Origin: Ottowia sp. oral taxon 894
GTDB taxonomy: Bacteria; Pseudomonadota; Gammaproteobacteria; Burkholderiales; Burkholderiaceae_C
Length of the DNA stretch: 64,000 bases
Direction of reading: 5' to 3'
Assembly: GCF_001262075.1 (NCBI RefSeq)
Contig: NZ_CP012073.1
Coordinates: 496,001 to 560,000, forward strand
Shown: piece by piece, positions 1 through 64,000 of the stretch
Position numbering within the stretch: the first letter of the stretch is position 1
Layout of the letters: the number at the start of each line of letters is the position of its first letter
Made by a program: the position numbers and the translations under genes
Notes under the pieces: model-generated
Database searches by the model: none
Seen by the model: only the letters and a program-made list of their open reading frames with translations
Told to the model about the DNA's origin: nothing

Positions 1-1
1 C

Positions 2-160
2 GACTGGGCTGCCCGCGCCTTCGGCGTACCCAAGGCCAGCGTGCAACTGCTGCACGGCGCGGCGGGCCGGCAAAAAACCCTGGGCATCACCCTGGCAGAC
101 GAAAAAGCCCTGCAAGCCGCGCAGGCGCTGGTAGCGGCCTGGATGAAGCCAGACGCCTGA
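2..160 (+). CDS. DUF167 / YggU family protein, C-terminal end (cut by window edge)
   Basis: Reading from base 2 gives 52 residues ending in TGA. The segment FGVPKASVQLLHGAAGRQK followed by LGITL matches the C-terminal half of the small DUF167/YggU family, in which a hydrophobic strand is followed by a conserved Lys/Ser patch and a ligand-like Gly loop. Family members are about 75-110 residues, so the first third to half lies outside the window. The family is widespread and its molecular role is not settled. The call is based on motif resemblance only. Confidence 0.7.
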   Translation, partial: DWAARAFGVPKASVQLLHGAAGRQKTLGITLADEKALQAAQALVAAWMKPDA

Positions 161-291
161 AAGCCTGCCGCCCCACCTTCCCGCAGGCAAAACCCAAAGC
201 GCCGGCCCTCAGCCTGCGCGCTGGATGAAATGCCAGCCCGCCTTCCAGCCGCCAGATCGCATGGCCTGAACGCATGACTTGGGGAGCCTCA

Positions 292-375
292 AAAACAGAA
301 GCAGATTCAAGGGGCCAAAAATGCCATCCCGCGCAGATTCCACTAGGACATCATGCTATTGATTTAGAAGCAAAT
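292..375 (+). repeat. Interspersed repeat family A, copy 1
   Basis: Left end AGCAGATTCAAGGGG, then AAAATGCC, core TTCCACTAGGACATCATGCT, right end GAAGCAAAT. It lies between the convergent DUF167 gene and the first lipoprotein gene. The rest of 161-584 is GC-rich and holds nothing else I can identify. Confidence 0.85.
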
Positions 376-584
376 CAACGCGCTTGTCACGGCTGGCCCG
401 CCCGCTTTTGCGCCGCTCTTGTCCCTTCACTGCCCGCGCCCTGCCCCGCTTTGCCCGTCGGTCAAAACCAAACGGCAACGCTGATTCCGCCCAAGCGCGG
501 CCTCTGGCACAGATGGCCTTGCGGCCCCTCCAGCCGCTTGCGCCGGAGCGGGCGGTTGGAGGAGCAGGCGCGCACCCCGGCGAA

Positions 585-1892
585 TCAGCGGAAATCGCGG
601 GCGATCAAAACGCCTTGCTCCAGCACGATGTAGAGATTGCCGTCCACGCCGTATTTCAGGTGCTGCACGGGCGGCAGACGGAATTTTTCCGGATGCTCCA
701 GAAAATCCTGCGGCGTGGCAGGAGCCTGCTCACCCGTCAATTGAGTGGCCACGCCCTGGCTGGAGACGCGATACAGAGTGCTGGGGCCGCCTGTCACCGT
801 GTGGGTCGCCAGCACAATGCCATCGCCAACCACCGTAAAGGCATCCACTGTTCGCAGTCTGGGAGAAAGCTCGCCCACTTCATTCGGCCTCAGTCTGAAA
901 TCAATTTTCGAACCATCCGAAAGCCGGTGCCATACATAACTTGAGCCACTGACTATTTCCTCCAGCGCATGAATATGGCCCTGGCGGTCGGCATCCAGCG
1001 CCCGGATATTTTTCCTGTAGCCGTCCAGCGTTTTGACTTCGCCGTTGCTGCTGATGGTGCGAATGCGCGTGTCATCGCCGCCGTCAATCACGTAAAGCAG
1101 GCCGGAAGCATCCGCTTCCAAATCATGCGGCGCCTGAAACTGCGCCATTTTGCCGCGCCCATCCACAAAGGAATCGGGCCTCTTGCCCGGCATGCCTGCC
1201 AGCAGGTTGTTTTCGCCCGCTGCATTTTCTTCATATTTGAAAATGCCCGGAACGAAATAATTCCATGCACCGGCCTTGTCATACCAGTCTGATATTTCGC
1301 TATTTGGCCCATAGTTATAGATGATTCGTGTGGCCGCATAGCCTGCCACGTAAAACGCGCCGCTTTTTTCATCGCGATGGAAACCGCCGGGATACCTTGC
1401 CATGGCGCGCTGCCGGGCTGGTGAATCCGGGTTATACAAAGAAAGCGCCGTTTCCACCTTTCCCTTGCTCAGTTTCCTGATTTTCGGCGCCACCTGCCGC
1501 GCTTCCTGATCGGGCGTCATGGCGGCTGGCACAGGCGTGGAGAAATAGCGCCTCTCTGGGCAGGCGCCGCCTGTTTCCGTCAGGTAAATCGCGTCCTTGT
1601 AAACAACAACGCGCTCCAGATAGGAAAACCGCGCTTCGCTGGCCGGGCCGTCTGTGGACTGGCAATGCTTCAAATCAGCCTGCGCCACGCCCGCCAGCAG
1701 CTCGAATTTGAATTGGGCATTTGGCTGTGGCGTAGGCGTGGGTGTCGGAGTAGGCGTAGGAGTAGGCGTAGGAGTTGGCGTCGGCGTGGGTGTTTCAGGC
1801 CCCGAATCGCTGCCGCCGCAGCCCGCCGCCAGGCAGGCGGCCAGCACAGCCGCCATCAGGGCGCTGACAGAATGCAATGTTTTAGTAGCCAT
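585..1892 (-). CDS. Lipoprotein with Pro-Thr linker and beta-propeller-like domain, paralog 1
   Basis: 435 residues. The N-terminus has a lipoprotein signal (hydrophobic stretch ending LAAGCGG, lipobox Cys about residue 25), so an envelope-anchored location is likely. It is followed by a linker of about 12 Pro-Thr units and a folded domain with NHL/SGL-like blades (APHDLEADASGLLYVIDGG, VQHLKYGVDGNLYIV). ATG at 1892 is preferred because GGAGG lies 9 nt upstream; the in-frame ATG 18 nt earlier overlaps that GGAGG and has no ribosome site of its own. The gene lies head-to-tail 84 bp downstream of a close paralog. Function is unknown; blades of this type usually bind ligands or proteins. The PT linker is encoded by imperfect 6-bp repeats and could change length in frame. 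Confidence 0.8.
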   Translation of the reverse strand: MATKTLHSVSALMAAVLAACLAAGCGGSDSGPETPTPTPTPTPTPTPTPTPTPTPQPNAQFKFELLAGVAQADLKHCQSTDGPASEARFSYLERVVVYKDAIYLTETGGACPERRYFSTPVPAAMTPDQEARQVAPKIRKLSKGKVETALSLYNPDSPARQRAMARYPGGFHRDEKSGAFYVAGYAATRIIYNYGPNSEISDWYDKAGAWNYFVPGIFKYEENAAGENNLLAGMPGKRPDSFVDGRGKMAQFQAPHDLEADASGLLYVIDGGDDTRIRTISSNGEVKTLDGYRKNIRALDADRQGHIHALEEIVSGSSYVWHRLSDGSKIDFRLRPNEVGELSPRLRTVDAFTVVGDGIVLATHTVTGGPSTLYRVSSQGVATQLTGEQAPATPQDFLEHPEKFRLPPVQHLKYGVDGNLYIVLEQGVLIARDFR

Positions 1893-1976
1893 AAATTTCA
1901 ACCTCCACAAAAATATGAAAAAACAAATGCCCGGAATTCAAGGCGTATTGCACGCAAAGAATGCCGGGCTGCTGGA

Positions 1977-3293
1977 TCAGCGGAAATCGCGGGCGATCAA
2001 AACGCCCTGTTCCAGCACGATGTAGAGATTGCCGTCCACGCCGTATTTCAGGTGCTGTACGGGCGGCAAAGCAAACTGGTCAGGGTGTTTGACAAAATCG
2101 TCCAGCGAGGCTGGCGTGCGGGTTCCCGTCAATTTTTTGATCACCCCCTGGCTGGATACGCGATACAAAACGCTGGCGCCGCGCTCAACCCATCGATCCG
2201 CCAGCACAATCTCATTGTCAAGCACCGTAAAGGCGATTACCTTTCGCGGCCTGGGAGTGAACTCGGCTCTCTCATCTGGCCTTAAATCGATATCGGTTTT
2301 CGAGCCATCCGAAAGCCGGTGCCATGCAAATGATTTGGAGCTTGTTTCCGCCAGCGCATGAATATGGCCCTGGCGGTCGGCATCCAGCGCCCGGATATAC
2401 CACTGCCGGTAGCCATCCAGCGTTTTGACTTCGCCGCTGCTGTTGATGGTGCGAATGTGCGTGTAATCGCCGCCGTCAATCACGTAAAGCAGGCCGGAAG
2501 CATCAACTTCCAGATCATGCGGCGCCTGAAACTGCGCCATTTTGCCGCGCCCATCCACAAAGCCGCGATCATCCAAAAGGAACTCGGGCCTTTTGCCCGG
2601 CATGCCTGCCAGCAAGTTGTTTTCGCCCGCCGCATTTCCTTCATATTTGAAAATGCCCGGAACGAAATAATTCCATGCACCGGCCCTGTCATACCAGTCC
2701 ATCCTTTCTTTGCCCATCATGTGGTTGTATTTGAATCTCGCGGCGGCATAGCCCGCCACGTAGAATGCGCCGCTTTTCTCGTCACGGTAAAAACCGCCGG
2801 GAAACCTTGCCATGGCGCCCTGCCGCTCCAATACTTCCGGGCTGAAAAGCGAGAGCGCTGTTTCCACTTTTCCACCGCTCAGTTTCCTGATTTTTGGCGG
2901 CATTTTCTGCGCCTGCTGCGCAGGGGGCGTGGAAAAATCATCTTTCAGGCAGCCATTGCCCGTTTCGACCAGATAAATCGCATCCTTGTAAACAACGATG
3001 CGCTCCAGATAGGAAAACCGCGCTTCGCTGGCCAGGCCGTCTGTGGACTGGCAATGATTCAAATCAGCCATGGCCGTGCCTGTCAGCAGCTCGAATTTGA
3101 GCTGGGCATTTGGCTGTGGCGTGGGCGTCGGAGTTGGTGTCGGCGCAGGACTCGGAGTTGGCGTAGGAGTTGGTGTGGGGGTTGGCGTGGGTGTTTCAGG
3201 CCCTGAATCGCTGCCGCCGCAGCCCGCCGCCAGGCAGGCGGCCAGCACAGCCGCCATCAGGGCGCTGCCGGAATGCCATGTTTTTGCAGTCAT
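1977..3293 (-). CDS. Lipoprotein with Pro-Thr linker and beta-propeller-like domain, paralog 2
   Basis: 438 residues, upstream tandem paralog of the gene at 585-1892. The signal and lipobox (LAAGCGG), the first linker residues and the last residues (VQHLKYGVDGNLYIVLEQG onward) are nearly identical, while the middle diverges and has an extra segment about residues 230-240. The linker here contains a Ser-Pro-Ala-Pro interruption. ATG at 3293 is chosen with GGAGG 9 nt upstream, the same spacing as in the paralog; TTG at 3296 is an alternative. The short gap to the paralog and the lack of a terminator suggest one transcript. No catalytic motif is visible. Confidence 0.8.
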   Translation of the reverse strand: MTAKTWHSGSALMAAVLAACLAAGCGGSDSGPETPTPTPTPTPTPTPSPAPTPTPTPTPQPNAQLKFELLTGTAMADLNHCQSTDGLASEARFSYLERIVVYKDAIYLVETGNGCLKDDFSTPPAQQAQKMPPKIRKLSGGKVETALSLFSPEVLERQGAMARFPGGFYRDEKSGAFYVAGYAAARFKYNHMMGKERMDWYDRAGAWNYFVPGIFKYEGNAAGENNLLAGMPGKRPEFLLDDRGFVDGRGKMAQFQAPHDLEVDASGLLYVIDGGDYTHIRTINSSGEVKTLDGYRQWYIRALDADRQGHIHALAETSSKSFAWHRLSDGSKTDIDLRPDERAEFTPRPRKVIAFTVLDNEIVLADRWVERGASVLYRVSSQGVIKKLTGTRTPASLDDFVKHPDQFALPPVQHLKYGVDGNLYIVLEQGVLIARDFR

Positions 3294-3499
3294 CAACTTT
3301 CACCTCCGAATCAGAGTAAAAAAAACCAAAAACCGGGACGCCAAATTGGCCGTTTCAGGCATGGAGCAAAGTCATTGCCGCTTGCAACATCTCGTTTCTA
3401 ACATGCGCACGCGATTCTGCGACGGCATTATTGATATGCAAAGGCTTGTTCCCGGAGGCTTCATTCATATTGACAAATATTAAATTCGCCGTCTTTGAC

Positions 3500-3513
3500 T
3501 TGACCCAAGTCAA
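3500..3513. promoter_or_regulatory. FNR/ANR-type box, variant TTGAC-N4-GTCAA, upstream of ubiU
   Basis: Perfect inverted repeat TTGACCCAAGTCAA. Its centre (3506.5) lies about 28-32 bp before a -10-like TTCAAT at 3534-3539, which fits a class II activator site near -41.5. FNR control of ubiUV is known in other proteobacteria; its use here is inferred. Confidence 0.6.
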
Positions 3514-3542
3514 AATAAAGTCAAAACCGCAGCTTCAATGCT

Positions 3543-3556
3543 TTGATTGAAATCAA
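3543..3556. promoter_or_regulatory. FNR/ANR box, perfect TTGAT-N4-ATCAA, upstream of ubiU
   Basis: The sequence TTGATTGAAATCAA matches the canonical FNR/ANR consensus exactly. It is 43 bp downstream of the variant box (centre to centre) and 55 bp before the ubiU start. If transcription starts near 3547 because of the upstream site, this second site would overlap the start and could limit expression; it could instead serve a promoter starting near 3591. Confidence 0.7.
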
Positions 3557-3611
3557 GAAATGGGTATTGCTCCGCCCATAAGGTATGCCCTCATTTCAGC
3601 CTTGATGGAGG

Positions 3612-4709
3612 ATGACCACGATGGAGACAGCCGAAGCCGCGCGCCCGCAGGCCGAAGCCGCAAAAAACGCTGCCGCAAAAAATGCCGATGCCGTGCCAGA
3701 GCTGAAGGCGCCGGAGCTGGTGTGCCCTGCCGGCAGCCTGCCGGCGCTCAAAGGGGCGATTGACGAGGGGGCCGATTGCGTTTATCTGGGCCTGCGCGAT
3801 GCGACCAATGCGCGCAATTTCGCGGGGCTGAACTTTGACGAAAAGGCCATTCTCACGGGCCTGGCTTACGCGCACGAGCGCGGGCGCAAGGTGCTGATGG
3901 CGCTGAACACTTACCCGCAGGCGAGCAACCCCGCGCCCTGGAAGGCGGCGCTGGACAAGGCAGCGGCCTGGGGGATAGACGCGGTGATCCTGGCCGACCC
4001 GGGGCTGATGCGCTATGCCGTGCAGCGCCATCCTGATTTGCGGCTGCATTTGTCGGTGCAAAGCTCGGCCACGAATCACGAGGCCATCAATCTCTACCGC
4101 GATCAGTTCAACATTCGCCGCGCGGTGCTGCCGCGCGTGCTGTCGCTGGAGCAGGTGCGGCAGGTGACGCAGCGCACGCCGGTGGAAATCGAGGTGTTCG
4201 GCTTTGGCAGCCTGTGCGTGATGGTGGAGGGGCGCTGCGCGCTGTCGTCTTACGCCACGGGCGAGTCGCCCAACACGCACGGCGTGTGTTCGCCCGCCAA
4301 GGCGGTGCGCTGGGCGCAGACGCCCAAGGGGCTGGAGTCGCGCCTCAATGGCGTGCTGATTGACCGCTACGGCCCCAATGAGAACGCGGGCTACCCCACG
4401 CTGTGCAAGGGCCGCTTTGACGTGGCCGATGAGCACGGCTACTACGCGCTGGAGGAACCCACCAGCCTGAACACGCTGGATTTGCTGCCCCAGCTGGTGC
4501 AAATGGGCGTGCGCGCCATCAAGATTGAAGGCCGCCAGCGCAGCCCGGCTTATTCGGCGCAGGTCACGCGCGTGTGGCGGCAGGCCATTGACCACTGCAT
4601 GGCGCAAAGGCATTTGTACACGCCCAAGACCATCTGGCTGACCGCGCTGGATCAGGTGGCCGAAGGCCAGCAGCACACGCTGGGGGCCTATCACCGTTCA
4701 TGGAAATGA
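3612..4709 (+). CDS. ubiU: UbiU, U32 peptidase-like Fe-S protein of O2-independent ubiquinone synthesis
   Basis: 365 residues, U32 fold. With UbiV, UbiU forms the complex that hydroxylates the ubiquinone ring without oxygen (known for E. coli YhbU/YhbV). The sequence keeps CPAGSLPALKGAI, the Ser/Asn patch SVQSSATNHEA, GESPNTHGVCSPAK and IKIEGRQRSPAY. Four Cys at residues 202, 209, 226 and 265 have spacing C-x6-C-x16-C-x38-C, which as I recall is the 4Fe-4S ligand spacing of E. coli UbiU. The N-terminus is about 30 residues longer than E. coli. ATG at 3612 directly abuts GGAGG, so ATG at 3621 (9 nt from GGAGG) may be the true start. First gene of the cluster, behind two FNR-type boxes. Confidence 0.93.
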   Translation: MTTMETAEAARPQAEAAKNAAAKNADAVPELKAPELVCPAGSLPALKGAIDEGADCVYLGLRDATNARNFAGLNFDEKAILTGLAYAHERGRKVLMALNTYPQASNPAPWKAALDKAAAWGIDAVILADPGLMRYAVQRHPDLRLHLSVQSSATNHEAINLYRDQFNIRRAVLPRVLSLEQVRQVTQRTPVEIEVFGFGSLCVMVEGRCALSSYATGESPNTHGVCSPAKAVRWAQTPKGLESRLNGVLIDRYGPNENAGYPTLCKGRFDVADEHGYYALEEPTSLNTLDLLPQLVQMGVRAIKIEGRQRSPAYSAQVTRVWRQAIDHCMAQRHLYTPKTIWLTALDQVAEGQQHTLGAYHRSWK

Positions 4710-4725
4710 AGCGAAAGGAAACGGC

Positions 4726-5196
4726 ATGAGCACTGAAGCAGCGAACTTTCCCCCCGCAGGCGGCGGCAACGGTGGCGGCAATGGCAGCAGCGATGCGCCG
4801 CCGCCCTCCATCCTCTCTCACGTTTCGCTGGGCACCAACCGCTTTGAGGAGGCCGTGGCCTTCTACGACCGCGTGCTGGCCACGCTGGGCGTGGGCCGCG
4901 TGATGGACTTGAGCGCGCAGCGCGCCGTGGCCTATGGCCGCGCCTTCCCCGAATTCTGGGTGCAGGCCCCTTGCGACGGGCAGCGCGCGCAGGCGGCCAA
5001 TGGCGTGCACGTGGCTTTTCTGGCCGCTTCGCCGCAGCAGGTGCAGGCTTTTCACGCCGCCGCCCTGGCCGCAGGCGGCACGGATGACGGCGCGCCCGGC
5101 CCGCGCCCGCACTACGGCCCGCAGTACTGGGGCTGCTTCGTGCGCGATCTGGACGGGCACAAGATTGAAGCCATGGCCTGGCTGCCCGCCGCGTGA
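4726..5196 (+). CDS. VOC-family (glyoxalase/bleomycin resistance-like) protein
   Basis: 156 residues. A Gly/Asn/Ser-rich N-terminal tail of about 25 residues precedes one VOC domain: LSHVSLGTNRFEEAVAFYDR at the start and YWGCFVRDLDGHKIEAM at the end, the usual strand carrying a metal-ligand Glu. The ribosome site AGGAAACGGC precedes the ATG. It begins 16 bp after ubiU and sits between ubiU and ubiV, so it is very probably co-transcribed under the same FNR-type control. The substrate cannot be told from sequence; VOC proteins include glyoxalases, dioxygenases and drug-binding proteins. Confidence 0.85.
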   Translation: MSTEAANFPPAGGGNGGGNGSSDAPPPSILSHVSLGTNRFEEAVAFYDRVLATLGVGRVMDLSAQRAVAYGRAFPEFWVQAPCDGQRAQAANGVHVAFLAASPQQVQAFHAAALAAGGTDDGAPGPRPHYGPQYWGCFVRDLDGHKIEAMAWLPAA

Positions 5197-5219
5197 TTTC
5201 GCGGCCTTGTTCCGGGCCA

Positions 5220-5307
5220 TTTTTCGCTCCTCGATCAATCGCACGATCTCCCCGCCAATTGGGCGGGGATGCCGTTTTTTGATGCCCTGAATTTGCTCTT
5301 TTTTTGC
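5220..5307 (-). repeat. Interspersed repeat family A, copy 2 (degenerate)
   Basis: Read on the minus strand it keeps GAGCAAATTCAGGGC at one end and GGAGCGAAAA at the other, but the CTAG core is replaced by a hairpin (CCCCGCC, loop AATTG, GGCGGGG at about 5250-5268). It fills the gap between the VOC gene and ubiV. Confidence 0.6.
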
Positions 5308-5395
5308 TGTTTCCGGATGCGCCGCCTGTCCGCTTGTCCATCAAGCCGCGCCGCGCCCCGCAGGAATTTTCCGCAACCCTCCCCACGAAAAAACC

Positions 5396-6289
5396 ATGCA
5401 ACTCGCCCTTGGCCCCCTGCTTTACTACTGGCCGCGCCTGACGGTGTTTGACTTCTACCAGGCCGCCGCCGAATGGCCCGTGGACATCGTCTATCTGGGC
5501 GAGTCCGTCTGCTCGCGCCGCCACGAGCTGCGCCTGTCTGACTGGCTGGACATTGCCCGCATGCTGCGCGACGCGGGCAAAACGCCCATCCTCTCCACCA
5601 TGGTGCTGCTCGAATCCACGGCGGATGTGGGCAACATGCAAAAGCTGGTGAACAACGGCGAATTCATGGTGGAGGCCAGCGACATGGGCGCCGTGCGCGG
5701 CGTGGCGGGCAAGCAGCCTTTCGTGGCCGGGCCGCACCTGAACCTGTTCAACGCCGACGCGCTGGAGTGGATGGCCAGCCTGGGCGCCACCCGCTGGGTG
5801 ATGCCGCTGGAGATGACGCGCGAGCAGCTGGCCACCGTGCTGCAAGGCAAGCCCGGGGGGCTGCAAACCGAGGTGTTCGCCTTTGGCCGCCTGCCGCTGG
5901 CCTTTTCGGCGCGGTGCTTCACGGCGCGGCACTACAACCTGCCCAAGGATGACTGCGGCTTTCGCTGCATTGAACACCCGGACGGCCTGCCGCTGAACAC
6001 GCGCGAGGGCGAGGCCTTTCTCACCATCAACGGCATCCAGACCCAGTCCGCCCGCATCCACAGCCTGCTGACCGACATGCCCGATCTGCTGGCCCTGGGG
6101 GTGGATGTGCTGCGCCTTTCGCCCCAGTCGCAGCACATGGATCAGGTGGTGGCCGCCTTCGACCACGCCCGCCGCGAAGGCCGCGCGGCCCCCGGCGCGC
6201 TGGACGCCCTGCGCCCGCTGCTGCCCGCCGCCCCCTGCAACGGCTACTGGCACGGCAAGCCGGGCATGGACCTGGTGCTGACAGCGTAA
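5396..6289 (+). CDS. ubiV: UbiV, U32 peptidase-like Fe-S partner of UbiU
   Basis: 297 residues. UbiV pairs with UbiU for anaerobic ring hydroxylation in ubiquinone synthesis. The sequence starts LALGPLLYYWPR and carries VDIVYLGESVCSRRHEL, with Cys39 exactly where E. coli UbiV has its first cluster ligand. A second Cys group at residues 174, 187 and 191 (RCFTARHYNLPKDDCGFRC) matches the C-x12-C-x3-C arrangement of the family. Translation probably starts at the ATG at 5396; the ribosome site is weak. It is separated from the VOC gene by 199 bp that hold repeat copy 2, so the operon must be transcribed through a repeat. Confidence 0.93.
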   Translation: MQLALGPLLYYWPRLTVFDFYQAAAEWPVDIVYLGESVCSRRHELRLSDWLDIARMLRDAGKTPILSTMVLLESTADVGNMQKLVNNGEFMVEASDMGAVRGVAGKQPFVAGPHLNLFNADALEWMASLGATRWVMPLEMTREQLATVLQGKPGGLQTEVFAFGRLPLAFSARCFTARHYNLPKDDCGFRCIEHPDGLPLNTREGEAFLTINGIQTQSARIHSLLTDMPDLLALGVDVLRLSPQSQHMDQVVAAFDHARREGRAAPGALDALRPLLPAAPCNGYWHGKPGMDLVLTA

Positions 6290-6370
6290 AGCGCGGCAAG
6301 CCTGCGGCAGGTGATGATGCAAAGGCTGGCGAATCCCGCCCTTGAATTCCGGCTCGCACTTCGCTCCTTC

Positions 6371-6460
6371 ATTTCGCTCCTTCATTCATAGCAATACGTC
6401 CTAGTGCAGATTGCGCAAACGCCCTTTTTCACGGCCTGAATTTGCTCCTTCTTTTGATGC
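6371..6460 (-). repeat. Interspersed repeat family A, copy 3
   Basis: Minus-strand copy with GGAGCAAATTCAGGCC, GTTTGCGCA, CACTAGGACGTATTGCTATG and GGAGCGAAAT. An extra TTCGCTCC at 6360-6367 repeats the terminal word. It lies between ubiV and the first SDR gene. Confidence 0.88.
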
Positions 6461-6557
6461 AAACCATGCCTGACCACGCCCGCCAGCGCCCATTGCCGGT
6501 TTTCAGGCCGCCATGCGGCGAGACAATCGCTGCCTTGCCCGCCTTTTCATTTAAGCC

Positions 6558-7346
6558 ATGACCGCCACACCGCCCTGCCCTGCCGCTCCGCCGGCCGCTT
6601 CCATCGCCCTGGTCACCGGCGCCACGGCCGGGTTCGGCCAGGCCATCAGCCGCGCACTGCTGCAAGCGGGCTGGCGCGTCATTGGCACGGGCCGCCGCGC
6701 AGACAGGCTTGAAGCCTTGCGGGCGCAGTGGCCCGAAGCCTTTTTGCCCCTGGCGTTTGACGTGGCCGGCCGCGCCGCCGCCCAGGGCGCCCTGGCCAGC
6801 CTGCCCGCCGCCTGGCAAGACGTGGACCTGCTCGTGAACAACGCGGGCCTGGCGCTGGGCCTGGAGCGCGCCGACCAGGCCAGCCTGGACGACTGGGACC
6901 GCATGATTGACACCAACATCCGGGGCCTGGCCACCCTCACCCGCCTGCTGCTGCCGCAAATGGTGCGGCGCAACCGGGGCTACGTCATCAACATCGGCTC
7001 CATCGCGGGCGACTGGCCCTATCCGGGCGGCAACGTCTATGGGGCCACCAAGGCGTTTGTCAAACAGTTCAGCCAGAACCTGCGCGCCGATCTGGCGGGC
7101 ACGGCCATCCGCGTCAGCAACGTGGAGCCGGGCCTGTGCGGCGGCACCGAGTTTTCCAATGTGCGCTTCAAGGGCGACGATGAACGCGCCACCAGCGTGT
7201 ATGCCGGCGTGCAGGCCATCAGCCCCGAAGACATCGCCCGCATCGTGCTCTGGCTGGTGCAGCAGCCCCCGCATGTGAACGTGAACCGCATTGAAGTCAT
7301 GCCCGTGGCGCAAAGCTTCGCGCCGCTTTCCGTGGCGCGCGGCTAA
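6558..7346 (+). CDS. Short-chain dehydrogenase/reductase (YdfG-like), copy 1
   Basis: 262 residues, classical SDR. Cofactor loop TGATAGFG, NNAG motif (LLVNNAGLALG), catalytic Ser in NIGSIAGDWPY and the Tyr/Lys pair in VYGATKAFVKQF are all present, so the enzyme should be active. The family includes NADP-dependent 3-hydroxy acid dehydrogenases (YdfG); the substrate is not known. The sequence before its ATG (AGCC) has no good ribosome site. A second copy, about 98% identical at protein level, follows at a distance of 855 bp. It lies inside the anaerobic ubiquinone cluster and may share its regulation. Confidence 0.9.
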   Translation: MTATPPCPAAPPAASIALVTGATAGFGQAISRALLQAGWRVIGTGRRADRLEALRAQWPEAFLPLAFDVAGRAAAQGALASLPAAWQDVDLLVNNAGLALGLERADQASLDDWDRMIDTNIRGLATLTRLLLPQMVRRNRGYVINIGSIAGDWPYPGGNVYGATKAFVKQFSQNLRADLAGTAIRVSNVEPGLCGGTEFSNVRFKGDDERATSVYAGVQAISPEDIARIVLWLVQQPPHVNVNRIEVMPVAQSFAPLSVARG

Positions 7347-8276
7347 GCCCTATCCCATTTCTTCATCCCTTCACTTTCCAAGGAAACCGCCATGCAACAG
7401 GCCATCTCCGCTTCCGCCGCCACCCCGCCCTGCCCTGCCGCCCCGCCGACCGCTTCCATCGCCCTGGTCACCGGCGCCACGGCCGGGTTCGGCCAGGCCA
7501 TCAGCCGCGCACTGCTGCAAGCGGGCTGGCGCGTCATTGGCACGGGCCGCCGCGCAGACAGGCTTGCAGCCTTGCGGGCGCAGTGGCCCGAAGCCTTTTT
7601 GCCCCTGGCGTTTGACGTGGCCGACCGCGCCGCCGCCCAGGGCGCCCTGGCCAGCCTGCCCGCCACCTGGCAAGACGTGGACCTGCTCGTGAACAACGCG
7701 GGCCTGGCGCTGGGCCTGGAGCGCGCCGACCAGGCCAGCCTGGACGACTGGGACCGCATGATTGACACCAACATCCGGGGCCTGGCCACCCTCACCCGCC
7801 TGCTGCTGCCGCAAATGGTGCGGCGCAACCGGGGCTACGTCATCAACATCGGTTCCATCGCGGGCGACTGGCCCTATCCGGGCGGCAACGTCTATGGGGC
7901 CACCAAGGCGTTTGTCAAACAGTTCAGCCAGAACCTGCGCGCCGATCTGGCGGGCACGGCCATCCGCGTCAGCAACGTGGAGCCGGGCCTGTGCGGCGGC
8001 ACCGAGTTTTCCAATGTGCGCTTCAAGGGCGACGATGAACGCGCCGCCAGCGTGTATGCGGGCGTGCAGGCCATCAGCCCCGAAGACATCGCCCGCATCG
8101 TGCTCTGGCTGGTGCAGCAGCCCCCGCATGTGAACGTGAACCGCATTGAAGTCATGCCCGTGGCGCAAAGCTTCGCGCCGCTTTCCGTGGCGCGCGGCTA
8201 AGCCCTATCCCATTTCTTTCCATCCCTTCACTTTCCAAGGAAACCGCCATGCAACAGGCCATCTCCGCTTCCGCCG
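6567..8276 (+). repeat. Tandem duplication, 855-bp unit covering SDR gene, spacer and start of ubiT
   Basis: Unit 1 is about 6567-7421 and unit 2 about 7422-8276. Stop codons of the two SDRs are exactly 855 bp apart. The spacer CTAAGCCCTATCCCATTTCT and the first ~11 codons of ubiT occur after both SDRs. Sequence at the breakpoints is similar in all three places (GCCACxCCGCC), consistent with a microhomology junction. A 2-bp indel separates the spacers. Confidence 0.92.
7392..8201 (+). CDS. Short-chain dehydrogenase/reductase (YdfG-like), copy 2, with ubiT-derived N-terminus
   Basis: 269 residues. From residue 11 onward it matches copy 1 except for a handful of changes (for example E/A, G/D, A/T and T/A substitutions) and keeps TGATAGFG, NNAG and YGATK. 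Its first ten residues (MQQAISASAA) are not SDR sequence: they are the first ten residues of ubiT, with the same upstream ribosome site CCAAGGAAACCGCC. The tandem duplication therefore gave this copy the ubiT translation start. The very low divergence shows that the duplication is recent or kept uniform by gene conversion. Same unknown substrate as copy 1. Confidence 0.9.
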   Translation: MQQAISASAATPPCPAAPPTASIALVTGATAGFGQAISRALLQAGWRVIGTGRRADRLAALRAQWPEAFLPLAFDVADRAAAQGALASLPATWQDVDLLVNNAGLALGLERADQASLDDWDRMIDTNIRGLATLTRLLLPQMVRRNRGYVINIGSIAGDWPYPGGNVYGATKAFVKQFSQNLRADLAGTAIRVSNVEPGLCGGTEFSNVRFKGDDERAASVYAGVQAISPEDIARIVLWLVQQPPHVNVNRIEVMPVAQSFAPLSVARG

Positions 8277-8812
8277 CCACGCCGCCGGCCGCCTACACCC
8301 TGCCCGCGCCCGTGGGCGCGGCCCTGTCGCTGCTGCCTGCCTACCCAGGCTCCATGCTGCTGGTGGCCGCCATCAACCTGGCCCTGGCCAGGCATCTGCC
8401 CGAAGACGTCACGGCCCTGCTCGAAGGCAAGCGCCTGGCCATTCGCGTGCGCGACGCGCGGCTGGACTTTGACTTCACCTGGCAAGGCGGCAAATTCGCC
8501 CCCTGCGCGCGGCACGCCGAGCCAGACCTGGCCATCAGCGCCAACGCGCAAGACTTCGTGCTCCTGGCCCAGCGCAAGCAAGACCCCGACACGCTCTTTT
8601 TCAACCGCCGCCTCATCATGGAAGGCGACACCGAACTGGGCCTGGTGGTGAAAAACGCGCTCGACGCGCTGGAGCTGCCCGTGCTCGACCCGCTGTACTG
8701 GACGCCCCAGGCCGTCTTCACCCGCCACGCGCCGCAGCCCCTGCAAGACCTCGTGCAGCGCCTGCCCAAGCTGCCGCTGCCGCCGCTGCCGCCCTTCATC
8801 CGCAAGCCCTGA
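8249..8812 (+). CDS. ubiT: UbiT, SCP2-domain lipid-binding accessory protein
   Basis: 187 residues. UbiT (YhbT) is the SCP2-domain lipid carrier needed with UbiU and UbiV for ubiquinone synthesis without oxygen. The domain spans about residues 40-150: an amphipathic helix (LVAAINLALARHLPEDV), GKRLAIRVRDARLDFDFTW and FNRRLIMEGDTELGLVVKN, the characteristic SCP2 end. The C-terminus is Leu/Pro-rich (LPKLPLPPLPP). Ribosome site AAGGAAACCGCC lies before the ATG. Its presence with ubiU and ubiV makes the functional assignment firm. Its first codons and upstream sequence were copied into the SDR gene before it. Confidence 0.9.
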   Translation: MQQAISASAATPPAAYTLPAPVGAALSLLPAYPGSMLLVAAINLALARHLPEDVTALLEGKRLAIRVRDARLDFDFTWQGGKFAPCARHAEPDLAISANAQDFVLLAQRKQDPDTLFFNRRLIMEGDTELGLVVKNALDALELPVLDPLYWTPQAVFTRHAPQPLQDLVQRLPKLPLPPLPPFIRKP

Positions 8813-8830
8813 AACGAAAACCCAAGCGCC

Positions 8831-9346
8831 ATGCCCGCCCACGACCCATCCCTGCCCCTGGTCTATTCCTGCTCCGGCTGCTCCAGCGCCGCGCAGCTTG
8901 CCAACCACGTCGCCGTCAAGCTTGACCGGCGCGGCGTGGCTGAAATGTCGTGCATCGCCGGCGTGGGCGGCGACGTGCCCTACCTCGTGAAAATCGCCAA
9001 ATCGGGCCGCCCCATCGTCGCGCTCGACGGCTGCGCGCTCGTGTGCGTGAAAAGCAGCCTCGCGCGCCACGGCATCGCGCCCGACCGCCACTACCAGCTC
9101 CAGCAATACGGCGTCAAAAAACGCACCCACGAAGACTACGACCCCGAACAGGCCGCCCAGGTGCTCGCCCAGGTTGAGGCCGATCTGGCCGCGCAGCCCC
9201 TGCGCCCGCCGCAAGAAAAAGCCGCGCCGCCCGCCCAGGCCGAAAGCGGCGGCCCGGCGCGCCCTTGCCCCGCCCCCCGCGCCGCCAGCACGCCCGAGCC
9301 ATCCCGCGCGCCGCATGCCGAACGCCATGAAGCCGCAGCCGCCTGA
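8831..9346 (+). CDS. DGC-domain putative zinc-binding protein
   Basis: 171 residues. Residues 12-100 form a DGC domain, named for its DGC motif: YSCSGCSSAAQLANHVA, MSCIAGVGGDVPYLVK and LDGCALVCVKSSL give six Cys in pairs likely to bind metal. The last 60 residues are Ala/Pro-rich and probably disordered. It starts 18 bp after ubiT and overlaps the ubiX start, so it belongs to the same transcript. The biochemical function of DGC proteins is not established; in this context a role in metal or Fe-S handling under anaerobiosis is conceivable but unproven. Confidence 0.85.
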   Translation: MPAHDPSLPLVYSCSGCSSAAQLANHVAVKLDRRGVAEMSCIAGVGGDVPYLVKIAKSGRPIVALDGCALVCVKSSLARHGIAPDRHYQLQQYGVKKRTHEDYDPEQAAQVLAQVEADLAAQPLRPPQEKAAPPAQAESGGPARPCPAPRAASTPEPSRAPHAERHEAAAA

Positions 9347-9917
9347 GCGCGCCTGCGCCCGCCGCCTCATCGTGGGCATCTCCGGCAGCAGCGGCGCCAC
9401 CTACGGCCTGCGGCTGCTGCAAGCCCTCAAGGAAACCGACCTGCAAGTGCACCTGGTCATCACCCCCGCCGGCTGGCTCAATTTGCGCCACGAAACCGGC
9501 GTCACCGACACCCAGGCGCTGCAACTGGCCCACACCCTGCACGCCAGCACCAACCTGGCCGCCAGCATCGCCAGCGGCTCGTTTCAGACGATGGGCATGA
9601 TCGTCGCCCCCTGCTCCATGCGCACCCTGGCCGCCATCGCCCACGGCCTGGGCGACAACCTGCTCACCCGCGCCGCCGACGTCACGCTCAAAGAGCGCCG
9701 CCGCCTCGTGCTCATGACGCGCGAATCGCCCCTGAGCCTCGTTCACCTGCGCAACATGACCGCCGCCACCGAAGCGGGCGCCATCATCTGCCCGCCCATC
9801 CCCGCCCTCTACCAGCGCCCTGCCAGCATCGACGAAATGGTGGACCACAGCGTGGCCCGCGCGCTCGACCTGCTGGGCCTGCCCCAGGGCCTGGCCGGCG
9901 AGTGGGAAGGCTTCTGA
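9327..9917 (+). CDS. ubiX: UbiX flavin prenyltransferase
   Basis: 196 residues from the ATG at 9327 (ATG at 9315 would add four). UbiX makes the prenylated FMN cofactor used by the UbiD decarboxylase in ubiquinone synthesis. The sequence has the flavin-binding start RLIVGISGSSGATYGLRLL, IASGSFQTMGMIVAPCSMRT (family signature), LKERRRLVLMTRESPLS and the C-terminal MVDHSVARALDLLGL. It overlaps the DGC gene by 20 bp in another frame, which indicates translational coupling, and is the last gene of the ubiquinone cluster. No ubiD lies in the window. Confidence 0.95.
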   Translation: MKPQPPERACARRLIVGISGSSGATYGLRLLQALKETDLQVHLVITPAGWLNLRHETGVTDTQALQLAHTLHASTNLAASIASGSFQTMGMIVAPCSMRTLAAIAHGLGDNLLTRAADVTLKERRRLVLMTRESPLSLVHLRNMTAATEAGAIICPPIPALYQRPASIDEMVDHSVARALDLLGLPQGLAGEWEGF

Positions 9918-9988
9918 GCGCCTGTGCGCCGCCCGGCCCCCAAAAGAACGGTTCGGGCAGGCCGGGCGCAGGCCCAGCGGAAGCGGTT

Positions 9989-10082
9989 ATTTTTCGCTCC
10001 CGAATCCATAGCGTTATGTCCTAGTGGAACGGGCGCGAAAGCCTTTTTGACCCCCCTTTGGATTCGCTCCTGTTTCTGATGC
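9989..10082 (-). repeat. Interspersed repeat family A, copy 4
   Basis: Minus-strand copy with GGAGCGAATCCAAAGGGG, TTCCACTAGGACATAACGCT and GGAGCGAAAA. It lies just downstream of ubiX in the convergent gap 9918-10590, facing copy 5. Confidence 0.88.
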
Positions 10083-10240
10083 AGCCCCCGCTGGCGATCC
10101 ACCGCCTGAGCGCCTGTCCGCAATCTGCCTGCGGGCGCAAACAGCGCGGCCTCGGGCGCTCTTGGGCACTCTCGGGCGCTGCAAATGCATCGCCAGCCGC
10201 AAGAAGGCCCATTTGCGGTTATCGCCTTGCAGCCTGATTC

Positions 10241-10292
10241 CGCCCCTTTCGCCCCTTTCGCCCCTCACAGCCAGGCTCTGAACAGACTCTTG
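10241..10292 (-). repeat. Short repeat family B (CTGTTCAGAGCCTGGC type)
   Basis: Read on the minus strand: GTCTGTTCAGAGCCTGGCTG, then GTGAGGGGCGAAA with GGGGCGAAA repeated in tandem. Related words occur at 24638, 27191, 39102, 51392, 55785 and 60899. Confidence 0.55.
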
Positions 10293-10401
10293 GCGCAAAG
10301 CGAAGGGCCGCCCTGCGCCGATCAGCGCAAGCCGTCTTTCCTCTGCCCTTTCTCCACCGCCCGCCTTGCGCGCGGCAGCCTGGCGAAAAGCATCCGGCCA
10401 T

Positions 10402-10489
10402 ATCAAAAAGAGGAGCGAATACCGGCGGGCAAAAAGGCCGTTTGCGCACGTTCCGCCAGGACCTCATGCTATGGATCAAGGAGCGGATT
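10402..10489 (+). repeat. Interspersed repeat family A, copy 5
   Basis: Plus-strand copy: GGAGCGAATACCGG, GTTTGCGCACG, TTCCGCCAGGACCTCATGCT, ATGGATCAAGGAGCGGATT. The core CTAG is changed to CCAG. It lies downstream of the GTPase gene, which ends at 10591. Confidence 0.85.
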
Positions 10490-10590
10490 TCCGCGCGTCA
10501 TGAAAGCGCTATCGGCTGGCTTGGGGCTGGCTTGAAGCTGATCGGGGCCGCTTAGGGCGGCGGGAAGGTTGGGCTGGGGCCGAAGTGGCG

Positions 10591-12153
10591 TCACTCCCTG
10601 GGCCAGGCCGCTGGCGCTTCAGGCTGCCTTGCAGCGCCGGGGCTGGCGGCGGGCGTTTCCGGCTCCGCCGTGGGCAGCAGGCGGGCCACGCGCTGCGTCA
10701 GGGCGTCACGCCCGGGGTCAAAAACGGGCGGCGCGCCGGGGCGCTCTTCCCAGTCCGGGTGGGCGCGGGCCGGGCGCAGGGCGTCCGCCAGCGTGGCTGT
10801 CAGCTGGCGGGCCTGGGCGGTTTGCTGGCTGCCCTCTTCCCATTCGGCCGCGCGCAGCTTGTGCTGGGCGGCGTGCCCGCGCTGCGTGAGGGCCTGGTTG
10901 AGCGCCAGAAGGCGCGCGGCCAGCAGGGCCAGCACGGCGTCTTGCGCCGTAAGTTCCTGCGTGCCGGTGAGGCGGCCGCGCAGCTTGCCCGCCAGGGGCT
11001 GCCAGCCGCCGCTCAGGGCGCTGCCAATGGCGCCGCCCAGCGTGGCGGCGGCGCCCAGCGACAGGCCCGCCAATGCCACGTCGGCCACCGCGCCGATGCC
11101 CGCGCCAATGGCCGCGCCCAGGCCCAGGCGGCGGCCAGCTTCTTTGAGCAAGGCGGGGTTGAACAGGTCGTCCTCCCAGCGCTGGGCCAGTTGCGGCAGG
11201 CTGGCGGCTTCGGCGTCTTCCGGCCCGAAGGCGTGCGCGCGCAGCAGCGCCTGCGCGGCCCGGCGGGCATGGGCCGCGCAGTCTTGCTGGAAGGCGTGGA
11301 TGAAGGCGTCGCGCCGCGCCGGATCGGCGTATTCGCCTGCGGCGATGGACCGGCGCATGGCGGCCACGCTGACAAGGGCGCTGGCGATGGCCAGGCGCGC
11401 GGCGCGCTGGCGGTCTTGCGCCTGCTGCTCAAGCTGGCGGGCGATGTCTTCAAGCTGGCGGCGGCGCTCGGGCAGCAGCGCGGCCAGGTCGCGGTACAGC
11501 GCGGTTTCGGCCCCGTTGAAGGGAGCAACGGCGTCAAACGCCGCGCAGGCGTGCAGGCCCGCATCGCGCAGGGCGGCGCGCCAGCCGTCCTGGCGGCTGC
11601 CAGCGGCGCGCACGAAATTGAGCACGGGCATGATGGGGCGCGCACACCAGGCCAGCGCTTCCATTTCGGCGCGGTATTTGGGCAGCACGGGTGCGCGCGT
11701 GTCGATGACGAGCATGGCCGCGTCTGCGTGTTCAAGCAGGGCGCGCAGCACTTTGGCTTCCTGCTCGAAGCTGGCATGCGCTTCGGGGCCGCTCAAAAAG
11801 GCGCGCACGCGGTCGGTGCGGCTGGGGTGCGCGGGCAGGCTTTGGGCGGGCAGCTCTTGCAGGTAGTCGAGCAGCGCCACGGCGTCTTCCAGGCCCGGCG
11901 TGTCGAAAAAGCGCACGGCCACTTCGCCTTGCAGCAGCAGGTCGATGCGCTCGACGTGCCGCGTGACGCCGGGCCGGTCAGAGACTTCGCCAAACGCCGC
12001 CCGCCGCGTGAGCGTGCGCAAAAGCGAGGTTTTGCCCGCGTTCGTGTGGCCCACCACGGCAATCCGCAAGGCAGACGGGGCGGCGGATGAGCCGGACGCA
12101 GACGCCTGCGCGGGGGCTTCGGGCGGGGTGCTCATGGAGGCAGGCGCGGTCAT
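10591..12153 (-). CDS. GTPase with DUF3482 domain
   Basis: 520 residues. An N-terminal Era/Obg-like G domain carries P-loop GHTNAGKTSLLRTLTRR, switch region DRPGVTRHVE and G3 motif FFDTPGLED (about residues 30-110). The remainder matches the DUF3482 half: a helical region, then a Gly/Ala-rich hydrophobic segment (residues 345-390, GLGAAIGAGIGAVADVALAG) that could insert into membrane. In Burkholderiales this gene is usually found next to a DUF2868 membrane-protein gene; no such partner is seen here. The function is unknown. An antisense open frame of similar length is a GC-driven shadow. Confidence 0.85.
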   Translation of the reverse strand: MTAPASMSTPPEAPAQASASGSSAAPSALRIAVVGHTNAGKTSLLRTLTRRAAFGEVSDRPGVTRHVERIDLLLQGEVAVRFFDTPGLEDAVALLDYLQELPAQSLPAHPSRTDRVRAFLSGPEAHASFEQEAKVLRALLEHADAAMLVIDTRAPVLPKYRAEMEALAWCARPIMPVLNFVRAAGSRQDGWRAALRDAGLHACAAFDAVAPFNGAETALYRDLAALLPERRRQLEDIARQLEQQAQDRQRAARLAIASALVSVAAMRRSIAAGEYADPARRDAFIHAFQQDCAAHARRAAQALLRAHAFGPEDAEAASLPQLAQRWEDDLFNPALLKEAGRRLGLGAAIGAGIGAVADVALAGLSLGAAATLGGAIGSALSGGWQPLAGKLRGRLTGTQELTAQDAVLALLAARLLALNQALTQRGHAAQHKLRAAEWEEGSQQTAQARQLTATLADALRPARAHPDWEERPGAPPVFDPGRDALTQRVARLLPTAEPETPAASPGAARQPEAPAAWPRE

Positions 12154-12264
12154 GGGCGCGAATTGTCGCCGGGGCGGCAGCGCCGGGCGCAGAAATCAGC
12201 AGGCGGCGCCAGGCAGGGGCGAAGGCCCGCCCCGGGCGCAGCCGCAGGCATGAAAGCGGACATG

Positions 12265-12298
12265 AAAAAACCCCGGCAGCCCAAAGCGGCTGCCGGGG
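12265..12298 (-). terminator. Rho-independent terminator, downstream of acnB
   Basis: Stem of 11 bp (CCCCGGCAGCC with GGCTGCCGGGG), 6-nt loop, followed on the minus strand by six T. It lies about 280 bp beyond the acnB stop, after repeat copy 6. Confidence 0.8.
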
Positions 12299-12439
12299 TC
12301 TGGATCGCCAGGGGAATCAGTGCCCTGCTTCAGCGCCCTGCTCATGCCGGCCCGTGAGCGCGGCAAGAGCAGGATGGAGACGGGCGGATGCCGACGGCAT
12401 GCGCAGCGGCGCGGATGAAGCGCGCCATTTCACCCCTTG

Positions 12440-12530
12440 ATTTCGCTCCTTGATCCATAGCATGAGGTCCTAGTGGAAATTGCGCGAGAGGGTGTTTCAC
12501 CCCCTCTGAATTCGCTCCTCTTTTTGATGC
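12440..12530 (-). repeat. Interspersed repeat family A, copy 6
   Basis: Minus-strand copy: GGAGCGAATTCAGAGGGGG, TTTCCACTAGGACCTCATGC and GGATCAAGGAGCGAAAT. It lies between the acnB stop and its likely terminator, so it should be in the 3' untranslated part of the acnB transcript. Confidence 0.9.
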
Positions 12531-12581
12531 CTCCCACGGCGCGGGCGCTTTGGCGTCTGCGCCGTGGTCAGCAGGCGCGCT

Positions 12582-15209
12582 TCAGGGGTGCTGCTCCAGC
12601 GCGTTGCCCAGGCCTTCGGCCACTTCCGCGTATTCGGGAATCTGGTCGAAGTTCATGTAGCGGTAGATGCCGGCCTTGTCGGAATCCACAATGCCCATTT
12701 CCTTGAGGTATTCCTCGCGGGTGGGCAGTTTGCCCAGGCGCGAGGCGATGGCCGTGAGTTCCGCCGAGCCGAGAAAGACGTTGGTGTTCTTGCCCAGGCG
12801 GTTGGGGAAGTTGCGGGTACTGGTGGAGATGACGGTGGCGCCCGCGCGCACTTGCGCCTGGTTGCCCATGCACAGCGAGCAGCCGGGCATTTCGGTGCGC
12901 GCGCCGGAGGCGCCGAAGGCGGCGTAATGGCCTTCCTTGATGAGTTCGTTCTGGTCCATCTTGGTGGGCGGGGCGATCCACAGCTGCACCGGGATGTCGC
13001 GCTGGCCGCCCAGCAGTTTGGCGGCGGCGCGGAAGTGCCCGATGTTGGTCATGCACGAGCCGATGAAGGCTTCGTCGATCTTGGTGCCGGCCACGTCGGA
13101 AAGGGTTTTGGCGTCGTCCGGGTCGTTGGGGCAGCAGACGATCGGCTCCTTGATTTCGTTCATGTCGATTTCGATGACGGCGGCGTATTCGGCGTCGGCA
13201 TCGGCTTCGAGCAATTGCGGGTTGGCGAGCCACTCCTGCACTTTTTCAATGCGGCGCGCCAGGGTTTTGGCGTCCTGGTAGCCGTCGGCAATCATGTTTT
13301 TCATGAGCACGACGTTGGATTGGAGGTACTCGATGATGGGCGCCTTGTCCAGCTTGATGGTGCAGCCGGCGGCCGAGCGTTCGGCGGAGGCGTCGGACAG
13401 CTCGAAGGCTTGTTCCACTTTCAGGTTGGGCAGGCCCTCGATTTCCAGGATGCGGCCGGAGAAGATGTTTTTCTTGCCCGCCTTGGCCACGGTGAGCAGG
13501 CCCTGCTTGATGGCGTAGAGCGGGATGGCGTGCACGAGGTCGCGCAGGGTGACGCCCGGTTGCAGCTCGCCCTTGAAGCGCACGAGCACGCTTTCGGGCA
13601 TGTCCAGCGGCATGACGCCGGTGGCGGCGGCAAAGGCGACCAGGCCGGAGCCTGCCGGGAAGCTGATGCCGATGGGAAAGCGCGTGTGGCTGTCGCCGCC
13701 GGTGCCCACGGTGTCGGGCAGCAGCAGGCGGTTGAGCCAGGAGTGGATGACGCCGTCGCCCGGGCGCAGGGCGACGCCGCCGCGCGTGCTGATGAAGGCG
13801 GGCAGCTCGCGGTGGGTTTTGACATCGACCGGCTTGGGGTAGGCGGCGGTGTGGCAGAAGGACTGCATCACCATGTCGGCAGAAAAGCCCAGGCAGGCCA
13901 GGTCTTTGAGTTCGTCGCGCGTCATGGGGCCGGTGGTGTCTTGGCTACCGACAGTGGTCATGCGCGGCTCGCAATAGGTGCCGGGGCGCACGCCTTGCTG
14001 AACGCCATTGACCACGGGCAGGCCGCAGGCGCGGCCCACCATTTTCTGCGCGAGGGTGAAGCCCTTGCCGGTGTCCACGGGGGCCTTGGGCAGGCGGAAG
14101 GCGCTGGAAGCGGGCAGGCCGAGGAATTCGCGCGCCTTGGCCGTCAGGCCCCGGCCGATGATGAGGTTGATGCGGCCGCCGGCTTGCACTTCGTCCAGCA
14201 GCACTTCGCTTTTGAGCGCGAAGTCGGCAATTTTCTGGCCGGCTTTTTCGATGCGGCCTTCGTAGGGGTAGATGTCGATGACATCGCCCATGTTCATCTG
14301 GCTGACATCCACTTCGATGGGCAGCGAGCCGGAGTCTTCCTGCGTGTTGAAGAAGATGGGGGCAATCTTGCCGCCCAGGGTGACGCCGCCAAAGCGCTTG
14401 TTGGGCACGAAGGGGATGTCTTGCCCGGTGGCCCAGATGACGCTGTTGGTGGCCGATTTGCGGCTGGAGCCGGTGCCGACCACGTCACCCACGTAGGCGA
14501 CGACGTGGCCTTTTTTCTTCAGGTCTTCAATGAACTGGATGGGGCCGCGCTTGCCGTCTTCTTCTGGCTTGAAGGGGGCGTCGGGGCGGGTGTTTTTCAG
14601 CATCGCCAGGTAGTGCAGCGGAATGTCCGGGCGGCTCCAGGCGTCGGGGGCGGGGGAGAGGTCGTCGGTGTTGGTTTCGCCGGGCACCTTGAAGACGGTG
14701 ACGGTGATTTTTTCGGGCACTTTGGGGCGGCTGGTGAACCACTCGGCGTCGGCCCAGCTCTGGATGACGGCCTTGGCGCGCGCGTTGCCCGCCTTGGCCT
14801 TGGCGGCCACGTCGTTGAAGAAGTCGAACATCAGCAGCGTTTTCTTGAGCGCGCTGGCGGCGGCGTCGGCGACGGCGTCGTCCTTGTCGTCCAGCAGTTC
14901 GATGAGCGGGTGCACGTTGTAGCCGCCGACCATGGTGCCCAGCAGCTCGGTGGCCTTGGCGCGGCTGATGAGGGCGACCTGGATGTCGCCATGCGCCACG
15001 GCGGCCAGAAATGAAGCCTTGACCTTGGCCGCGTTGTCCACGCCGGGCGGCACGCGGTGGGTGAGCAGATCCATCAGGAATTCGGCTTCGCCGGCGGGCG
15101 GGTTCTTGATGAGTTCGATCAGCTCTTCAGTCTGCTTGGCATTGAGCGCCAGCGGCGGGATGCCCAGCGCCGCGCGTTCGGCGACGTGTTCACGATAGGC
15201 TTTCAACAT
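12582..15209 (-). CDS. acnB: Aconitate hydratase B
   Basis: 875 residues, the usual length of AcnB. It interconverts citrate and isocitrate in the TCA cycle. N-terminal HEAT-like domain begins [20 protein letters not shown], followed by the swivel domain and the catalytic domains. The 4Fe-4S ligands are visible in [16 protein letters not shown] and [13 protein letters not shown] near the C-terminus, with [11 protein letters not shown]-like substrate loop present as [19 protein letters not shown] lies 8 nt before the ATG. It is the last gene of the leftward run mdh, citE-like, exported protein, acnB, with a 59-bp gap before it. Confidence 0.97.
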
Positions 15210-15268
15210 GTGGGATTCTCCTTTTATGGGTATGAAAACGAAAAACGCTGGCTCGCGTTGAGCCAGGT

Positions 15269-15820
15269 TCAGGGTTTTTGATCAAACAGGCTCTGGCGGG
15301 GCATCTTGTCCATTTGCGCGGAGAACTCGCGCTGCTCGGGCGACATGCAGCCGTCGGCAATGCGCTTGCCTTGTTTCTGGTCCATCAGCATGGATTTGTT
15401 GCCCAGTTGCAGCCACAGGGCGCGGGCGCGGGTGTCTTCCAGGCGCACGGCGCCGGTGCGGCTTTCCATGGGGCGCATGTGGTAGCGCAGCTTGCCCATG
15501 TGCAGGAAGAAGTGGCCCGGGTTGTCGGCGTCAGGCTCCAGCGAAACCTGGGTGTTCAGATCGCAGGAAATCGTGCCGGTGTGCACGAGTTTGGCGATGT
15601 TTTTTTCAGCTTCCGTCAAAGGCTGATCAACGGCGGCGGCAGGCACGGGTTTGGGCGCTGCGGCCTTGGATTTGGCGGGTTTTTTGGCAGCGCGCTTTGC
15701 GGGCTTTTTGGCCGCTTTTTGCGCTGCGGCGGGCTTTTGGGGCTTGTTTTCGGCGGCGTGAGCCGTGCCCAGGGACATCAGGCAGGCGGCGGCGACGAGG
15801 GCGATGAGAGCGGGTTTCAT
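15269..15820 (-). CDS. Lys/Ala-rich exported protein of unknown function
   Basis: 183 residues. A signal peptide (hydrophobic residues 4-20, cleavage after AHA) is followed by a very basic Lys-Pro-Ala segment to about residue 65, resembling histone H1-like tails, and a compact C-terminal domain with two Cys ([17 protein letters not shown]) and conserved-looking [17 protein letters not shown] periplasmic location is inferred. It lies between the citE-like gene (33-bp gap) and acnB (59-bp gap) and is likely co-transcribed. I recognise similar small proteins in this position in related genomes but no function. Confidence 0.8.
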
Positions 15821-15853
15821 GGTGCGTGCTTTCTCTTCAGGGTTGCGGAAAGA

Positions 15854-16855
15854 TCAGTTGGAAAACCAGGCGCGCGCTTCGCGGGGAAGCGCACGGCCTG
15901 TGGTGTGGGCGCGCTCCAGCAGCTGCCAGTAGTGGCGGTAGCTGGCGCGGTCATGCAGACGGCCCTGATGGCTGATAGGCCCCCAGTGGGCTTGCTGCGC
16001 GGCCAGGAGGATGGCCGTGGCTTCGTCGATCTGGCGCTCGTCAGGCGCGAAGGCTTCGAGGATGGGACGGATTTGCGCGGGGTGAATGCTCCACATGCGC
16101 GTGTAGCCCAGCTGCTGCGCGGCGCGGCAGGCGGCTTGCCTGAGCGCGGCGGCGTCATTGAATTCAGTCACCACGCAGTGCGAGGGCACTTTGCCGAAAG
16201 CATGGGCGGCAGAAGCGATTTCCAGCTTGGCGCGCACCACGAGCGGATGGCTGAACTGGCCTTGCGCGCCCATGCCTTGTGCCGGTATGGCGCCTGCATG
16301 GGCCGAAACAAAGTCCATGAGGCCAAAGCTCAAGGATTCCACGCGCGGATGGGCGGCAATTTCAAACGCCCGGTGCACGGCGGCGGGCGATTCGATCAGC
16401 GCATGCAGCGGCAGGCCCTGGGGGTAGATGGACAAGAGGGCTTCTTCGGCCCGGGTCACTTCATGAACCGATTCCACCTTGGGCAGCATGACGTAGGCCA
16501 GGCGATGCCCGGCGCGGGGCAGGATGGCGGCCAGGTCTTGCGTGAATGCGGGGTGATCCACGGGATGAACGCGCACGCCCACGCGGGCTTTTGCAGGCGC
16601 GGACAAGGCCAGCTCGCCAACCAGCGCGGCGTGTTCGGCTTCGCCGCCAGCGGGCGCGCCGTCTTCGCAGTCCAGCGTGACGTCAAACACGCAGGCGCCA
16701 AATTCTTCCGTCATTTCGGCCTGCAATTGCAGGCTCTTGCGCATGCGCGCTTCCACGCCGCTGTAGTGGTCGCACACGGGCAGCATGCCCCGGCTGGCCT
16801 GCGCGGCCAGCAGCACGCTGCGGGGATGCAGGGCAAATGCGCTCAGGTTTGTCAT
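15854..16855 (-). CDS. CitE-like HpcH/HpaI aldolase / acyl-CoA lyase family protein
   Basis: 333 residues from the ATG at 16855 (MTNLSAFALHPRSVLL). TIM-barrel lyase of the citrate lyase beta-subunit-like group. Visible are the acidic loop DVTLDCEDGAPAGGE, the strand MLPKVESVHEV, the CoA/metal site LIESPAAVHRAFEIA and LSFGLMDFVSAHAG, and MWSIHPAQI near the end. Relatives cleave malyl-CoA or citryl-CoA or act as beta-methylmalate lyases; which reaction applies here is unknown. It lies between mdh and acnB, which suggests a role tied to the TCA cycle or methylcitrate/malyl-CoA metabolism. Longer upstream in-frame sequence is non-coding in character. Confidence 0.85.
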   Translation of the reverse strand: MTNLSAFALHPRSVLLAAQASRGMLPVCDHYSGVEARMRKSLQLQAEMTEEFGACVFDVTLDCEDGAPAGGEAEHAALVGELALSAPAKARVGVRVHPVDHPAFTQDLAAILPRAGHRLAYVMLPKVESVHEVTRAEEALLSIYPQGLPLHALIESPAAVHRAFEIAAHPRVESLSFGLMDFVSAHAGAIPAQGMGAQGQFSHPLVVRAKLEIASAAHAFGKVPSHCVVTEFNDAAALRQAACRAAQQLGYTRMWSIHPAQIRPILEAFAPDERQIDEATAILLAAQQAHWGPISHQGRLHDRASYRHYWQLLERAHTTGRALPREARAWFSN

Positions 16856-17050
16856 GCGGCTCTTTCGGCTATTGAAAACAAGATGGAAACCGGCTTCTGG
16901 CGCGAACGGGAAAGGTTGCAAAACGGTTGAACCGGCGGCACTGACATTCAGGCATGCCAGTGCGGGGTGTTGGTTGCCAGAGCCTGCTTTCGATTTGTCC
17001 GTGGGTGCAAAAGTGCAAACAGGCGAGTCTTGTTTTGTGCGGTTTACTCT

Positions 17051-17135
17051 GTTTTTGAGAGCGAATTCCAGCCCCTGAAAATGCCTCTGTCGCACGCTTT
17101 CATTGACTTTGATGCCATCAAATCAATAGCGAAAT
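17051..17135 (+). repeat. Interspersed repeat family A, copy 7 (degenerate)
   Basis: Recognisable parts: GAGAGCGAATTCCAG, CCTGAAAATGCC, CGCACGCTTTC, and the right end ATAGCGAAAT. The CTAG core is lost. It fills the 345-bp gap between mdh and the citE-like gene. Confidence 0.45.
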
Positions 17136-17154
17136 GGCGGATGACTTCAGGGGC

Positions 17155-17178
17155 CGAACCGGCGGTCAAACCGGTTCG
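17155..17178 (-). terminator. Hairpin downstream of mdh, possible weak terminator
   Basis: Perfect 8-bp stem CGAACCGG/CCGGTTCG with 8-nt loop, 23 bp past the mdh stop. No T-run follows on the minus strand, so termination is doubtful; it may stabilise the message end. Confidence 0.35.
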
Positions 17179-17200
17179 CGGCAAGACTCGAAACAGGTTC

Positions 17201-18187
<987 letters not shown>

Positions 18188-18284
18188 ATCCAGGAGTCTC
18201 CAGTGGGTTGGTTTGAAACAAGGAAGGGCGGCTGCCACAACCAGATCCGCAGTGAGTTTAACGGTTTCGCCGGTTTCTGTCCTG

Positions 18285-18300
18285 TGTCTTATATAAGATA
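18285..18300. promoter_or_regulatory. Operator-like inverted repeat TGTCTT-N4-AAGATA between mdh and gntR
   Basis: TGTCTTATATAAGATA contains a perfect 12-bp palindrome TCTTATATAAGA and ends 6 bp before the gntR ATG. An almost identical site with perfect arms lies before sdhC at 19207-19222. Shape and location suggest the binding site of the adjacent GntR protein, with autoregulation. Confidence 0.65.
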
Positions 18301-18306
18301 TGATTG

Positions 18307-19098
18307 ATGGCAATGAACAGCGTTCTCCCATCAGAAGCACCCACGGCCAGCCTGGCGGCGCAGCCAGCGGCAACACCTTCATTCCGGCCGCTTTATCAAC
18401 AAATCAGGGATCTGATCCTGCGCAGCCTGCAACAAGGCGAATGGAAGCCCGCAGAGGTGATTCCCAGCGAAATGGAGCTGGCGGCGCGGTTTGGCGTCAG
18501 CCAGGGAACGGTGCGCAAGGCGATTGACGAACTGGCCGCCGGGCATTTGCTGGTGCGCCGCCAGGGGCGGGGCACCTTTGTGGCCACGCACGCCGAACAG
18601 CAGGTGCAGTACCGTTTTTTGCGCTTGATGCCTGATATAGATCAAGCAGATGCGGAACAGCCCGCGCAACGGGAAATCGTGGAATGCAAACGCGCCCGGG
18701 CCACTGCCGATGTGGCGCGGGCGCTGGCCTTGAAAACGGGCGAAAGCATCATCCAGGCGCGGCGCGTGCTTTCATTTGGCGGCATTCCCACCATCGTGGA
18801 AGACCTGTGGCTGCCTGGCGAACCTTTCAGGGGGCTGACGGCGCATCGCCTGTCGGCGTATCCGGGTTCCTTGTACGCCTTCTTTGAATCGGAATTCGGT
18901 GTGCGCATGGTGCGCGCCGATGAAAAGATTCGCGCGGTTTTGCCTGACGTGCAGCAGGCGGCTCTTTTGCAGATTCCGGTTTCCACGCCGCTGCTGAGCG
19001 TGGAGCGCATTGCTTTCACCTATGGCAACCGCCCCATAGAGCTGCGCAAAGGCTTGTACCGCACGGATTCACGCCACTATCACAACCGTCTGAGTTGA
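18307..19098 (+). CDS. GntR-family regulator with UTRA domain, probable TCA-cycle regulator
   Basis: 263 residues. N-terminal winged helix-turn-helix ([50 protein letters not shown]; residues 30-95) and a C-terminal UTRA ligand-binding domain (residues 110-260, ending [17 protein letters not shown]). ATG at 18307 is used; TTG at 18304 and ATG at 18313 are alternatives, and there is no clear ribosome site. Divergent from mdh and 165 bp before sdhC. Matching palindromes before gntR and sdhC suggest that it controls itself, sdh and perhaps mdh. The effector is unknown, possibly a TCA or amino-acid-related acid. Confidence 0.88.
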
Positions 19099-19142
19099 AG
19101 AAATAGAGATGTTTTTCTATTTCCCGTCAAGCCTCTCCAGAT

Positions 19143-19158
19143 TTCGCAAGCTTGCGAA
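19143..19158. promoter_or_regulatory. Perfect 16-bp palindrome TTCGCAAGCTTGCGAA upstream of sdhC
   Basis: Uninterrupted palindrome in the gntR-sdhC spacer, 64 bp before the TGTCTT site. It could be a binding site for another regulator. There is also a nearby hairpin GAAATAG/CTATTTC just after gntR. Confidence 0.4.
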
Positions 19159-19206
19159 GATATACACGTCGTTGCAATAGAATCCGCAAATTGCTTCACT
19201 TCAAGG

Positions 19207-19222
19207 TGTCTTATAAAAGACA
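19207..19222. promoter_or_regulatory. Operator-like inverted repeat TGTCTT-ATAA-AAGACA upstream of sdhC
   Basis: Perfect 6-bp arms around ATAA, 42 bp before the sdhC start. It shares both arms (one mismatch) with the site at 18285-18300. Probable site for the GntR regulator encoded next door. Confidence 0.7.
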
Positions 19223-19263
19223 CATGACTATCGAAGCATCCCTCCCACGAAAAGGAAGTACTC

Positions 19264-19695
19264 ATGACAGAAGCAGCCCGCAAACGGCCTGAATTCAGAA
19301 ACCTGAATGTCTTCAAGGATTTGACGACTTACCGCCTTCCTTGGGCCGCGAAGGTTTCCATCCTGCATCGCATCAGCGGCGTTCTGATGATTCTGATGCT
19401 GCCTTTCATCATCTGGCTGTTCGACAAGTCGATTTCGTCCGAAATCTCTTTCATGCAGTTCACGGCTGCGTTCGAACACGGCATCTGGATATTTCCCGCC
19501 TTCATTGTCAAGCTCGCGGTGCTGGGGCTGATCTGGGCATTCCTGCACCACTTGTGCGCAGGCATCCGCCATATCTACATGGAGCTGACGCACAAACTGA
19601 GCAAGGAGTTTGGCAAGCGTTCCGCATTGGTGGTGTTGGCGGTGAGCCTGAGCCTCACCGTGCTGCTGGGCGCCAAGCTGTTCGGGCTGTATTGA
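19264..19695 (+). CDS. sdhC: Succinate dehydrogenase cytochrome b556 subunit
   Basis: 143 residues with three membrane helices (about 37-57, 70-95, 118-140). Membrane anchor of complex II, binding haem b and ubiquinone with SdhD. Family motifs are SILHRISGVLM (quinone-site Ser/Arg region) and the haem-ligand His region HHLCAGIRHIYMEL. First gene of sdhCDAB-sdhE-gltA; 18 bp separate it from sdhD. Its promoter region carries the GntR-type palindrome. Confidence 0.94.
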   Translation: MTEAARKRPEFRNLNVFKDLTTYRLPWAAKVSILHRISGVLMILMLPFIIWLFDKSISSEISFMQFTAAFEHGIWIFPAFIVKLAVLGLIWAFLHHLCAGIRHIYMELTHKLSKEFGKRSALVVLAVSLSLTVLLGAKLFGLY

Positions 19696-19713
19696 TTTGA
19701 ACTGGAGAAAGAA

Positions 19714-20082
19714 ATGGCTGCTGTGAATTACGGTTCCCGACGCCTCGTGGTAGGCGCGCACTATGGCTTGCGCGATTGGCTGGCGCAGCGCGTATCCGCC
19801 CTGGCTATCGTGGCTTTCACGCTTGTGCTGGTGGCGCAGATTCTTTTGACCAGCGGCCCGCTGGACTACACCCGCTGGGCGGCAATCTTTTCTTCGCAAT
19901 GGATGAAGACGCTGACCTTCACGGCCATTGTGGCGCTGGCATGGCACGCCTGGGTCGGCGCCCGTGAAGTGTTGATGGATTACGCCAAGCCAACCAGCCT
20001 GCGCATGGTTTTCTATATGTTGGCCATCGTCTGGCTCATCAGCTGCGCAGGCTGGGCCGTTCAGGTTCTGTGGCGCCTGTAA
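19714..20082 (+). CDS. sdhD: Succinate dehydrogenase hydrophobic membrane anchor
   Basis: 122 residues, three membrane helices. Begins MAAVNYGSRRLVVGAHYGLRD, typical of betaproteobacterial SdhD, with WLAQRVSALAIV and the His in LAWHAWVGAREVLMDY that ligates haem b. GGAGAAAG ribosome site 4 nt before the ATG. Works with SdhC to hold SdhAB at the inner membrane and reduce ubiquinone. Confidence 0.94.
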   Translation: MAAVNYGSRRLVVGAHYGLRDWLAQRVSALAIVAFTLVLVAQILLTSGPLDYTRWAAIFSSQWMKTLTFTAIVALAWHAWVGAREVLMDYAKPTSLRMVFYMLAIVWLISCAGWAVQVLWRL

Positions 20083-20118
20083 GCGACTGTCTTTCCCGCA
20101 AGTTTTTTCCCCACGAAC

Positions 20119-21924
20119 ATGACATACACCAAAGACAAAATCACCGTCCGCAAATTTGACGTGGTCATCGTCGGCGCAGGCGGCTCCGGCATGCGCGCCT
20201 CGCTGCAACTGGCGCGGGCGGGCCTGAATGTGGCTGTGCTCTCCAAGGTCTTTCCTACCCGCTCCCACACCGTGGCCGCCCAGGGCGGCGTTGGCGCCAG
20301 CCTGGGCAACATGAGCGAAGACAACTGGCATTACCACTTCTACGACACCGTCAAAGGCGGTGACTGGCTGGGCGATCAGGACGCCATCGAATTCATGTGC
20401 CAGGAAGCGCCCAAGGTGGTTTACGAGCTGGAGCATTTCGGCATGCCGTTTGACCGCAACGCCGACGGCACCATCTATCAGCGCCCCTTTGGCGGCCACA
20501 CGGCCAACTATGGCGAAAAACCCGTGCAACGCGCCTGCGCCGCTGCCGACCGCACGGGGCACGCCATGCTGCATACGCTGTATCAGCAAAACGTCAAGGC
20601 CCATACCACCTTCTTTGTCGAATGGATGGCGCTTGATCTCATTCGAGATGCCGATGGCGACGTGGTGGGCGTGACGGCGCTGGAAATGGAAACAGGCGAT
20701 TTCTACGTGCTGCACGCCAAAACCGTCTTGCTGGCCACGGGCGGCGCGGGCCGCATTTTCGCGGCCTCGACCAACGCTTTCATCAACACGGGCGATGGGC
20801 TGGGCATGGCCGCCCGCGCGGGCATTCCGCTGCAAGACATGGAGTTCTGGCAATTCCACCCCACGGGCGTGGCGGGCGCTGGTGTTTTGCTGACGGAAGG
20901 CTGCCGGGGCGAAGGCGCCATCTTGCTCAACTGCAATGGCGAGCGTTTCATGGAGCGTTACGCCCCAACGCTGAAGGATCTGGCGCCGCGTGATTTCGTG
21001 TCCCGCTCCATGGACCAGGAAATCAAGGAAGGCCGGGGCTGCGGCCCCAACAAGGATTACGTGGTTCTCAAGCTTGACCACCTGGGTGCGGAAACCATCC
21101 ACAAGCGCCTGCCCTCGGTGTTTGAAATCGGCATCAATTTCGCCAACGTGGACATCACCAAGGAACCGATTCCCGTGGTGCCCACCATCCACTACCAGAT
21201 GGGCGGCATCCCCACCAATATTCACGGCCAGGTTGCCGTCCAGACCAGCCGCAGCGACAACGAAATCGTCAATGGCCTTTACGCCGTGGGCGAATGCTCA
21301 TGCGTCAGCGTGCACGGCGCCAACCGGCTGGGAACGAATTCCCTGCTTGACCTGCTGGTTTTCGGCAAGGCAGCTGGCAATCACATCATCAAGCATCACG
21401 AACAAGGCTCGCACAAGCCGCTGCCAGCTGATGCTGCTGATTTCTCGCTGGAGCGCCTCAACCGTGTCGAGAACAACCCCAATGGCGAGTACTCGCAGGA
21501 TGTGGCCAACGAAATCCGCCGCACCATGCAGGCGCACGCGGGCGTTTTCCGCACGCAGGCGCTCATGGATGAAGGCGTGGAAAAAATCAACGCCTTGCGC
21601 GAACGCGCCCTGTCCGTAGGGCTGGCAGACACCTCCAAGGTTTTCAATACCGCCCGCATTGAAGCGCTGGAAGTCAACAACATGATCGAAGTGGCCCAGG
21701 CCACCATGACTTCCGCTGCGGCCCGGCATGAATGCCGTGGCGCCCACAGCGTGCTGGATTACGAACATCCCGCCGATTACGAGCCAGCTCCTTTGGGGCG
21801 TGATGACGTGCACTGGATGAAGCACACGCTGTGGCACAGCGCGACCAACAGCCTCTCTTACAAGCCTGTCCGCACGCAGCCGCTGACCACCGAGACGATT
21901 CCTCCCAAAGTCCGCACGTTCTAA
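20119..21924 (+). CDS. sdhA: Succinate dehydrogenase flavoprotein subunit
   Basis: 601 residues, normal length. Rossmann FAD site [21 protein letters not shown], covalent flavin His in [19 protein letters not shown], catalytic region [23 protein letters not shown], and [20 protein letters not shown] are present. Oxidises succinate to fumarate and passes electrons to SdhB. Full sdhCDAB order, with gaps under 60 bp, indicates one operon. Confidence 0.97.
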
Positions 21925-21976
21925 GCGCAGTTCCGCGAACTTTCTCTCCAGGCCCCGCAAAAAAGAGGCGAACACG

Positions 21977-22681
21977 ATGCAAAAACGTACTTTCAAGATT
22001 TACCGCTACGACCCGGACAAAGACGCCAAGCCCCGCATGGAAACGGTTGAGCTTGAATTGCAAGGCAATGAACGCATGCTGCTGGATGCGCTTGTCAAGC
22101 TCAAGGCGCATGACCCCAGCCTGGCCTTCCGCCGCTCCTGCCGCGAGGGCGTCTGCGGCTCTGACGCGATGAACATCAACGGCAAAAATGGCCTGGCGTG
22201 CCTGACCAATTTGCGCACGCTCAAAGATCCGATCGTGCTCAAGCCCCTGCCGGGCCTGCCCGTGGTGCGTGACTTGATCGTGGACATGACCCAGTTTTTC
22301 GCCCAGTACGAATCCATCAAGCCCTATCTGATCAACGAAACGCCGCCGCCTGAAAAAGAGCGCCTCCAATCGCCGGAAGAGCGCGAAGAACTCAATGGGC
22401 TGTACGAATGCATCCTGTGCGCCAGCTGCTCTACCAGCTGCCCCAGCTTCTGGTGGAACCCTGACAAATTCGTTGGCCCCGCCGGGCTGCTTCAGGCCTA
22501 CCGTTTCATTGCCGACAGCCGTGACCAGGCCACCAACGCGCGCCTGGACAACCTGGAAGACCCCTACCGCCTGTTCCGCTGCCACACCATCATGAATTGC
22601 GTGGACGTGTGCCCCAAGGGCCTCAATCCCTCAAAGGCCATCAGCAAAATCAAGGAACTCATGGCGCGCCGCGCGCTGTAA
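21977..22681 (+). CDS. sdhB: Succinate dehydrogenase iron-sulfur subunit
   Basis: 234 residues. The 2Fe-2S ligands lie in [19 protein letters not shown] and the following LAC, and the 4Fe-4S/3Fe-4S ligands in [19 protein letters not shown] and [12 protein letters not shown]. Ribosome site GAGGCGAACACG before the ATG. Electron relay from SdhA flavin to the quinone site. Confidence 0.97.
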
Positions 22682-22721
22682 ACGGCTGCTGCCATCACGG
22701 CCATCCTGCACTGTGCGCGAT

Positions 22722-22991
22722 ATGAAAGACACCCAGGCCTTTCTGGATGCTCATGAACTGGGCAAGCTCAAGTGGCGCTGCCGCCGGGGCATGCTCGAAA
22801 ACGACTTGCTCATTGAAAAATTCTTCACGCGCAGCGGGCAGGCCATCACCCGCGTTCAGGCGGACGCCCTGCTGCAACTGATGAATCTGGCTGACAACGA
22901 CCTGCTGGATCTCCTGCTGGCCCGCAAGGAGCCTTCGGGCGATCTGGATTCGCAGCCAGTGCGCCAGGTGCTGGCCTTGCTCAGGGGCTGA
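22722..22991 (+). CDS. sdhE: SdhE / FAD assembly factor
   Basis: 89 residues, small four/five-helix protein. It helps attach FAD covalently to SdhA. The diagnostic RGM motif appears in [22 protein letters not shown] at 22722 gives the usual family length; an in-frame GTG lies 9 nt earlier. Located between sdhB and gltA as in many betaproteobacteria. No strong ribosome site is visible. Confidence 0.92.
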
Positions 22992-23028
22992 AAGCACGCT
23001 TTACCACCTATTCACCGAGGAGATGACC

Positions 23029-24327
23029 ATGAAACTTTCAGAAAACAAAGCCACCCTCTCGTTTGCCAACGGCAAGCAGCCCATTGAACTGCCTGTTTAT
23101 GAAGGCGCGATTGGCCCGGACGTGATCGACATCCGCAAGCTCTACGGTCAAACCGGCATGTTCACGTACGACCCCGGTTTTCTCTCCACGGCTTCATGCC
23201 AGTCCACCATTACCTACATTGATGGCGACAAGGGCGAACTCCTCTACCGTGGCCACCCCATCGAGCAACTGGCCGAACAGTGCGATTACCTCGACACCTG
23301 CTACCTGCTGCTCAAAGGCGAGCTGCCCAACGCCAGCCAGCGCGATGAATTTCACCAGCTCGTGCTCAAGCACACCATGGTGCACGAGCAAATGCACTTT
23401 TTCATGCGCGGCTTTCGCCGTGACGCGCACCCCATGGCCGTGCTCACGGGCTTGGTTGGCGCCATGTCGGCCTTCTATCACGAGAACACCGACATCCATA
23501 ACGCCGAACACCGGGACCGCGCGGCCATCCAGCTCATCGCCAAAATGCCCACGCTGGTGGCCATGGCCTACAAATACGGCAAGGGCGAGCCGTACATGTA
23601 TCCGAAGAACCATCTCAGCTATGCGGGCAACTTCCTGAACATGATGTTCGCCACGCCTTGCGAGGATTACCAGGTCAATCCCGTCATTGAACGCGCGATG
23701 GACCGCATCTTCATCCTCCATGCCGATCACGAGCAGAACGCCTCCACCTCCACCGTGCGCCTGTGCGGCAGCTCCGGCACCAACCCGTTCGCGGCCATTG
23801 CTGCGGGCGTGGCGTGCCTGTGGGGGCCGGCGCACGGCGGCGCCAACGAAGCCTGCCTGCACATGCTGGAAGACATCCAGAAAACCGGGGGCTTGGCCAA
23901 AGTCGGCGAGTTCATGGAAAAAGTCAAAGACAAAAACTCCGGCGTGCGCCTCATGGGCTTTGGCCATCGCGTCTACAAGAACTACGACCCCCGCGCCAAG
24001 CTCATGCAGCAAACCTGCAATGAAGTGCTGACCGAACTGGGCCTGGAAAAAGACCCCCTGTTCGCCCTGGCCAAGAAAGTCGAGCAAATCGCCCTGGAAG
24101 ACGACTACTTCGTGCAGCGCAAGCTCTATCCGAACGTGGACTTCTACTCCGGCATCGTCCAGCGCGCCATCGGCATTCCCGTCAAGCTCTTCACCGGCAT
24201 CTTTGCCCTGGCGCGCACCGTGGGCTGGATTGCCCAGCTCAACGAAATGATCGGCGACCCTGAATACAAGATTGGCCGCCCCCGCCAGCTCTACGTGGGC
24301 GCGCCCCGCCGCGACGTGAAGCTGTAA
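23029..24327 (+). CDS. gltA: Citrate synthase
   Basis: 432 residues, type II hexameric citrate synthase. Condenses acetyl-CoA and oxaloacetate. Visible: [32 protein letters not shown] with the first catalytic His, [15 protein letters not shown] with the second, and the Asp in [19 protein letters not shown] lies 6 nt before the ATG at 23029; the ATG at 23023 directly touches GAGGAG and is less likely. Last gene of the sdh operon, followed by a strong terminator. Confidence 0.97.
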
Positions 24328-24353
24328 TTTCCCTCTTGACTGCACACGCTTTC

Positions 24354-24392
24354 AGCCCGCCCTGCGCGCTTCGCGCTGGCGGGCTTTGCTTT
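24354..24392 (+). terminator. Rho-independent terminator after gltA
   Basis: Long nearly perfect hairpin: AGCCCGCC with GGCGGGCT outside and GCGCG-CTT-CGCGC inside, followed by TTGCTTTG. It lies 27 bp after the gltA stop. Confidence 0.8.
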
Positions 24393-24637
24393 GCCCGCTG
24401 GCGGCCCTTTCAGCCGGCTGGCGAGGGCGGATTCAAGGCGTCACGATGCTGCCGCCAGGCTTCTGGCTTTCCAGCCCGGCCAGCACAGCCTGATCCGGCG
24501 CGCACTCCGGATGCCCCGTCCCATGAAGCCTCCGCTTTTTGCGAATGGATATCATGCGCCCGCCTGCGGCCTGGCAAATCCTCAATGGGCCGCGAAACCC
24601 ATCTGCGGTTTGCCTCTTGCTGCCCATCCGATCTGCG

Positions 24638-24672
24638 CTTCGCCTCTCACGGCCAGACTCTGCACAGGCTCC
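24638..24672 (-). repeat. Short repeat family B
   Basis: Minus strand reads GAGCCTGTGCAGAGTCTGGCC then GTGAGAGGCGAA; one base differs from the CTGTTCAGAG consensus. Confidence 0.55.
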
Positions 24673-24738
24673 AAAGCGCCCAGCCGCAGATTCCAGGGCG
24701 TACAGGCCAAGACCCGTATGGGTTGATCTGTCCGGCAA

Positions 24739-24828
24739 CATCAAAAACAGGAGCAAATTGAAGGGGTCAAAATGCCGTCTCGCGCACTTTCCACTAGGAC
24801 ATATCGCTATGAATAAAGTAGCTAAATG
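24739..24828 (+). repeat. Interspersed repeat family A, copy 8
   Basis: ATCAAAAACAGGAGCAAATT, AAGGGGTCAAAATGCCGTCT, CGCGCACTTTCCACTAGGAC and a right end GTAGCTAAAT. It lies in the 647-bp gap between gltA and the first M16 peptidase gene, which otherwise contains only the terminator and a family B copy. Confidence 0.9.
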
Positions 24829-24974
24829 AGCCTGCCGCCCATTGGCTGTTCATCCGTCCTTCGCCTTGCCCGCGCCTTGCCCTTTCAGCGCCCACGGCCA
24901 GGCCGTGACCGGAGCCTTGGGCATTGCCACGAATGGGCTTTCTGTTTCTTTTCTCTCTTTCCGCTTTTTCTTCT

Positions 24975-26474
24975 ATGACCTTCACTCCCAGTTTCCGCGC
25001 CGCCGCCGTGGCGCTGCTGCTGGCAGGCGGCGCCGTGCTGCACGGCTGCGCCAGCCATCCCGAAACCAGCCAGACGGCCCAGACGGCCCAGGCGCCGCAG
25101 GCCGCGCCTGATGCGCAACAGCCGCCGCAGCCGCCCAATGTGCTGGCGCAAGTGGCCGCCGGCGTGTACCAGGCCCGGCTGGACAACGGGCTGACGCTCA
25201 TCGTCAAGCCTGACCGCCGCTCGCCCGTGGCCGTGCAAATGCTGTGGGTGCGCGTCGGCTCCATCGACGAAGTGGACGGCGCCAGCGGCATCGCCCACAT
25301 GCTGGAGCACATGATGTTCAAGGGCACCAAGCAGCTGGGCCCCGGCGAAATCTCGCGCCGCGTGGCGCTGCTGGGCGGGCGCGACAACGCCTTCACCACC
25401 TCCGACTACACGGCGTATTTCCAGCAAGTGCCCGCCGCCGCGCTGCCGCAAGTGATGGCGCTGCAAGCCGACAGCTTTGAAAACAACCAGTGGCCTGACG
25501 ACGAATTCACGCGCGAGATGGCCGTGGTCAAGGAAGAGCGCCGCCTGCGCACCGACGACCAGCCCCGCGCGCGGCTTTATGAGCAGCAAATGGCCGCCGC
25601 CTTCGTGGCCTCGCCCTATCACCGGCCCGTGATTGGCTGGATGGGCGATCTGGATTCCATGACGGCCGATGACGTGCGCGCCTTCCGCCAGAGCTGGTAT
25701 GTGCCCGCCAACGCCGCCGTGGTGGTGGCGGGCGACGTGGACCCGGCCGCCGTGCTGGCGCTGGCGCAAAAAACCTATGGCCGCATCCCCGCCCGCGCCG
25801 TGCCCGGGCGCAAGCCCCGCCCCGAGCCGCAGCAGCACGGCCCGCGCCGCCTGGAGCTGCGCGCCCCGGCCGAGCAGGCCGTGGTGTCGCTGGTGTTCAA
25901 AGTGCCCGGCCTGCAAGGGCTGGCAGCCACACCTGAAAACGACGACGCGTTGGCCCTGACGGTGCTGGCCGCCGTGCTGGACGGCTACCAGGGCGCGCGC
26001 CTGGAGCGCGCCCTCGTGCAAGGCAAAGACCGCGTGGCCGACAGCGTGAATGCCGACAACGGCCTGATGGGCCGTGGCCCGCAGCTTTTCAGCCTGCTGG
26101 CCGTGCCCGCCAAAGGCCGCACGCCCGCGCAGGCCGAAGCGGCGCTGCGCGCCGAAGTGGCCCGTATCGCCCGCGAAGGCGTGGGCCAGGCCGAGCTGGA
26201 GCGCGTGAAAACGCAGTGGATTGCCGGCCAGGTTTACAAGCGCGATTCCGTCATGGCGCAAGCGCAGGAGCTGGGCAGCTACTGGGCGCTGGGCCTGCCG
26301 CTGGATGCCGATGAAAAACTCATCGAACGCCTGCGCGCCGTCACCCCCGCGCAAGTGCAGGCCGTGGCCCGCCAATACTTTGGCGACGAGCAGATGACCG
26401 CCGCCACGCTGGCGCCCCAAAGCCTGAAAAACCGCCCGCGCCCGCGCCCGGCCCCCGCCGGGCTGCGGCACTGA
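24975..26474 (+). CDS. M16-family zinc metallopeptidase, catalytic lipoprotein
   Basis: 499 residues from ATG at 24975. The N-terminus is a lipoprotein signal (ALLLAGGAVLHGCAS), followed by a Gln/Pro/Ala-rich linker and two M16 domains. The inverted zinc motif HxxEH is intact as GIAHMLEHMMFKGT (about residue 110), with the downstream Glu in VVKEERRLRTDD, so this is the active subunit. Members degrade peptides in the periplasm or process exported proteins. Its inactive partner gene lies downstream, after an intervening methyltransferase gene and a repeat. The C-terminus ends in a Pro/Arg-rich tail. Confidence 0.9.
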   Translation: MTFTPSFRAAAVALLLAGGAVLHGCASHPETSQTAQTAQAPQAAPDAQQPPQPPNVLAQVAAGVYQARLDNGLTLIVKPDRRSPVAVQMLWVRVGSIDEVDGASGIAHMLEHMMFKGTKQLGPGEISRRVALLGGRDNAFTTSDYTAYFQQVPAAALPQVMALQADSFENNQWPDDEFTREMAVVKEERRLRTDDQPRARLYEQQMAAAFVASPYHRPVIGWMGDLDSMTADDVRAFRQSWYVPANAAVVVAGDVDPAAVLALAQKTYGRIPARAVPGRKPRPEPQQHGPRRLELRAPAEQAVVSLVFKVPGLQGLAATPENDDALALTVLAAVLDGYQGARLERALVQGKDRVADSVNADNGLMGRGPQLFSLLAVPAKGRTPAQAEAALRAEVARIAREGVGQAELERVKTQWIAGQVYKRDSVMAQAQELGSYWALGLPLDADEKLIERLRAVTPAQVQAVARQYFGDEQMTAATLAPQSLKNRPRPRPAPAGLRH

Positions 26475-26524
26475 AGGGCGCGTTGCCGACCAGCCGCCGC
26501 TTTTTGCCATTGCCCGTTGCAGCC

Positions 26525-27190
26525 ATGTCCGCTCATCCAGCCGCTCCAGCCGCTTCCCAAGACCCGGCGGCCTTCTGGAACCGCCGCTACGCCGCGCCCG
26601 CCTATGCCTATGGCACTGCGCCCAACGCCTTTTTCAGCCAGCAGCTGGCCGATCTGCCCGCAGGCCGCCTGCTGCTGCCTGCCGAAGGCGAAGGGCGCAA
26701 CGCCGCGCACGCGGCGCGCATGGGCTGGCAAGTGGCGGCCTTTGACTTGAGCGAACAAGGCCGCCGCAAGGCGCTGGCCCTGGCCGCCGCCTTTGGCGTG
26801 GCCGATCGGCTGTCCTATCAGGTGGGCAGCGTGCAAGACATGCCGCTGCCGCCCGGCCAGTTTGACGCCGCTGCCCTGGTTTTTGCCCACTTTGCGCCCG
26901 CCATCAAAAGCGCCAGCCACCGCAAAGTGGCGCAGGCGCTGGCCGCTGGCGGCCACCTCATCTTTGAGGGCTACGCCAAAAGCAATCTGCCGCGCGTGCG
27001 GGCCAACCCCGCCATTGGCGGCCCGCAAGACGAGCAGGCGCTTTTTTCGCTGGACGAAATCCGCGCCGACTTCATCGACGGCGCGGGCCTGGAGCCGCTG
27101 GTGCTGCAAGAGACCGTGGTGCAGCTGCACGAAGGGCAGTTTCACAACGGCGCAGCCAGCGTCATCCGCTTTGTGGGCCGCAAGCCCTGA
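26525..27190 (+). CDS. Class I SAM-dependent methyltransferase, TehB-like
   Basis: 221 residues. Begins with the WNRRYAAPAYAYGTAPN motif typical of TehB/tellurite-resistance-like methyltransferases, then a SAM site variant LLLPAEGEGRNAAHAARMGW, FDLSEQGRRKALALA and VGSVQDMPLPPGQFDAA. It uses SAM to methylate an unknown acceptor. The ATG at 26525 gives a normal N-terminus. It starts 51 bp after one M16 gene and splits the usual peptidase pair. Confidence 0.85.
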   Translation: MSAHPAAPAASQDPAAFWNRRYAAPAYAYGTAPNAFFSQQLADLPAGRLLLPAEGEGRNAAHAARMGWQVAAFDLSEQGRRKALALAAAFGVADRLSYQVGSVQDMPLPPGQFDAAALVFAHFAPAIKSASHRKVAQALAAGGHLIFEGYAKSNLPRVRANPAIGGPQDEQALFSLDEIRADFIDGAGLEPLVLQETVVQLHEGQFHNGAASVIRFVGRKP

Positions 27191-27213
27191 GAACTTGTTC
27201 AGAGCCTGGCCTT
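27191..27213 (+). repeat. Short repeat family B
   Basis: GAACTTGTTCAGAGCCTGGC directly after the methyltransferase stop codon. Confidence 0.5.
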
Positions 27214-27256
27214 CAACCGTTTTTCGCAACCGCCCACGCCCTGAAATCCACCGTTC

Positions 27257-27340
27257 ATTTTGCTATCGGTTCAATAGTGAGCAGTCCTACGAAACATTGC
27301 GGCAGGGGCGTTTTTGAAGCCCTTGATTCGCTCTTGAAAA
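27257..27340 (-). repeat. Interspersed repeat family A, copy 9 (degenerate)
   Basis: Minus-strand remnants: AAGAGCGAATCAAGGGC at the left end, AAAAACGCC, a changed core TAGGACTGCTCACTATTG, and ATAGCAAAAT. It lies between the methyltransferase and the second M16 gene. Confidence 0.5.
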
Positions 27341-27456
27341 CGGAGCAAAACACGCCAGAGCAGCGCTGGCGCACAAACAGACTCCGGGCATTGAACAGGC
27401 TCGCAAGCCAGGCCCAAAACCCCATCCTGAAATCTTCTGCATCCGGGAAACACACC

Positions 27457-28869
27457 ATGACTTCTTTTGCCCCCGCCGCGCGCCGCGCCCTGCTTGCAGG
27501 CGCTTGCGCTTTTGCCGCCCTGCTGGCCTGGCCCGGCCGCGCCCAGGCCGCCGCGCCCATTGAGCACTTCACCCTGCCCAGCGGCGCGCAAGTCTGGTTC
27601 GCCGCCAGCCCTTCCATCCCCATGCTGGACGTGCAAATCGACTTTGACGCCGGCAGCCGCCGCGACCCCGCCGCCAAGGCGGGCCTGGCCGACGCCACTG
27701 CGCTCATGCTCACCAAAGGCGTGCGCGCCGAAGGCCGCCAGCTGGCGCTGGACGAAAACCGCCTGGGCGAAGCCTGGGCCGATTTGGGCGCGCGCTTTGC
27801 CGCCAGCGCCAGCAGCGACCGCCTGAGCATCCGCCTGCGCAGCCTGACCGACGAGGCCCTGCTGCCCCGCGCCGTGGCCCTGGCCGCGCGCGAAATCGCC
27901 GAACCGGCCTTTGCCCCCGCCGTGTGGGCGCGCGAGCGCGAGCGCATGTCGGCCGCCATTGCCGAATCGCTCACCCGCCCCGGCCCCGTCGCCCAGCGCG
28001 CGTTTGGCGCCGCCGTGTACGGCGGCCACCCCTACGGGCGCGACGCCACGCCCCAAAGCCTGGCCGCCATCACCGTGGCGGACATGAAAGCGCTGCACCA
28101 GCAAGCCCTGGCCGCCTGCCGCGCCAAAGTCAGCCTGGTCGGCAGCATCACCCGCGAGCAAGCTGGCGACATCGCCGCCCGCCTGCTGGCCCGCCTGCCC
28201 CAAAGCGGCAAAAACGGCGAATGCGCCCCCCTGCCCGCCGTGCCCGAAGTGCCGCCGCTCAAAAAAGCCGAGCACATCGACATTCCCTTCCAATCCGCGC
28301 AAACCCACGTGCTCATCGGCCAGCCCGGCCACAAGCGCAGCGACCCGGATTACTTCGCCCTGCTTGTGGGCAACCACGTGCTGGGCGGCAACGGCTTTTC
28401 ATCGCTGCTCATGAACGAAGTGCGCGAAAAACGCGGCCTGAGCTACGGCGCCTACAGCCACTTCCAGCCCGCCCTGCACGCCGGCGCCTTCTCCATCGGC
28501 CTGCAAACCCGCCCCGACCAGGCCGCCCAGGCTGTGCAAGTAGCCCGGCAAGTGCTGCAAGCCTTTGTGCGGCAAGGCCCCACCGAGGCCCAGCTCAAAG
28601 CCGCCAAAGACAACCTCATCGGCGGCTTCGCCCTGCGCATGGACAGCAACGCCAGCCTTTTGGCCCAGGTTTCCAACATCGCCTGGAACGGCCTGCCGGG
28701 CGACTACCTGGACACCTGGACACGCCAGGTCGAGCAAGTCAGCGCCAGCGACGTCAAAGCCGCCTTCGCCCGCGTGCTCCAGCCTGAGCGCATGGTCACC
28801 GTCATCGTCGGCCCCAAGACAAAGGCGGCAGATACGGCAGACGCCGCCCGCGCCGCGCCCGCGCATTGA
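27457..28869 (+). CDS. M16-family peptidase-like protein, non-catalytic subunit
   Basis: 470 residues from ATG at 27457. A signal peptide (LLAGACAFAALLAWPGRAQA) precedes two M16 domains. At the place of the zinc motif the sequence reads GLADATALMLTKG, so HxxEH is missing and the protein should be inactive. The C-terminal domain keeps the R/Y substrate loop (LMNEVREKRGLSYGAYSHF). In related bacteria such proteins pair with an active M16 partner, here the gene at 24975-26474. A strong bidirectional terminator follows. Confidence 0.9.
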   Translation: MTSFAPAARRALLAGACAFAALLAWPGRAQAAAPIEHFTLPSGAQVWFAASPSIPMLDVQIDFDAGSRRDPAAKAGLADATALMLTKGVRAEGRQLALDENRLGEAWADLGARFAASASSDRLSIRLRSLTDEALLPRAVALAAREIAEPAFAPAVWARERERMSAAIAESLTRPGPVAQRAFGAAVYGGHPYGRDATPQSLAAITVADMKALHQQALAACRAKVSLVGSITREQAGDIAARLLARLPQSGKNGECAPLPAVPEVPPLKKAEHIDIPFQSAQTHVLIGQPGHKRSDPDYFALLVGNHVLGGNGFSSLLMNEVREKRGLSYGAYSHFQPALHAGAFSIGLQTRPDQAAQAVQVARQVLQAFVRQGPTEAQLKAAKDNLIGGFALRMDSNASLLAQVSNIAWNGLPGDYLDTWTRQVEQVSASDVKAAFARVLQPERMVTVIVGPKTKAADTADAARAAPAH

Positions 28870-28884
28870 GGCCCTTTCAGCCCA

Positions 28885-28917
28885 GAAAAAAAGCAGCGCC
28901 CGGGCGCTGCTTTTTTT
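28885..28917. terminator. Bidirectional terminator between M16 and GNAT genes
   Basis: Perfect palindrome AGCAGCGCCCGGGCGCTGCT flanked by seven A on the left and seven T on the right. It serves the two convergent genes. Confidence 0.9.
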
Positions 28918-28961
28918 CAACGCGGCGATGCATTATTGCCCGCGCGTTATTGGATTGCATG

Positions 28962-29363
28962 TTATTGCCTGGCCGCCACGGCATATACCGTGAATTTCGA
29001 TGATTGGTCCTTCAGGTTGAACCGTTCAAAAAATCCTCTGTTTTCAGCAAAGGCCATCACGTAAACAGCCGTATGCGAAAAGGCGTCCAGTAAATCCTTC
29101 ATCAGCAGGCTGCCATATCCCTTGCCCTGATGATTTTTGTGAACGGCCAGCTCCGTCACGTGTGTTTCCACCACATTGTCGCCGTAAGCCCGCAGCAGGC
29201 CCACGGCAGCGCCATCGGCCACCGCCAGCCTGTAGATCGAGGCGAAAAACATTTTCCTGAGCTTCTCGTCCGAATAGCCGCGACCCCAGCCATTGGATTC
29301 ATAGATATCATTGATATTTCTCAAATATGCCGATAAATCGGCGCCATTCCTGATGATTTCCAT
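28962..29363 (-). CDS. GNAT-family N-acetyltransferase
   Basis: 133 residues, single acetyltransferase domain. The acetyl-CoA loop is VTELAVHKNHQGKGYGSLLM; the substrate site strand FNLKDQSSKF ends the domain. Ribosome site GGAG 7 nt before the ATG. Substrate unknown. The gene is clearly lower in GC than its neighbours and opens a patch (29-30.7 kb) with a decayed gene, so recent acquisition is possible. Confidence 0.85.
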   Translation of the reverse strand: MEIIRNGADLSAYLRNINDIYESNGWGRGYSDEKLRKMFFASIYRLAVADGAAVGLLRAYGDNVVETHVTELAVHKNHQGKGYGSLLMKDLLDAFSHTAVYVMAFAENRGFFERFNLKDQSSKFTVYAVAARQ

Positions 29364-29689
29364 CTTTCATCTCCAGTAAAAGATCATGACGCAACGGTTG
29401 CGGCTTTCATGGCGGCACTGCCGTTGCCTGTCGCCCAATGGCTGCCGCAACCGCCGTCAAAGATAAATGGAAGTTTTCATGCCGTCAAGGCTTTCGCGCC
29501 GCGTGCGTTGCACTTGATTCGGGGCCATAAAAATCATATTCGCTTCCGCATTGATAACAGATTTTCCACTCTGCATCAGGACATTGGATTATTTCCGCCT
29601 TTTGATTTTCTCTTTTTTTTAACATGCGTTCCCAGCGTGGGGCATGCGCTGCGCAAGCTACTGCACGCTTTCCCGCCACTTTCGCCTGG
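29364..29689. other. Intergenic region, no recognisable feature
   Basis: Lower-GC stretch between the GNAT gene start and the decayed MBL-fold gene. I find no repeat copy, convincing reading frame or hairpin. Confidence 0.4.
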
Positions 29690-30148
29690 GCAGGCGCCGT
29701 TTTCAATCATGACAAAATCGAATGTGGCATATTTTGAAATAATGTCTGAAAAATGCTTCCCAAAGCCGCTGTCGGCGCTGAAATAAAGCGGCATGCCGGG
29801 TGATTTGATGGCATAGCCGCCCCAAAGCGTGGTATTGCGCTGCACGCCCCAGCGTTGCAAATGCGCCTTCACGCCCAGCGGCACGAAAAAGCGTTTGGCT
29901 CCGGAGTCGATTTCCTGAATGGCGCAGTAATCGAGATGGTCACAATGACCGTGCGAAATCAGCACGGCGCCGATTGCCCGCAATTCGGCCACGGCGGGCG
30001 CGTGGGTCATGGCAAAAGGCCGGCCTGTGAAGAATGGCGTGGGTTCCGGATAATGGAAATGTGGGGAAACCAGCGGTTTTGGGCCGCGCCGTGGGAATAT
30101 GCCTATGCTTGCAGCAGCCTGGCCTGATCCGCTTGCAGGCGGCATCAC
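29690..30148 (-). pseudogene. Remnant of an MBL-fold metallohydrolase (UlaG/NAPE-PLD-like)
   Basis: The translated remnant keeps AVLISHGHCDHLDYCAI, the HxHxDH metal motif, and the later strand LYFSADSGFGKHFSDI with FDFVMIENGAC. The usual N-terminal part (substrate strand and first metal-fold strands) is absent, the segment between QRWGV and the RNTTLWGGYA strand is too short (the third metal-ligand region is deleted), and after IENGAC the frame turns into unrelated sequence. It therefore cannot encode an intact hydrolase. It overlaps the end of the quinone reductase gene by a few bases. Confidence 0.65.
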
Positions 30149-30699
30149 GCCTGTTGCAGCGCTGTCAGCCAGGCCAAATAGTCCGCCGCGCTCTGCGCTG
30201 CCGCCTGTTGCGCGGCTTCGCTGTACCCGGCGTTGCTGTCTATCGTATGGAAGGCAAACGGCGGGCGGTAGTCTGCGCCGCAGTATTTCGCCGTGAGTTC
30301 AAATGGGCGCAGCGCTTCGGCAACGGTGCAGCCGACAGCGCCGTCTGCGCGGTAGTCTTTGGCAGGCGCGCCGAGCGAAACGGCGAGCGCGATTTTTCTG
30401 CCTGCCAGCGCCTTGCCCTTCGAGCCGTATGCCCAGCCATAGGTCAGCACTTCATCAATCCACTGCTTCAGCAGCGGCGGGCAGTTGAACCAGTACACGG
30501 GAAACTGCCACACCAGCGCATCGTGGCTTTCTACCAATTTCTGTTCAGCGGTCACGTCAATCTTGCCCTGGGGATAGGCAGCGTAGAGTTCGTGAACCGT
30601 GAAGCGATCGGCATGCCGCCGCAGCGCAGCCGCCCAATGTTTATTGACGGTGGATTGCGCAAGATTGGGGTGGGCGAGAATGATCAGGGTTTTAGGCAT
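30145..30699 (-). CDS. NAD(P)H dehydrogenase (quinone)/flavodoxin-fold oxidoreductase
   Basis: 184 residues. Flavodoxin-like fold of the NQO1/MdaB/KefF type: TLIILAHPNLAQSTVNKHW (FMN phosphate loop), ALVWQFPVYWFNCPPLLKQWIDEVL (quinone-reductase signature) and LAVSLGAPAKDY. Likely two-electron reduction of quinones. ATG at 30699 has AGGAG 7 nt upstream. No obvious partner gene nearby. Confidence 0.85.
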   Translation of the reverse strand: MPKTLIILAHPNLAQSTVNKHWAAALRRHADRFTVHELYAAYPQGKIDVTAEQKLVESHDALVWQFPVYWFNCPPLLKQWIDEVLTYGWAYGSKGKALAGRKIALAVSLGAPAKDYRADGAVGCTVAEALRPFELTAKYCGADYRPPFAFHTIDSNAGYSEAAQQAAAQSAADYLAWLTALQQA

Positions 30700-31091
30700 G
30701 GCAATCTCCTTGAATAAGGTGAAATGAAAGCGCCGGGCCAGCGCTTTCATCAGGCTGGCCAGCATTTCGCCCCGCTCCGGCCGTTTTGACAAAATGGCCT
30801 GGGCACGGGAATTCTGATTTTAAGCACGGCCTCATTCAAATACCTGCTTGCGCTTTCATGAAGTCACATGGCTTTCAGAATGGCCATCATTTTTTTCCAT
30901 ACCGGGCGCAAGATTGCGCGCCTGATAAACCGCCAGCGGATCGGGAAAGTTTTATTTGAGAGATTTTGCTTTTACCGCTTCAGACATTGGGTGATTTTCA
31001 GCCAGATGATTTTTTGCACGTTTTGAATTTTCTGCGCCGGGACGGCAGGCGGCTGCCCAGAACGCGGCCGCGCCTTTGCTCCTGATGGACC

Positions 31092-31105
31092 TGTGTGATT
31101 ACACA
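31092..31105. promoter_or_regulatory. Near-palindrome TGTGTGATTACACA
   Basis: Inverted repeat with one mismatch directly before repeat copy 10 in the 780-bp gap between the quinone reductase and the TonB receptor. Possible regulator site, but only one instance is seen. The rest of 30700-31091 shows nothing recognisable. Confidence 0.25.
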
Positions 31106-31189
31106 AAAAGAGGAGCAAATTTAAACCCATGAAAACGGCTGCTGCGCCCATTCCACTAGGACATCACGCTATGGATCCAGGAGCAAATC
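31106..31189 (+). repeat. Interspersed repeat family A, copy 10
   Basis: AAAGAGGAGCAAATTTAAAC, GAAAACGGCTGCTGCGCCC, TTCCACTAGGACATCACGCT and CCAGGAGCAAAT. It lies about 290 bp before the TonB receptor gene. Confidence 0.88.
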
Positions 31190-31479
31190 CAGCTTGCTTC
31201 CGCGCTCCGTCATGCCCACGCAAACCGTCAGCTGCCCGGCCTGGCTCGCGTGGGCGCCTGCTTCGCTGGAAAAGGCTGGGGCAGGGCAGCAAAGCCGCCG
31301 GGGTGCGGCCAGCCCTGCCAGTCCGTCACATTTGACGACACATGCAACAAGCTTTGCCGCCCCGCAGATAATCCGCCGTCCGGCGCGTGAGACTTTCTTG
31401 CACGCGCTTTTTCAACCCGGCGGCTGTAATGCTTTTCAGAAATGTTCGCATCTGAAGCCGTTTTTTCCTCCTTCATGCC

Positions 31480-33678
31480 ATGAACTCCCCTGCCCTGCGC
31501 CGCCGCGCGCTGGCCCTGGCCGCCTTGACGGCCTGTCTGGCCGCCCATGCCCAAACTCGCCCCGAAGCGGACGATGCCCCTGATGACGCCACGCTGCAAA
31601 CCGTGACGGTGAGCGCCAGCGCCGATGCCTCGGCCAAAGGCTTGTCGCGCGCTTATGCCGGCGGGCAGGTGGCGCGCGGCGCGCGCGTGGGGCTGCTGGG
31701 CACGCAAGATGCGATGGACACGCCTTTTTCCATCACCAGCTACACCAGCGAGCTGATTGCCGACCGGCAGGCGCGCAGCGTGGGCGATGTGCTGCAAAAC
31801 GACCCCGGCGTGCGCGTGGCGCGCGGCTTTGGCAATTTTCAGGAGGCGTATTTCATGCGCGGCTTCATCGTCAGCTCGGACGACACGGCCTACAACGGCC
31901 TGTATGGCCTGCTGCCGCGCCAATACATTGCCGCCGAGCTGTTCGAGCGCGTGGAAGTGCTGCGCGGCGCATCGGCCTTTCTCAATGGCGCGGCGCCCGG
32001 CGGCGGGGGCTTGGGCGGCACGCTCAATTTGCTGCCCAAGCGCGCGCCCAACGAGCCGCTTTCGCGCGTGGAGCTGCGCGCGGGCAGCGGCGGCGAAAAG
32101 CAGGCCGCGCTGGATGTGGCGCGCCGCTTCGGACCGGAGCAGTCCAGCGGCATCCGCCTGAACCTGGCGCGCCGCCAGGGCGGCACGGCCATTGACCATG
32201 AGAAAGCCAAACTCTCGCTGGCCGCGCTGGGGCTGGACTGGCGCGGCAGCCGCACGCGCGTCTCCGCCGACATCGGCTGGCAAGACCACCGCCTGAACCA
32301 GACGCGCACCAACGTCACGCTCTCGGGCGTGACGCACGTGCCCGCGCCGCCTGATGTGCAGTCCAACTTCGCCCAGCCCTGGACGTATTCTGACGAGCGC
32401 GACGTTTACGCCACCTTGCGCGCCGAGCACGACGCAAGCGACGCCGTCACCGCCTGGGCCGCCCTGGGCTGGCGCCACGGGCAAGAGGCCAACTCGCTGG
32501 CCAACCTCACCTTGCACAACGCCGCCACGGGCGCGGGCACGGTCTACCGCTTTGACAACACGCGAGAAGACCACGTGCGCACCGGCGAAATCGGCGTGCG
32601 CGGGCAGGCGCGCACCGGCGGCGTGGGCCATGAATGGGTGGCCTCGGCCGCCGTTTTCGATTTCAGCAAGGACAACGCCTACGCGATGGACTGGCGCAAC
32701 ACCCTCGCAGCCAACCTCTACCGGCCCATCTATCACGCGCAGCCCGCCTTCGGCCCCAGCGCCTTGCGCGGCGGCGATCTGGCCAGCCCGAAGCGCACGG
32801 GCCGCACGCGCCTGAGCAGCTTTGCCTTGGGCGACACCCTCTCGCTGCTGGATGAGCGCTTGCGCATCACCCTGGGCTTGCGCCACCAGCGCATGGACAT
32901 ACGCGACTACGCCTACGGCAGCGCGCAGCAAACCGCGCGCTACGACAAAAAGCGCACCAGCCCCGCCGTGGGCGTGGTCTACAAGCCCGTGCAGGGCCTG
33001 TCGCTTTACGCCAACTACATCGAAGGTTTGAGCCAGGGCCAGACCGCGCCCGGCACCGCCGTGAACGTGGGCCAGATGCTGCCGCCCTACGTCTCCAAGC
33101 AAAAGGAAATCGGCCTGAAATACGACGCGGGCCGCCTGGGGCTGGGGCTGGCCTTTTTCTCCACCACCAAGCCGCGTTCGCTGCTGACAGCCGACAAGGT
33201 GTTTACCGCGCAAGGGCGCGACCGCCACCAGGGGCTGGAATTCACCGTCTTTGGCGAAGCCGTGCGCGGCCTGCGCCTGCTGGGCGGCGCCACCTGGCTG
33301 GACGCCAAGCAAACCCGCACGGGCGAAGCCCGCACCGAAGGCAAGCGCGTGATTGGCGTGCCCCGCCTGCAAGCCAATCTGGGCGCCGAATGGGACGTGC
33401 CCGGCGCAACCGGCCTGGCGCTGGACGCCCGCCTCATCCACACCGGCGCCAGCTACGCCGACGCCGCCAACACCTTGCGCGCCCCCGGCTGGACGCGGCT
33501 GGACGTGGGCGCGCGCTACCTGATGGAAGTGGCTGGCCGCGTCGTCACCTGGCGGCTGCGCGTGGACAACGCCACGAACCGCCGCCACTGGGCCTCCGTG
33601 GGCGGCTACCCCGGAAACGGCTACCTCGTGGTCGCCTCGCCGCGCCGCTACACGCTCAGCGTGAGCGTGGATTTCTGA
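31480..33678 (+). CDS. TonB-dependent siderophore-type receptor
   Basis: 732 residues. Signal peptide ends HAQ; a TonB-box-like segment LQTVTVSAS follows, then the plug (about 70-190: DTPFSITSYTSELIADRQA, VGDVLQNDPGVRVARGFGNF, FMRGFIVSSDDTAYNG, VEVLRGASAFLNG) and a 22-strand barrel ending YTLSVSVDF with the expected terminal Phe. Outer-membrane, TonB-driven uptake, most likely of a ferric siderophore. No Fur box could be recognised upstream. No ABC transporter or siderophore gene is adjacent. Confidence 0.93.
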   Translation: MNSPALRRRALALAALTACLAAHAQTRPEADDAPDDATLQTVTVSASADASAKGLSRAYAGGQVARGARVGLLGTQDAMDTPFSITSYTSELIADRQARSVGDVLQNDPGVRVARGFGNFQEAYFMRGFIVSSDDTAYNGLYGLLPRQYIAAELFERVEVLRGASAFLNGAAPGGGGLGGTLNLLPKRAPNEPLSRVELRAGSGGEKQAALDVARRFGPEQSSGIRLNLARRQGGTAIDHEKAKLSLAALGLDWRGSRTRVSADIGWQDHRLNQTRTNVTLSGVTHVPAPPDVQSNFAQPWTYSDERDVYATLRAEHDASDAVTAWAALGWRHGQEANSLANLTLHNAATGAGTVYRFDNTREDHVRTGEIGVRGQARTGGVGHEWVASAAVFDFSKDNAYAMDWRNTLAANLYRPIYHAQPAFGPSALRGGDLASPKRTGRTRLSSFALGDTLSLLDERLRITLGLRHQRMDIRDYAYGSAQQTARYDKKRTSPAVGVVYKPVQGLSLYANYIEGLSQGQTAPGTAVNVGQMLPPYVSKQKEIGLKYDAGRLGLGLAFFSTTKPRSLLTADKVFTAQGRDRHQGLEFTVFGEAVRGLRLLGGATWLDAKQTRTGEARTEGKRVIGVPRLQANLGAEWDVPGATGLALDARLIHTGASYADAANTLRAPGWTRLDVGARYLMEVAGRVVTWRLRVDNATNRRHWASVGGYPGNGYLVVASPRRYTLSVSVDF

Positions 33679-33771
33679 ACCTGGCCATGAGCCTGGCCGC
33701 AAGGCCCAGCCGGGCCGGCCTTTTCAGAAGCCACTCCTTGATGCTGACTGATGCTGACGCGGCCCGCCAAA

Positions 33772-33860
33772 AATGCTCCTTGAAAAAGAGCATTACGTCC
33801 TAGTGGAATAAGCGCAGACGCCTTTCAAAGCGCCCTCAAATTCGCTCCTGTTTTTGATGT
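33772..33860 (-). repeat. Interspersed repeat family A, copy 11
   Basis: Minus-strand copy: ATCAAAAACAGGAGCGAATT, TTCCACTAGGACGTAATGCT and AAGGAGCATT. It lies in the convergent gap between the TonB receptor and rnhB. Confidence 0.87.
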
Positions 33861-33918
33861 GGCGCGCCGCCCTGCCCTGCTCTTTGCGCGAGGCCGCCCG
33901 CCGCCCTGTTGCCGGGCG

Positions 33919-34575
33919 TCAGGCGGCTTGCATCGCGCCAGCGGCCTCTTGCCCGGCCTGCCGCAGCGCCTGGGCCACGGGGGCGAAGCTGCGGCGGTGC
34001 CACGGGGTGGGGCCGTGCTGGCGCAGGGCGGCCAGGTGGGCGGCCGTGCCGTAGCCTTTGTGGGCGGCGAAGCCGTATTGGGGGTATTCGGCGTCGATTT
34101 GCTCGCACCAGCGGTCGCGGTGGACTTTGGCGAGGATGGAGGCGGCGCTGATGGCGGGCACTTTGGCGTCGCCGCCGATGATGGCTTCGGCCAGCATGGG
34201 CAGGCGCGGCAGGCGGTTGCCGTCCACCAGCACGCGGGCGGGCACCAGGCGCAGGCCGGCCACGGCGCGCTGCATGGCCAGCAAGGTGGCTTGCAGGATG
34301 TTGAGGCGGTCGATTTCTTCCACGCTGGCCTGGCCGATGGCGCAGCACAGGGCTTTGTCCTGGATTTGGTCAAACAGCTGCTCGCGGCGGCGGGCGGTGA
34401 GTTTTTTGGAGTCGGCCAGGCCGGCGATGCCCTGGCGCGGGTCCAGGATGACGGCGGCGGCCACCACGGGGCCGGCCAGCGGGCCGCGCCCGGCTTCGTC
34501 CACGCCGGCGGCCAGGCCCGGCGCAGCCCAATTGAGCGGGACTTGTTCAGCGCGCAAGAAGGTTCTGGATGGCAT
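33919..34575 (-). CDS. rnhB: Ribonuclease HII
   Basis: 218 residues. Degrades RNA in RNA-DNA hybrids and single ribonucleotides. The active-site acids are visible: [19 protein letters not shown] (DE pair), VLVDGNRLP and the later Asp/Ser region [13 protein letters not shown]. The start [13 protein letters not shown] at 34575 overlaps the lpxB end by 29 bp in another frame, the common lpxB-rnhB coupling; a later start is possible. Confidence 0.93.
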
Positions 34576-35791
34576 GGCAGGCGAGCTGGGGGGTGTCGCG
34601 CAGCAGGTCGCGGTGCAGCTGGGCGAAGCGCTCTTGCGTGGCGAGAACGCGAACGGGGTCTTCCAGCCAGGCCAGCGTGGCGGCGGCCAGCGCCTGCGGG
34701 GTGGCGGCGTGCTGGATGAGTTCGGGCACGACGAAAGGCGCGTCAGCCGCATCAGCATGCGCGCGGGCGGCCACGCCGGGCGGACGGCGCAGCCATTGGG
34801 CAGGAGCGCACAGGATGTTGGGCAGGCCCACCCAGGGCAGCTGGCGCTGGCGGCGCATGAGCCAGTAGCTGAAGGCGGGCATGGCGTAGGCGATGACCAT
34901 CGGGCGCTTGAACAGGGCCGCTTCCAGCGTGGCGGTGCCGCTGGCCACCAGCGCCACATCGCACGCGGCCAGGGCCTGGTGAGACTGACCGGGCAGCACA
35001 TGCACGGCTTCGCCCAGCCCGCTGGCGGCGGCCAGCGCGCGCACGCGCTCCAGCAGGTGCGGCACGGCGGGCACGAGAAAGCGCGCGCCAGGGCGCGCCT
35101 GCCCAATGAGCGCGGCGGCGCGGAAAAAGCGCGGGGCCAGGTGCGCAATTTCGGCGCTGCGGCTGCCGGGCAGCAGGGCAATGACGGGCGGGCTTTCTGA
35201 ACTGACAGCGTCTGCGCGCGCGGGCAGGTCCAGGCTGGCGCGGGCGGCATCGGCGTCTGGCTGCATGGGAATGTGCTGCGCCAGCGGGTGGCCCACGTAA
35301 GTGGCGGCGATGCCGTGTTCGCGCAGCCAGTCAGGCTCGAAAGGAAACAGGCACAGCACGAGATCAGCCGCCGCTTTCAGGCGCGGCAGCTTGCCCGCGC
35401 GCCAGGCCCAGAACGAGGGGCTGACGAAGTGCACGGTTTTCACGCCGGCGGCTTTCAGGCGCGCTTCCAGCGCGAAGTTGAAATCAGGCGCGTCGATGCC
35501 GATGAACGCGTCGGGCCGCTGCGCCAGCAGCCGCGTGCCCAGGCTGCCGCGCAGGCGCAAAAGCGCGGGCAGGCGCGGCAGCACTTCCAGATAGCCGCGC
35601 ACCGAGAGTTTTTCCACGGGCCACCAGGCGTCAAAGCCTTGCTCGGCCATGCGCTCGCCGCCAATGCCCGCCGAGCGCAAGCCGGGCCAGGCAGCGCGCA
35701 AGGCCGCCAGCAGATGCGCGCCCAATAAATCGCCCGATGGCTCGGCGGCGGCAAGGGCGAAAAAAGGCGAAGGCGCAGGCGTGGCGGTCAT
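34547..35791 (-). CDS. lpxB: Lipid-A-disaccharide synthase
   Basis: 414 residues, GT19 family. Joins UDP-2,3-diacylglucosamine and lipid X in lipid A synthesis. Motifs: [63 protein letters not shown] and [12 protein letters not shown]. The lpxD, fabZ and lpxA genes that usually precede it are not here; upstream is a DUF2059 gene. Confidence 0.95.
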
Positions 35792-35803
35792 TCCGGCAAA
35801 ATA

Positions 35804-36349
35804 TTATTTGCGATTCTTGCCTGATTTTTCCTTGCCGGCATTTTCATTTTCACCGGCGGCCCTGATTTCATCCACCGTTTCCTGCATGAGTTGCTGCATT
35901 TTCGGTATCACCTGCATCATCATGTTTTGCGAAATCTGCACCGATTTTTGCAGAACCTGCGGCATTTTGCGCGTCATGGTCTGGCCGGTGGGCGTTTTGT
36001 AAAAATCGATCAGCCCGTTGATTTCTTCCTGCGTGAAAATGTCGCGATAAACCACCATCAATTGCGGTTTCATTTTCTCCCACGTCACTTCTTCGCGTAT
36101 GATTTTGGCCATGCGCGCCGGCAATTTGTCGACAGCGGCCTGCTGCTTCGGGTTCATGCGCTGGCCTTGCAGCGCCTGGTTCATGCCGTCTTTCATCACC
36201 TGCTCCAACTGGGCGTGGGCGGCATCCAGCGTTGATTGGGCTTGCGTGAGATTGAGCAGCTCCTCGATCGATGCGTCCGTGGCAGGCGCGGCGCAAAGGT
36301 TGAAGGACAGGCAAAAGGCGGCGAGCGCCAAAGCGGATTTGAGTTTCAT
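35804..36349 (-). CDS. DUF2059-domain exported protein
   Basis: 181 residues. Signal peptide (LALAAFCLSFNLCA), then an all-helical DUF2059 domain (about 60-150) with VYRDIFTQEEINGLIDFYKTP, the recognisable family core. The last 15 residues are Lys/Glu-rich. Periplasmic protein of unknown function. 12 bp upstream of lpxB, so possibly co-transcribed. Confidence 0.87.
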   Translation of the reverse strand: MKLKSALALAAFCLSFNLCAAPATDASIEELLNLTQAQSTLDAAHAQLEQVMKDGMNQALQGQRMNPKQQAAVDKLPARMAKIIREEVTWEKMKPQLMVVYRDIFTQEEINGLIDFYKTPTGQTMTRKMPQVLQKSVQISQNMMMQVIPKMQQLMQETVDEIRAAGENENAGKEKSGKNRK

Positions 36350-36383
36350 GATGAAAGTCCGATTGATTGAAAAAAGAAAAACG

Positions 36384-36809
36384 TCAGCTCAGCAGCGCGC
36401 GCAACCAGTCCGGCAATGGCGCCGATTTTTGCGCCTGTCGATCGACCCAGATGATGGTGGCGCCGCCGCTGGCGCAGATTTCGCCGGGCTTTTCGGCTTT
36501 TTCCATGGTCACCCAGGTTTCAAACGAGCTGCGGCCTGATTCGCCCGCGTACATTTTCAAAAGCACCTGGCCCGGATATTCAAACTGGCGGTGAAAATTG
36601 CAGAAGGCGTTAATCACCACCGGCCCGAAGCCGCGCGGGTCCACCGGGCAGCCGATTTTGTGCAGCCAGTCCACGCGCGCCACGTCCATGTATTGCAGAT
36701 ACACGCTGTTGTTCACGTGGCCGAGCGCGTCCATGTCGCCCCAGCGGATGGCAATCAGGCTTTCGTGCATGGGCTGGCGCTGGGAAAGATCGGGCAGTTC
36801 GATTCGCAT
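36384..36809 (-). CDS. Acyl-CoA thioesterase, hotdog fold (YbgC/FcbC-like)
   Basis: 141 residues from ATG at 36809. Single hotdog domain with the 4-hydroxybenzoyl-CoA thioesterase signature IRWGDMDALGHVNNSVYLQYM, where the Asp is catalytic. Hydrolyses acyl-CoA thioesters; substrate unknown. 37 bp after the tgpA-like gene, so likely the last gene of that operon. Confidence 0.9.
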   Translation of the reverse strand: MRIELPDLSQRQPMHESLIAIRWGDMDALGHVNNSVYLQYMDVARVDWLHKIGCPVDPRGFGPVVINAFCNFHRQFEYPGQVLLKMYAGESGRSSFETWVTMEKAEKPGEICASGGATIIWVDRQAQKSAPLPDWLRALLS

Positions 36810-36846
36810 AAAAAGTCGGAAAGAGTGAAAAGGGCAAAGCGGCGCA

Positions 36847-38952
36847 TTATCTTTTCGGCGGCGCGGGCAGCGGCAGGCGCTGCAACTGGCGGCGCAGGGC
36901 GGCCAGCGCCGATGCGCTGTGGCCGTGGCCGCTGGCAGGCGGCGCATAGCGCCAGGCTTCCAGCGCCAGCAGGCTTTGCCGCCACGGCTGGCGCAGCTCT
37001 TGGGGCCAGGGGGCGGCCTGCACGGCGGCGGCCAGCGCGCGCGGCGTGGCGCTGGCGGGCAGGGGCAGGCCCGCTTGCGCCAGCCGCTGGCGGGCATGGG
37101 CCAGGGCGCGCAGCCAGGGGTCGCGCTGGCGGCGCTCCCACAAGGCCCAGCCAGCGGCGGCCAGGCCCGCCAGCGCCAGCAGGATGCCGCTCAGGCGCAG
37201 CAGGCTCATCCAGTCGGGGTTGCGCATGCCCAGGCTTTTCATCAGGTCGAACTGGCGGGTTTGCGTGTAGTTGATGACCCACTGCTTCCAGGAGTTGTCC
37301 GCCGCTTCCCACAAGGCGCGCAGCTGCGCCAGCAGGCCGGGGCTGAGGGTGTTGATGGCGCCGGCCATCAGCCCGTCGGGCGCGCGCAGGCGCTGGTACT
37401 GGCCGATGCGGCCGGGCATGACGGCGCCGGTGGGGTCCACCCGCGTCCAGCCTTCATCTGGCAGCCACACTTCGGCCCAGGCGTGGGCGTCGGCGTTGCG
37501 CACGGCCCAGTAGCCGTCCACGCTGTTGAGTTCGCCGCCCTGAAAGCCGGTGACGATGCGCGCAGGCACGCCCGCGCCGCGCATGAGCAGCACAAAGGCC
37601 GAGGCAATGTGCTCGCAAAAGCCCTCTTTGGAGTCAAACCAGAACGTGTCGGCGCTGTGCTGGCCGCTGACGCCCGGCTCCAGCGTGTAGGTGTAGCCGC
37701 CCGTGCGCAGGCGTTGCAGGGCGGCTTGCATCAGCGCGCGCGCGTCGCCGCCGGTTTGCTGGCGCATTTGCCCGGCCAGCGCCTGCGTGCGCGGGTTGCT
37801 GCCGGCGGGCAGTTGCAGCCAGGGGCGCAGATCGGGCGGGCGGTCTTTGCGAAAAGGGTTTTTGAGGCCGTAGCGGAACTGCGGATGGCTCACGGCGCGG
37901 TAGCGCAGCAAGTCGGTGATGGGCCGCCAGCTCATCCATTGCATGTCGGCCGTCATGCGCGCGCGCATGCCCGCAGGCAGCTCAAGCGGCTGGCTGGCCA
38001 CGTCCAGCGGCAGCAGCCACAGGCGCTGGCTAGGCTCCAGCGTGACTTCGTAGCGCACGGGGCTGCCCGCCACCTGCAAGTCGCCGGGGCCGGGCATGAG
38101 GGTGGCCGCGTCTTCGGGGCCTTCGGGGCCGCGCCCGCTCTGGCTGCCGTCTGCGCGGCTGCCAGGGCCTGGCGCGGCGGCCGTCCAGCGCCGTCCGTCA
38201 AAGTGCGAGAGCACGGGGCCGCGAAAGTACAGCGCGCTTTGCGGCGGCGGGCTGCCGTCGAACTTGATGCGCATGGCGATGCCTTCGTCCAGCGCCAGCT
38301 TGGCCACGCTGCCCACTTCCATGCTGGAAGACAGGCCCGTCTTGCCTTGCAGCGCGTCACTGGGCAGGCCCCACAGCGGCGCAAAGCGCGGAAAAAGCAG
38401 AAACAGCGCCAGCATCAGCGGCGCGCCCGTCAGCGCCAGCCAGCCGGCCATGCGGGCCGATTCCAGCAGGCTGGGCCGCCCCACGGGCCGGTGGGCATTG
38501 ACCAGCGCCGTCAGCAGCCCCAGCAGCCCCAGCAGCGCGGCGGCGGCCGCCAGCATGGACTGCGAGTTGAAAAAACCCGCCAGCAGCAGGAAAAAGCCCA
38601 GGAAGAACACCACGAAGGCATCGCGCCGCGCGCGCAGCTCCAGCGTCTTGAGCGCCAGCAGCGCCGCCAGCAGCGCCACGCCCGCCTCGCGCCCCAGCAG
38701 CGTGCGGTAGGAAAACAGCGTGCCCGCCAGCGCCAGCCCCAGCGCCGCCAGCAGCGCCCAGCGCCCCGGCAGGGGCCGCTGCGCCACAGCCAGGCGGCCG
38801 CGCCACAGCAGCACGCCAGCGGCCAGCGCGCTGCACCAGACGGGCAGGCTGCCCGTGTGCGGCAGCACCACCCAGGCGATCACGAGCAGCAGAAACAAGG
38901 TGTCGCGCGCGTCGCGCGGCAGGCTGGCAAGGCGTTGTCTGAAAGCGTTCAT
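36847..38952 (-). CDS. TgpA-like transglutaminase-domain membrane protein (DUF3488/DUF4129)
   Basis: 701 residues. N-terminal half: six or seven membrane helices (residues 20-200). Periplasmic transglutaminase-like domain (about 400-530) has the Cys in SKEGFCEHIASAFVLLMRGA, His in RNADAHAWAEVW and Asp in GWTRVDPTGAV. A further helix near 590 and a cytosolic DUF4129-like tail follow. Periplasmic transglutaminase of the TgpA family; the role in Pseudomonas is essential but unclear. Part of the MoxR-DUF58-TgpA operon. Confidence 0.9.
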   Translation of the reverse strand: MNAFRQRLASLPRDARDTLFLLLVIAWVVLPHTGSLPVWCSALAAGVLLWRGRLAVAQRPLPGRWALLAALGLALAGTLFSYRTLLGREAGVALLAALLALKTLELRARRDAFVVFFLGFFLLLAGFFNSQSMLAAAAALLGLLGLLTALVNAHRPVGRPSLLESARMAGWLALTGAPLMLALFLLFPRFAPLWGLPSDALQGKTGLSSSMEVGSVAKLALDEGIAMRIKFDGSPPPQSALYFRGPVLSHFDGRRWTAAAPGPGSRADGSQSGRGPEGPEDAATLMPGPGDLQVAGSPVRYEVTLEPSQRLWLLPLDVASQPLELPAGMRARMTADMQWMSWRPITDLLRYRAVSHPQFRYGLKNPFRKDRPPDLRPWLQLPAGSNPRTQALAGQMRQQTGGDARALMQAALQRLRTGGYTYTLEPGVSGQHSADTFWFDSKEGFCEHIASAFVLLMRGAGVPARIVTGFQGGELNSVDGYWAVRNADAHAWAEVWLPDEGWTRVDPTGAVMPGRIGQYQRLRAPDGLMAGAINTLSPGLLAQLRALWEAADNSWKQWVINYTQTRQFDLMKSLGMRNPDWMSLLRLSGILLALAGLAAAGWALWERRQRDPWLRALAHARQRLAQAGLPLPASATPRALAAAVQAAPWPQELRQPWRQSLLALEAWRYAPPASGHGHSASALAALRRQLQRLPLPAPPKR

Positions 38953-38984
38953 GTGGTCAGCGGCGGCAGGCCGTGGCCCGGCAG

Positions 38985-39073
38985 CATCAGAAAGAGGAGC
39001 AAATAAAGCGGCATAAAAACGGCTTCTGCGCAGTTTCCGCTAGGACATCATGCTATGAATCAAGGAGCGAAAT
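38985..39073 (+). repeat. Interspersed repeat family A, copy 12
   Basis: AGAGGAGCAAATAAAGCGG, AAAACGGCTTCTGCGCA, TTTCCGCTAGGACATCATGC and ATCAAGGAGCGAAAT. Inserted between tgpA and the DUF58 gene, which are usually adjacent. Confidence 0.9.
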
Positions 39074-39101
39074 AACGGGGTGTTCGCCTGCGGTTTTTGG
39101 G

Positions 39102-39135
39102 AGCCTGTTCAGAGTCTGGCCCTGCGAGGCGAAAG
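39102..39135 (+). repeat. Short repeat family B
   Basis: AGCCTGTTCAGAGTCTGGCC followed by CTGCGAGGCGAAAG, close behind repeat A copy 12. Confidence 0.6.
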
Positions 39136-39163
39136 CCTGAAAACCGGAACGGGCGGCAGTCTC

Positions 39164-40156
39164 TCAGCACAGCGCCAGCGCCCGCAGGCAGCGCAGCTTG
39201 TGCGCTGCGCCGCTGTCAGGCTCGATTTCCAGCCCCGGCAGGCGCAGGCCGTATTCCAGCTGGCGCGCGTCAGCCGCCAGCACCCAGGCCGCCAGGCGCG
39301 ACAGGCGCGATTCCGCATCAGGCGCGCCCGTGCGGGCAAAGTCCAGCCACAGCTGCTGGCGCTGCAAGTGCTGCGCGTCGCGGCTGACCAGCTCGCCGGA
39401 TTTGGCGAACTTCTTCCACACCACCTGCCGCAGCGTGTCGCCGCGCTGCCAGGGGCGCACGCCGTCAAACTCGCCCGGCGCGCGCTCGCGGCTGGCGGCC
39501 TGCCCCGCGCCCGCGCGCGCCTCGCCCACGGGCAGCGGCGGCGCGTTCACCTCCGGCGCGGGCCAGGCCAGCACCTGGGCGGCGGGCTTCCACACCGTCC
39601 AGATGCGGAAAGCGCCCAGCGGAAAAAGCGTCTGCACCACCAGCAAGGGCGCGGCGTGCAGGCCGCGCCGCGCGGGGCAAAAGCTCGTTTGCAGCGCCGC
39701 CTCGCCGCGCGCGGGCACGTCGGCCCAGGCCCAGCGCGCGTCTTCGCGGCCTGCGCCCATCACCGCCAGGCCAATGGCATGGCGCGGCGCGGCGCGCGCG
39801 CTGGACAGGCGCACGTCCAGAAACGCCGGCTGCCCCGCAAACACCGGCTGCGGCGGCAAGAGCTTCAGCCCCAGCCCGCGCAAAGTGCCGTGCCCCACCC
39901 ATACGCCCGCCGCCGCGCACCCGGCCAGCAAAAAGGTAAAGAGGTAGCCCAGATTGAGCTGGTAGTTGATGGAGGCAATCAGCAGCACGCCCAGCGTGAG
40001 GGCCAGCATCAGCCCCGCCCGCGTGGGCAGGATGTACACGTTGCGCTGCGTGAGCAGCACGGCGTCGGCCGCCGTCAGGCGGCCCTGCCACCACTGGCGC
40101 AGGCGCGCGCGCCACTGCCACCAGCGGGGGGCGGTTGGAGAAGTTGCGGCATTCAT
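39164..40156 (-). CDS. DUF58 domain protein of the MoxR operon
   Basis: 330 residues. Two N-terminal membrane helices (about 48-68 and 70-90), then a beta-rich region and the DUF58 core REFDGVRPWQRGD-like segment (GEFDGVRPWQRGDTLRQVVWKKFAK). DUF58 proteins accompany MoxR AAA+ ATPases and transglutaminase-like proteins, probably as chaperone targets or assembly partners. The ATG overlaps the stop of a short upstream frame (ATGA). Here the gene is separated from moxR by a NYN-LOTUS gene and a short frame. Confidence 0.88.
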   Translation of the reverse strand: MNAATSPTAPRWWQWRARLRQWWQGRLTAADAVLLTQRNVYILPTRAGLMLALTLGVLLIASINYQLNLGYLFTFLLAGCAAAGVWVGHGTLRGLGLKLLPPQPVFAGQPAFLDVRLSSARAAPRHAIGLAVMGAGREDARWAWADVPARGEAALQTSFCPARRGLHAAPLLVVQTLFPLGAFRIWTVWKPAAQVLAWPAPEVNAPPLPVGEARAGAGQAASRERAPGEFDGVRPWQRGDTLRQVVWKKFAKSGELVSRDAQHLQRQQLWLDFARTGAPDAESRLSRLAAWVLAADARQLEYGLRLPGLEIEPDSGAAHKLRCLRALALC

Positions 40157-40178
40157 GGCGTGGGCGGTTCGGTTTTCA
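40146..40178. repeat. 33-bp direct repeat, unit 1 (before DUF58)
   Basis: Matches 40431-40463 at 30 of 33 positions (GCGGCATTCATGGCGTGGG plus GGTT-GG-TTTCA). Both units contain, on the minus strand, the end of one frame (PPTP stop) and the start MNAA of the next, joined by ATGA. Confidence 0.85.
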
Positions 40179-40228
40179 AATCAAGGCGGGTATTTTCTGA
40201 AAATCGGCAAATATGCCTATCGGGTGAT

Positions 40229-40441
40229 TCAGCGATTTTCCCATTTGTCAGCCAGATTGCAGAAACCTTCGGCATAACCCGGATCATTTTGGCGCATGGC
40301 GGCAATATAAGGTTGCGGCCGCCGGCAATCGTGCAATATGGCATGGCGGCGAACGAGGCAATAAGTGGTTTCATCCAGCAGGCCATGCAGCAAGGCTTTG
40401 GCCGCCGTTTCGCGTGTGGAAACAATGGCAGCGGCATTCAT
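40229..40441 (-). CDS. Small hypothetical protein between NYN and DUF58 genes
   Basis: 70 residues beginning MNAAAIVSTRETAAK and ending NLADKWENR. The start overlaps the NYN stop through ATGA and copies the start context of DUF58 (MNAATS). Its composition (Cys, His, Tyr, Arg, balanced) is more protein-like than a GC shadow, yet no family is recognised. A frame on the same strand (40153-40437) ends in KTEPPTP, like the NYN C-terminus AKPPTP, and is an alternative. Confidence 0.35.
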   Translation of the reverse strand: MNAAAIVSTRETAAKALLHGLLDETTYCLVRRHAILHDCRRPQPYIAAMRQNDPGYAEGFCNLADKWENR

Positions 40442-40463
40442 GGCGTGGGTGGTTTGGCTTTCA
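40431..40463. repeat. 33-bp direct repeat, unit 2 (end of NYN gene)
   Basis: Second unit of the pair described at 40146-40178; the distance between units is 285 bp. Confidence 0.85.
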
Positions 40464-41409
40464 GGCTGAGACGTCCATCTTCAATACTGGCGCCATGCAT
40501 TTCTTCCAGCAGAGCGGTCAAATCGGGAAAACCATATTCAGCGCAATCCAGCCGAGATTGCAGATATTCTTCCATTTCGGCAATGCTGGCGCTGCCGGTA
40601 TCATCTTGCAAATTCTGGTGGGCTTCACGCACTGCGACCACCAAATCCGACCAGGGTGTTTTCCTGAAATACATTTGCGAACGGTCGCCAGTGGCATAAC
40701 CGTAATGCACGCCTTTCAGCTCTTTCAACATGGAGGACAACTTGCTGTATCCGTAAGAACGCGGGTCGAAATCAGCATTCGTCTGGCTCAAATAACTGCC
40801 AATTTGCGCAACGGAAGCCCAGCCACCTTCAGCCGCCACATCCTTGATGGCCTTGTACAGCATGGCCTTGAGCGCCCCTTCAATAGGCTGGCGAGCCACA
40901 GGCCTGCCCCCGGCTCCGCCCGTGCCAGCCCCGACGGCCAGCGCCTCGCCGGAAACGTCATCCAGCGTTTCCAGGTTTTCCACATAAATGAATTTGTCGC
41001 ATGAATTGCGAAAGGCCTCCGGCGTTTTCTTTTCGCCAAAGCCATATACGGCCAGCCCCTGTGCGCGGATGCGGGAGGCCAGCGGCGTGAAATCGCTATC
41101 GCTCGAAACCAGGCAAAAGCCATCGAATTTGGCGCTGTAGAGCAAATCCATGGCTTCAATCACCAGCCCCATATCCGTGGCATCCTTGTTTTTGGTATAG
41201 GCAAACTGCTGCACCGGAACCAGGGCATGTTTCAGCAGGATTTTCTGCCAGCTATTGAGCGTGGGGCTGCTCCAGTCGCCATAAACACGCTTGACGCTGG
41301 CAAGGCCATATTTGGCCACTTCGGCAAACAAGGCCGCCGCGCGGCTGGCCGGGGCGTTATCGCCATCAATCAGGACGGCCAGTTTCTTTTCATTTGGCAT
41401 CATAGACAT
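40438..41409 (-). CDS. NYN (PIN-like) domain protein with OST-HTH/LOTUS domain
   Basis: 323 residues. N-terminal LabA-like NYN nuclease fold (residues 8-150): AVLIDGDNAPASRAAALF, KNKDATDMGLVIEAMDLLY and VSSDSDFTPLASRIRAQG supply the acidic cluster of PIN-like nucleases. After a Gly-rich linker, an OST-HTH/LOTUS domain (about 185-260, WASVAQIGSYLSQTNADF, LSSMLKELKGVHY) should bind RNA. A small acidic C-terminal region follows. Such proteins are thought to act on RNA. GC is lower than in neighbours, and the gene sits inside an operon that normally lacks it (moxR 12 bp upstream, DUF58 downstream), so it looks inserted. Confidence 0.9.
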   Translation of the reverse strand: MSMMPNEKKLAVLIDGDNAPASRAAALFAEVAKYGLASVKRVYGDWSSPTLNSWQKILLKHALVPVQQFAYTKNKDATDMGLVIEAMDLLYSAKFDGFCLVSSDSDFTPLASRIRAQGLAVYGFGEKKTPEAFRNSCDKFIYVENLETLDDVSGEALAVGAGTGGAGGRPVARQPIEGALKAMLYKAIKDVAAEGGWASVAQIGSYLSQTNADFDPRSYGYSKLSSMLKELKGVHYGYATGDRSQMYFRKTPWSDLVVAVREAHQNLQDDTGSASIAEMEEYLQSRLDCAEYGFPDLTALLEEMHGASIEDGRLSLKAKPPTP

Positions 41410-41421
41410 AGATGTTTTTGC

Positions 41422-42372
41422 TTATGGCAGAGGCACAGCCTCCATCATGGCCCGCACTTGCTCCAGCGCGCCGCGTCCAGCCGTGCTGGCGGGCGTCATG
41501 CGGTGGGCGGCGCACTGCGGGAAGATGGCCTGCACATCGTCCGGGGCCACGTAGTTGCGCCCCTCGATCAGCGCCTGCGCGCGCGCGGCGCGCATGAGGG
41601 CGATGCCCGCGCGCGGCGACAGCCCCTGCGCGAACCACTGGCCCGAGCGCGTGGCGGCGATCAGCTCCTGCACGTAGTCCAGCAGCGGATCGGCCACATG
41701 CACCTGATCGACAGCCGCTTGCAGCGCGGCCAGATCGGCGGCCGAGAGCACGGGCGGCAGCGTCTCCAGCATCTCGCGGCGGCTTTGGCCCGCCAGCAGG
41801 GCGCGCTCGGCGGCGCGGTCGGGGTAGCCCAGGCTGATGCGCATCAGGAAGCGGTCCAGCTGCGATTCGGGCAGCGCGTAGGTGCCCAGCTGCTCCAGCG
41901 GGTTTTGCGTGGCGATCACGAAAAAGGGCGAAGGCAGCGGGCGCGTTTCGCCTTCCACGCTCACCTGCTTTTCTTCCATCGCTTCCAGCAGCGCGCTTTG
42001 CGTCTTGGGGCTGGCGCGGTTGATTTCGTCGGCCAGCAGCACTTGCGAAAACACGGGGCCGGGGTGAAAGGTAAAGCGCTCGCTCGCGCGGTCATACACC
42101 GACACGCCGGAAAGATCGCTGGGCATCAGATCGGCCGTGAACTGCACGCGCGAGAACGCCAGCCCGAAGGTACGCGCCAGCGCCTGCGCCAGCGTGGTTT
42201 TGCCCACGCCGGGCACGTCTTCAATCAGCAAATGGCCGCCCGCCAGCAGGCACACCACGCTGCCCTGCACTTGCGCGGGCTTGCCGGCGATCACGCCATT
42301 GAGCTGGCGCAGCACGGCCCGGATTTTTTCGGTGATTTGAGGAGAAACGGAGGTTGCAGTCGTCATGCCCAT
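41422..42372 (-). CDS. MoxR-family AAA+ ATPase
   Basis: 316 residues. AAA_3 domain with Walker A DVPGVGKTTLAQALA, Walker B VLLADEINRASPKTQSALLEAM, sensor region FVIATQNPLEQLGTYALPESQLDRF and the C-terminal lid (LSPRAGIALMRAARA). Chaperone-like ATPase that matures partner proteins encoded with it. ATG at 42366 is an alternative start two codons in; neither has a clear ribosome site. Head of the operon moxR, NYN-LOTUS, short frame, DUF58, tgpA-like, thioesterase. Confidence 0.94.
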   Translation of the reverse strand: MGMTTATSVSPQITEKIRAVLRQLNGVIAGKPAQVQGSVVCLLAGGHLLIEDVPGVGKTTLAQALARTFGLAFSRVQFTADLMPSDLSGVSVYDRASERFTFHPGPVFSQVLLADEINRASPKTQSALLEAMEEKQVSVEGETRPLPSPFFVIATQNPLEQLGTYALPESQLDRFLMRISLGYPDRAAERALLAGQSRREMLETLPPVLSAADLAALQAAVDQVHVADPLLDYVQELIAATRSGQWFAQGLSPRAGIALMRAARAQALIEGRNYVAPDDVQAIFPQCAAHRMTPASTAGRGALEQVRAMMEAVPLP

Positions 42373-42453
42373 GAAGTTAGCGGATTGGGCAACAAAATTT
42401 CACGAAAGACTCAAAAAAAATAGCCCGATTGACAATTACTGCCGCCGCCACGC

Positions 42454-42493
42454 AAAAAAACCGCCGCAGCCTGCAACCAGGCGCGGCGGTTTT
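42454..42493 (-). terminator. Rho-independent terminator after the DUF1840 gene
   Basis: Stem AACCGCCGC/GCGGCGGTT with an inner CCTG/CAGG pair, followed on the minus strand by seven T. Confidence 0.75.
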
Positions 42494-42674
42494 CCGGATG
42501 GCCCAGCGCCCCGGACCCTTCACGGCCTGCCCGCAAGAGGCGAAAGGCCGAGACGAAAAGGCAGGGGCAAGAAGACGCGGCAAGCTGGACTGTCAGGCGC
42601 AGCCGGGCCACACGGCCCGGCGGGGATTTGCCACGCCGCAAGCCGCCCGGCGCGGGCAGGCCGCGCGGCGGTTT

Positions 42675-43007
42675 TCACACGCCCCACACCACGGCCTTGC
42701 CTTCGGCCGCGCTGGCTTCCAGCAGGCGCACGAAGGGGGCCACCAGCTGATGGGGCAGCACCGGCTCATCGGCTTCTTCGTCATCGCCCTCGCCGTCTGG
42801 CGCGGCGTTTGCCTCGGCCCGGCTTTTTTCCGCCGCTTCGCTTTCGGCCACCGCCTGCCGCAGCGCGGCAATGGCCGCCGGAATCTGCTCCACCGTGATG
42901 ATGCCCGTGGCGCCCGGCGCCTTGCCGATGATTTTGAGCAGTTCCTCGGCGCTCGATTGCAGCATGATGACTTCAGCCGCCGCCTGCGATTTGAATTTGT
43001 AGAGCAT
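42675..43007 (-). CDS. DUF1840 family protein
   Basis: 110 residues. Starts MLYKFKSQAAAEVIMLQSSAEELLKIIGK, the family signature, has an acidic Glu/Asp-rich middle (residues 60-82) and ends with the conserved helix HQLVAPFVRLLEASAAEGKAVVWGV. Small cytosolic protein common in betaproteobacteria; function unknown. Confidence 0.9.
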   Translation of the reverse strand: MLYKFKSQAAAEVIMLQSSAEELLKIIGKAPGATGIITVEQIPAAIAALRQAVAESEAAEKSRAEANAAPDGEGDDEEADEPVLPHQLVAPFVRLLEASAAEGKAVVWGV

Positions 43008-43280
43008 GGTCTCTCTCCTTTCCCAAAACAGTGTTTATGCCGGGCGGGCAGGCGGCCAAATGCCGCAAACCCGCGCGGTTTTCTCATTTGAATACCGTGA
43101 AAATCACGGCAAAACGGATTTTCGCGCTTTTCGCGCCCACGGCCAGATGGCAAACAGGCTTTCAGGCCCCGGCCGGCTTAACCCTGTTTATTTCCGCGCG
43201 CGGTTTTGCGCGGCCATTTTTGGCTCGCGCCGCAAACTCAAAGCGGCTTCAGGGCGCGGGCAAGGCTGAATGCGCGGCTT

Positions 43281-43372
43281 TGTTTCGCTCCTGCATTCAT
43301 AGCAAGATGTCCAGGTGGAGATTGCGCAAAGCGGCATTTTCACCCCATTGAATCCGCTCTTGTTTTTGATGT
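43281..43372 (-). repeat. Interspersed repeat family A, copy 13
   Basis: Minus-strand copy: CAAGAGCGGATTCAATGGGG, TGAAAATGCCGCTTTGCGCA, a core changed to CCACCTGGACATCTTGCTAT and GGAGCGAAAC. It lies between the DUF1840 and dedA-like genes. Confidence 0.85.
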
Positions 43373-43451
43373 TTCTCCAGCGGGCGGGGCCGTCCGGCTG
43401 CCCCGGCTTCAGGGCTTGTTCAGGTGCCGGGCAGGCTTTCTGGACAGGCGC

Positions 43452-44099
43452 TCAGGCCGCTGAGGGCCTGCGCCGCGCGCGCCAGCCGCCCAGCAGCGCG
43501 GCCAGGCCCGGCAGGATGATCATGGCCCAGATGATCTTGCTCAAATGCGCCTGCACCCACGGCAGGTTGCCAAACCAGTAGCCCGCCAGGCACAGGCCAA
43601 TCACCCAGACGAACGCCCCCGCCACGTTGAACAGCGTGAAGCGCCTGCGGCTCATGGCCGCCACGCCCGCCACAAAGGGCGCGAAGGTGCGGATGAAGGG
43701 CATGAAGCGCGCCACGATCACCGTCACGCCGCCGTGGCGTTCGTAGAAAGCGTGCGCCGCGTCAAACGCCCGGCGGTTGAACAGACGCGAGTTTTCCCAG
43801 TGAAAAACCTTGGGGCCAACGTAGCGGCCAATGGCGTAGTTGCACTGGTCGCCCGCAATGGCCGCCGCCAGCAGCGCCAGGCAGGCCAGCGGCAGATCCA
43901 CCAGCCCCGCGCCGGCCAGCGCGCCGGTGATGAACAGCAGCGAATCGCCCGGTAAAAACGGCATCACCACCACGCCCGTTTCCACGAACACGATGAGAAA
44001 CAGCAGCGCATACACCCACGCGCCGTAATCGGCCACGAAGGCGCCCAGGTGCCTGTCCACATGCAAAACGAAGTCAAGAAGTTGCGCAATCAGATCCAT
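43452..44099 (-). CDS. DedA-family membrane protein
   Basis: 215 residues. DedA/SNARE-associated family: VETGVVVMPFLPGDSLLFITGAL, the acidic/basic pair GRFMPFIRTF-type motif seen as VARFMPFIRTFAPFVAGVAAM, and several membrane helices. DedA proteins act in envelope homeostasis and may flip undecaprenyl phosphate or phospholipids. Monocistronic as far as can be seen. Confidence 0.93.
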   Translation of the reverse strand: MDLIAQLLDFVLHVDRHLGAFVADYGAWVYALLFLIVFVETGVVVMPFLPGDSLLFITGALAGAGLVDLPLACLALLAAAIAGDQCNYAIGRYVGPKVFHWENSRLFNRRAFDAAHAFYERHGGVTVIVARFMPFIRTFAPFVAGVAAMSRRRFTLFNVAGAFVWVIGLCLAGYWFGNLPWVQAHLSKIIWAMIILPGLAALLGGWRARRRPSAA

Positions 44100-44655
44100 G
44101 GGGCGGCGATTATGGGGCGGCGCAGCGCGGCCTGCCGCCGCCCCCGGCGCAAATTCGCGCGCGGGCTGGAGCGGGCTTTTGCGGCAATATGAAAGCGATT
44201 TTCAGGCTTTCTGCGCGCGAAACGCGCCAGCGCGATTCATGATTTGCCTGCCAGGCATTTTCTGAATATTCAAATATCCGCGCTCACATTCATTTGATGC
44301 AATACCCTGCGGCAGGCGCGCCGAAAACACGCCCCGGATCAAGCGGATGCGGGACGCTCTTTTTTGCTTTTTTCAGCTTCGGCCAGGCCCGCCGCGCCCT
44401 GCGCCGAATGATGCCTTGCCTCCCGGCAGGACTTTTTGAATCCACAAGATTAATCAGGTTTTCTTCCGGCGCGATTTCACGGAATCATTTTTCCATGCGC
44501 CATTGCGTTTCAGGCAGGCAAGGCCGCGCGGCCCGCAGCTGTTTCTCACGGAAAGCCGGTCAAAAGCGCGGCGCGGCGGCGCTTCAATAGCGTTTCGAGA
44601 GCGGTTCGGGAGCGGTTCAATGGCATTCGCCTGGAAAGCCCGCCCGTCTTTGCGC
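44100..44655. other. Intergenic region, no recognisable gene
   Basis: Upstream part of a 719-bp gap between dedA-like and the GT-C gene, which are divergent. The open frames here have shadow-like composition. No repeat copy is present; the regulatory sites lie to its right. Confidence 0.4.
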
Positions 44656-44669
44656 TTGACAAAAATCAA
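44656..44669. promoter_or_regulatory. FNR-like half-degenerate box TTGAC-AAAA-ATCAA
   Basis: One base from the TTGAT-N4-ATCAA consensus, 127 bp before the perfect box at 44783. TTATAC at 44704 could be part of a promoter for the downstream operon. Confidence 0.45.
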
Positions 44670-44782
44670 GCTATTGCGCCGGGCCGCGCCGTGCCATACG
44701 CAGTTATACGCTAGCATCGCGCGCCATCCGGCGTTCTGGCGAATAAGGCCCTTGACGCCAAATTGAATGGAGTGAATATGTC

Positions 44783-44796
44783 TTGATTTTCATCAA
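44783..44796. promoter_or_regulatory. FNR/ANR box, perfect TTGAT-N4-ATCAA, upstream of glycosyltransferase operon
   Basis: TTGATTTTCATCAA exactly fits the consensus and ends 22 bp before the ATG at 44819. Such closeness to the start suits repression or a leaderless-like start, unless the promoter is further downstream. Confidence 0.6.
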
Positions 44797-44818
44797 GAAA
44801 ATCAGGGCAGGCAGGACA

Positions 44819-46327
44819 ATGACGGAAAGTATTTTGACGCGCCGCCAGGCGCTCGCCGGGCTGGCGGGGTTGCTGGCGTATTTTTCATTGTGGGCGGCTT
44901 TGCCCGCCGCGCTGGCGGCCAGTTTTCCGCTGGATGTGGTGGAGGGCATTTACTGGGGGCATGAATGGCAGTGGGGCTATTACAAGCACCCGCCGCTTTC
45001 TTCCTGGCTGCTGTACGTGTTTTTCCGCTGTTTTGGCGCGCTGGGGCCGTATTTGCTGGGGCAGTTGTGCGTGGCGCTGGCGCTGTGGCTGACATGGCGG
45101 CTGGGGCGGCGGGTGCTTGAGCCGCCGCAGGCGGCGCTGGGCAGCGCGCTGCTGCTGGCGGTGTTCTATTACACGCTGCCCTCGCTGGAGTTCAACCACA
45201 ACCTGGCGCAGCTGCCCGTGTGGGCGGGTTTTCTGTGGGCCTTTCATGTGGCGCTGACGGAGAGAAACCCGGCTTTCTGGCTGCTGCTGGGCGCGCTGGC
45301 GGGGCTGGGGCTGATGGTGAAGTATTCGGTGGCGGTGCTGCTGGCCGCCGCCGGGCTGTTCATGCTGGCCACGCCCGCGCGCCGCCTGTTGCGCACGCCG
45401 GGGCCGTGGCTGGCGCTGGCAGCGGCGGCGCTGGTTTTTTCGCCCCATGCGCTGTGGCTGGCGCAGCATGACTGGCTGCCTTTTGTTTATGCGCATGAGC
45501 GCGCCTTGGAGGCGGGGCACGGCGGCGGGCGCGGCAGCGCGCTGAATTTCCTGGGCGCGCAGGCCGCCAGCCATGCGCCGCTGGCGCTGCTGGCCTTGCT
45601 GGCGCGGGCGCGTTTGCGCTGGCCTGCGGCGGGCGGGGCTGATTCACGGCCACGGCGCGCACGCGAGGATTTGCTGTTCGTGTGGTTCATGGGGCTGGCT
45701 CCGGCCTTGCTGCTGACGCTGGCGGGGCTGGCGCTGGGCGTGGGGCTGCATGACCAGTGGGGCATGCCGATGTGGGGCCTGTCGGGCCTGATGCTGGCCA
45801 GCCTGCTGCCGCGCGATCCGCAGGCTCTGGCGCGGCAGGGCCGCCGCTTGCTGGCGGGGCTGGCCGTGTGGCTGGCGGCGCTGACGGCGGCGATGGCGGC
45901 CCTGCTGGCCTGGGGCGCGCAGTGGCGCGGCAAGCCTTCGCGCATGGACTGGCCGCAGGCCGCGCTGGCGCAGGCCGTGCAGGCCCAGTGGCAGGCCCTG
46001 AGCCGCTGCCCGCTGGACAGCGTGAGCGGCGACGGCTGGCTGTCGGGCCTGGCGGCTTCGGCCCTGCCCGGCCCGCCTTCGGTGATGGTGGAAGACGACC
46101 CGGCCTACTCTCCGTGGATGAACGCGCGGCGCGTGCAGCGCTGCGGCAGCCTGATGCTGTGGCCCGGCGGCGGCAAGACGCCTTCGGCGCCGCTGCTGGA
46201 GGAGGCGCGCGGCCTGGCCGTGCGCGAGGGCCAGTGGCAGCTGCCGTGGGGCAAGCTGCCGGGCCGCGAGCCGCTGCGGGTGCGCTGGCGCGCCTATATT
46301 CCGCCTGCCTGCCTGAAGCAGGACTGA
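44819..46327 (+). CDS. GT-C glycosyltransferase, ArnT/PMT-like integral membrane protein
   Basis: 502 residues from the ATG at 44819; the in-frame TTG at 44783 lies in the FNR-type box and is unlikely to be used. About ten membrane helices. Early loop has the acidic site FPLDVVEGIYWGHEW followed by YYKHPPLSSWLL, the typical PMT_2/ArnT first periplasmic loop that binds lipid-linked sugar. It probably transfers a sugar from undecaprenyl phosphate to an envelope acceptor. The GT2, GtrA and YdjC genes downstream supply and handle such lipid-linked sugars. Confidence 0.85.
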   Translation: MTESILTRRQALAGLAGLLAYFSLWAALPAALAASFPLDVVEGIYWGHEWQWGYYKHPPLSSWLLYVFFRCFGALGPYLLGQLCVALALWLTWRLGRRVLEPPQAALGSALLLAVFYYTLPSLEFNHNLAQLPVWAGFLWAFHVALTERNPAFWLLLGALAGLGLMVKYSVAVLLAAAGLFMLATPARRLLRTPGPWLALAAAALVFSPHALWLAQHDWLPFVYAHERALEAGHGGGRGSALNFLGAQAASHAPLALLALLARARLRWPAAGGADSRPRRAREDLLFVWFMGLAPALLLTLAGLALGVGLHDQWGMPMWGLSGLMLASLLPRDPQALARQGRRLLAGLAVWLAALTAAMAALLAWGAQWRGKPSRMDWPQAALAQAVQAQWQALSRCPLDSVSGDGWLSGLAASALPGPPSVMVEDDPAYSPWMNARRVQRCGSLMLWPGGGKTPSAPLLEEARGLAVREGQWQLPWGKLPGREPLRVRWRAYIPPACLKQD

Positions 46328-46361
46328 GCGCTTGTTCCAGGGGCAGGCTGTGAGCGCGGCC

Positions 46362-46453
46362 TTTATTCGCTCCTTCTTCCATAGCATGATGTCCTAGTGG
46401 AATCTGCGCAAACGCCATTTTCAGACCCTTTAATTTGCTCCTGTTTCTGATGC
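46362..46453 (-). repeat. Interspersed repeat family A, copy 14
   Basis: Minus-strand copy: CAGAAACAGGAGCAAATTAA, TTTGCGCAGA, TTCCACTAGGACATCATGCT, GGAAGAAGGAGCGAAT. It lies inside the putative operon between the GT-C and GT2 genes. Confidence 0.9.
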
Positions 46454-46582
46454 TGCCAAGCTCCCGCTCTGGCCTTTCTTTGCCGCTTCGCCTGGCAGGC
46501 CGGCGCCTGCCATTGAGTCGCTGCGCCGAGTCATTGCATTGCGCCCTTGCAGCCTCCGGAGCTTTCGCCGCCCTGCCCCGCC

Positions 46583-47578
46583 ATGATTGCCCTTTCCGTC
46601 ATCCTGCCCGTCTATAACGATGCCCAGGCGCTGGCTGCGTTTTTGCCCGTTTTGTGCGAGTGGCTGGGGCAGCGGCCGGGGCGGCAAGAGATCGTTGTGG
46701 TCAATGACGGCAGCCGTGACGCGGTGGATGCCGCCTGCCGCGCCCAGCAGGCGCGCCTGCCCGCCCATGTGGCGCTGCGCTTTATTGCCTTTTCGCGCAA
46801 TTTCGGCAAGGAAGCGGCCTTGAGCGCGGGGCTGGCCGCCGCGCAAGGCGATTGGGTGGCCATGATGGACGCCGACGGCCAGCACCCCGTGCCCGTGCTG
46901 GCGCAAATGCTCCAGCTGGGCGAGGGCGGCGCGGACATGGTGGCCGCCATTCAGGCCGAGCGCCCGCACGAAGGCGGGCTGATGCGCCTGCTCAAGCGCG
47001 GCTTTTACCGCTTCATGCAGGACAACGCGCGCTATGAAATCAGGCCCAGCGCGGGCGACTTCCGCCTGATGCGCCGCAAGGTGGTCAATGCCCTGCTGGC
47101 GCTGCCCGAGCGCCAGCGCTTCATGAAGGGGCTGTATGCCTGGGTGGGTTTCAACACCGTGTATCTGCCCTTTGCCGCCCCGCCGCGCGCGCAGGGGCGC
47201 AGCAAGTTCAACTACGCCAGCCTGATGGAGCTGGCGCTGGTGGGCATCACCTCTTTTTCGCAAAAGCCGCTGCGCTGGATTTCGCGCACGGGGCTGCTGG
47301 TGTCGCTCGCTTCCATGCTCTACGGCCTGTTCATCGTGGCCGACACGCTGCTGTTCGGGCGCGACGTGCCCGGCTGGGCCACGGTGGTGGCGGGCATCAT
47401 GTTTTCCGCTGGCGTGCAGCTCATCTGCCTGGGTGTGATGGGCGAATACGTGGGCCGCATTTATGAAGAAGTGAAGCAGCGCCCCATCTACGTGATTGAC
47501 TACGAATGGCAAAGCGGCGGGCCGGACAACGCGCCAGGCCGTGCGCCAGACGCGCCGCCGCCGGAGCCGCTGCCATGA
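46583..47578 (+). CDS. GT2 glycosyltransferase, GtrB/ArnC-like
   Basis: 331 residues. Cytosolic GT-A domain with SVILPVYNDAQALAAFL, VVVNDGSRDAVDAA, FSRNFGKEAALSAGLAAA and the DxD site MMDADGQHPVP, then two C-terminal membrane helices (about 235-260 and 270-300, SFSQKPLRWISRTGLLVSLA). Makes a polyprenyl-phosphate-linked sugar. Overlaps the GtrA gene by 4 bp (ATGA), the standard GtrA/GtrB pairing. Confidence 0.93.
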   Translation: MIALSVILPVYNDAQALAAFLPVLCEWLGQRPGRQEIVVVNDGSRDAVDAACRAQQARLPAHVALRFIAFSRNFGKEAALSAGLAAAQGDWVAMMDADGQHPVPVLAQMLQLGEGGADMVAAIQAERPHEGGLMRLLKRGFYRFMQDNARYEIRPSAGDFRLMRRKVVNALLALPERQRFMKGLYAWVGFNTVYLPFAAPPRAQGRSKFNYASLMELALVGITSFSQKPLRWISRTGLLVSLASMLYGLFIVADTLLFGRDVPGWATVVAGIMFSAGVQLICLGVMGEYVGRIYEEVKQRPIYVIDYEWQSGGPDNAPGRAPDAPPPEPLP

Positions 47579-48018
47579 GCGCCGCCTTGAACGCCGCCGC
47601 CCGGCAGGCGGGCTGCTTCGCGCTGGTGGGCGCAGCGGCGGCGGCCACGCACTTTGCGGCGCTGGTGCTGCTGGTGCGCGCCGGGCTGGCGCCGCAGTGG
47701 GGCAACGTGGGCGCGTTTGCCGTGGCCTTTGCCGTCAGCTTTGCGGGGCATTACCGGTTCACCTTCCGGCAGGCCCGCGCGGATGCAAATGCGGGCGCGC
47801 GCGGGCGCTGGCTCGCCAGCCTGTGGCGCTGGCTGGCCAGCTCGCTGTGCGGCTTTGCGCTCAATCACGCGCTGTTTCTGGCGGGCCTGCGCCTGCTGGG
47901 GCCGGCGGCCTATCAAGCGGCGTGGCTGGCCGCCACCGCGCTGGTCACGCTCGCCACCTTTGCGCTCGGCAAGTTCTGGGCCTTCAGGCATGAAACACAT
48001 CACCCTCAACGTGGATGA
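47575..48018 (+). CDS. GtrA-family membrane protein
   Basis: 147 residues, four membrane helices. Family start FALVGAAAAATHFAALVLLV and the conserved SFAGHYRFTFRQ and ATFALGKFWAFRH. Presumed flippase for the polyprenyl-linked sugar made by the GT2 enzyme. Start overlaps the GT2 stop; its end overlaps the next gene by 29 bp. Confidence 0.9.
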   Translation: MSAALNAAARQAGCFALVGAAAAATHFAALVLLVRAGLAPQWGNVGAFAVAFAVSFAGHYRFTFRQARADANAGARGRWLASLWRWLASSLCGFALNHALFLAGLRLLGPAAYQAAWLAATALVTLATFALGKFWAFRHETHHPQRG

Positions 48019-48772
48019 CCTGGGCCTGTCGCCCGCCGTCAATCAGGCCGTATGCCGCCTGGCCGCGCTGGGGCGCGTGCACGCGGCCAGCTTCATGAGC
48101 CTGGGCCGCATCGCGCCCGATGAGCTGGCCGCCTTGCGGCAGGCGGGCATCGACATCGGCCTGCACTTTGACCTCACGGGCCTGGCGCGGCAAGGCACGC
48201 TCGGGCAGGTGATGGCCCGCAGCTGGCTGCGCGCCTGGCCCGCCGCCGCGCTGCAAGAAACCATCGCGCGGCAGATGGATGCCTTTGAAGACCAGATCGG
48301 CCAGCCCCCCGCCTTCATCGACGGCCACCAGCACGTGCACCAGTTTCCGCAAGTGCGCGAGCGCCTGCTGGCCGAAGCGCGCCGCCGCTACGGCCCGTCC
48401 GTGGCCCTGCGCAGCACGCGCCCGCTGCTGGCCGACGCCAAATCGCGCCTCATCCACGCCCTGGGCGGCCGCTGGATGGACCGCCACTGCATGCACTGGC
48501 GGCAAAACGCCTGCCTGGGCGGCGTCTATGCCTTCGACGGCGACGCCGCCGCCCTGGCCCGCCGCTGGCAAACCTGGCTGGCCGCCGCCCCCGCGCAAGG
48601 CGCGCTCATCATGTGCCACCCTGCCGTGCCCGACGCCGGCTGGCAGGACGAAATCCGCCCCGCCCGCGAACGCGAATGGCACTGGCTCGCCAGCGACGCC
48701 TTCGCCGAACTTTGGCAGCAGCACGGCTGCCAGGGGCAGGCGTGGGGGGAAATGCCGGAGCGGGCGGCCTGA
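47990..48772 (+). CDS. YdjC/ChbG/HpnK-family carbohydrate deacetylase
   Basis: 260 residues. Metal site Asp in NVDDLGLSPAVNQAV and two His in FIDGHQHVHQFPQVRE. Hydrolyses N-acetyl groups from sugars or sugar lipids; relatives work on chitobiose (ChbG) or hopanoid sugars (HpnK). Its place behind GT-C, GT2 and GtrA suggests that the sugar carried by this pathway is deacetylated before or after transfer. Start at 47990 overlaps gtrA. Confidence 0.9.
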   Translation: MKHITLNVDDLGLSPAVNQAVCRLAALGRVHAASFMSLGRIAPDELAALRQAGIDIGLHFDLTGLARQGTLGQVMARSWLRAWPAAALQETIARQMDAFEDQIGQPPAFIDGHQHVHQFPQVRERLLAEARRRYGPSVALRSTRPLLADAKSRLIHALGGRWMDRHCMHWRQNACLGGVYAFDGDAAALARRWQTWLAAAPAQGALIMCHPAVPDAGWQDEIRPAREREWHWLASDAFAELWQQHGCQGQAWGEMPERAA

Positions 48773-48925
48773 TTGAACACATGCCGCCCGCTTTGAATAC
48801 GCCGCCATGACTTTCTGCTGAAAGCCAATAGTGGCCGATATTTTGTTTCTGAATTCACGCAGGATTTTGCTGGCGGAAAGAATTGAATAGGAAAACTGGC
48901 ATTCCTGTTCAATGGGCGCGTAGCT

Positions 48926-49375
48926 TCAGCCGCGCTTTGGATATGCCTCTTTCTGCTCCATTCGCATGGCATCGTGATTCAGGCGGCCCATCCATTCATG
49001 CGCCAGCCAGGCGCCATAAAGAGAAACTGCAAATACACAGCTTATTAAAACCGCCATCAACCGTCCCAGCGCCGCTGCCTGCCAGCACGGCGGCAGCGGG
49101 TGCGGCGGAAATTGACGATGCCGCAAAATGCTGCTTGCAAACCTGCCGTGAATCATGACCGCGATGGCCGTCATGCTCAATGGCGTCAGCGCCAGAAAAC
49201 CATACAAAACGATTTCAGCGCCATAAGGGTGGCAAAGCACAAATTGGGAATCTTTTGCCACGCGTTTTAGCCATAGCACAGCCAGCGCCAATGGCATGAG
49301 CGCCTTGACAATCAGCATCAAGCGTTCACGCAGGGAGGCGATGGGAGCAAATGCCGTTTTTTCCATTTTTGCCAT
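48926..49375 (-). CDS. Hypothetical membrane protein
   Basis: 149 residues with three probable membrane helices (LIVKALMPLALAVLWL, EIVLYGFLALTPLSMTAIAVM, LMAVLISCVFAVSLYGAWLA). Codon use is less GC-biased than in neighbours but its amino-acid balance and helix pattern look real. No family recognised. ATG at 49366 is an alternative start. Divergent from mutL, whose start is 90 bp away. Confidence 0.6.
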   Translation of the reverse strand: MAKMEKTAFAPIASLRERLMLIVKALMPLALAVLWLKRVAKDSQFVLCHPYGAEIVLYGFLALTPLSMTAIAVMIHGRFASSILRHRQFPPHPLPPCWQAAALGRLMAVLISCVFAVSLYGAWLAHEWMGRLNHDAMRMEQKEAYPKRG

Positions 49376-49465
49376 TTCCTGCTTTCTATCCAGCCCGTTT
49401 TACCCGGATACAGGCTCCGCCTGCTTATGCTAGGCGCGTTCAAAGCTGCTTTTCCCAAATCACCC

Positions 49466-51391
49466 ATGCCCGCCACCCAGCCTGCCCGCCCCATCCGCGA
49501 ACTGCCCGACGAACTCATCAGCCAGATTGCGGCCGGCGAAGTCATCGAGCGCCCCGCCTCGGTCGTGCGCGAGCTGCTGGACAACGCGCTGGACGCCGGG
49601 GCCACGCAAATTGCCGTGCGCCTGCTGGCCGGCGGCGTGCGGCTCATTGCCGTGGAAGACGACGGCAGCGGCATTGAAGCCGCGCAGCTGCCCACGGCGC
49701 TCAAGCGCCACGCCACCAGCAAGATCGCCAGCCTGGACGATCTGGAATCGGTCGGCACGATGGGCTTTCGCGGCGAAGCGCTGGCGGCCATTGCCTCCGT
49801 GGCCGAGACAACGCTGCTCTCGCGCACCGAAGGGGCCGGCAGCGCCTGGCAGCTCCAGGCGCGCACGGGCGAATTGCAGCAGGCCGCACGCGCGCGCGGC
49901 ACCACCGTGCAAGTCAAAGAACTTTTCTTCAGCGTGCCCGCGCGGCGCAAATTCCTCAAGGCCGACGCCACCGAACTGGCGCACTGCGTGGAAGCTTTGC
50001 GCCGCCACGCGCTGGCGCGGCCCGACGTGGGCTTTGCCCTGTGGCACGAAGGCAAGCTGCTGGAGCAATGGCGCGCGCAGCCCGCCAGCTTGCCGCCGCA
50101 GCAGGCGCTGGCGCGGCGCATGGCCGACGTGCTGGGCGAAGACTTTCTGGCCCGCAGCCTGCCCGTGGCGCATGAAGAAGGCGGCGTGCGCGTGACGGGC
50201 CGCGCAGGCCTGCCCGATGCCGCCCGCAGCCGCGCCGACCAGCAATACGCCTGGGTCAATGGCCGCTACGTGCGCGACAAAGTCATCAGCCACGCCGCCC
50301 GCAGCGCCTATGAAGACGTGCTGCACGGCCACCGCCAGCCCGTATGGCTGCTGCACGTGCAAGTCGATGCCGCCCGCGTGGACGTGAACGTGCACCCCAC
50401 CAAAATCGAAGTGCGCTTTCGCGACAGCCGCCAAGTGCACCAGGCCGTGCGCCACGCCGTGGAAAACGCGCTGGCCGCCAGCCGCGCCGCGCAAGCGGGC
50501 GGCGCAGCGGCGGGCGGCACGGCCAGCGTTGAGCGCGACACCCCCGATGCCGCCCCCGCCAGCGCCCACGCGGGCGAACAACGCCCCTTGACGCTGCACG
50601 CGGCCCCGCATGCCGCACGGCCAGCCGCCTGGCCGCACGAACCGCGCGTGCCGCCGCAGCGCATGGCCGAAGCCTGGGTTGCCATGAGCGCTGGCCCCCG
50701 GCACGAAGTGAACGAGCCGCCCGCCTTCCCGCCAGCCGCCGCAGCGCCGCAACAACCGGGCGAGGCAGGCCCCGAAGCAGACGGCCTCGAAGCAGACGGC
50801 CCATTAGGCCGCGCCGTCGCGCAAATCCACGGCGTCTACGTGCTGGCCGAAAACGCCGCTGGCATGGTCATCGTGGACATGCACGCCGCGCACGAACGCA
50901 TCGTTTACGAGCGCATGAAAGCGCAACTGGCCGCCTCGCGCGTGCAAAGCCAGCCGCTGCTGATTCCCGCCACCTTCGCCGCCACCTTGCAAGAAGCCGC
51001 CGCTGCGGAAGAGCACGCCGCCACGCTCGCCCTGCTGGGCATGGAAATCACGCCCTTCTCGCCCAAAACCCTGGCCGTGCGCGCCGTGCCCGCCCCGCTG
51101 GCCGCAGGCAACCCCGTGGCGCTGGCGCGCGCCGTGCTGGCCGAACTCATCCAGCAAGGCCCCCTGCCCGAAGGCAGCGCCGTGCTGCAACGCGCCCACC
51201 ACGAAATCCTGGCCACCATGGCCTGCCACGGCGCCATCCGCGCCAACCGCCGCCTCACCCTGCCGGAAATGAACGCCCTGCTGCGCCAGATGGAAGCCAC
51301 CGACCGCGCCGACCAATGCAACCACGGCCGCCCCACCTGGCGGCAACTCTCCATGAAAGAGCTGGACGCGCTCTTTCTGCGCGGGCGCTAG
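49466..51391 (+). CDS. mutL: DNA mismatch repair protein MutL
   Basis: 641 residues. N-terminal GHKL ATPase (to about 330): IAAGEVIERPASVVRELLDN, ALDAGATQ, VEDDGSGIEA and GTMGFRGEALAAIASV. An Ala/Pro-rich linker (335-440) precedes the dimerisation domain with AQIHGVYVLAENAAGMVIVD, CHGAIRANRRLTLPEM and CNHGRPTWRQLS. Links MutS mismatch recognition to strand processing. ATG at 49466 chosen for the N-terminal MPATQPARPIRELPDE. Confidence 0.96.
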   Translation: MPATQPARPIRELPDELISQIAAGEVIERPASVVRELLDNALDAGATQIAVRLLAGGVRLIAVEDDGSGIEAAQLPTALKRHATSKIASLDDLESVGTMGFRGEALAAIASVAETTLLSRTEGAGSAWQLQARTGELQQAARARGTTVQVKELFFSVPARRKFLKADATELAHCVEALRRHALARPDVGFALWHEGKLLEQWRAQPASLPPQQALARRMADVLGEDFLARSLPVAHEEGGVRVTGRAGLPDAARSRADQQYAWVNGRYVRDKVISHAARSAYEDVLHGHRQPVWLLHVQVDAARVDVNVHPTKIEVRFRDSRQVHQAVRHAVENALAASRAAQAGGAAAGGTASVERDTPDAAPASAHAGEQRPLTLHAAPHAARPAAWPHEPRVPPQRMAEAWVAMSAGPRHEVNEPPAFPPAAAAPQQPGEAGPEADGLEADGPLGRAVAQIHGVYVLAENAAGMVIVDMHAAHERIVYERMKAQLAASRVQSQPLLIPATFAATLQEAAAAEEHAATLALLGMEITPFSPKTLAVRAVPAPLAAGNPVALARAVLAELIQQGPLPEGSAVLQRAHHEILATMACHGAIRANRRLTLPEMNALLRQMEATDRADQCNHGRPTWRQLSMKELDALFLRGR

Positions 51392-51443
51392 AAAGCTGTT
51401 CGCCGCCTGGCCGTGAAGGGTGGCGAATTGGGATGAGCCGCAA
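51392..51443 (+). repeat. Short repeat family B with ATGAGCCGCAA tail
   Basis: AGCTGTTCGCCGCCTGGCC, GTGAAGGGTGGCGAA and TTGGGATGAGCCGCAA. The last 16 bases recur at about 55828-55843, where a family B copy is followed by the same tail. Confidence 0.5.
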
Positions 51444-51467
51444 AGCGGCAGACTTCGCGCCCAGCCG

Positions 51468-51555
51468 CATCAGAAACAAGAGCGGATTTAAGGGTCTGAA
51501 ATGCCGCCCTGCGCCCGTTTCACTAGGACGTCTTGCTATGGATCAAGGAGCAAAT
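51468..51555 (+). repeat. Interspersed repeat family A, copy 15
   Basis: ATCAGAAACAAGAGCGGATT, AAGGGTCTGAAATGCCGCCC, TTTCACTAGGACGTCTTGCT and GATCAAGGAGCAAAT. First of two copies in the same orientation in the mutL-smpB gap. Confidence 0.88.
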
Positions 51556-51796
51556 CCAAGCTCTCCTTTCCTTCTCTTCTACGCCGTGCGGGCCATTCGC
51601 ATTCCCCCTGCCTGCGCGGGCGCGGGAATCCTCAGAAACGGCGGGATCGACGAACAGGCTGGCCCGTTCGCGCCTTGCCGCCGCCCTGCCCTCTTGCGCA
51701 GAGAAAACGGCGCGAAGCGAAAGCCGGGCGGCCCTGGCTGGCTCCGCCGCCATGCCTTCGCGCGCCTTGCGGATCCGCCATGAGAAGGCAGAGCGG

Positions 51797-51886
51797 TATC
51801 AAAATCAGGAGCGGATTCAAGGGCTGAAAATGCCGCCCGGCGCAGATTCCACTAAGACCATGCGCTATGAAAACAGAAGCGAAATA
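51797..51886 (+). repeat. Interspersed repeat family A, copy 16
   Basis: ATCAAAATCAGGAGCGGATT, AAGGGCTGAAAATGCCGCCC, TTCCACTAAGACCATGCGCT and GAAGCGAAAT. It lies 329 bp from copy 15; the sequence between the two has no convincing gene. Confidence 0.87.
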
Positions 51887-51994
51887 ACGCCCTTGCGCCT
51901 TGTCTTCTGCTCATGCCTTGCGCATTCCAAATGCCTGCATTCCGGCTCGCATCCCCTTGCGGCCCGCTTGCAGGCGCGGGCGGCGGGCGGGCCG

Positions 51995-52483
51995 TCAGCG
52001 GCTGAGCGACTTCATGGCGCGCTGCGCTTCGCGCTTGCCTTCGCGCTCCTTGATGGTGTCGCGCTTGTCGTGTTCGGCCTTGCCCTTGGCCAGGGCGATT
52101 TCGCACTTCACGCGGCCATTTTTCCAGTGCAGGTTCAGCGGAATGAGCGTGTAGCCCCTTTGCTCCACCTTGCCGATCAGGCGGCGGATTTCGTCGCGGT
52201 GCATGAGCAGCTTTTTGGTGCGCGCCGCCTCGGGGCGCACATGCGTGCTGGCGGTGCCCAGCGGGTTGATCTGGCAGCCAATGACAAACAGCTCCCCGCC
52301 GCGAATGACCACGTAGCCGTCGGTCAGCTGCGCCTTGCCCGCGCGCAGCGCCTTCACTTCCCAGCCTTGCAGCACCATGCCCGCTTCGTGGCGCTCTTCA
52401 AAAAAGTAATTGAAGGCGGCCTTTTTATTGCTGGCAATGACGGGGTTGGGCGTTTTGGAAGCGGTTTTTTTCTTGGCGGCCAT
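51995..52483 (-). CDS. smpB: SsrA-binding protein SmpB
   Basis: 162 residues. Binds tmRNA for trans-translation rescue of stalled ribosomes. [49 protein letters not shown] and the basic tail [20 protein letters not shown] are diagnostic. Divergent from ratA; the 132-bp spacer has a GAAACCC-TGC-GGGTTTC hairpin at 52534-52550. Confidence 0.96.
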
Positions 52484-52533
52484 GCGTGAAGAAAGGCTGA
52501 ATGAAAAGCGGGAGGGGAGGCAGGAAAAAGGCT

Positions 52534-52550
52534 GAAACCCTGCGGGTTTC
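52534..52550. other. Hairpin in the smpB-ratA divergent promoter region
   Basis: Seven-bp perfect inverted repeat GAAACCC/GGGTTTC with a 3-nt loop. Could be an operator or a message-end structure; no T-run on the minus side. Confidence 0.35.
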
Positions 52551-52615
52551 TAGAATTTGCGGCTTGACGCCCAGGCCAGCCGAAGGCCAGGCGCGCGAAA
52601 AACGCAAGATTTTCC

Positions 52616-53068
52616 ATGAAAACCGTCCGCAAATCCGTTCTTATCTGGTATAGCGCCCACGAGATGTTCGAGCTGGTGCGGGACGTGGCCCGCTACCCCG
52701 AATTTCTGCCCTGGTGCAGCCTGGGCCGCGTCATCGGACAAGACGCGGACGGCAAGGGCATGACCGCCGAAGTCGGCATCGCCTTCAAGGGCCTGAAGCA
52801 AAGCTTTGTCACCTACAACACGCACATTGCGGACCGCGAGCTGCGCATCCAGCTGGTCAAAGGCCCCTTTTCCACGCTCAATGGCCTGTGGACTTTCACC
52901 CCCGTGGGGCAGGCGGGCGAGCGCGCCTGCCGCGTGACGCTGGCGCTGGACTACGGCTTTGACAGCAAGGCGCTGTCAGCGCTGGTCGGCCCCGTGTTCG
53001 ACAAGATCGCCGCCACGATGGTGGACGCCTTCATCCAGCGCGCCGAGCAGGTGTACGGCCAGCCATGA
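52616..53068 (+). CDS. ratA: RatA / Coq10-like START-domain protein
   Basis: 150 residues. SRPBCC/START fold: VLIWYSAHEMFELVRDVARYPEFLPWC, AEVGIAFKGLKQSFVT and GPVFDKIAATMVDAFIQRAEQVYG. Related to Coq10 ubiquinone-binding proteins; E. coli RatA was reported as a ribosome-associated toxin, though lipid or quinone binding is the fold's usual job. Overlaps ratB by 4 bp (ATGA) and is divergent from smpB, the standard arrangement. Confidence 0.92.
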   Translation: MKTVRKSVLIWYSAHEMFELVRDVARYPEFLPWCSLGRVIGQDADGKGMTAEVGIAFKGLKQSFVTYNTHIADRELRIQLVKGPFSTLNGLWTFTPVGQAGERACRVTLALDYGFDSKALSALVGPVFDKIAATMVDAFIQRAEQVYGQP

Positions 53069-53445
53069 CGAACGCCGCGCCGCCCTCATCCGCCTCACCC
53101 GCCGCCAGCGGCCTCATTGGCGTCACCGTCGCCTGGGCCAGCGCCGCGCGCCAGGTGCAGCTGGCCCGCCTGCAACTGCCCGCAGACGCCACCCTGGCGC
53201 AGGCCGTGCAGGCCAGCGGCCTGCTGCAAGGGCTGCCTGAAAACGCGCGCGCCGCGCTGACCTACGGCATCTGGGGCCGCCCCTGCGCGCCCGGCGCGGC
53301 CTTGCAAGACGGCGATCGCGTGGAAATCTGGCGCCCCCTGCGCGTCGATCCCAAACGGGCGCGCCGCGAGCGCTTTGCCAGCCAGGGCGCGCGCGCGGCA
53401 GGCCTGTTCGCCCGCCGCAGACCCGGCGGCAAAGCCGGGTATTGA
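53065..53445 (+). CDS. ratB: RnfH/RatB-family ubiquitin-fold protein
   Basis: 126 residues. RnfH domain about residues 18-100: IGVTVAWASAARQVQLARLQLP, TYGIWGRPCAPGAALQDGDRVEIWRPLRVDPK. The C-terminal RRPGGKAGY tail is short and basic. Small beta-grasp protein, role unknown. Its start overlaps ratA. Confidence 0.88.
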   Translation: MTNAAPPSSASPAASGLIGVTVAWASAARQVQLARLQLPADATLAQAVQASGLLQGLPENARAALTYGIWGRPCAPGAALQDGDRVEIWRPLRVDPKRARRERFASQGARAAGLFARRRPGGKAGY

Positions 53446-53550
53446 GAGCCTGTTGGCAATCCGGCGTCCGCCGCGCCGCTTATCCCCGCACGATTTCGCA
53501 CGATTTAGCCCGGCTCGTTCCACTTGCTCCATTTGTCCCCATCGCCCAGG

Positions 53551-53606
53551 CCCAAGCCTGTGGAAAAGCCGTGGGCAAACCGGTATGGCGCGCGCAAGTG
53601 CCTGCG
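53551..53606 (+). repeat. ~55-bp repeat family C, unit 1
   Basis: CCTGTGGAAAAGCCGTGGGC, AAACCGGTATGGCGCGCGC, AAGTGCCTG. Contains paired DnaA-box-like words TGTGGAAAA and CGTGGGCAA. Confidence 0.75.
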
Positions 53607-53684
53607 CGGCAAGGCAGCGCATGATTTGCCTGAAAAATGGGCGGGGCGCACCAGCCAGGCGCGGCGGTTTTGCACACGCGCCGG

Positions 53685-53735
53685 GCGCAAAGCTGTGGGC
53701 AAGCCGTGGACAAGCCGGTACGGCGCGCGCAAGTG
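53685..53735 (+). repeat. ~55-bp repeat family C, unit 2
   Basis: GCGCAAAGCTGTGGGCAAGC, CGTGGACAAGCCGGTACGG, CGCGCGCAAGTGACTG. Words TGTGGGCAA and CGTGGACAA. Confidence 0.75.
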
Positions 53736-53845
53736 ACTGAAAGCCAAGGATTCGCCGCCGCTGCCTTCTTTTTTGGCAGCGCCGCGCTCGCGGCCCCTGG
53801 CGCGAGAACCTGTTCAGAGCAAACCGGCTTTTTCACACCCTGCGG

Positions 53846-53900
53846 GCGCAAAGCTGTGGAAAAGCCGGGGGCAAACGTGTATGCCGCGCGCAAGTGCCTG
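53846..53900 (+). repeat. ~55-bp repeat family C, unit 3
   Basis: GCGCAAAGCTGTGGAAAAGC, CGGGGGCAAACGTGTATGC, CGCGCGCAAGTGCCTG. The three units lie in the 838-bp gene-free stretch 53446-54283, which otherwise shows nothing firm. Confidence 0.75.
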
Positions 53901-54283
53901 ACGGACAAGGAAATGGCCGCCGTGCCTCGTTTTTCAGCACCTTTTGCCACTGGCGGCCCGCCGCCATCCGCCTATCAAGCGGAGAAGAAGGACGAGGCGG
54001 CAAACCTTGCGCAAACATTATTAAAAATGCCGCTCTGCGCCTATCCGAAAGTGGCAGCGTATAAAAAAAGAGACGGCTATCGCTGCCAATAGTCATCTCG
54101 GGTTATTTCGAATTCTTCCCAAACCCGCCGCACCAGCGAATGCTGTCTGCGGTGGCACCTCAAGCAATCCAACGGGATTTCCGCAAGGAAAAAGCTTTTT
54201 TCTTGCGGTGATGGCTAGGTTCATGGAACTTCTTGAAGACTGTTGGAAATAAGGGAAGGCTAGCTTTATCGTGTGCGGGCTGC

Positions 54284-54985
54284 TTATTTCAGACCTTTTT
54301 CTTCCAACCAGCTTTCCAACACATCAGCGATTTCCACGTTGTTTGCTTCGATAAAGGCGAAATGACTGTTGCCGCGTATGCCGATGTCAGGCAACTGCAC
54401 AACGCTCGCGTCGCCGCCGTGGCGATTTACGCAGTCGGCAAAGGCTTGCGCCATACGGATGCGTTCAATCCACCGCTGCGATGCCCAATGCGGGTTCTCT
54501 GCCGAAATGTAATCACCGTAATAGATGATGATGGGCATTTGGGTCAGCAGGGCGAAACGTTCGGTACTGATAGGCTGCGAGAGTGAAATGTTGGCAGCGT
54601 CGTTAGCGGGTGTGGCAACGCTCGGCATTTCGTTTTCGAGGAAAATAAACTCGGTGCCGGTTTCGTAGGAAACTACGGTTTTCTCTTTTCAGGATTTTTT
54701 CAGCACGGTCTGCCAACCTGGGCCGCCGCCTTGTGAGTGGATAATCAACACGTCTTCGCCAATGCGGTCAAACACGGCGGCAACGGCATCAGATACCACG
54801 CCCAAATCATACGCGCCGGTGTTGGGCGTGATTTGGCGCAAAAAATGGTTCAGAATGGCAGCATCTTTGGGAAACTGACCGTCTGCAAACAGATTCGGGA
54901 AGATGCCCATGCGGAAGTTTTCAAACCAGAATTGATCGTTAGGCAACACGGGGGCAGCAGGGTGATGGCTCCGTTGTAAGCCCGA
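54284..54985 (-). pseudogene. Alpha/beta-hydrolase pseudogene with in-frame TGA
   Basis: Read leftward from about 54985, the frame gives LPNDQFWFENFRMGIFPNLF, then DVLIIHSQGGGPGWQTVLK containing a nucleophile-elbow-like HSQGG, then TGA at 54689-54691. The same frame continues TVVSYETGTEFIFLENEMPS through IIYYGDYI to the natural stop at 54284. Together they form the C-terminal two thirds of a hydrolase; the N-terminal part is missing. GC and codon use are much lower than the surroundings, suggesting foreign origin. Either half alone is too short to fold as a hydrolase. Confidence 0.75.
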
Positions 54986-55007
54986 GCAAGGGCGGGTAAT
55001 GGCTTCG

Positions 55008-55066
55008 GCAGAGCAGGAGCAAATTCAGGGGGTATGAAATGCCGTTTTGCGCACTTTCCACTAGGG
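55008..55066 (+). repeat. Interspersed repeat family A, copy 17 (truncated at CTAG)
   Basis: CAGGAGCAAATTCAGGGGG, GAAATGCCGTTTTGCGCAC, TTTCCACTAG, then unrelated sequence GGATTGTTGAAAATCACC. The right third of the repeat is absent. Confidence 0.85.
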
Positions 55067-55690
55067 ATTGTTGAAAATCACCTCTTATGGCTGCAATCCC
55101 GCCATGGAAAGATGAGTATCAAGCGACAAGCAGTGAGCGCTAATGACCCCGAACTGCCTGGGCACGCCTGGCGATGCAGGGCCAAGAGGCGCGAATAAGC
55201 GCTTGATTTGCAGAGGCCGTGCCGTGGATCGTGTGCACAGGCAGACCCTGGCGCGATTGGCCTGAAGAATTTGGCAAATGCAACTCCGTCTTCAAGCGCT
55301 TTCGCGACGGGGCAAGGCCATATCTGGCAAAAACTCTTTGATGCCGTCAGCGACCAGCCGGATATGCAATACGCCATATGCAATGCGCCATGGCCGATGC
55401 CACGACCGTGAAAGTGCACCGTCACGGCCCGGGCGCGGAACTCAAAGCCAGGCCATAGGCCACTCACCCGGCAGGATACGGGCCTTGTGCGATGCGCCGG
55501 CAATCTGCTCAAGTTCGCTCTGATGCCATGCCAGCAAAGGAGACCAAGAACTGATCCGGAACCAAAAGTTTGGGGCGCTGCTGGCGCTGGCAGACAAAGC
55601 GTTTGATGTTCAATGGCTGATAGAGCCATTGCAAGCGCAAGGCGTGTCAATCGTGATCTCGCAAAAACCCGATCGACGCCGGCCTTTGCT
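55067..55690 (+). mobile_element. IS5-family (IS427-like) insertion sequence remnant
   Basis: Pieces of a DDE transposase appear in shifting frames: FAEAVPWIVCTGRPWRDWPE with EFGKCNSVFKRFR following (about 55214-55310), KLFDAVSDQPDMQYA (55331-55376), DATTVKVHRHGPGAE (55398-55442) and ADKAFDVQWLIEPLQAQGVS (55592-55651). Several stops and frame changes make it inactive. The left end starts at the CTAG of a family A repeat, matching the YTAR-type target of many IS5-family elements. The right end and target duplicate are gone. Confidence 0.8.
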
Positions 55691-55784
55691 CATTGTTTTG
55701 GCTCCTTTTGGGCTTTTTCTTTTGGCTTCCCTTTCTGGCCGTTCTCTTGCCGCCCGGGCCTGGCAGCCCCGGGCGCTGGCTTTC

Positions 55785-55843
55785 AAAACCTGTTCATGAT
55801 TTGAACGTGAGGGGCGAAAGAGCGGATTGGGATGAGCCGCAAC
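55785..55843 (+). repeat. Short repeat family B, diverged, with ATGAGCCGCAA tail
   Basis: AACCTGTTCATGATTTGAACG, GTGAGGGGCGAAAGAGCGGA and TTGGGATGAGCCGCAA, shared in order with 51392-51443. Confidence 0.45.
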
Positions 55844-55897
55844 GCCGCAAGCCGCGCCCGAGGCCGCGCTTTTCGCTCCCACGATGCGAGCAGGCTC

Positions 55898-58807
55898 TCA
55901 GGCCAGTTTGGCAGCCACCCAGCCTTGCACGCTTTGCAGAGCCTGGGGCAGCGCGGCGGCGTTCGTGCCGCCGGCCATGGCCATGTCGGGCTTGCCGCCG
56001 CCTTTGCCGCCTACTTGCTGGGCGACGAAGTTCACGAGTTCACCCGCCTTGATGCGGCCCACGGTGTCGGGCGTGACGCCTGCGGCCAGCTGCACTTTGC
56101 CTTCGGATGTGGCGGCCAGCACGATGGCGGCGGTTTTGAGCTTGTCTTTGAGCTTGTCCATCGTCTCGCGCAGGGTTTGGGCGTCTGCGCCATCAAGGCG
56201 GGCGGCGAGCACCTGCACGCCATGAACGCTGACGGCCTGGCTGGCCAGTTCGCCGCCCTGGGCGCTGGCCAGGCGCCCTTTGAGCTGGGCCACTTCTTTT
56301 TCCAGCGTTTTGATGTGATCGAGCGTCTGGCGCAGGCGGCCTTGCAGGTCGGCAGCGGGGGCGTGCAGGGCGGCGGCGGCCGATTGCACGGCGTTTTCGG
56401 TGGCTTGCGCCCAGTTCAGGGCGTTCAGGCCCGTGATGGCTTCCACGCGGCGGATGCCGGCGGCCACGCCGCTTTCCATGACGATTTTGAACAGGCCAAT
56501 GTCGCCGGTGCGGGCCACGTGGGTGCCGCCGCACAGCTCGCGGCTGGCGCCGATGTCGAGCACGCGCACGGTGTCGCCGTATTTCTCGCCAAAAAGCATC
56601 ATGGCGCCGGTTTCGCGGGCGCTGTCGATGTCCATCACGCACGCTTGCGTGGCGGTGTTGGCCAGGATTTCGGCGTTCACGCGGCGTTCGATTTCGGCGA
56701 TTTCTTCGGGCGTGACGGGCGCGCCGTGCGTGAAGTCAAAGCGGGTTTTGTCGGCATCGACGAGCGAGCCTTTTTGCTGCACATGGCTGCCGAGCACTTC
56801 GCGCAGGGCCTTGTGCATGAGGTGGGTGACGCTGTGGTTGCGCATGGTGGCCTGGCGGCGCTGCGTGTCCACTTGCGCCTGCACGGCGTCGCCCACCTTG
56901 AGCGCGCCTTGCGTGAGCGCGCCGTGGTGGCCGTGCACGCCAGCCTTGATTTTTTGCGTGTCGGCCACTTCAAACACCACGCCGGGGGCGGTGAGCAGGC
57001 CGGCATCGCCCACCTGGCCGCCGCTTTCGGCGTAAAAGGGCGTGGCGTCCAGCACGACCACGCCAGCCTGGCCCGCCTTGAGTTCGCCCACGCTTTGCCC
57101 GTCGGCATACAGGGCGGTGACGCGGCAGGCGGCATGGGCCATTTCGTCGTAGCCGGTGAACAGGCCCGCTGGGCCTTCATAGTCGAGCAGCTTGTCCATC
57201 TTGAACTTGCCGGCGGCGCGTGCGCGGGCGCGCTGGGCCTGCATTTCGCGCTCAAAGCCGTCAGCGTCCAGCTCGATGCCCAGCTCGCGGGCCATGTCAG
57301 CCGTCAGGTCATACGGGAAGCCGTAGGTGTCGTAGAGCTTGAAGATGTGCTCGCCGGGGATGATGAGCTTGCTGCCCGCCAGATTGGCTTGCAGGTAATC
57401 CTCCAGCGCCAGGCCGTAGGGCTTGCCTTCTTCGGGCGGCTGGCGGGTGAGCACGTCTTCCAGATCGAAGGAGATGACTTCGTTCAGGCGGCCGGGCTGC
57501 CTGGGACGCAACACCACCTGCTTTTTGTGCCCGTCAGGGCGCACGGCGGCGGAGAACTCCACGCCTTCGGCGGTTTTCAACATCAGCGGCTGGCCTTGTC
57601 CTTCCAGCGGCAGCAAGCTGGCGAGCTTGAGGAATTTCATGCCCGAGAGCACGTCATCAAACAGCGCCAGGCCCGTTTCCAGCGTTTGCCCAAAGCGCGT
57701 TTCTTCGTCGCGCAGGGTTTGCATGATGCGGGTTTGCTGCTCTTTGATTTGGGGATAGGCGCTGCCCATTTCGCGCGCCAGATCAGGCACGAGCTTGTAG
57801 AAAAACGGCTGCTTTTGCCCCAGCTTGTAGCCGTGGCGGATGGCGCGGCGGATGATGCGGCGCAGCACATAACCGCGCCCTTCGTTGCCGGGAATGACGC
57901 CGTCGGCAATGAGAAAAGAGCAGGCGCGGATGTGGTCGGCAATCACCTTCAGGCTGGGCACGTCCATGCTGAAGGGCACGCCCACTTCGCGCGCGGCGGC
58001 GCGGATGAGCGCCTGAAACAAATCAATCTCGTAATTGCTGTGCACGCCTTGCAAGATGGCGGCCAGGCGCTCCAGCCCCATGCCGGTATCCACGCAGGGC
58101 GCGGGCAGGCGGGTGACGCTGCCGTCTTCATGCATTTCAAACTGCATGAACACGTGGTTCCAGATTTCAATGAAGCGGTCGCCGTCTTCATCGGGGCTGC
58201 CGGGAGGGCCGCCGGGCACGTCAGGGCCGTGGTCGTAGAAGATTTCGCTGCTGGGGCCGCAAGGGCCGGTGTCGGCCATCATCCAGAAGTTGTCGCTCTT
58301 GTATTTGCCGCCCTTGTTGTCGCCGATGCGAATCACGCGCTCGGACGGCAGGCCGATGACTTTCGTCCAGATGTCATACGCCTCGTCGTCTTCGTGATAG
58401 ACGGTGGCCAGCAGGCGCTCGGGCGGCAGCTTGTAAACCTGCGTGAGCAGCTCCCAGCCCCATTGCAGGCTTTCTTTCTTGAAATAGTCGCCAAAGCTCC
58501 AGTTGCCCAGCATCTCGAAAAAAGTGTGGTGGCGCGCGGTGTAGCCCACGTTTTCCAGATCGTTGTGCTTGCCGCCCGCGCGCAGGCAGGCTTGCACGCT
58601 GGTGGCGCGGTTGTAGGGGCGCTTGTCGGCGCCCAGAAACACATCCTTGAACTGCACCATGCCGCTGTTGGTGAACATGAGCGTGGGGTCATTGGCGGGC
58701 ACCAGCGGCGAAGAAGGCACGATGGTGTGCCCGCGCGCGGCGAAAAAGTCGAGAAAAGTCTGGCGGATTTGCGCCACGGACATGTGGGGGACTGAATGGG
58801 TCGTCAT
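55898..58807 (-). CDS. alaS: Alanyl-tRNA synthetase with large internal insertion
   Basis: 969 residues; the family norm is about 875. Class II core: [18 protein letters not shown], the motif 2/3 regions including [31 protein letters not shown] and [15 protein letters not shown]. Editing domain: [19 protein letters not shown] and [16 protein letters not shown]-Ala domain ends the protein. Between LALFDDVL (residue ~387) and [20 protein letters not shown] (~489) there are about 100 residues where relatives have about 20. ATG at 58807 is used; ATG at 58783 (MSVAQIRQ) aligns with the E. coli start. Confidence 0.95.
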
Positions 58808-59253
58808 GGTTGTTGTGAAGGAAAAGAATCAGGGCGCAGCAAATCCACTTGCACGCCCCTGAACTGGAGGAAATCGGCGTCAAACGTGCCCACGGCGGCT
58901 TCGTGCTCGATGGCCAGCGCGGCCAGGTGGGCGTCATTGGTCAGGTTGCCGCCCGCGCCGCATTGCAGCAAGAGCTTGAAAAACAAATCGGCATGGCGGG
59001 CGCCGGGCTGCGCCAGCACGGCATGCGGATGCGCCAGCCACTCGTCCACCACGCCTGTGGCCTCGGCCACCGACAAAGGCGCAGGCATCACGCGCGGATG
59101 CGTGGCAATGCGCACAAAGCCAATCAGCGCATTCCAGGCAAAGGCCACGGCCTGGCTGGCAAACGCCTGCTCCAGCCAGACCGTGGCCGCCGCATGCTGG
59201 GGGCTGCTGGCATTGACGCTGTAAACCAGCACATTGGTATCAGGCAGCTTCAC
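58804..59253 (-). CDS. PIN-domain toxin, VapC-like
   Basis: 149 residues. PIN fold with [19 protein letters not shown] (first Asp), [16 protein letters not shown] (middle acidic region is weak) and [17 protein letters not shown] plus [11 protein letters not shown] for the later Asp residues. Probable endoribonuclease toxin. It starts 9 bp after the antitoxin stop and its end overlaps the alaS start by 4 bp. Not every VapC homolog is toxic. Confidence 0.87.
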
Positions 59254-59262
59254 GGCGCGGTC

Positions 59263-59676
59263 TCAATCTGCGGCGGCTTTGCTTGCGGCATCTGCGCTGG
59301 CGGCGGGCTGCTGCGCCGCATGCCTGGAGCGGCCAGAACGGCGCGGCGGCTGTTTTTGCTGCGCTTGCCACTCGGCATTGAGCCGGGCGTCCAGCGCCAA
59401 AAATGCCTGCACGTCCAGCTCGCCTGCCAGCTTGCCTGGCTGCCCGGCGTCTGGCTGCTGTGGCAGTCCCATATGGAACGTGCGCTGCACAAAACGCGGC
59501 ACGGGCCGCGCGGGCGCTTCAGCCGTCATGGGCACGATGCGGGCCACGGGCTTGTTGTGCCGGGTGATGATGACTTCTTCGCCCCGCTCGGCGCGGGCGA
59601 CGTATTCGGACAAACGGGTCTTGGCCTCAAACAAGCCCACAGTGGCCGCGCTCGCGGCCGGCATGGCGGCAGTCAT
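59263..59676 (-). CDS. Phd/YefM-family antitoxin, VapB partner, with long C-terminal tail
   Basis: 137 residues from ATG at 59676, with AGGAG 7 nt upstream. N-terminal Phd domain: VGLFEAKTRLSEYVARAERG, EEVIITRHNKPVARIVPM. Residues 60-105 should bind the toxin (LDVQAFLALDARLNAEWQ). The last 30 residues are Gln/Arg then Ala/Ser-rich, longer than typical members of about 80-100. First gene of the pair, as usual for autoregulated VapBC systems. Confidence 0.87.
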   Translation of the reverse strand: MTAAMPAASAATVGLFEAKTRLSEYVARAERGEEVIITRHNKPVARIVPMTAEAPARPVPRFVQRTFHMGLPQQPDAGQPGKLAGELDVQAFLALDARLNAEWQAQQKQPPRRSGRSRHAAQQPAASADAASKAAAD

Positions 59677-59780
59677 GTGGGGTCTCCTTGCGAAAAAACA
59701 GGCCAAGCGCACGGCCTGGCCCAACTGGTTGAATCAGCCAGATTCTAGGCGGCATCGAGACAGTCCGCCGCAAACCAGCG

Positions 59781-59870
59781 CATTAAAAAGAGGAGCGGAT
59801 TCAAGGCGCATTGAAACGGCATTGGCGCACATTCCGCCAAGACACCATGCTATTGATAAAGAAGCGGAAA
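59781..59870 (+). repeat. Interspersed repeat family A, copy 18
   Basis: AAAAAGAGGAGCGGATTCAA, GAAACGGCATTGGCGCACA, a changed core TTCCGCCAAGACACCATGCT and AAGAAGCGGAAA. It lies between the antitoxin promoter region and the queC end. Confidence 0.85.
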
Positions 59871-60000
59871 AAGCCTTTTTCTGCTTTCCTGGTGCCTGAA
59901 CCTTGGGGCAGGCCATCAGTCAAGACACGTCCAGCTTTGCTTTCAGGAGCTAAAGATGGCCCTGGAAGCTGTTCATAGTCCGACTACGAGCCAGGTGCGA

Positions 60001-60741
60001 TCAGCTGCTTGAGCGCGGCTGGCTGTATTTCGCCCAGCCCCGGGCGCGCAGCTCGCAGGCGGGGCAGTGGCCGCAGCCCCAGCCCCAGGGGTGGCGATGG
60101 GTGCGGTCGCCCAGGTAGCAGGTGTGGGTGTGCTCGGTAATCAGACGCACCAGGTCTGCGCCGCCGCCTGCGGGGTCGGCCTGCTGGCCCAAATCGTGTG
60201 CGAGCTGCCAGGTTGCGGCCTTGTCCAGCCACATGAGCGGGGTGTCGATGACGTAGCGGCGGTCCATGCCGAGGGTGAGCGCCACTTGCAGGGCTTTCAT
60301 GGTGTCGTCGCGGCAATCGGGGTAGCCGGAAAAATCGGTTTCGCACACGCCGGTGACGATGACGCTCAGGCCGCGCCGCCAGGCCAGCGCCGCCGCCAGG
60401 GTGAGAAACAGCAAATTGCGGCCAGGCACAAAGGTGTTGAGCATGCCGCCGGCTTGTGTTTCGATGGCGATGTCGCGCGTCATGGCGGTGTCGCTGATCT
60501 GGCCGAGCACGGGCAAATCGAGCACGTGGTCCTCTCCCAGCCGCCCGCTCCAGGCCGCAAAGCGCTGGCGCAGCGCAGCAAGCACGGCCAGCCGCTGCGT
60601 CAGCTCCACGCGATGGCGCTGGCCGTAGTCAAAGCCGATGGTTTCCACGCGCTCGTAGCGCGTGAGGGCGTAGGCCAGGCAGGTGGCGGAGTCCTGCCCG
60701 CCGGAAAACAAAACGAGGGCATTGCGGTGTGCTTCAGACAT
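60001..60741 (-). CDS. queC: 7-cyano-7-deazaguanine synthase QueC
   Basis: 246 residues from ATG at 60741. PP-loop ATPase: [20 protein letters not shown] and [11 protein letters not shown]. Zinc site Cys cluster near the end in [18 protein letters not shown]. Also [17 protein letters not shown]. Converts carboxy-deazaguanine to preQ0 in queuosine synthesis. No other que gene is adjacent, and I see no preQ1 riboswitch upstream. Confidence 0.95.
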
Positions 60742-60898
60742 GGCGGTGAAAGGGACAACAAAGATGAAGGGCGGCCAGATCGCTGGCTTTGGCCATGCTG
60801 GAGGTCTGGCGCTGGCTGGGCTTGCGGCCTCGGGCCTGAAGCGGACACGGCCTTCTTGCCCGCCATGGCCGCGCGGACTGACAGCCCGCCTTAACCGG

Positions 60899-60923
60899 AA
60901 CCTGTTCAGCATCTGGCCGCAAA
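60899..60923 (+). repeat. Short repeat family B
   Basis: AACCTGTTCAGCATCTGGCC in the 583-bp gap between hisA and queC, which contains only this and repeat A copy 19. Confidence 0.5.
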
Positions 60924-61183
60924 GTCTGACCGCCAGAGGCGGCGCATCAGGATGGAGCAGCAAGGTGTAAACGGGCTTGTGCTTCACGCACAGCTCACTT
61001 GCATTCAATTTGCAGCCCGGCGAGGGCTTGCAAGGCCGCAGATCGCCCGAGTTTGCGCTTCTGGCGTCTGCGAACGGGGTGTGAACAGGTTATCTGGAGG
61101 ATCAAGAAGCGGACAACTTGGCCCGCACGGGCGTTTTACCCTTGGCGGCAGGCGGCAGCCAGCTTCTGGCAAGCACCATGAAA

Positions 61184-61273
61184 CAGCAGAAACAGGAGCA
61201 AATTCAGGGGTATCGAAAAGCTGCCCTGCGCTGGTTTCACTAGGACCTCACGCTATGAAAAGCGGAGCTAAAT
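61184..61273 (+). repeat. Interspersed repeat family A, copy 19
   Basis: CAGAAACAGGAGCAAATTCA, GGGGTATCGAAAAGCTGCCC, TTTCACTAGGACCTCACGCT and CGGAGCTAAAT, 52 bp before the hisA stop codon. Confidence 0.9.
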
Positions 61274-61324
61274 GAGGCGCTGAACCTAAACCCGGCGCAT
61301 GAAGGCTGGGCTGCGAGCAGGCTC

Positions 61325-62101
61325 TCACGCGCGGGCCGCGCCGCTCGCTGGCTTGTCCGCGCTGGCGCACAGCGCGTCGGCGCGGGCCTGCGCGGCGGCA
61401 AAGTCCAGCGCGCCGCTGTAGATGGCGCGGCCGCAAATCACGCCTTCAATGCCTTCGCCCTGCACAGCGCAGAGCTGTTCGATGTCGCTCATTGAAGACA
61501 GGCCGCCGGAGGCGATGACGGGAATGGAAAGCGCCTGCGCCAGGCGCACGGTGGCCTCGATGTTGATGCCGGTGAGCATGCCGTCGCGGCCTATGTCGGT
61601 GTAGATGATGCTTTGCACACCCCAGTCCTGGAACTTGCGCGCCAGATCGGTCACTTCGTGGTGCGTGGCGCGGCTCCAGCCGTCGGTGGCCACTTTGCCC
61701 TCGCGCGCGTCCAGGCCCACGATGATGTGGCTGTCAAACGCGGCGCAGGCGTCTTTCAGAAAACCGGGGTTTTTGACGGCGGCGGTGCCGATGATGACGT
61801 GGCTGATGCCCGCGTCCAGGTACTTTTCAATGGTGTCCAGATCGCGGATGCCGCCGCCCAGCTGCACGGGCGCCTGGCCCGCCACTTGCCGCAAGATGGC
61901 GCGAATGGCCGCCATGTTCTGCGGCTTGCCGGCAAAGGCGCCATTCAAATCAACCAGATGCAGGCGGCGCGCGCCTTGCTCCAGCCAGTGCGCGGCCATG
62001 TCGGCGGGCGCTTCGCTGAAGGTGGTGGCCTGGGCCATGTCGCCTTGCTTGAGGCGCACGCAGTGGCCGTCTTTCAGATCAATTGCGGGGATGAGAAGCA
62101 T
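61325..62101 (-). CDS. hisA: HisA, phosphoribosylformimino-AICAR phosphate isomerase
   Basis: 258 residues, TIM barrel. [20 protein letters not shown] supplies the first catalytic Asp, [13 protein letters not shown] the second, with phosphate loops LGGGIRD and [12 protein letters not shown]. Fourth step of histidine synthesis. In related genomes hisH precedes and hisF follows; here a membrane-protein gene precedes it and no hisF follows in the window. Confidence 0.96.
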
Positions 62102-62207
62102 GGATGCTGCTGGGAAAGAAGAGAAAACCGGTGCATTCTGGCGCGCGCGTCAGCGGGCGCAATGAGTGTTTTCCTGCAAGAAACGCGCCAATGGCCGGCA
62201 GCCTGGC

Positions 62208-62936
62208 TTATTGCCGCTGCCATTGCTGGATGGCCACGGCCATTGAATCGGCCTCGCGGCGCTCCTCGCCATAAGGAACGGCCACCCACCCGGGTGCGGC
62301 CGCGCCTTCGCGCTGGTAGTGAATCTCCAAAAAAGCGCGCTCGATGGTGACGGACTTGGACTTGGAGCGGCTGCCGAACTGGTAGCCCCAGCCGCCGGAG
62401 GAAAAGATGGCGAAGCTGCCGCCATGCTTCGTATCGGTATGGATTTCAGACTCTCGCTCCACCTTCACGCCAATGACTTCGCGCGGCGAAAGCAGCAAGC
62501 GCTCGTAGCCGTTGCCCCAGACACAGGCGAACAGCGCGTTGTTCTGCCTGTCCAGCGCCAGCACGCCGGGCTGCGGCCACGTCCACTGATGGGCGGCGAC
62601 AGGGCGCAGGCCGTTTTGCTGCGCCTCGGCGGCCATGCGCTTGGCGCAGGCGCTGTAGCGCACGGCCTTCCAGGGCTTGAAAACCAGCAGCTCCAGCAGC
62701 TTGGTGACGCCCACAAAGACCAGGCACAGCACCACGCCCACAAGCAGCAGCGCCAAAATGGCCTCGCCTATGCCATGTTTGAAAAACGAGCTGAGCACAT
62801 TGGCAATGAGCACGAGCAGCAAAAAGCCGCCAATGCCCAGCACCGTCCATGCGCAGATTTGCTCGGTTTGGCGCACGGCGTGAAAAGTGCGGCTGTCTTG
62901 CGTGGAGCCGTATTGAATGAGCGCATTGTTTTCCAT
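62208..62936 (-). CDS. Hypothetical membrane protein between hisH and hisA
   Basis: 242 residues from ATG at 62936, with AGGAG 8 nt upstream. Two membrane helices (AWTVLGIGGFLLLVLIANVL at about 29-48 and AILALLLVGVVLCLVFVGV at about 60-80), then a soluble region with PREVIGVKVERESEIHTDTK and a Gly-rich strand FSSGGWGYQFGSRSKSKS, reminiscent of PH-like membrane proteins. Function unknown. It interrupts the expected hisH-hisA arrangement. Confidence 0.75.
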   Translation of the reverse strand: MENNALIQYGSTQDSRTFHAVRQTEQICAWTVLGIGGFLLLVLIANVLSSFFKHGIGEAILALLLVGVVLCLVFVGVTKLLELLVFKPWKAVRYSACAKRMAAEAQQNGLRPVAAHQWTWPQPGVLALDRQNNALFACVWGNGYERLLLSPREVIGVKVERESEIHTDTKHGGSFAIFSSGGWGYQFGSRSKSKSVTIERAFLEIHYQREGAAAPGWVAVPYGEERREADSMAVAIQQWQRQ

Positions 62937-63511
62937 GTTGAATCTCCTGAGCGGGTTGAATGAACGGGGTGAATGAAAGCGAATAAGGCGTTGAATGGGC
63001 GTCTGCACTTTCACGGATTTCGGCGCCGGCCGCCGCCACCGGTTTGGCCTGCCATTGGCGCGGCCGTCTTGGCCTCCAATGGCGGCGGCGACTGACTTTA
63101 TCGCAGCTGGCACTGGGGGGGCTTCTGGCCGTTCAGGGCTTGCCCAGTCATGGGTGCGGCGGGCGTTGCCGCCCCATGAAATACCAAGCCGGAATACTTC
63201 ATGGATATTTTCAGAATATTGCTGCGGATTTCAGGCCGGAAAGTTTGTCTGCTTATTTGGAGAATCCTGCAAAGACATGCCTATGACCCGAAAATCCGCA
63301 GTCCATTCAAAAAAAATCAAGGAAGCATCGCCGCAAACCTGATAGAAAATACCTGAAAAACCAGTGTTTATTCTTGGCAGTCCCGGCTCCAGAGGCCCGC
63401 TGGATGTGGATGCTGAAAGGCGCGAGATGCCCTGCGCAATGCGGGCAGGCGTAGTCATTTACTCGCCCGTTTTCCGGGCGCGCTGCTGAATGAGCGCCGC
63501 CCTCGCGGCCT
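62937..63511. other. Gene-free region between hisH and membrane-protein gene
   Basis: 575 bp, with an AT-richer part around 63180-63400. No family A copy, terminator or convincing gene found. Short open frames here are shadows. The promoter of the downstream membrane-protein gene and hisA may lie in it. Confidence 0.4.
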
Positions 63512-64000
63512 TCACGGATTCCAGCGCAGGAAATTGCGAAACAGGCGCAAGCCCTGTTCCGCGCTTTTTTCGGGGTGGAACTGCGTGGCGAACAGGTTGC
63601 CGCGCGCGATGGCGCTGGCAAAGCGCAGGCCGCCATATTCGGTCTGGCCCGCTACGTCTTCGGCGCGGGCACAGCAGGCGTAGTAGCTGTGAACGAAGTA
63701 GAACCACGGGTCGCCGCCATCCGCTTCTTCGGCCCCGGCGGCCCTGCCCTCGCCCGGCGCGGGCGGGTTGCGCACGCCTTCCCAGAGCGGGTGCCGGACG
63801 CCTGAATGCGTGCAGGGGCGCACGCGGTTCCAGCCCATCTGCGGCACTTTGTAGGCGCTGCCGTCAGGCGCGCGGCGGCCCGCGAAGTCGAATTTCAGCA
63901 CTTCACCCGGCAACAGCGCCAGCCCTGGCGTGCCAGCAGCGGTGTGGCCTTCGGCACTGTGCTCCAACAGCATTTGCATGCCCACGCAAATGCCCAGAAG
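63512..64000 (-). CDS. hisH: HisH, glutaminase subunit of imidazole glycerol phosphate synthase (cut by window edge)
   Basis: 163 residues up to the window edge; about the first 80 residues are outside. Triad glutaminase: nucleophile Cys in [17 protein letters not shown] at the edge, oxyanion region GWNRV, and the His/Glu pair in [24 protein letters not shown]. Provides ammonia to HisF. An insertion rich in Pro/Gly/Glu ([22 protein letters not shown]) lengthens the middle compared with typical HisH. Confidence 0.94.

What the first reader, a model, noticed from the sequence alone, without database searches (positions are those of the whole stretch)
292..61273. A dense family of ~85-90 bp intergenic repeats with direct (not inverted) terminal repeats
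Nineteen copies (292, 5220, 6371, 9989, 10402, 12440, 17051, 24739, 27257, 31106, 33772, 38985, 43281, 46362, 51468, 51797, 55008, 59781, 61184), about one per 3.4 kb, always between genes and on both strands. Architecture: GGAGCRAATTCAGGGG, AAAATGCC, TGCGCA, TTCCACTAGGACATCATGCT, then ATCAAGGAGCGAAAT. REP/BIME elements and MITEs usually have inverted ends; here both ends carry the same GGAGCRAAT word. No transposase or RAYT gene is present to explain the spread. Copies vary from near-consensus to heavily decayed, so the family has been active over a long time. I know of no named family with this layout.
Basis: partly seen in the sequence, partly recalled or inferred. Interest (0 to 1): 0.85.

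Follow-up and report, generated by a model that had tools for sequence, protein, structure and literature searches.

The report
Gene-end repeat family in Ottowia
A roughly 90-base DNA sequence occurs several hundred times in one Ottowia genome, nearly always just after the ends of genes; it descends from a hairpin repeat shared by related bacteria, and its copies look more like a site kept by selection than a dead, decaying parasite.

Summary
In detail: all 19 copies are real, intergenic and on both strands. A sample of 864 kb of the 2.93 Mb genome holds 201 copies, implying about 670. The genus is Ottowia. The repeat is a derived composite of a 57-nt two-hairpin intergenic element found in 44 of 120 genomes of the family. 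The 'direct terminal repeats' are most simply two copies of that element's 3' hairpin module (moderate support), and the inner block is flipped relative to a minor canonical-type subfamily in the same genome. The ~90-bp form matched none of the 28 other Ottowia genomes held. Copies behave like a motif: no near-identical pairs, little subfamily structure, yet 16 of 84 columns at least 97% conserved. They occupy 70% of convergent, 48% of codirectional and 13% of divergent gaps. No Y1 transposase candidate exists in the genome. Best reading: a REP/BIME-like element now kept as a sequence-specific gene-end site. The function is inferred; terminator and RNA-structure readings gained little support.

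The parts
286..380 (+). type I repeat copy
   Evidence: profile match E 1.6e-19; extent
5217..5310 (-). type I repeat copy; inner block replaced by a perfect hairpin
   Evidence: E 6.8e-12
6367..6460 (-). type I repeat copy
   Evidence: E 1.3e-18
9987..10082 (-). type I repeat copy
   Evidence: E 3.6e-19
10400..10493 (+). type I repeat copy
   Evidence: E 3.7e-20
12436..12530 (-). type I repeat copy, after the acnB end
   Evidence: E 9.3e-21
17046..17139 (+). aberrant copy with a still palindromic 5' module, after the mdh end; several Ottowia have an element at this gene end
   Evidence: E 2.7e-8
24738..24831 (+). type I repeat copy, after the gltA end
   Evidence: E 4.7e-20
27253..27346 (-). 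aberrant copy with a still palindromic 5' module
   Evidence: E 3.3e-9
31100..31193 (+). type I repeat copy
   Evidence: E 9.9e-19
33766..33860 (-). type I repeat copy
   Evidence: E 2.5e-16
38984..39077 (+). type I repeat copy
   Evidence: E 3.1e-20
43278..43372 (-). type I repeat copy
   Evidence: E 5.1e-20
46360..46453 (-). type I repeat copy, best match of the window
   Evidence: E 5.4e-22
51467..51560 (+). type I repeat copy, after the mutL end
   Evidence: E 8.1e-20
51796..51889 (+). type I repeat copy
   Evidence: E 3.6e-16
55012..55066 (+). truncated type I copy (profile positions 7-60 only), in the gap after the alaS end
   Evidence: E 2.1e-11
59780..59874 (+). type I repeat copy
   Evidence: E 2.1e-17
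61183..61277 (+). type I repeat copy
   Evidence: E 2.2e-18

Best explanation
The repeat ('type I') is a species-specific composite of a two-hairpin intergenic element that is spread patchily through this family. The ancestor reads roughly TTTCA..AAAnGGCC - hairpin H1 (AGCGC..GCGCT) - hairpin H2 (GCTAT..ATAGC) - AAA. In this lineage H1 decayed to a non-palindromic block that was flipped in the copies that became type I, and a further, 5'-truncated H2 module was joined in front, giving the 'direct terminal repeats' (read from comparison; the order of events is inferred). The form then rose to about 670 copies. It now sits at the ends of transcription units as a sequence-specific site for a host factor, most likely acting on duplex DNA, because it is used in both orientations and shows no RNA structure. 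A REP/BIME-like role, such as topological relief or insulation where transcription ends, is the most likely one. Placement and column constraint are shown; the binding factor and the physiological role are inferred. How the copies spread is unknown.
For: Canonical element in relatives. Inner block matches the reverse complement of the own canonical-type subfamily: mean 16.5, forward 8.9, null 8.8 +/- 2.1, 17 of 22 better reversed. 5' module resembles canonical H2: 13.7, null 9.1 +/- 2.8. Nearest-neighbour median 0.815 against 0.789 with columns permuted, with 16 of 84 columns at 97% or more (189 copies). Occupancy 53 of 76 convergent, 112 of 235 codirectional, 10 of 77 divergent gaps; same bias in G010 and G014. 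Fold z about 0 on both strands (first 100 copies); no complementary covariation. Elements recur at the acnB, mdh and gltA ends in other Ottowia.
Against: No bound factor, transcript or phenotype is known. The gene-end bias alone would also follow from purging of harmful insertions. 5' module support is moderate (5 of 22 above the 99th percentile of the null), and only 9 of 22 canonical-type copies show the expected TTCA/TCAG border. Some column coupling exists: 66 of 1707 distant pairs at z>4 against about 9 expected. Ortholog gap tests were too small.
Confidence: 0.5

Rival explanations
1. A selfish REP/MITE-like family without host function: copies were spread by a transposase since lost, or by another (perhaps error-prone) copying process, and survive only where they do least harm, at gene ends.
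For: Patchy presence across genera (43 of 119) and within Ottowia (19 of 29 genomes with 10 or more R2 matches). Avoidance of divergent gaps fits purging. Many relatives carry Y1_Tnp genes (42 of 60 genomes searched). Element orientation at the mdh and gltA ends differs between species.
Against: No close pairs (maximum identity 0.89 among 189 copies) and almost no shared ancestry beyond column composition, yet 16 columns at 97% or more; uniform decay predicts a column spread of 0.041 against 0.197 seen (105 copies). Y1_Tnp presence does not follow the element in Ottowia: 14 of 19 rich, 7 of 10 poor. Only 29.5% of the genome was sampled, so some close pairs may be missed.
Confidence: 0.35
2. 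A transcription terminator, intrinsic or factor-dependent, usable from both sides.
For: Placement after stop codons, median 56 bp in 122 codirectional cases, and in 53 of 76 convergent gaps. Relatives' H1 followed by a T run looks terminator-like (by eye). Of 22 terminator-like hits inside elements 20 have the element in - orientation.
Against: Type I has no hairpin (fold z about 0). Intrinsic-terminator-like sites are as frequent with as without an element: 25% and 31% codirectional, 36% and 24% convergent. Where one is found it precedes the element in 45 of 73 cases and follows it in 6.
Confidence: 0.1
3. A member of the published Beta-proteobacterial repeat element (BRE) family.
For: About 90 bp, usually intergenic, reported from Bordetella and from Polaromonas, Delftia, Acidovorax and Rhodoferax (PMC3110155, passages read).
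Against: Bordetella BRE averages 69% GC and forms tandem arrays; type I is 47% GC and G010 copies 58%, dispersed singly.
Confidence: 0.05

Closest known systems
REP / BIME / REPIN elements with RAYT transposases (Nunvar 2010 PMC2817692, Bertels and Rainey 2011 PMC3116915; passages read)
   Same: Small, intergenic, hundreds of copies, hairpin ancestor, composite units of modules, gene-end placement (the last recalled for E. coli REPs)
   Different: Type I has lost its hairpins; no Y1 transposase in the genome; copies are never near-identical; ends are direct, not inverted; conserved bases are spread over ~85 bp
Beta-proteobacterial repeat element, BRE (PMC3110155, passages read)
   Same: ~90 bp intergenic repeat reported from several Comamonadaceae
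   Different: 69% GC in Bordetella, tandem arrays, at most 29 copies in a genome; sequence not compared
MITEs
   Same: Small, intergenic, high copy, no coding capacity
   Different: No terminal inverted repeats; no partner transposase found; target duplication not examined

Membership tests
REP/REPIN-RAYT system | RAYT (Y1) transposase gene in the genome | tested here: not met
   PF01797: 0 candidates in the own genome; 14 of 19 element-rich and 7 of 10 element-poor Ottowia have a match
REP/REPIN-RAYT system | Y1 genes of relatives flanked by two inverted copies of the repeat | tested here: inconclusive
   20 stretches around Y1_Tnp genes: 7 hold no match at E<=0.1; five Ottowia have one a few hundred bp after the domain, oppositely oriented on both sides in G019 and G009 at best; background density is about one per 3 kb
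REP/REPIN-RAYT system | Palindrome able to form a hairpin | tested here: not met
   Type I fold z -0.04 and 0.11 (first 100 copies); met in relatives G010 and G021, not G014
REP/REPIN-RAYT system | Many near-identical copies (active replicative unit) | tested here: not met
   Maximum pairwise identity 0.89 among 189 copies from 29.5% of the genome
REP/REPIN-RAYT system | Intergenic, hundreds of copies | tested here: met
   201 copies in 864 kb, 199 noncoding
MITE | Terminal inverted repeats | tested here: not met
   Both ends carry GGAGC in the same direction
MITE | Target-site duplication at filled sites | not tested
   Too few orthologous gaps with an own copy
BRE | Sequence homology to published BRE | not testable with these tools
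   BRE sequences not held; GC and tandem arrangement differ
Rfam RNA family | Covariance-model match | tested here: not met
   0 matches at gathering score in the window; no match at the canonical copies in L099 and L104 at E<=1
Intrinsic terminator | Stable hairpin followed by a U run | tested here: not met
   terminator-like hits inside the element at 22 of 201 gene ends

The most novel reading that the evidence does not exclude
A mobile hairpin repeat was domesticated: after a hairpin flip and a head-to-tail fusion it lost its secondary structure but gained fixed sequence words, and now forms a genome-wide array of about 670 binding sites for an unknown host protein at the ends of transcription units, kept base by base by selection with no Y1 mobilising enzyme left.
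Probability: 0.3. Interest if true: 0.75.

Novelty: new variant of a known kind. Interest (0 to 1): 0.5.

Why it matters
Whether dense intergenic repeats are parasites or working parts is an old question. Here the statistics of one genome bear on it directly: the copies show almost no recent shared ancestry yet keep specific columns, and the hairpins of the relatives' form are gone. If orthologous copies in a sister strain confirm the constraint, the family gives several hundred natural test sites for a gene-end function, and a genus with element-rich and element-poor species for comparison.

Tried and rejected
Element in the loop of a larger hairpin: left-right flank complementarity 12.7 observed, 13.7 with swapped flanks, 104 copies; rejected. 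Replichore bias: none apparent by 500-kb bin, 114 copies. Base-pair covariation within type I: none convincing. Substitution for intrinsic terminators: not seen. Association with Y1_Tnp: none. Copies elsewhere: core pattern 0 in viral contigs and 0 in genome contigs (the own record may be left out); one copy against plasmids by blastn, no match. Short-word function outside elements: GGAGCRAAT 5 times (reversed control 0) and GGAGCRAA 32 times (control 4) in 165 kb of intergenic DNA outside type I copies. This is an excess; I think it reflects canonical-type copies and Shine-Dalgarno sites, but did not test that. Ortholog gap tests with G010/G014 (8 gaps) and G021 (19 gaps, 2 with an own copy) were too small. 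PMC3733652: none of six clade terms searched in it occurs. PMC2817692, PMC3116915 and PMC3110155 were seen as passages only. Rows dropped: truncated copy 55008 left out of A1; 12 of 201 copies with over 10% gaps left out of the nearest-neighbour test; A3 used 30 of 64 G010 matches; A4 used 21 of 22 G021 matches; fold test used the first 100 copies longer than 75 bp. R1 and R2 genome searches score only a capped number of candidates per genome, so their counts are lower bounds. Coding calls come from a simple caller of my own, not an annotation.
Full report
Observation. All lie in gaps between called genes (a simple caller of my own). The core 23-mer with up to 3 mismatches occurs 10 times in the window against 0 in 100 shuffles, and 158 + 160 times in the 2,925,783-bp genome against 0 for the reversed pattern. 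A whole-genome model search scored 150 candidates; all 150 passed, the worst at E 4.5e-19. The window plus 40 stretches of 20 kb (864 kb) hold 201 copies; without the window 182 in 800 kb, or about 670 per genome.

Where it comes from. The genus is Ottowia: contig G003:C1, labelled same genus, has the length of NZ_JACCKX010000001.1, Ottowia beijingensis. The ~90-bp form (type I) has no match at E<=1e-6 in the 28 other Ottowia genomes held. Weak matches in 13 of the relatives, mostly to model positions ~30-90, lead to a 53-57-nt element with the order AAAnGGCC, H1 (AGCGC..GCGCT), H2 (GCTAT..ATAGC), AAA. It gives 64 matches in 200 kb of G010, six of them second-strand matches to the same palindromic site, and 38 in 187 kb of G014. 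A structured model of it (R2) matches 21 of 29 Ottowia genomes at E<=1e-4, 19 of them 10 or more times, own included, and 44 of 120 genomes of the family at E<=1e-3. Of 150 genomes drawn from the order, 5 match at E<=1e-5; only 2 of these lie outside the family, with one match each. Among 80 named loci around gltA, 15 hold a match at E<=0.01, some weak, including Ottowia beijingensis, Paenacidovorax caeni, Acidovorax delafieldii and Comamonas badia (names).

Anatomy. The own genome also holds a minor canonical-type subfamily, 22 copies in the sample. Its inner block, GTCCTAGTGGAATCAGCGC in the clearest copies, grades into the palindromic AGCGCCCGTGGAATGGGCGC. The type I inner block GCGCACTTTCCACTAGGAC resembles its reverse complement, between outer parts that keep their orientation. 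The type I core scores 16.5 on average against the reverse complement of the 22 blocks and 8.9 forward, null 8.8 +/- 2.1; the reverse is better in 17 of 22, and 10 of 22 exceed the 99th percentile of the null. So the H1 block was flipped; a template switch at the quasi-palindrome would do it (inference). The type I 5' module GCATCAAAAACAGGAGCAAAT resembles canonical H2 modules (mean 13.7, null 9.1 +/- 2.8; 5 of 22 above the 99th percentile), and the following TTCARGGG resembles the canonical 5' border, though only 9 of 22 canonical-type copies show TTCA or TCAG there. Window copies 17051 and 27257 still have a palindromic 5' module (by eye).

Structure. Fold z-scores are -0.04 and 0.11 for type I (first 100 copies) and 0.14 and -0.43 for G014, but -1.8 and -1.5 for G010 and -2.0 and -1.9 for G021. 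In G021 compensatory changes exceed shuffles (22 cells, 14.6 +/- 2.9 expected, 4 of 500 shuffles reach it), though two of the five measures do not. In G010 none does. In type I, 66 of 1707 distant column pairs are coupled at z>4 against about 9 expected, but the strongest are not complementary; I read them as a minority inner-block variant.

Motif-like constraint. Among 189 full copies the mean pairwise identity is 0.685 and the nearest-neighbour median 0.815, maximum 0.89; permuting every column independently gives 0.789 and 0.857. The copies are thus close to independent draws from one profile. Yet 16 of 84 columns are at least 97% conserved and 21 are below 60%. In the first 105 copies the column spread was 0.197 against 0.041 under uniform change. 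Of 201 copies 172 score 50 bits or more, with a tail of 28 matches between 15 and 45 bits, so a detection bias is unlikely to make the pattern. A neutrally decaying family of that divergence should not keep such columns, and a recently copied family should show close pairs. Selection on each copy is the simplest reading; an error-prone copying process that still runs is not excluded, and only 29.5% of the genome was sampled.

Placement. 199 of 201 copies are noncoding. Gaps of at least 120 bp are occupied in 53 of 76 convergent, 112 of 235 codirectional and 10 of 77 divergent cases. In codirectional gaps the median distance from the upstream stop codon is 56 bp, and antisense exceeds sense 75 to 47. 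With gaps of at least 90 bp, G010 has 12 of 15, 23 of 57 and 2 of 19, and G014 12 of 18, 14 of 49 and 1 of 24; there 14 of 63 and 4 of 39 elements overlap called genes by more than half. In the conserved block acnB..mdh-gntR-sdhCDAB-gltA an element lies near the acnB end in 5 of 12 genomes in which it can be seen (own, G003, G010, G013, G019; all on the same strand), at the mdh end in 6 of 12 (own, G021, G003, G007, G013, G016; strands differ), and after gltA in 5 of 13 (own, G003, G010, G013, G019; strands differ); several of these matches are weak (E 1e-3 to 8e-3). None lies in the divergent mdh/gntR gap.

Mechanism. No Y1 transposase candidate exists in the own genome, and Y1_Tnp presence does not follow the element in Ottowia: 14 of 19 rich, 7 of 10 poor, one of the latter below the curated cut-off. 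Other transposase and reverse-transcriptase families were not searched. Intrinsic-terminator-like sites are about as common beside elements as without them: 25% and 31% codirectional, 36% and 24% convergent. At 201 gene ends facing one element they lie before it in 45, inside it in 22 (20 with the element in - orientation), after it in 6, and are absent in 128. I therefore favour a site recognised as DNA at the ends of transcription units, REP/BIME-like in role. The factor and the physiological effect are not shown.

Literature. Eight searches found one neighbouring report, BRE in Bordetella and other betaproteobacteria (PMC3110155, passages read). It differs in GC content and tandem arrangement; its sequences could not be compared. 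The library lacks most subscription journals, so that the family is unnamed is likely, not proven.

Noticed in passing
window 6558-8201: Two adjacent genes share a 300-nt stretch at 98% identity (855 bp apart); the first is a short-chain dehydrogenase, so this looks like a recent tandem duplication or gene conversion.
   Followed up: no
window 585-3296: A ~1.39-kb tandem duplication of two diverged paralogues (75-94% in blocks) without a Pfam match for the first; each has a run of GTNGGNGTNGGN-like triplets.
   Followed up: partly
window 53533-53939: Three direct copies of a ~111-nt unit, 66-100% alike, spaced 135 and 161 bp.
   Followed up: no
window 5217-5310: A repeat copy whose inner block is replaced by a perfect 8-bp stem with a 5-nt loop (TCCCCGCC..GGCGGGGA), an apparent swap of a hairpin into the module (by eye).
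   Followed up: no
G013 (Ottowia), whole genome: 20 PF01797 matches, several identical and some split in two, as expected of a recently expanded IS200-like element.
   Followed up: no
L099:7289-7380 (G010): Selenocysteine tRNA by Rfam, E 6.3e-16.
   Followed up: no
own genome sample, flanks of 104 type I copies: For tens of bases the left flank is G-rich and the right flank C-rich relative to the element's strand, as expected if gene ends face it from both sides.
   Followed up: partly
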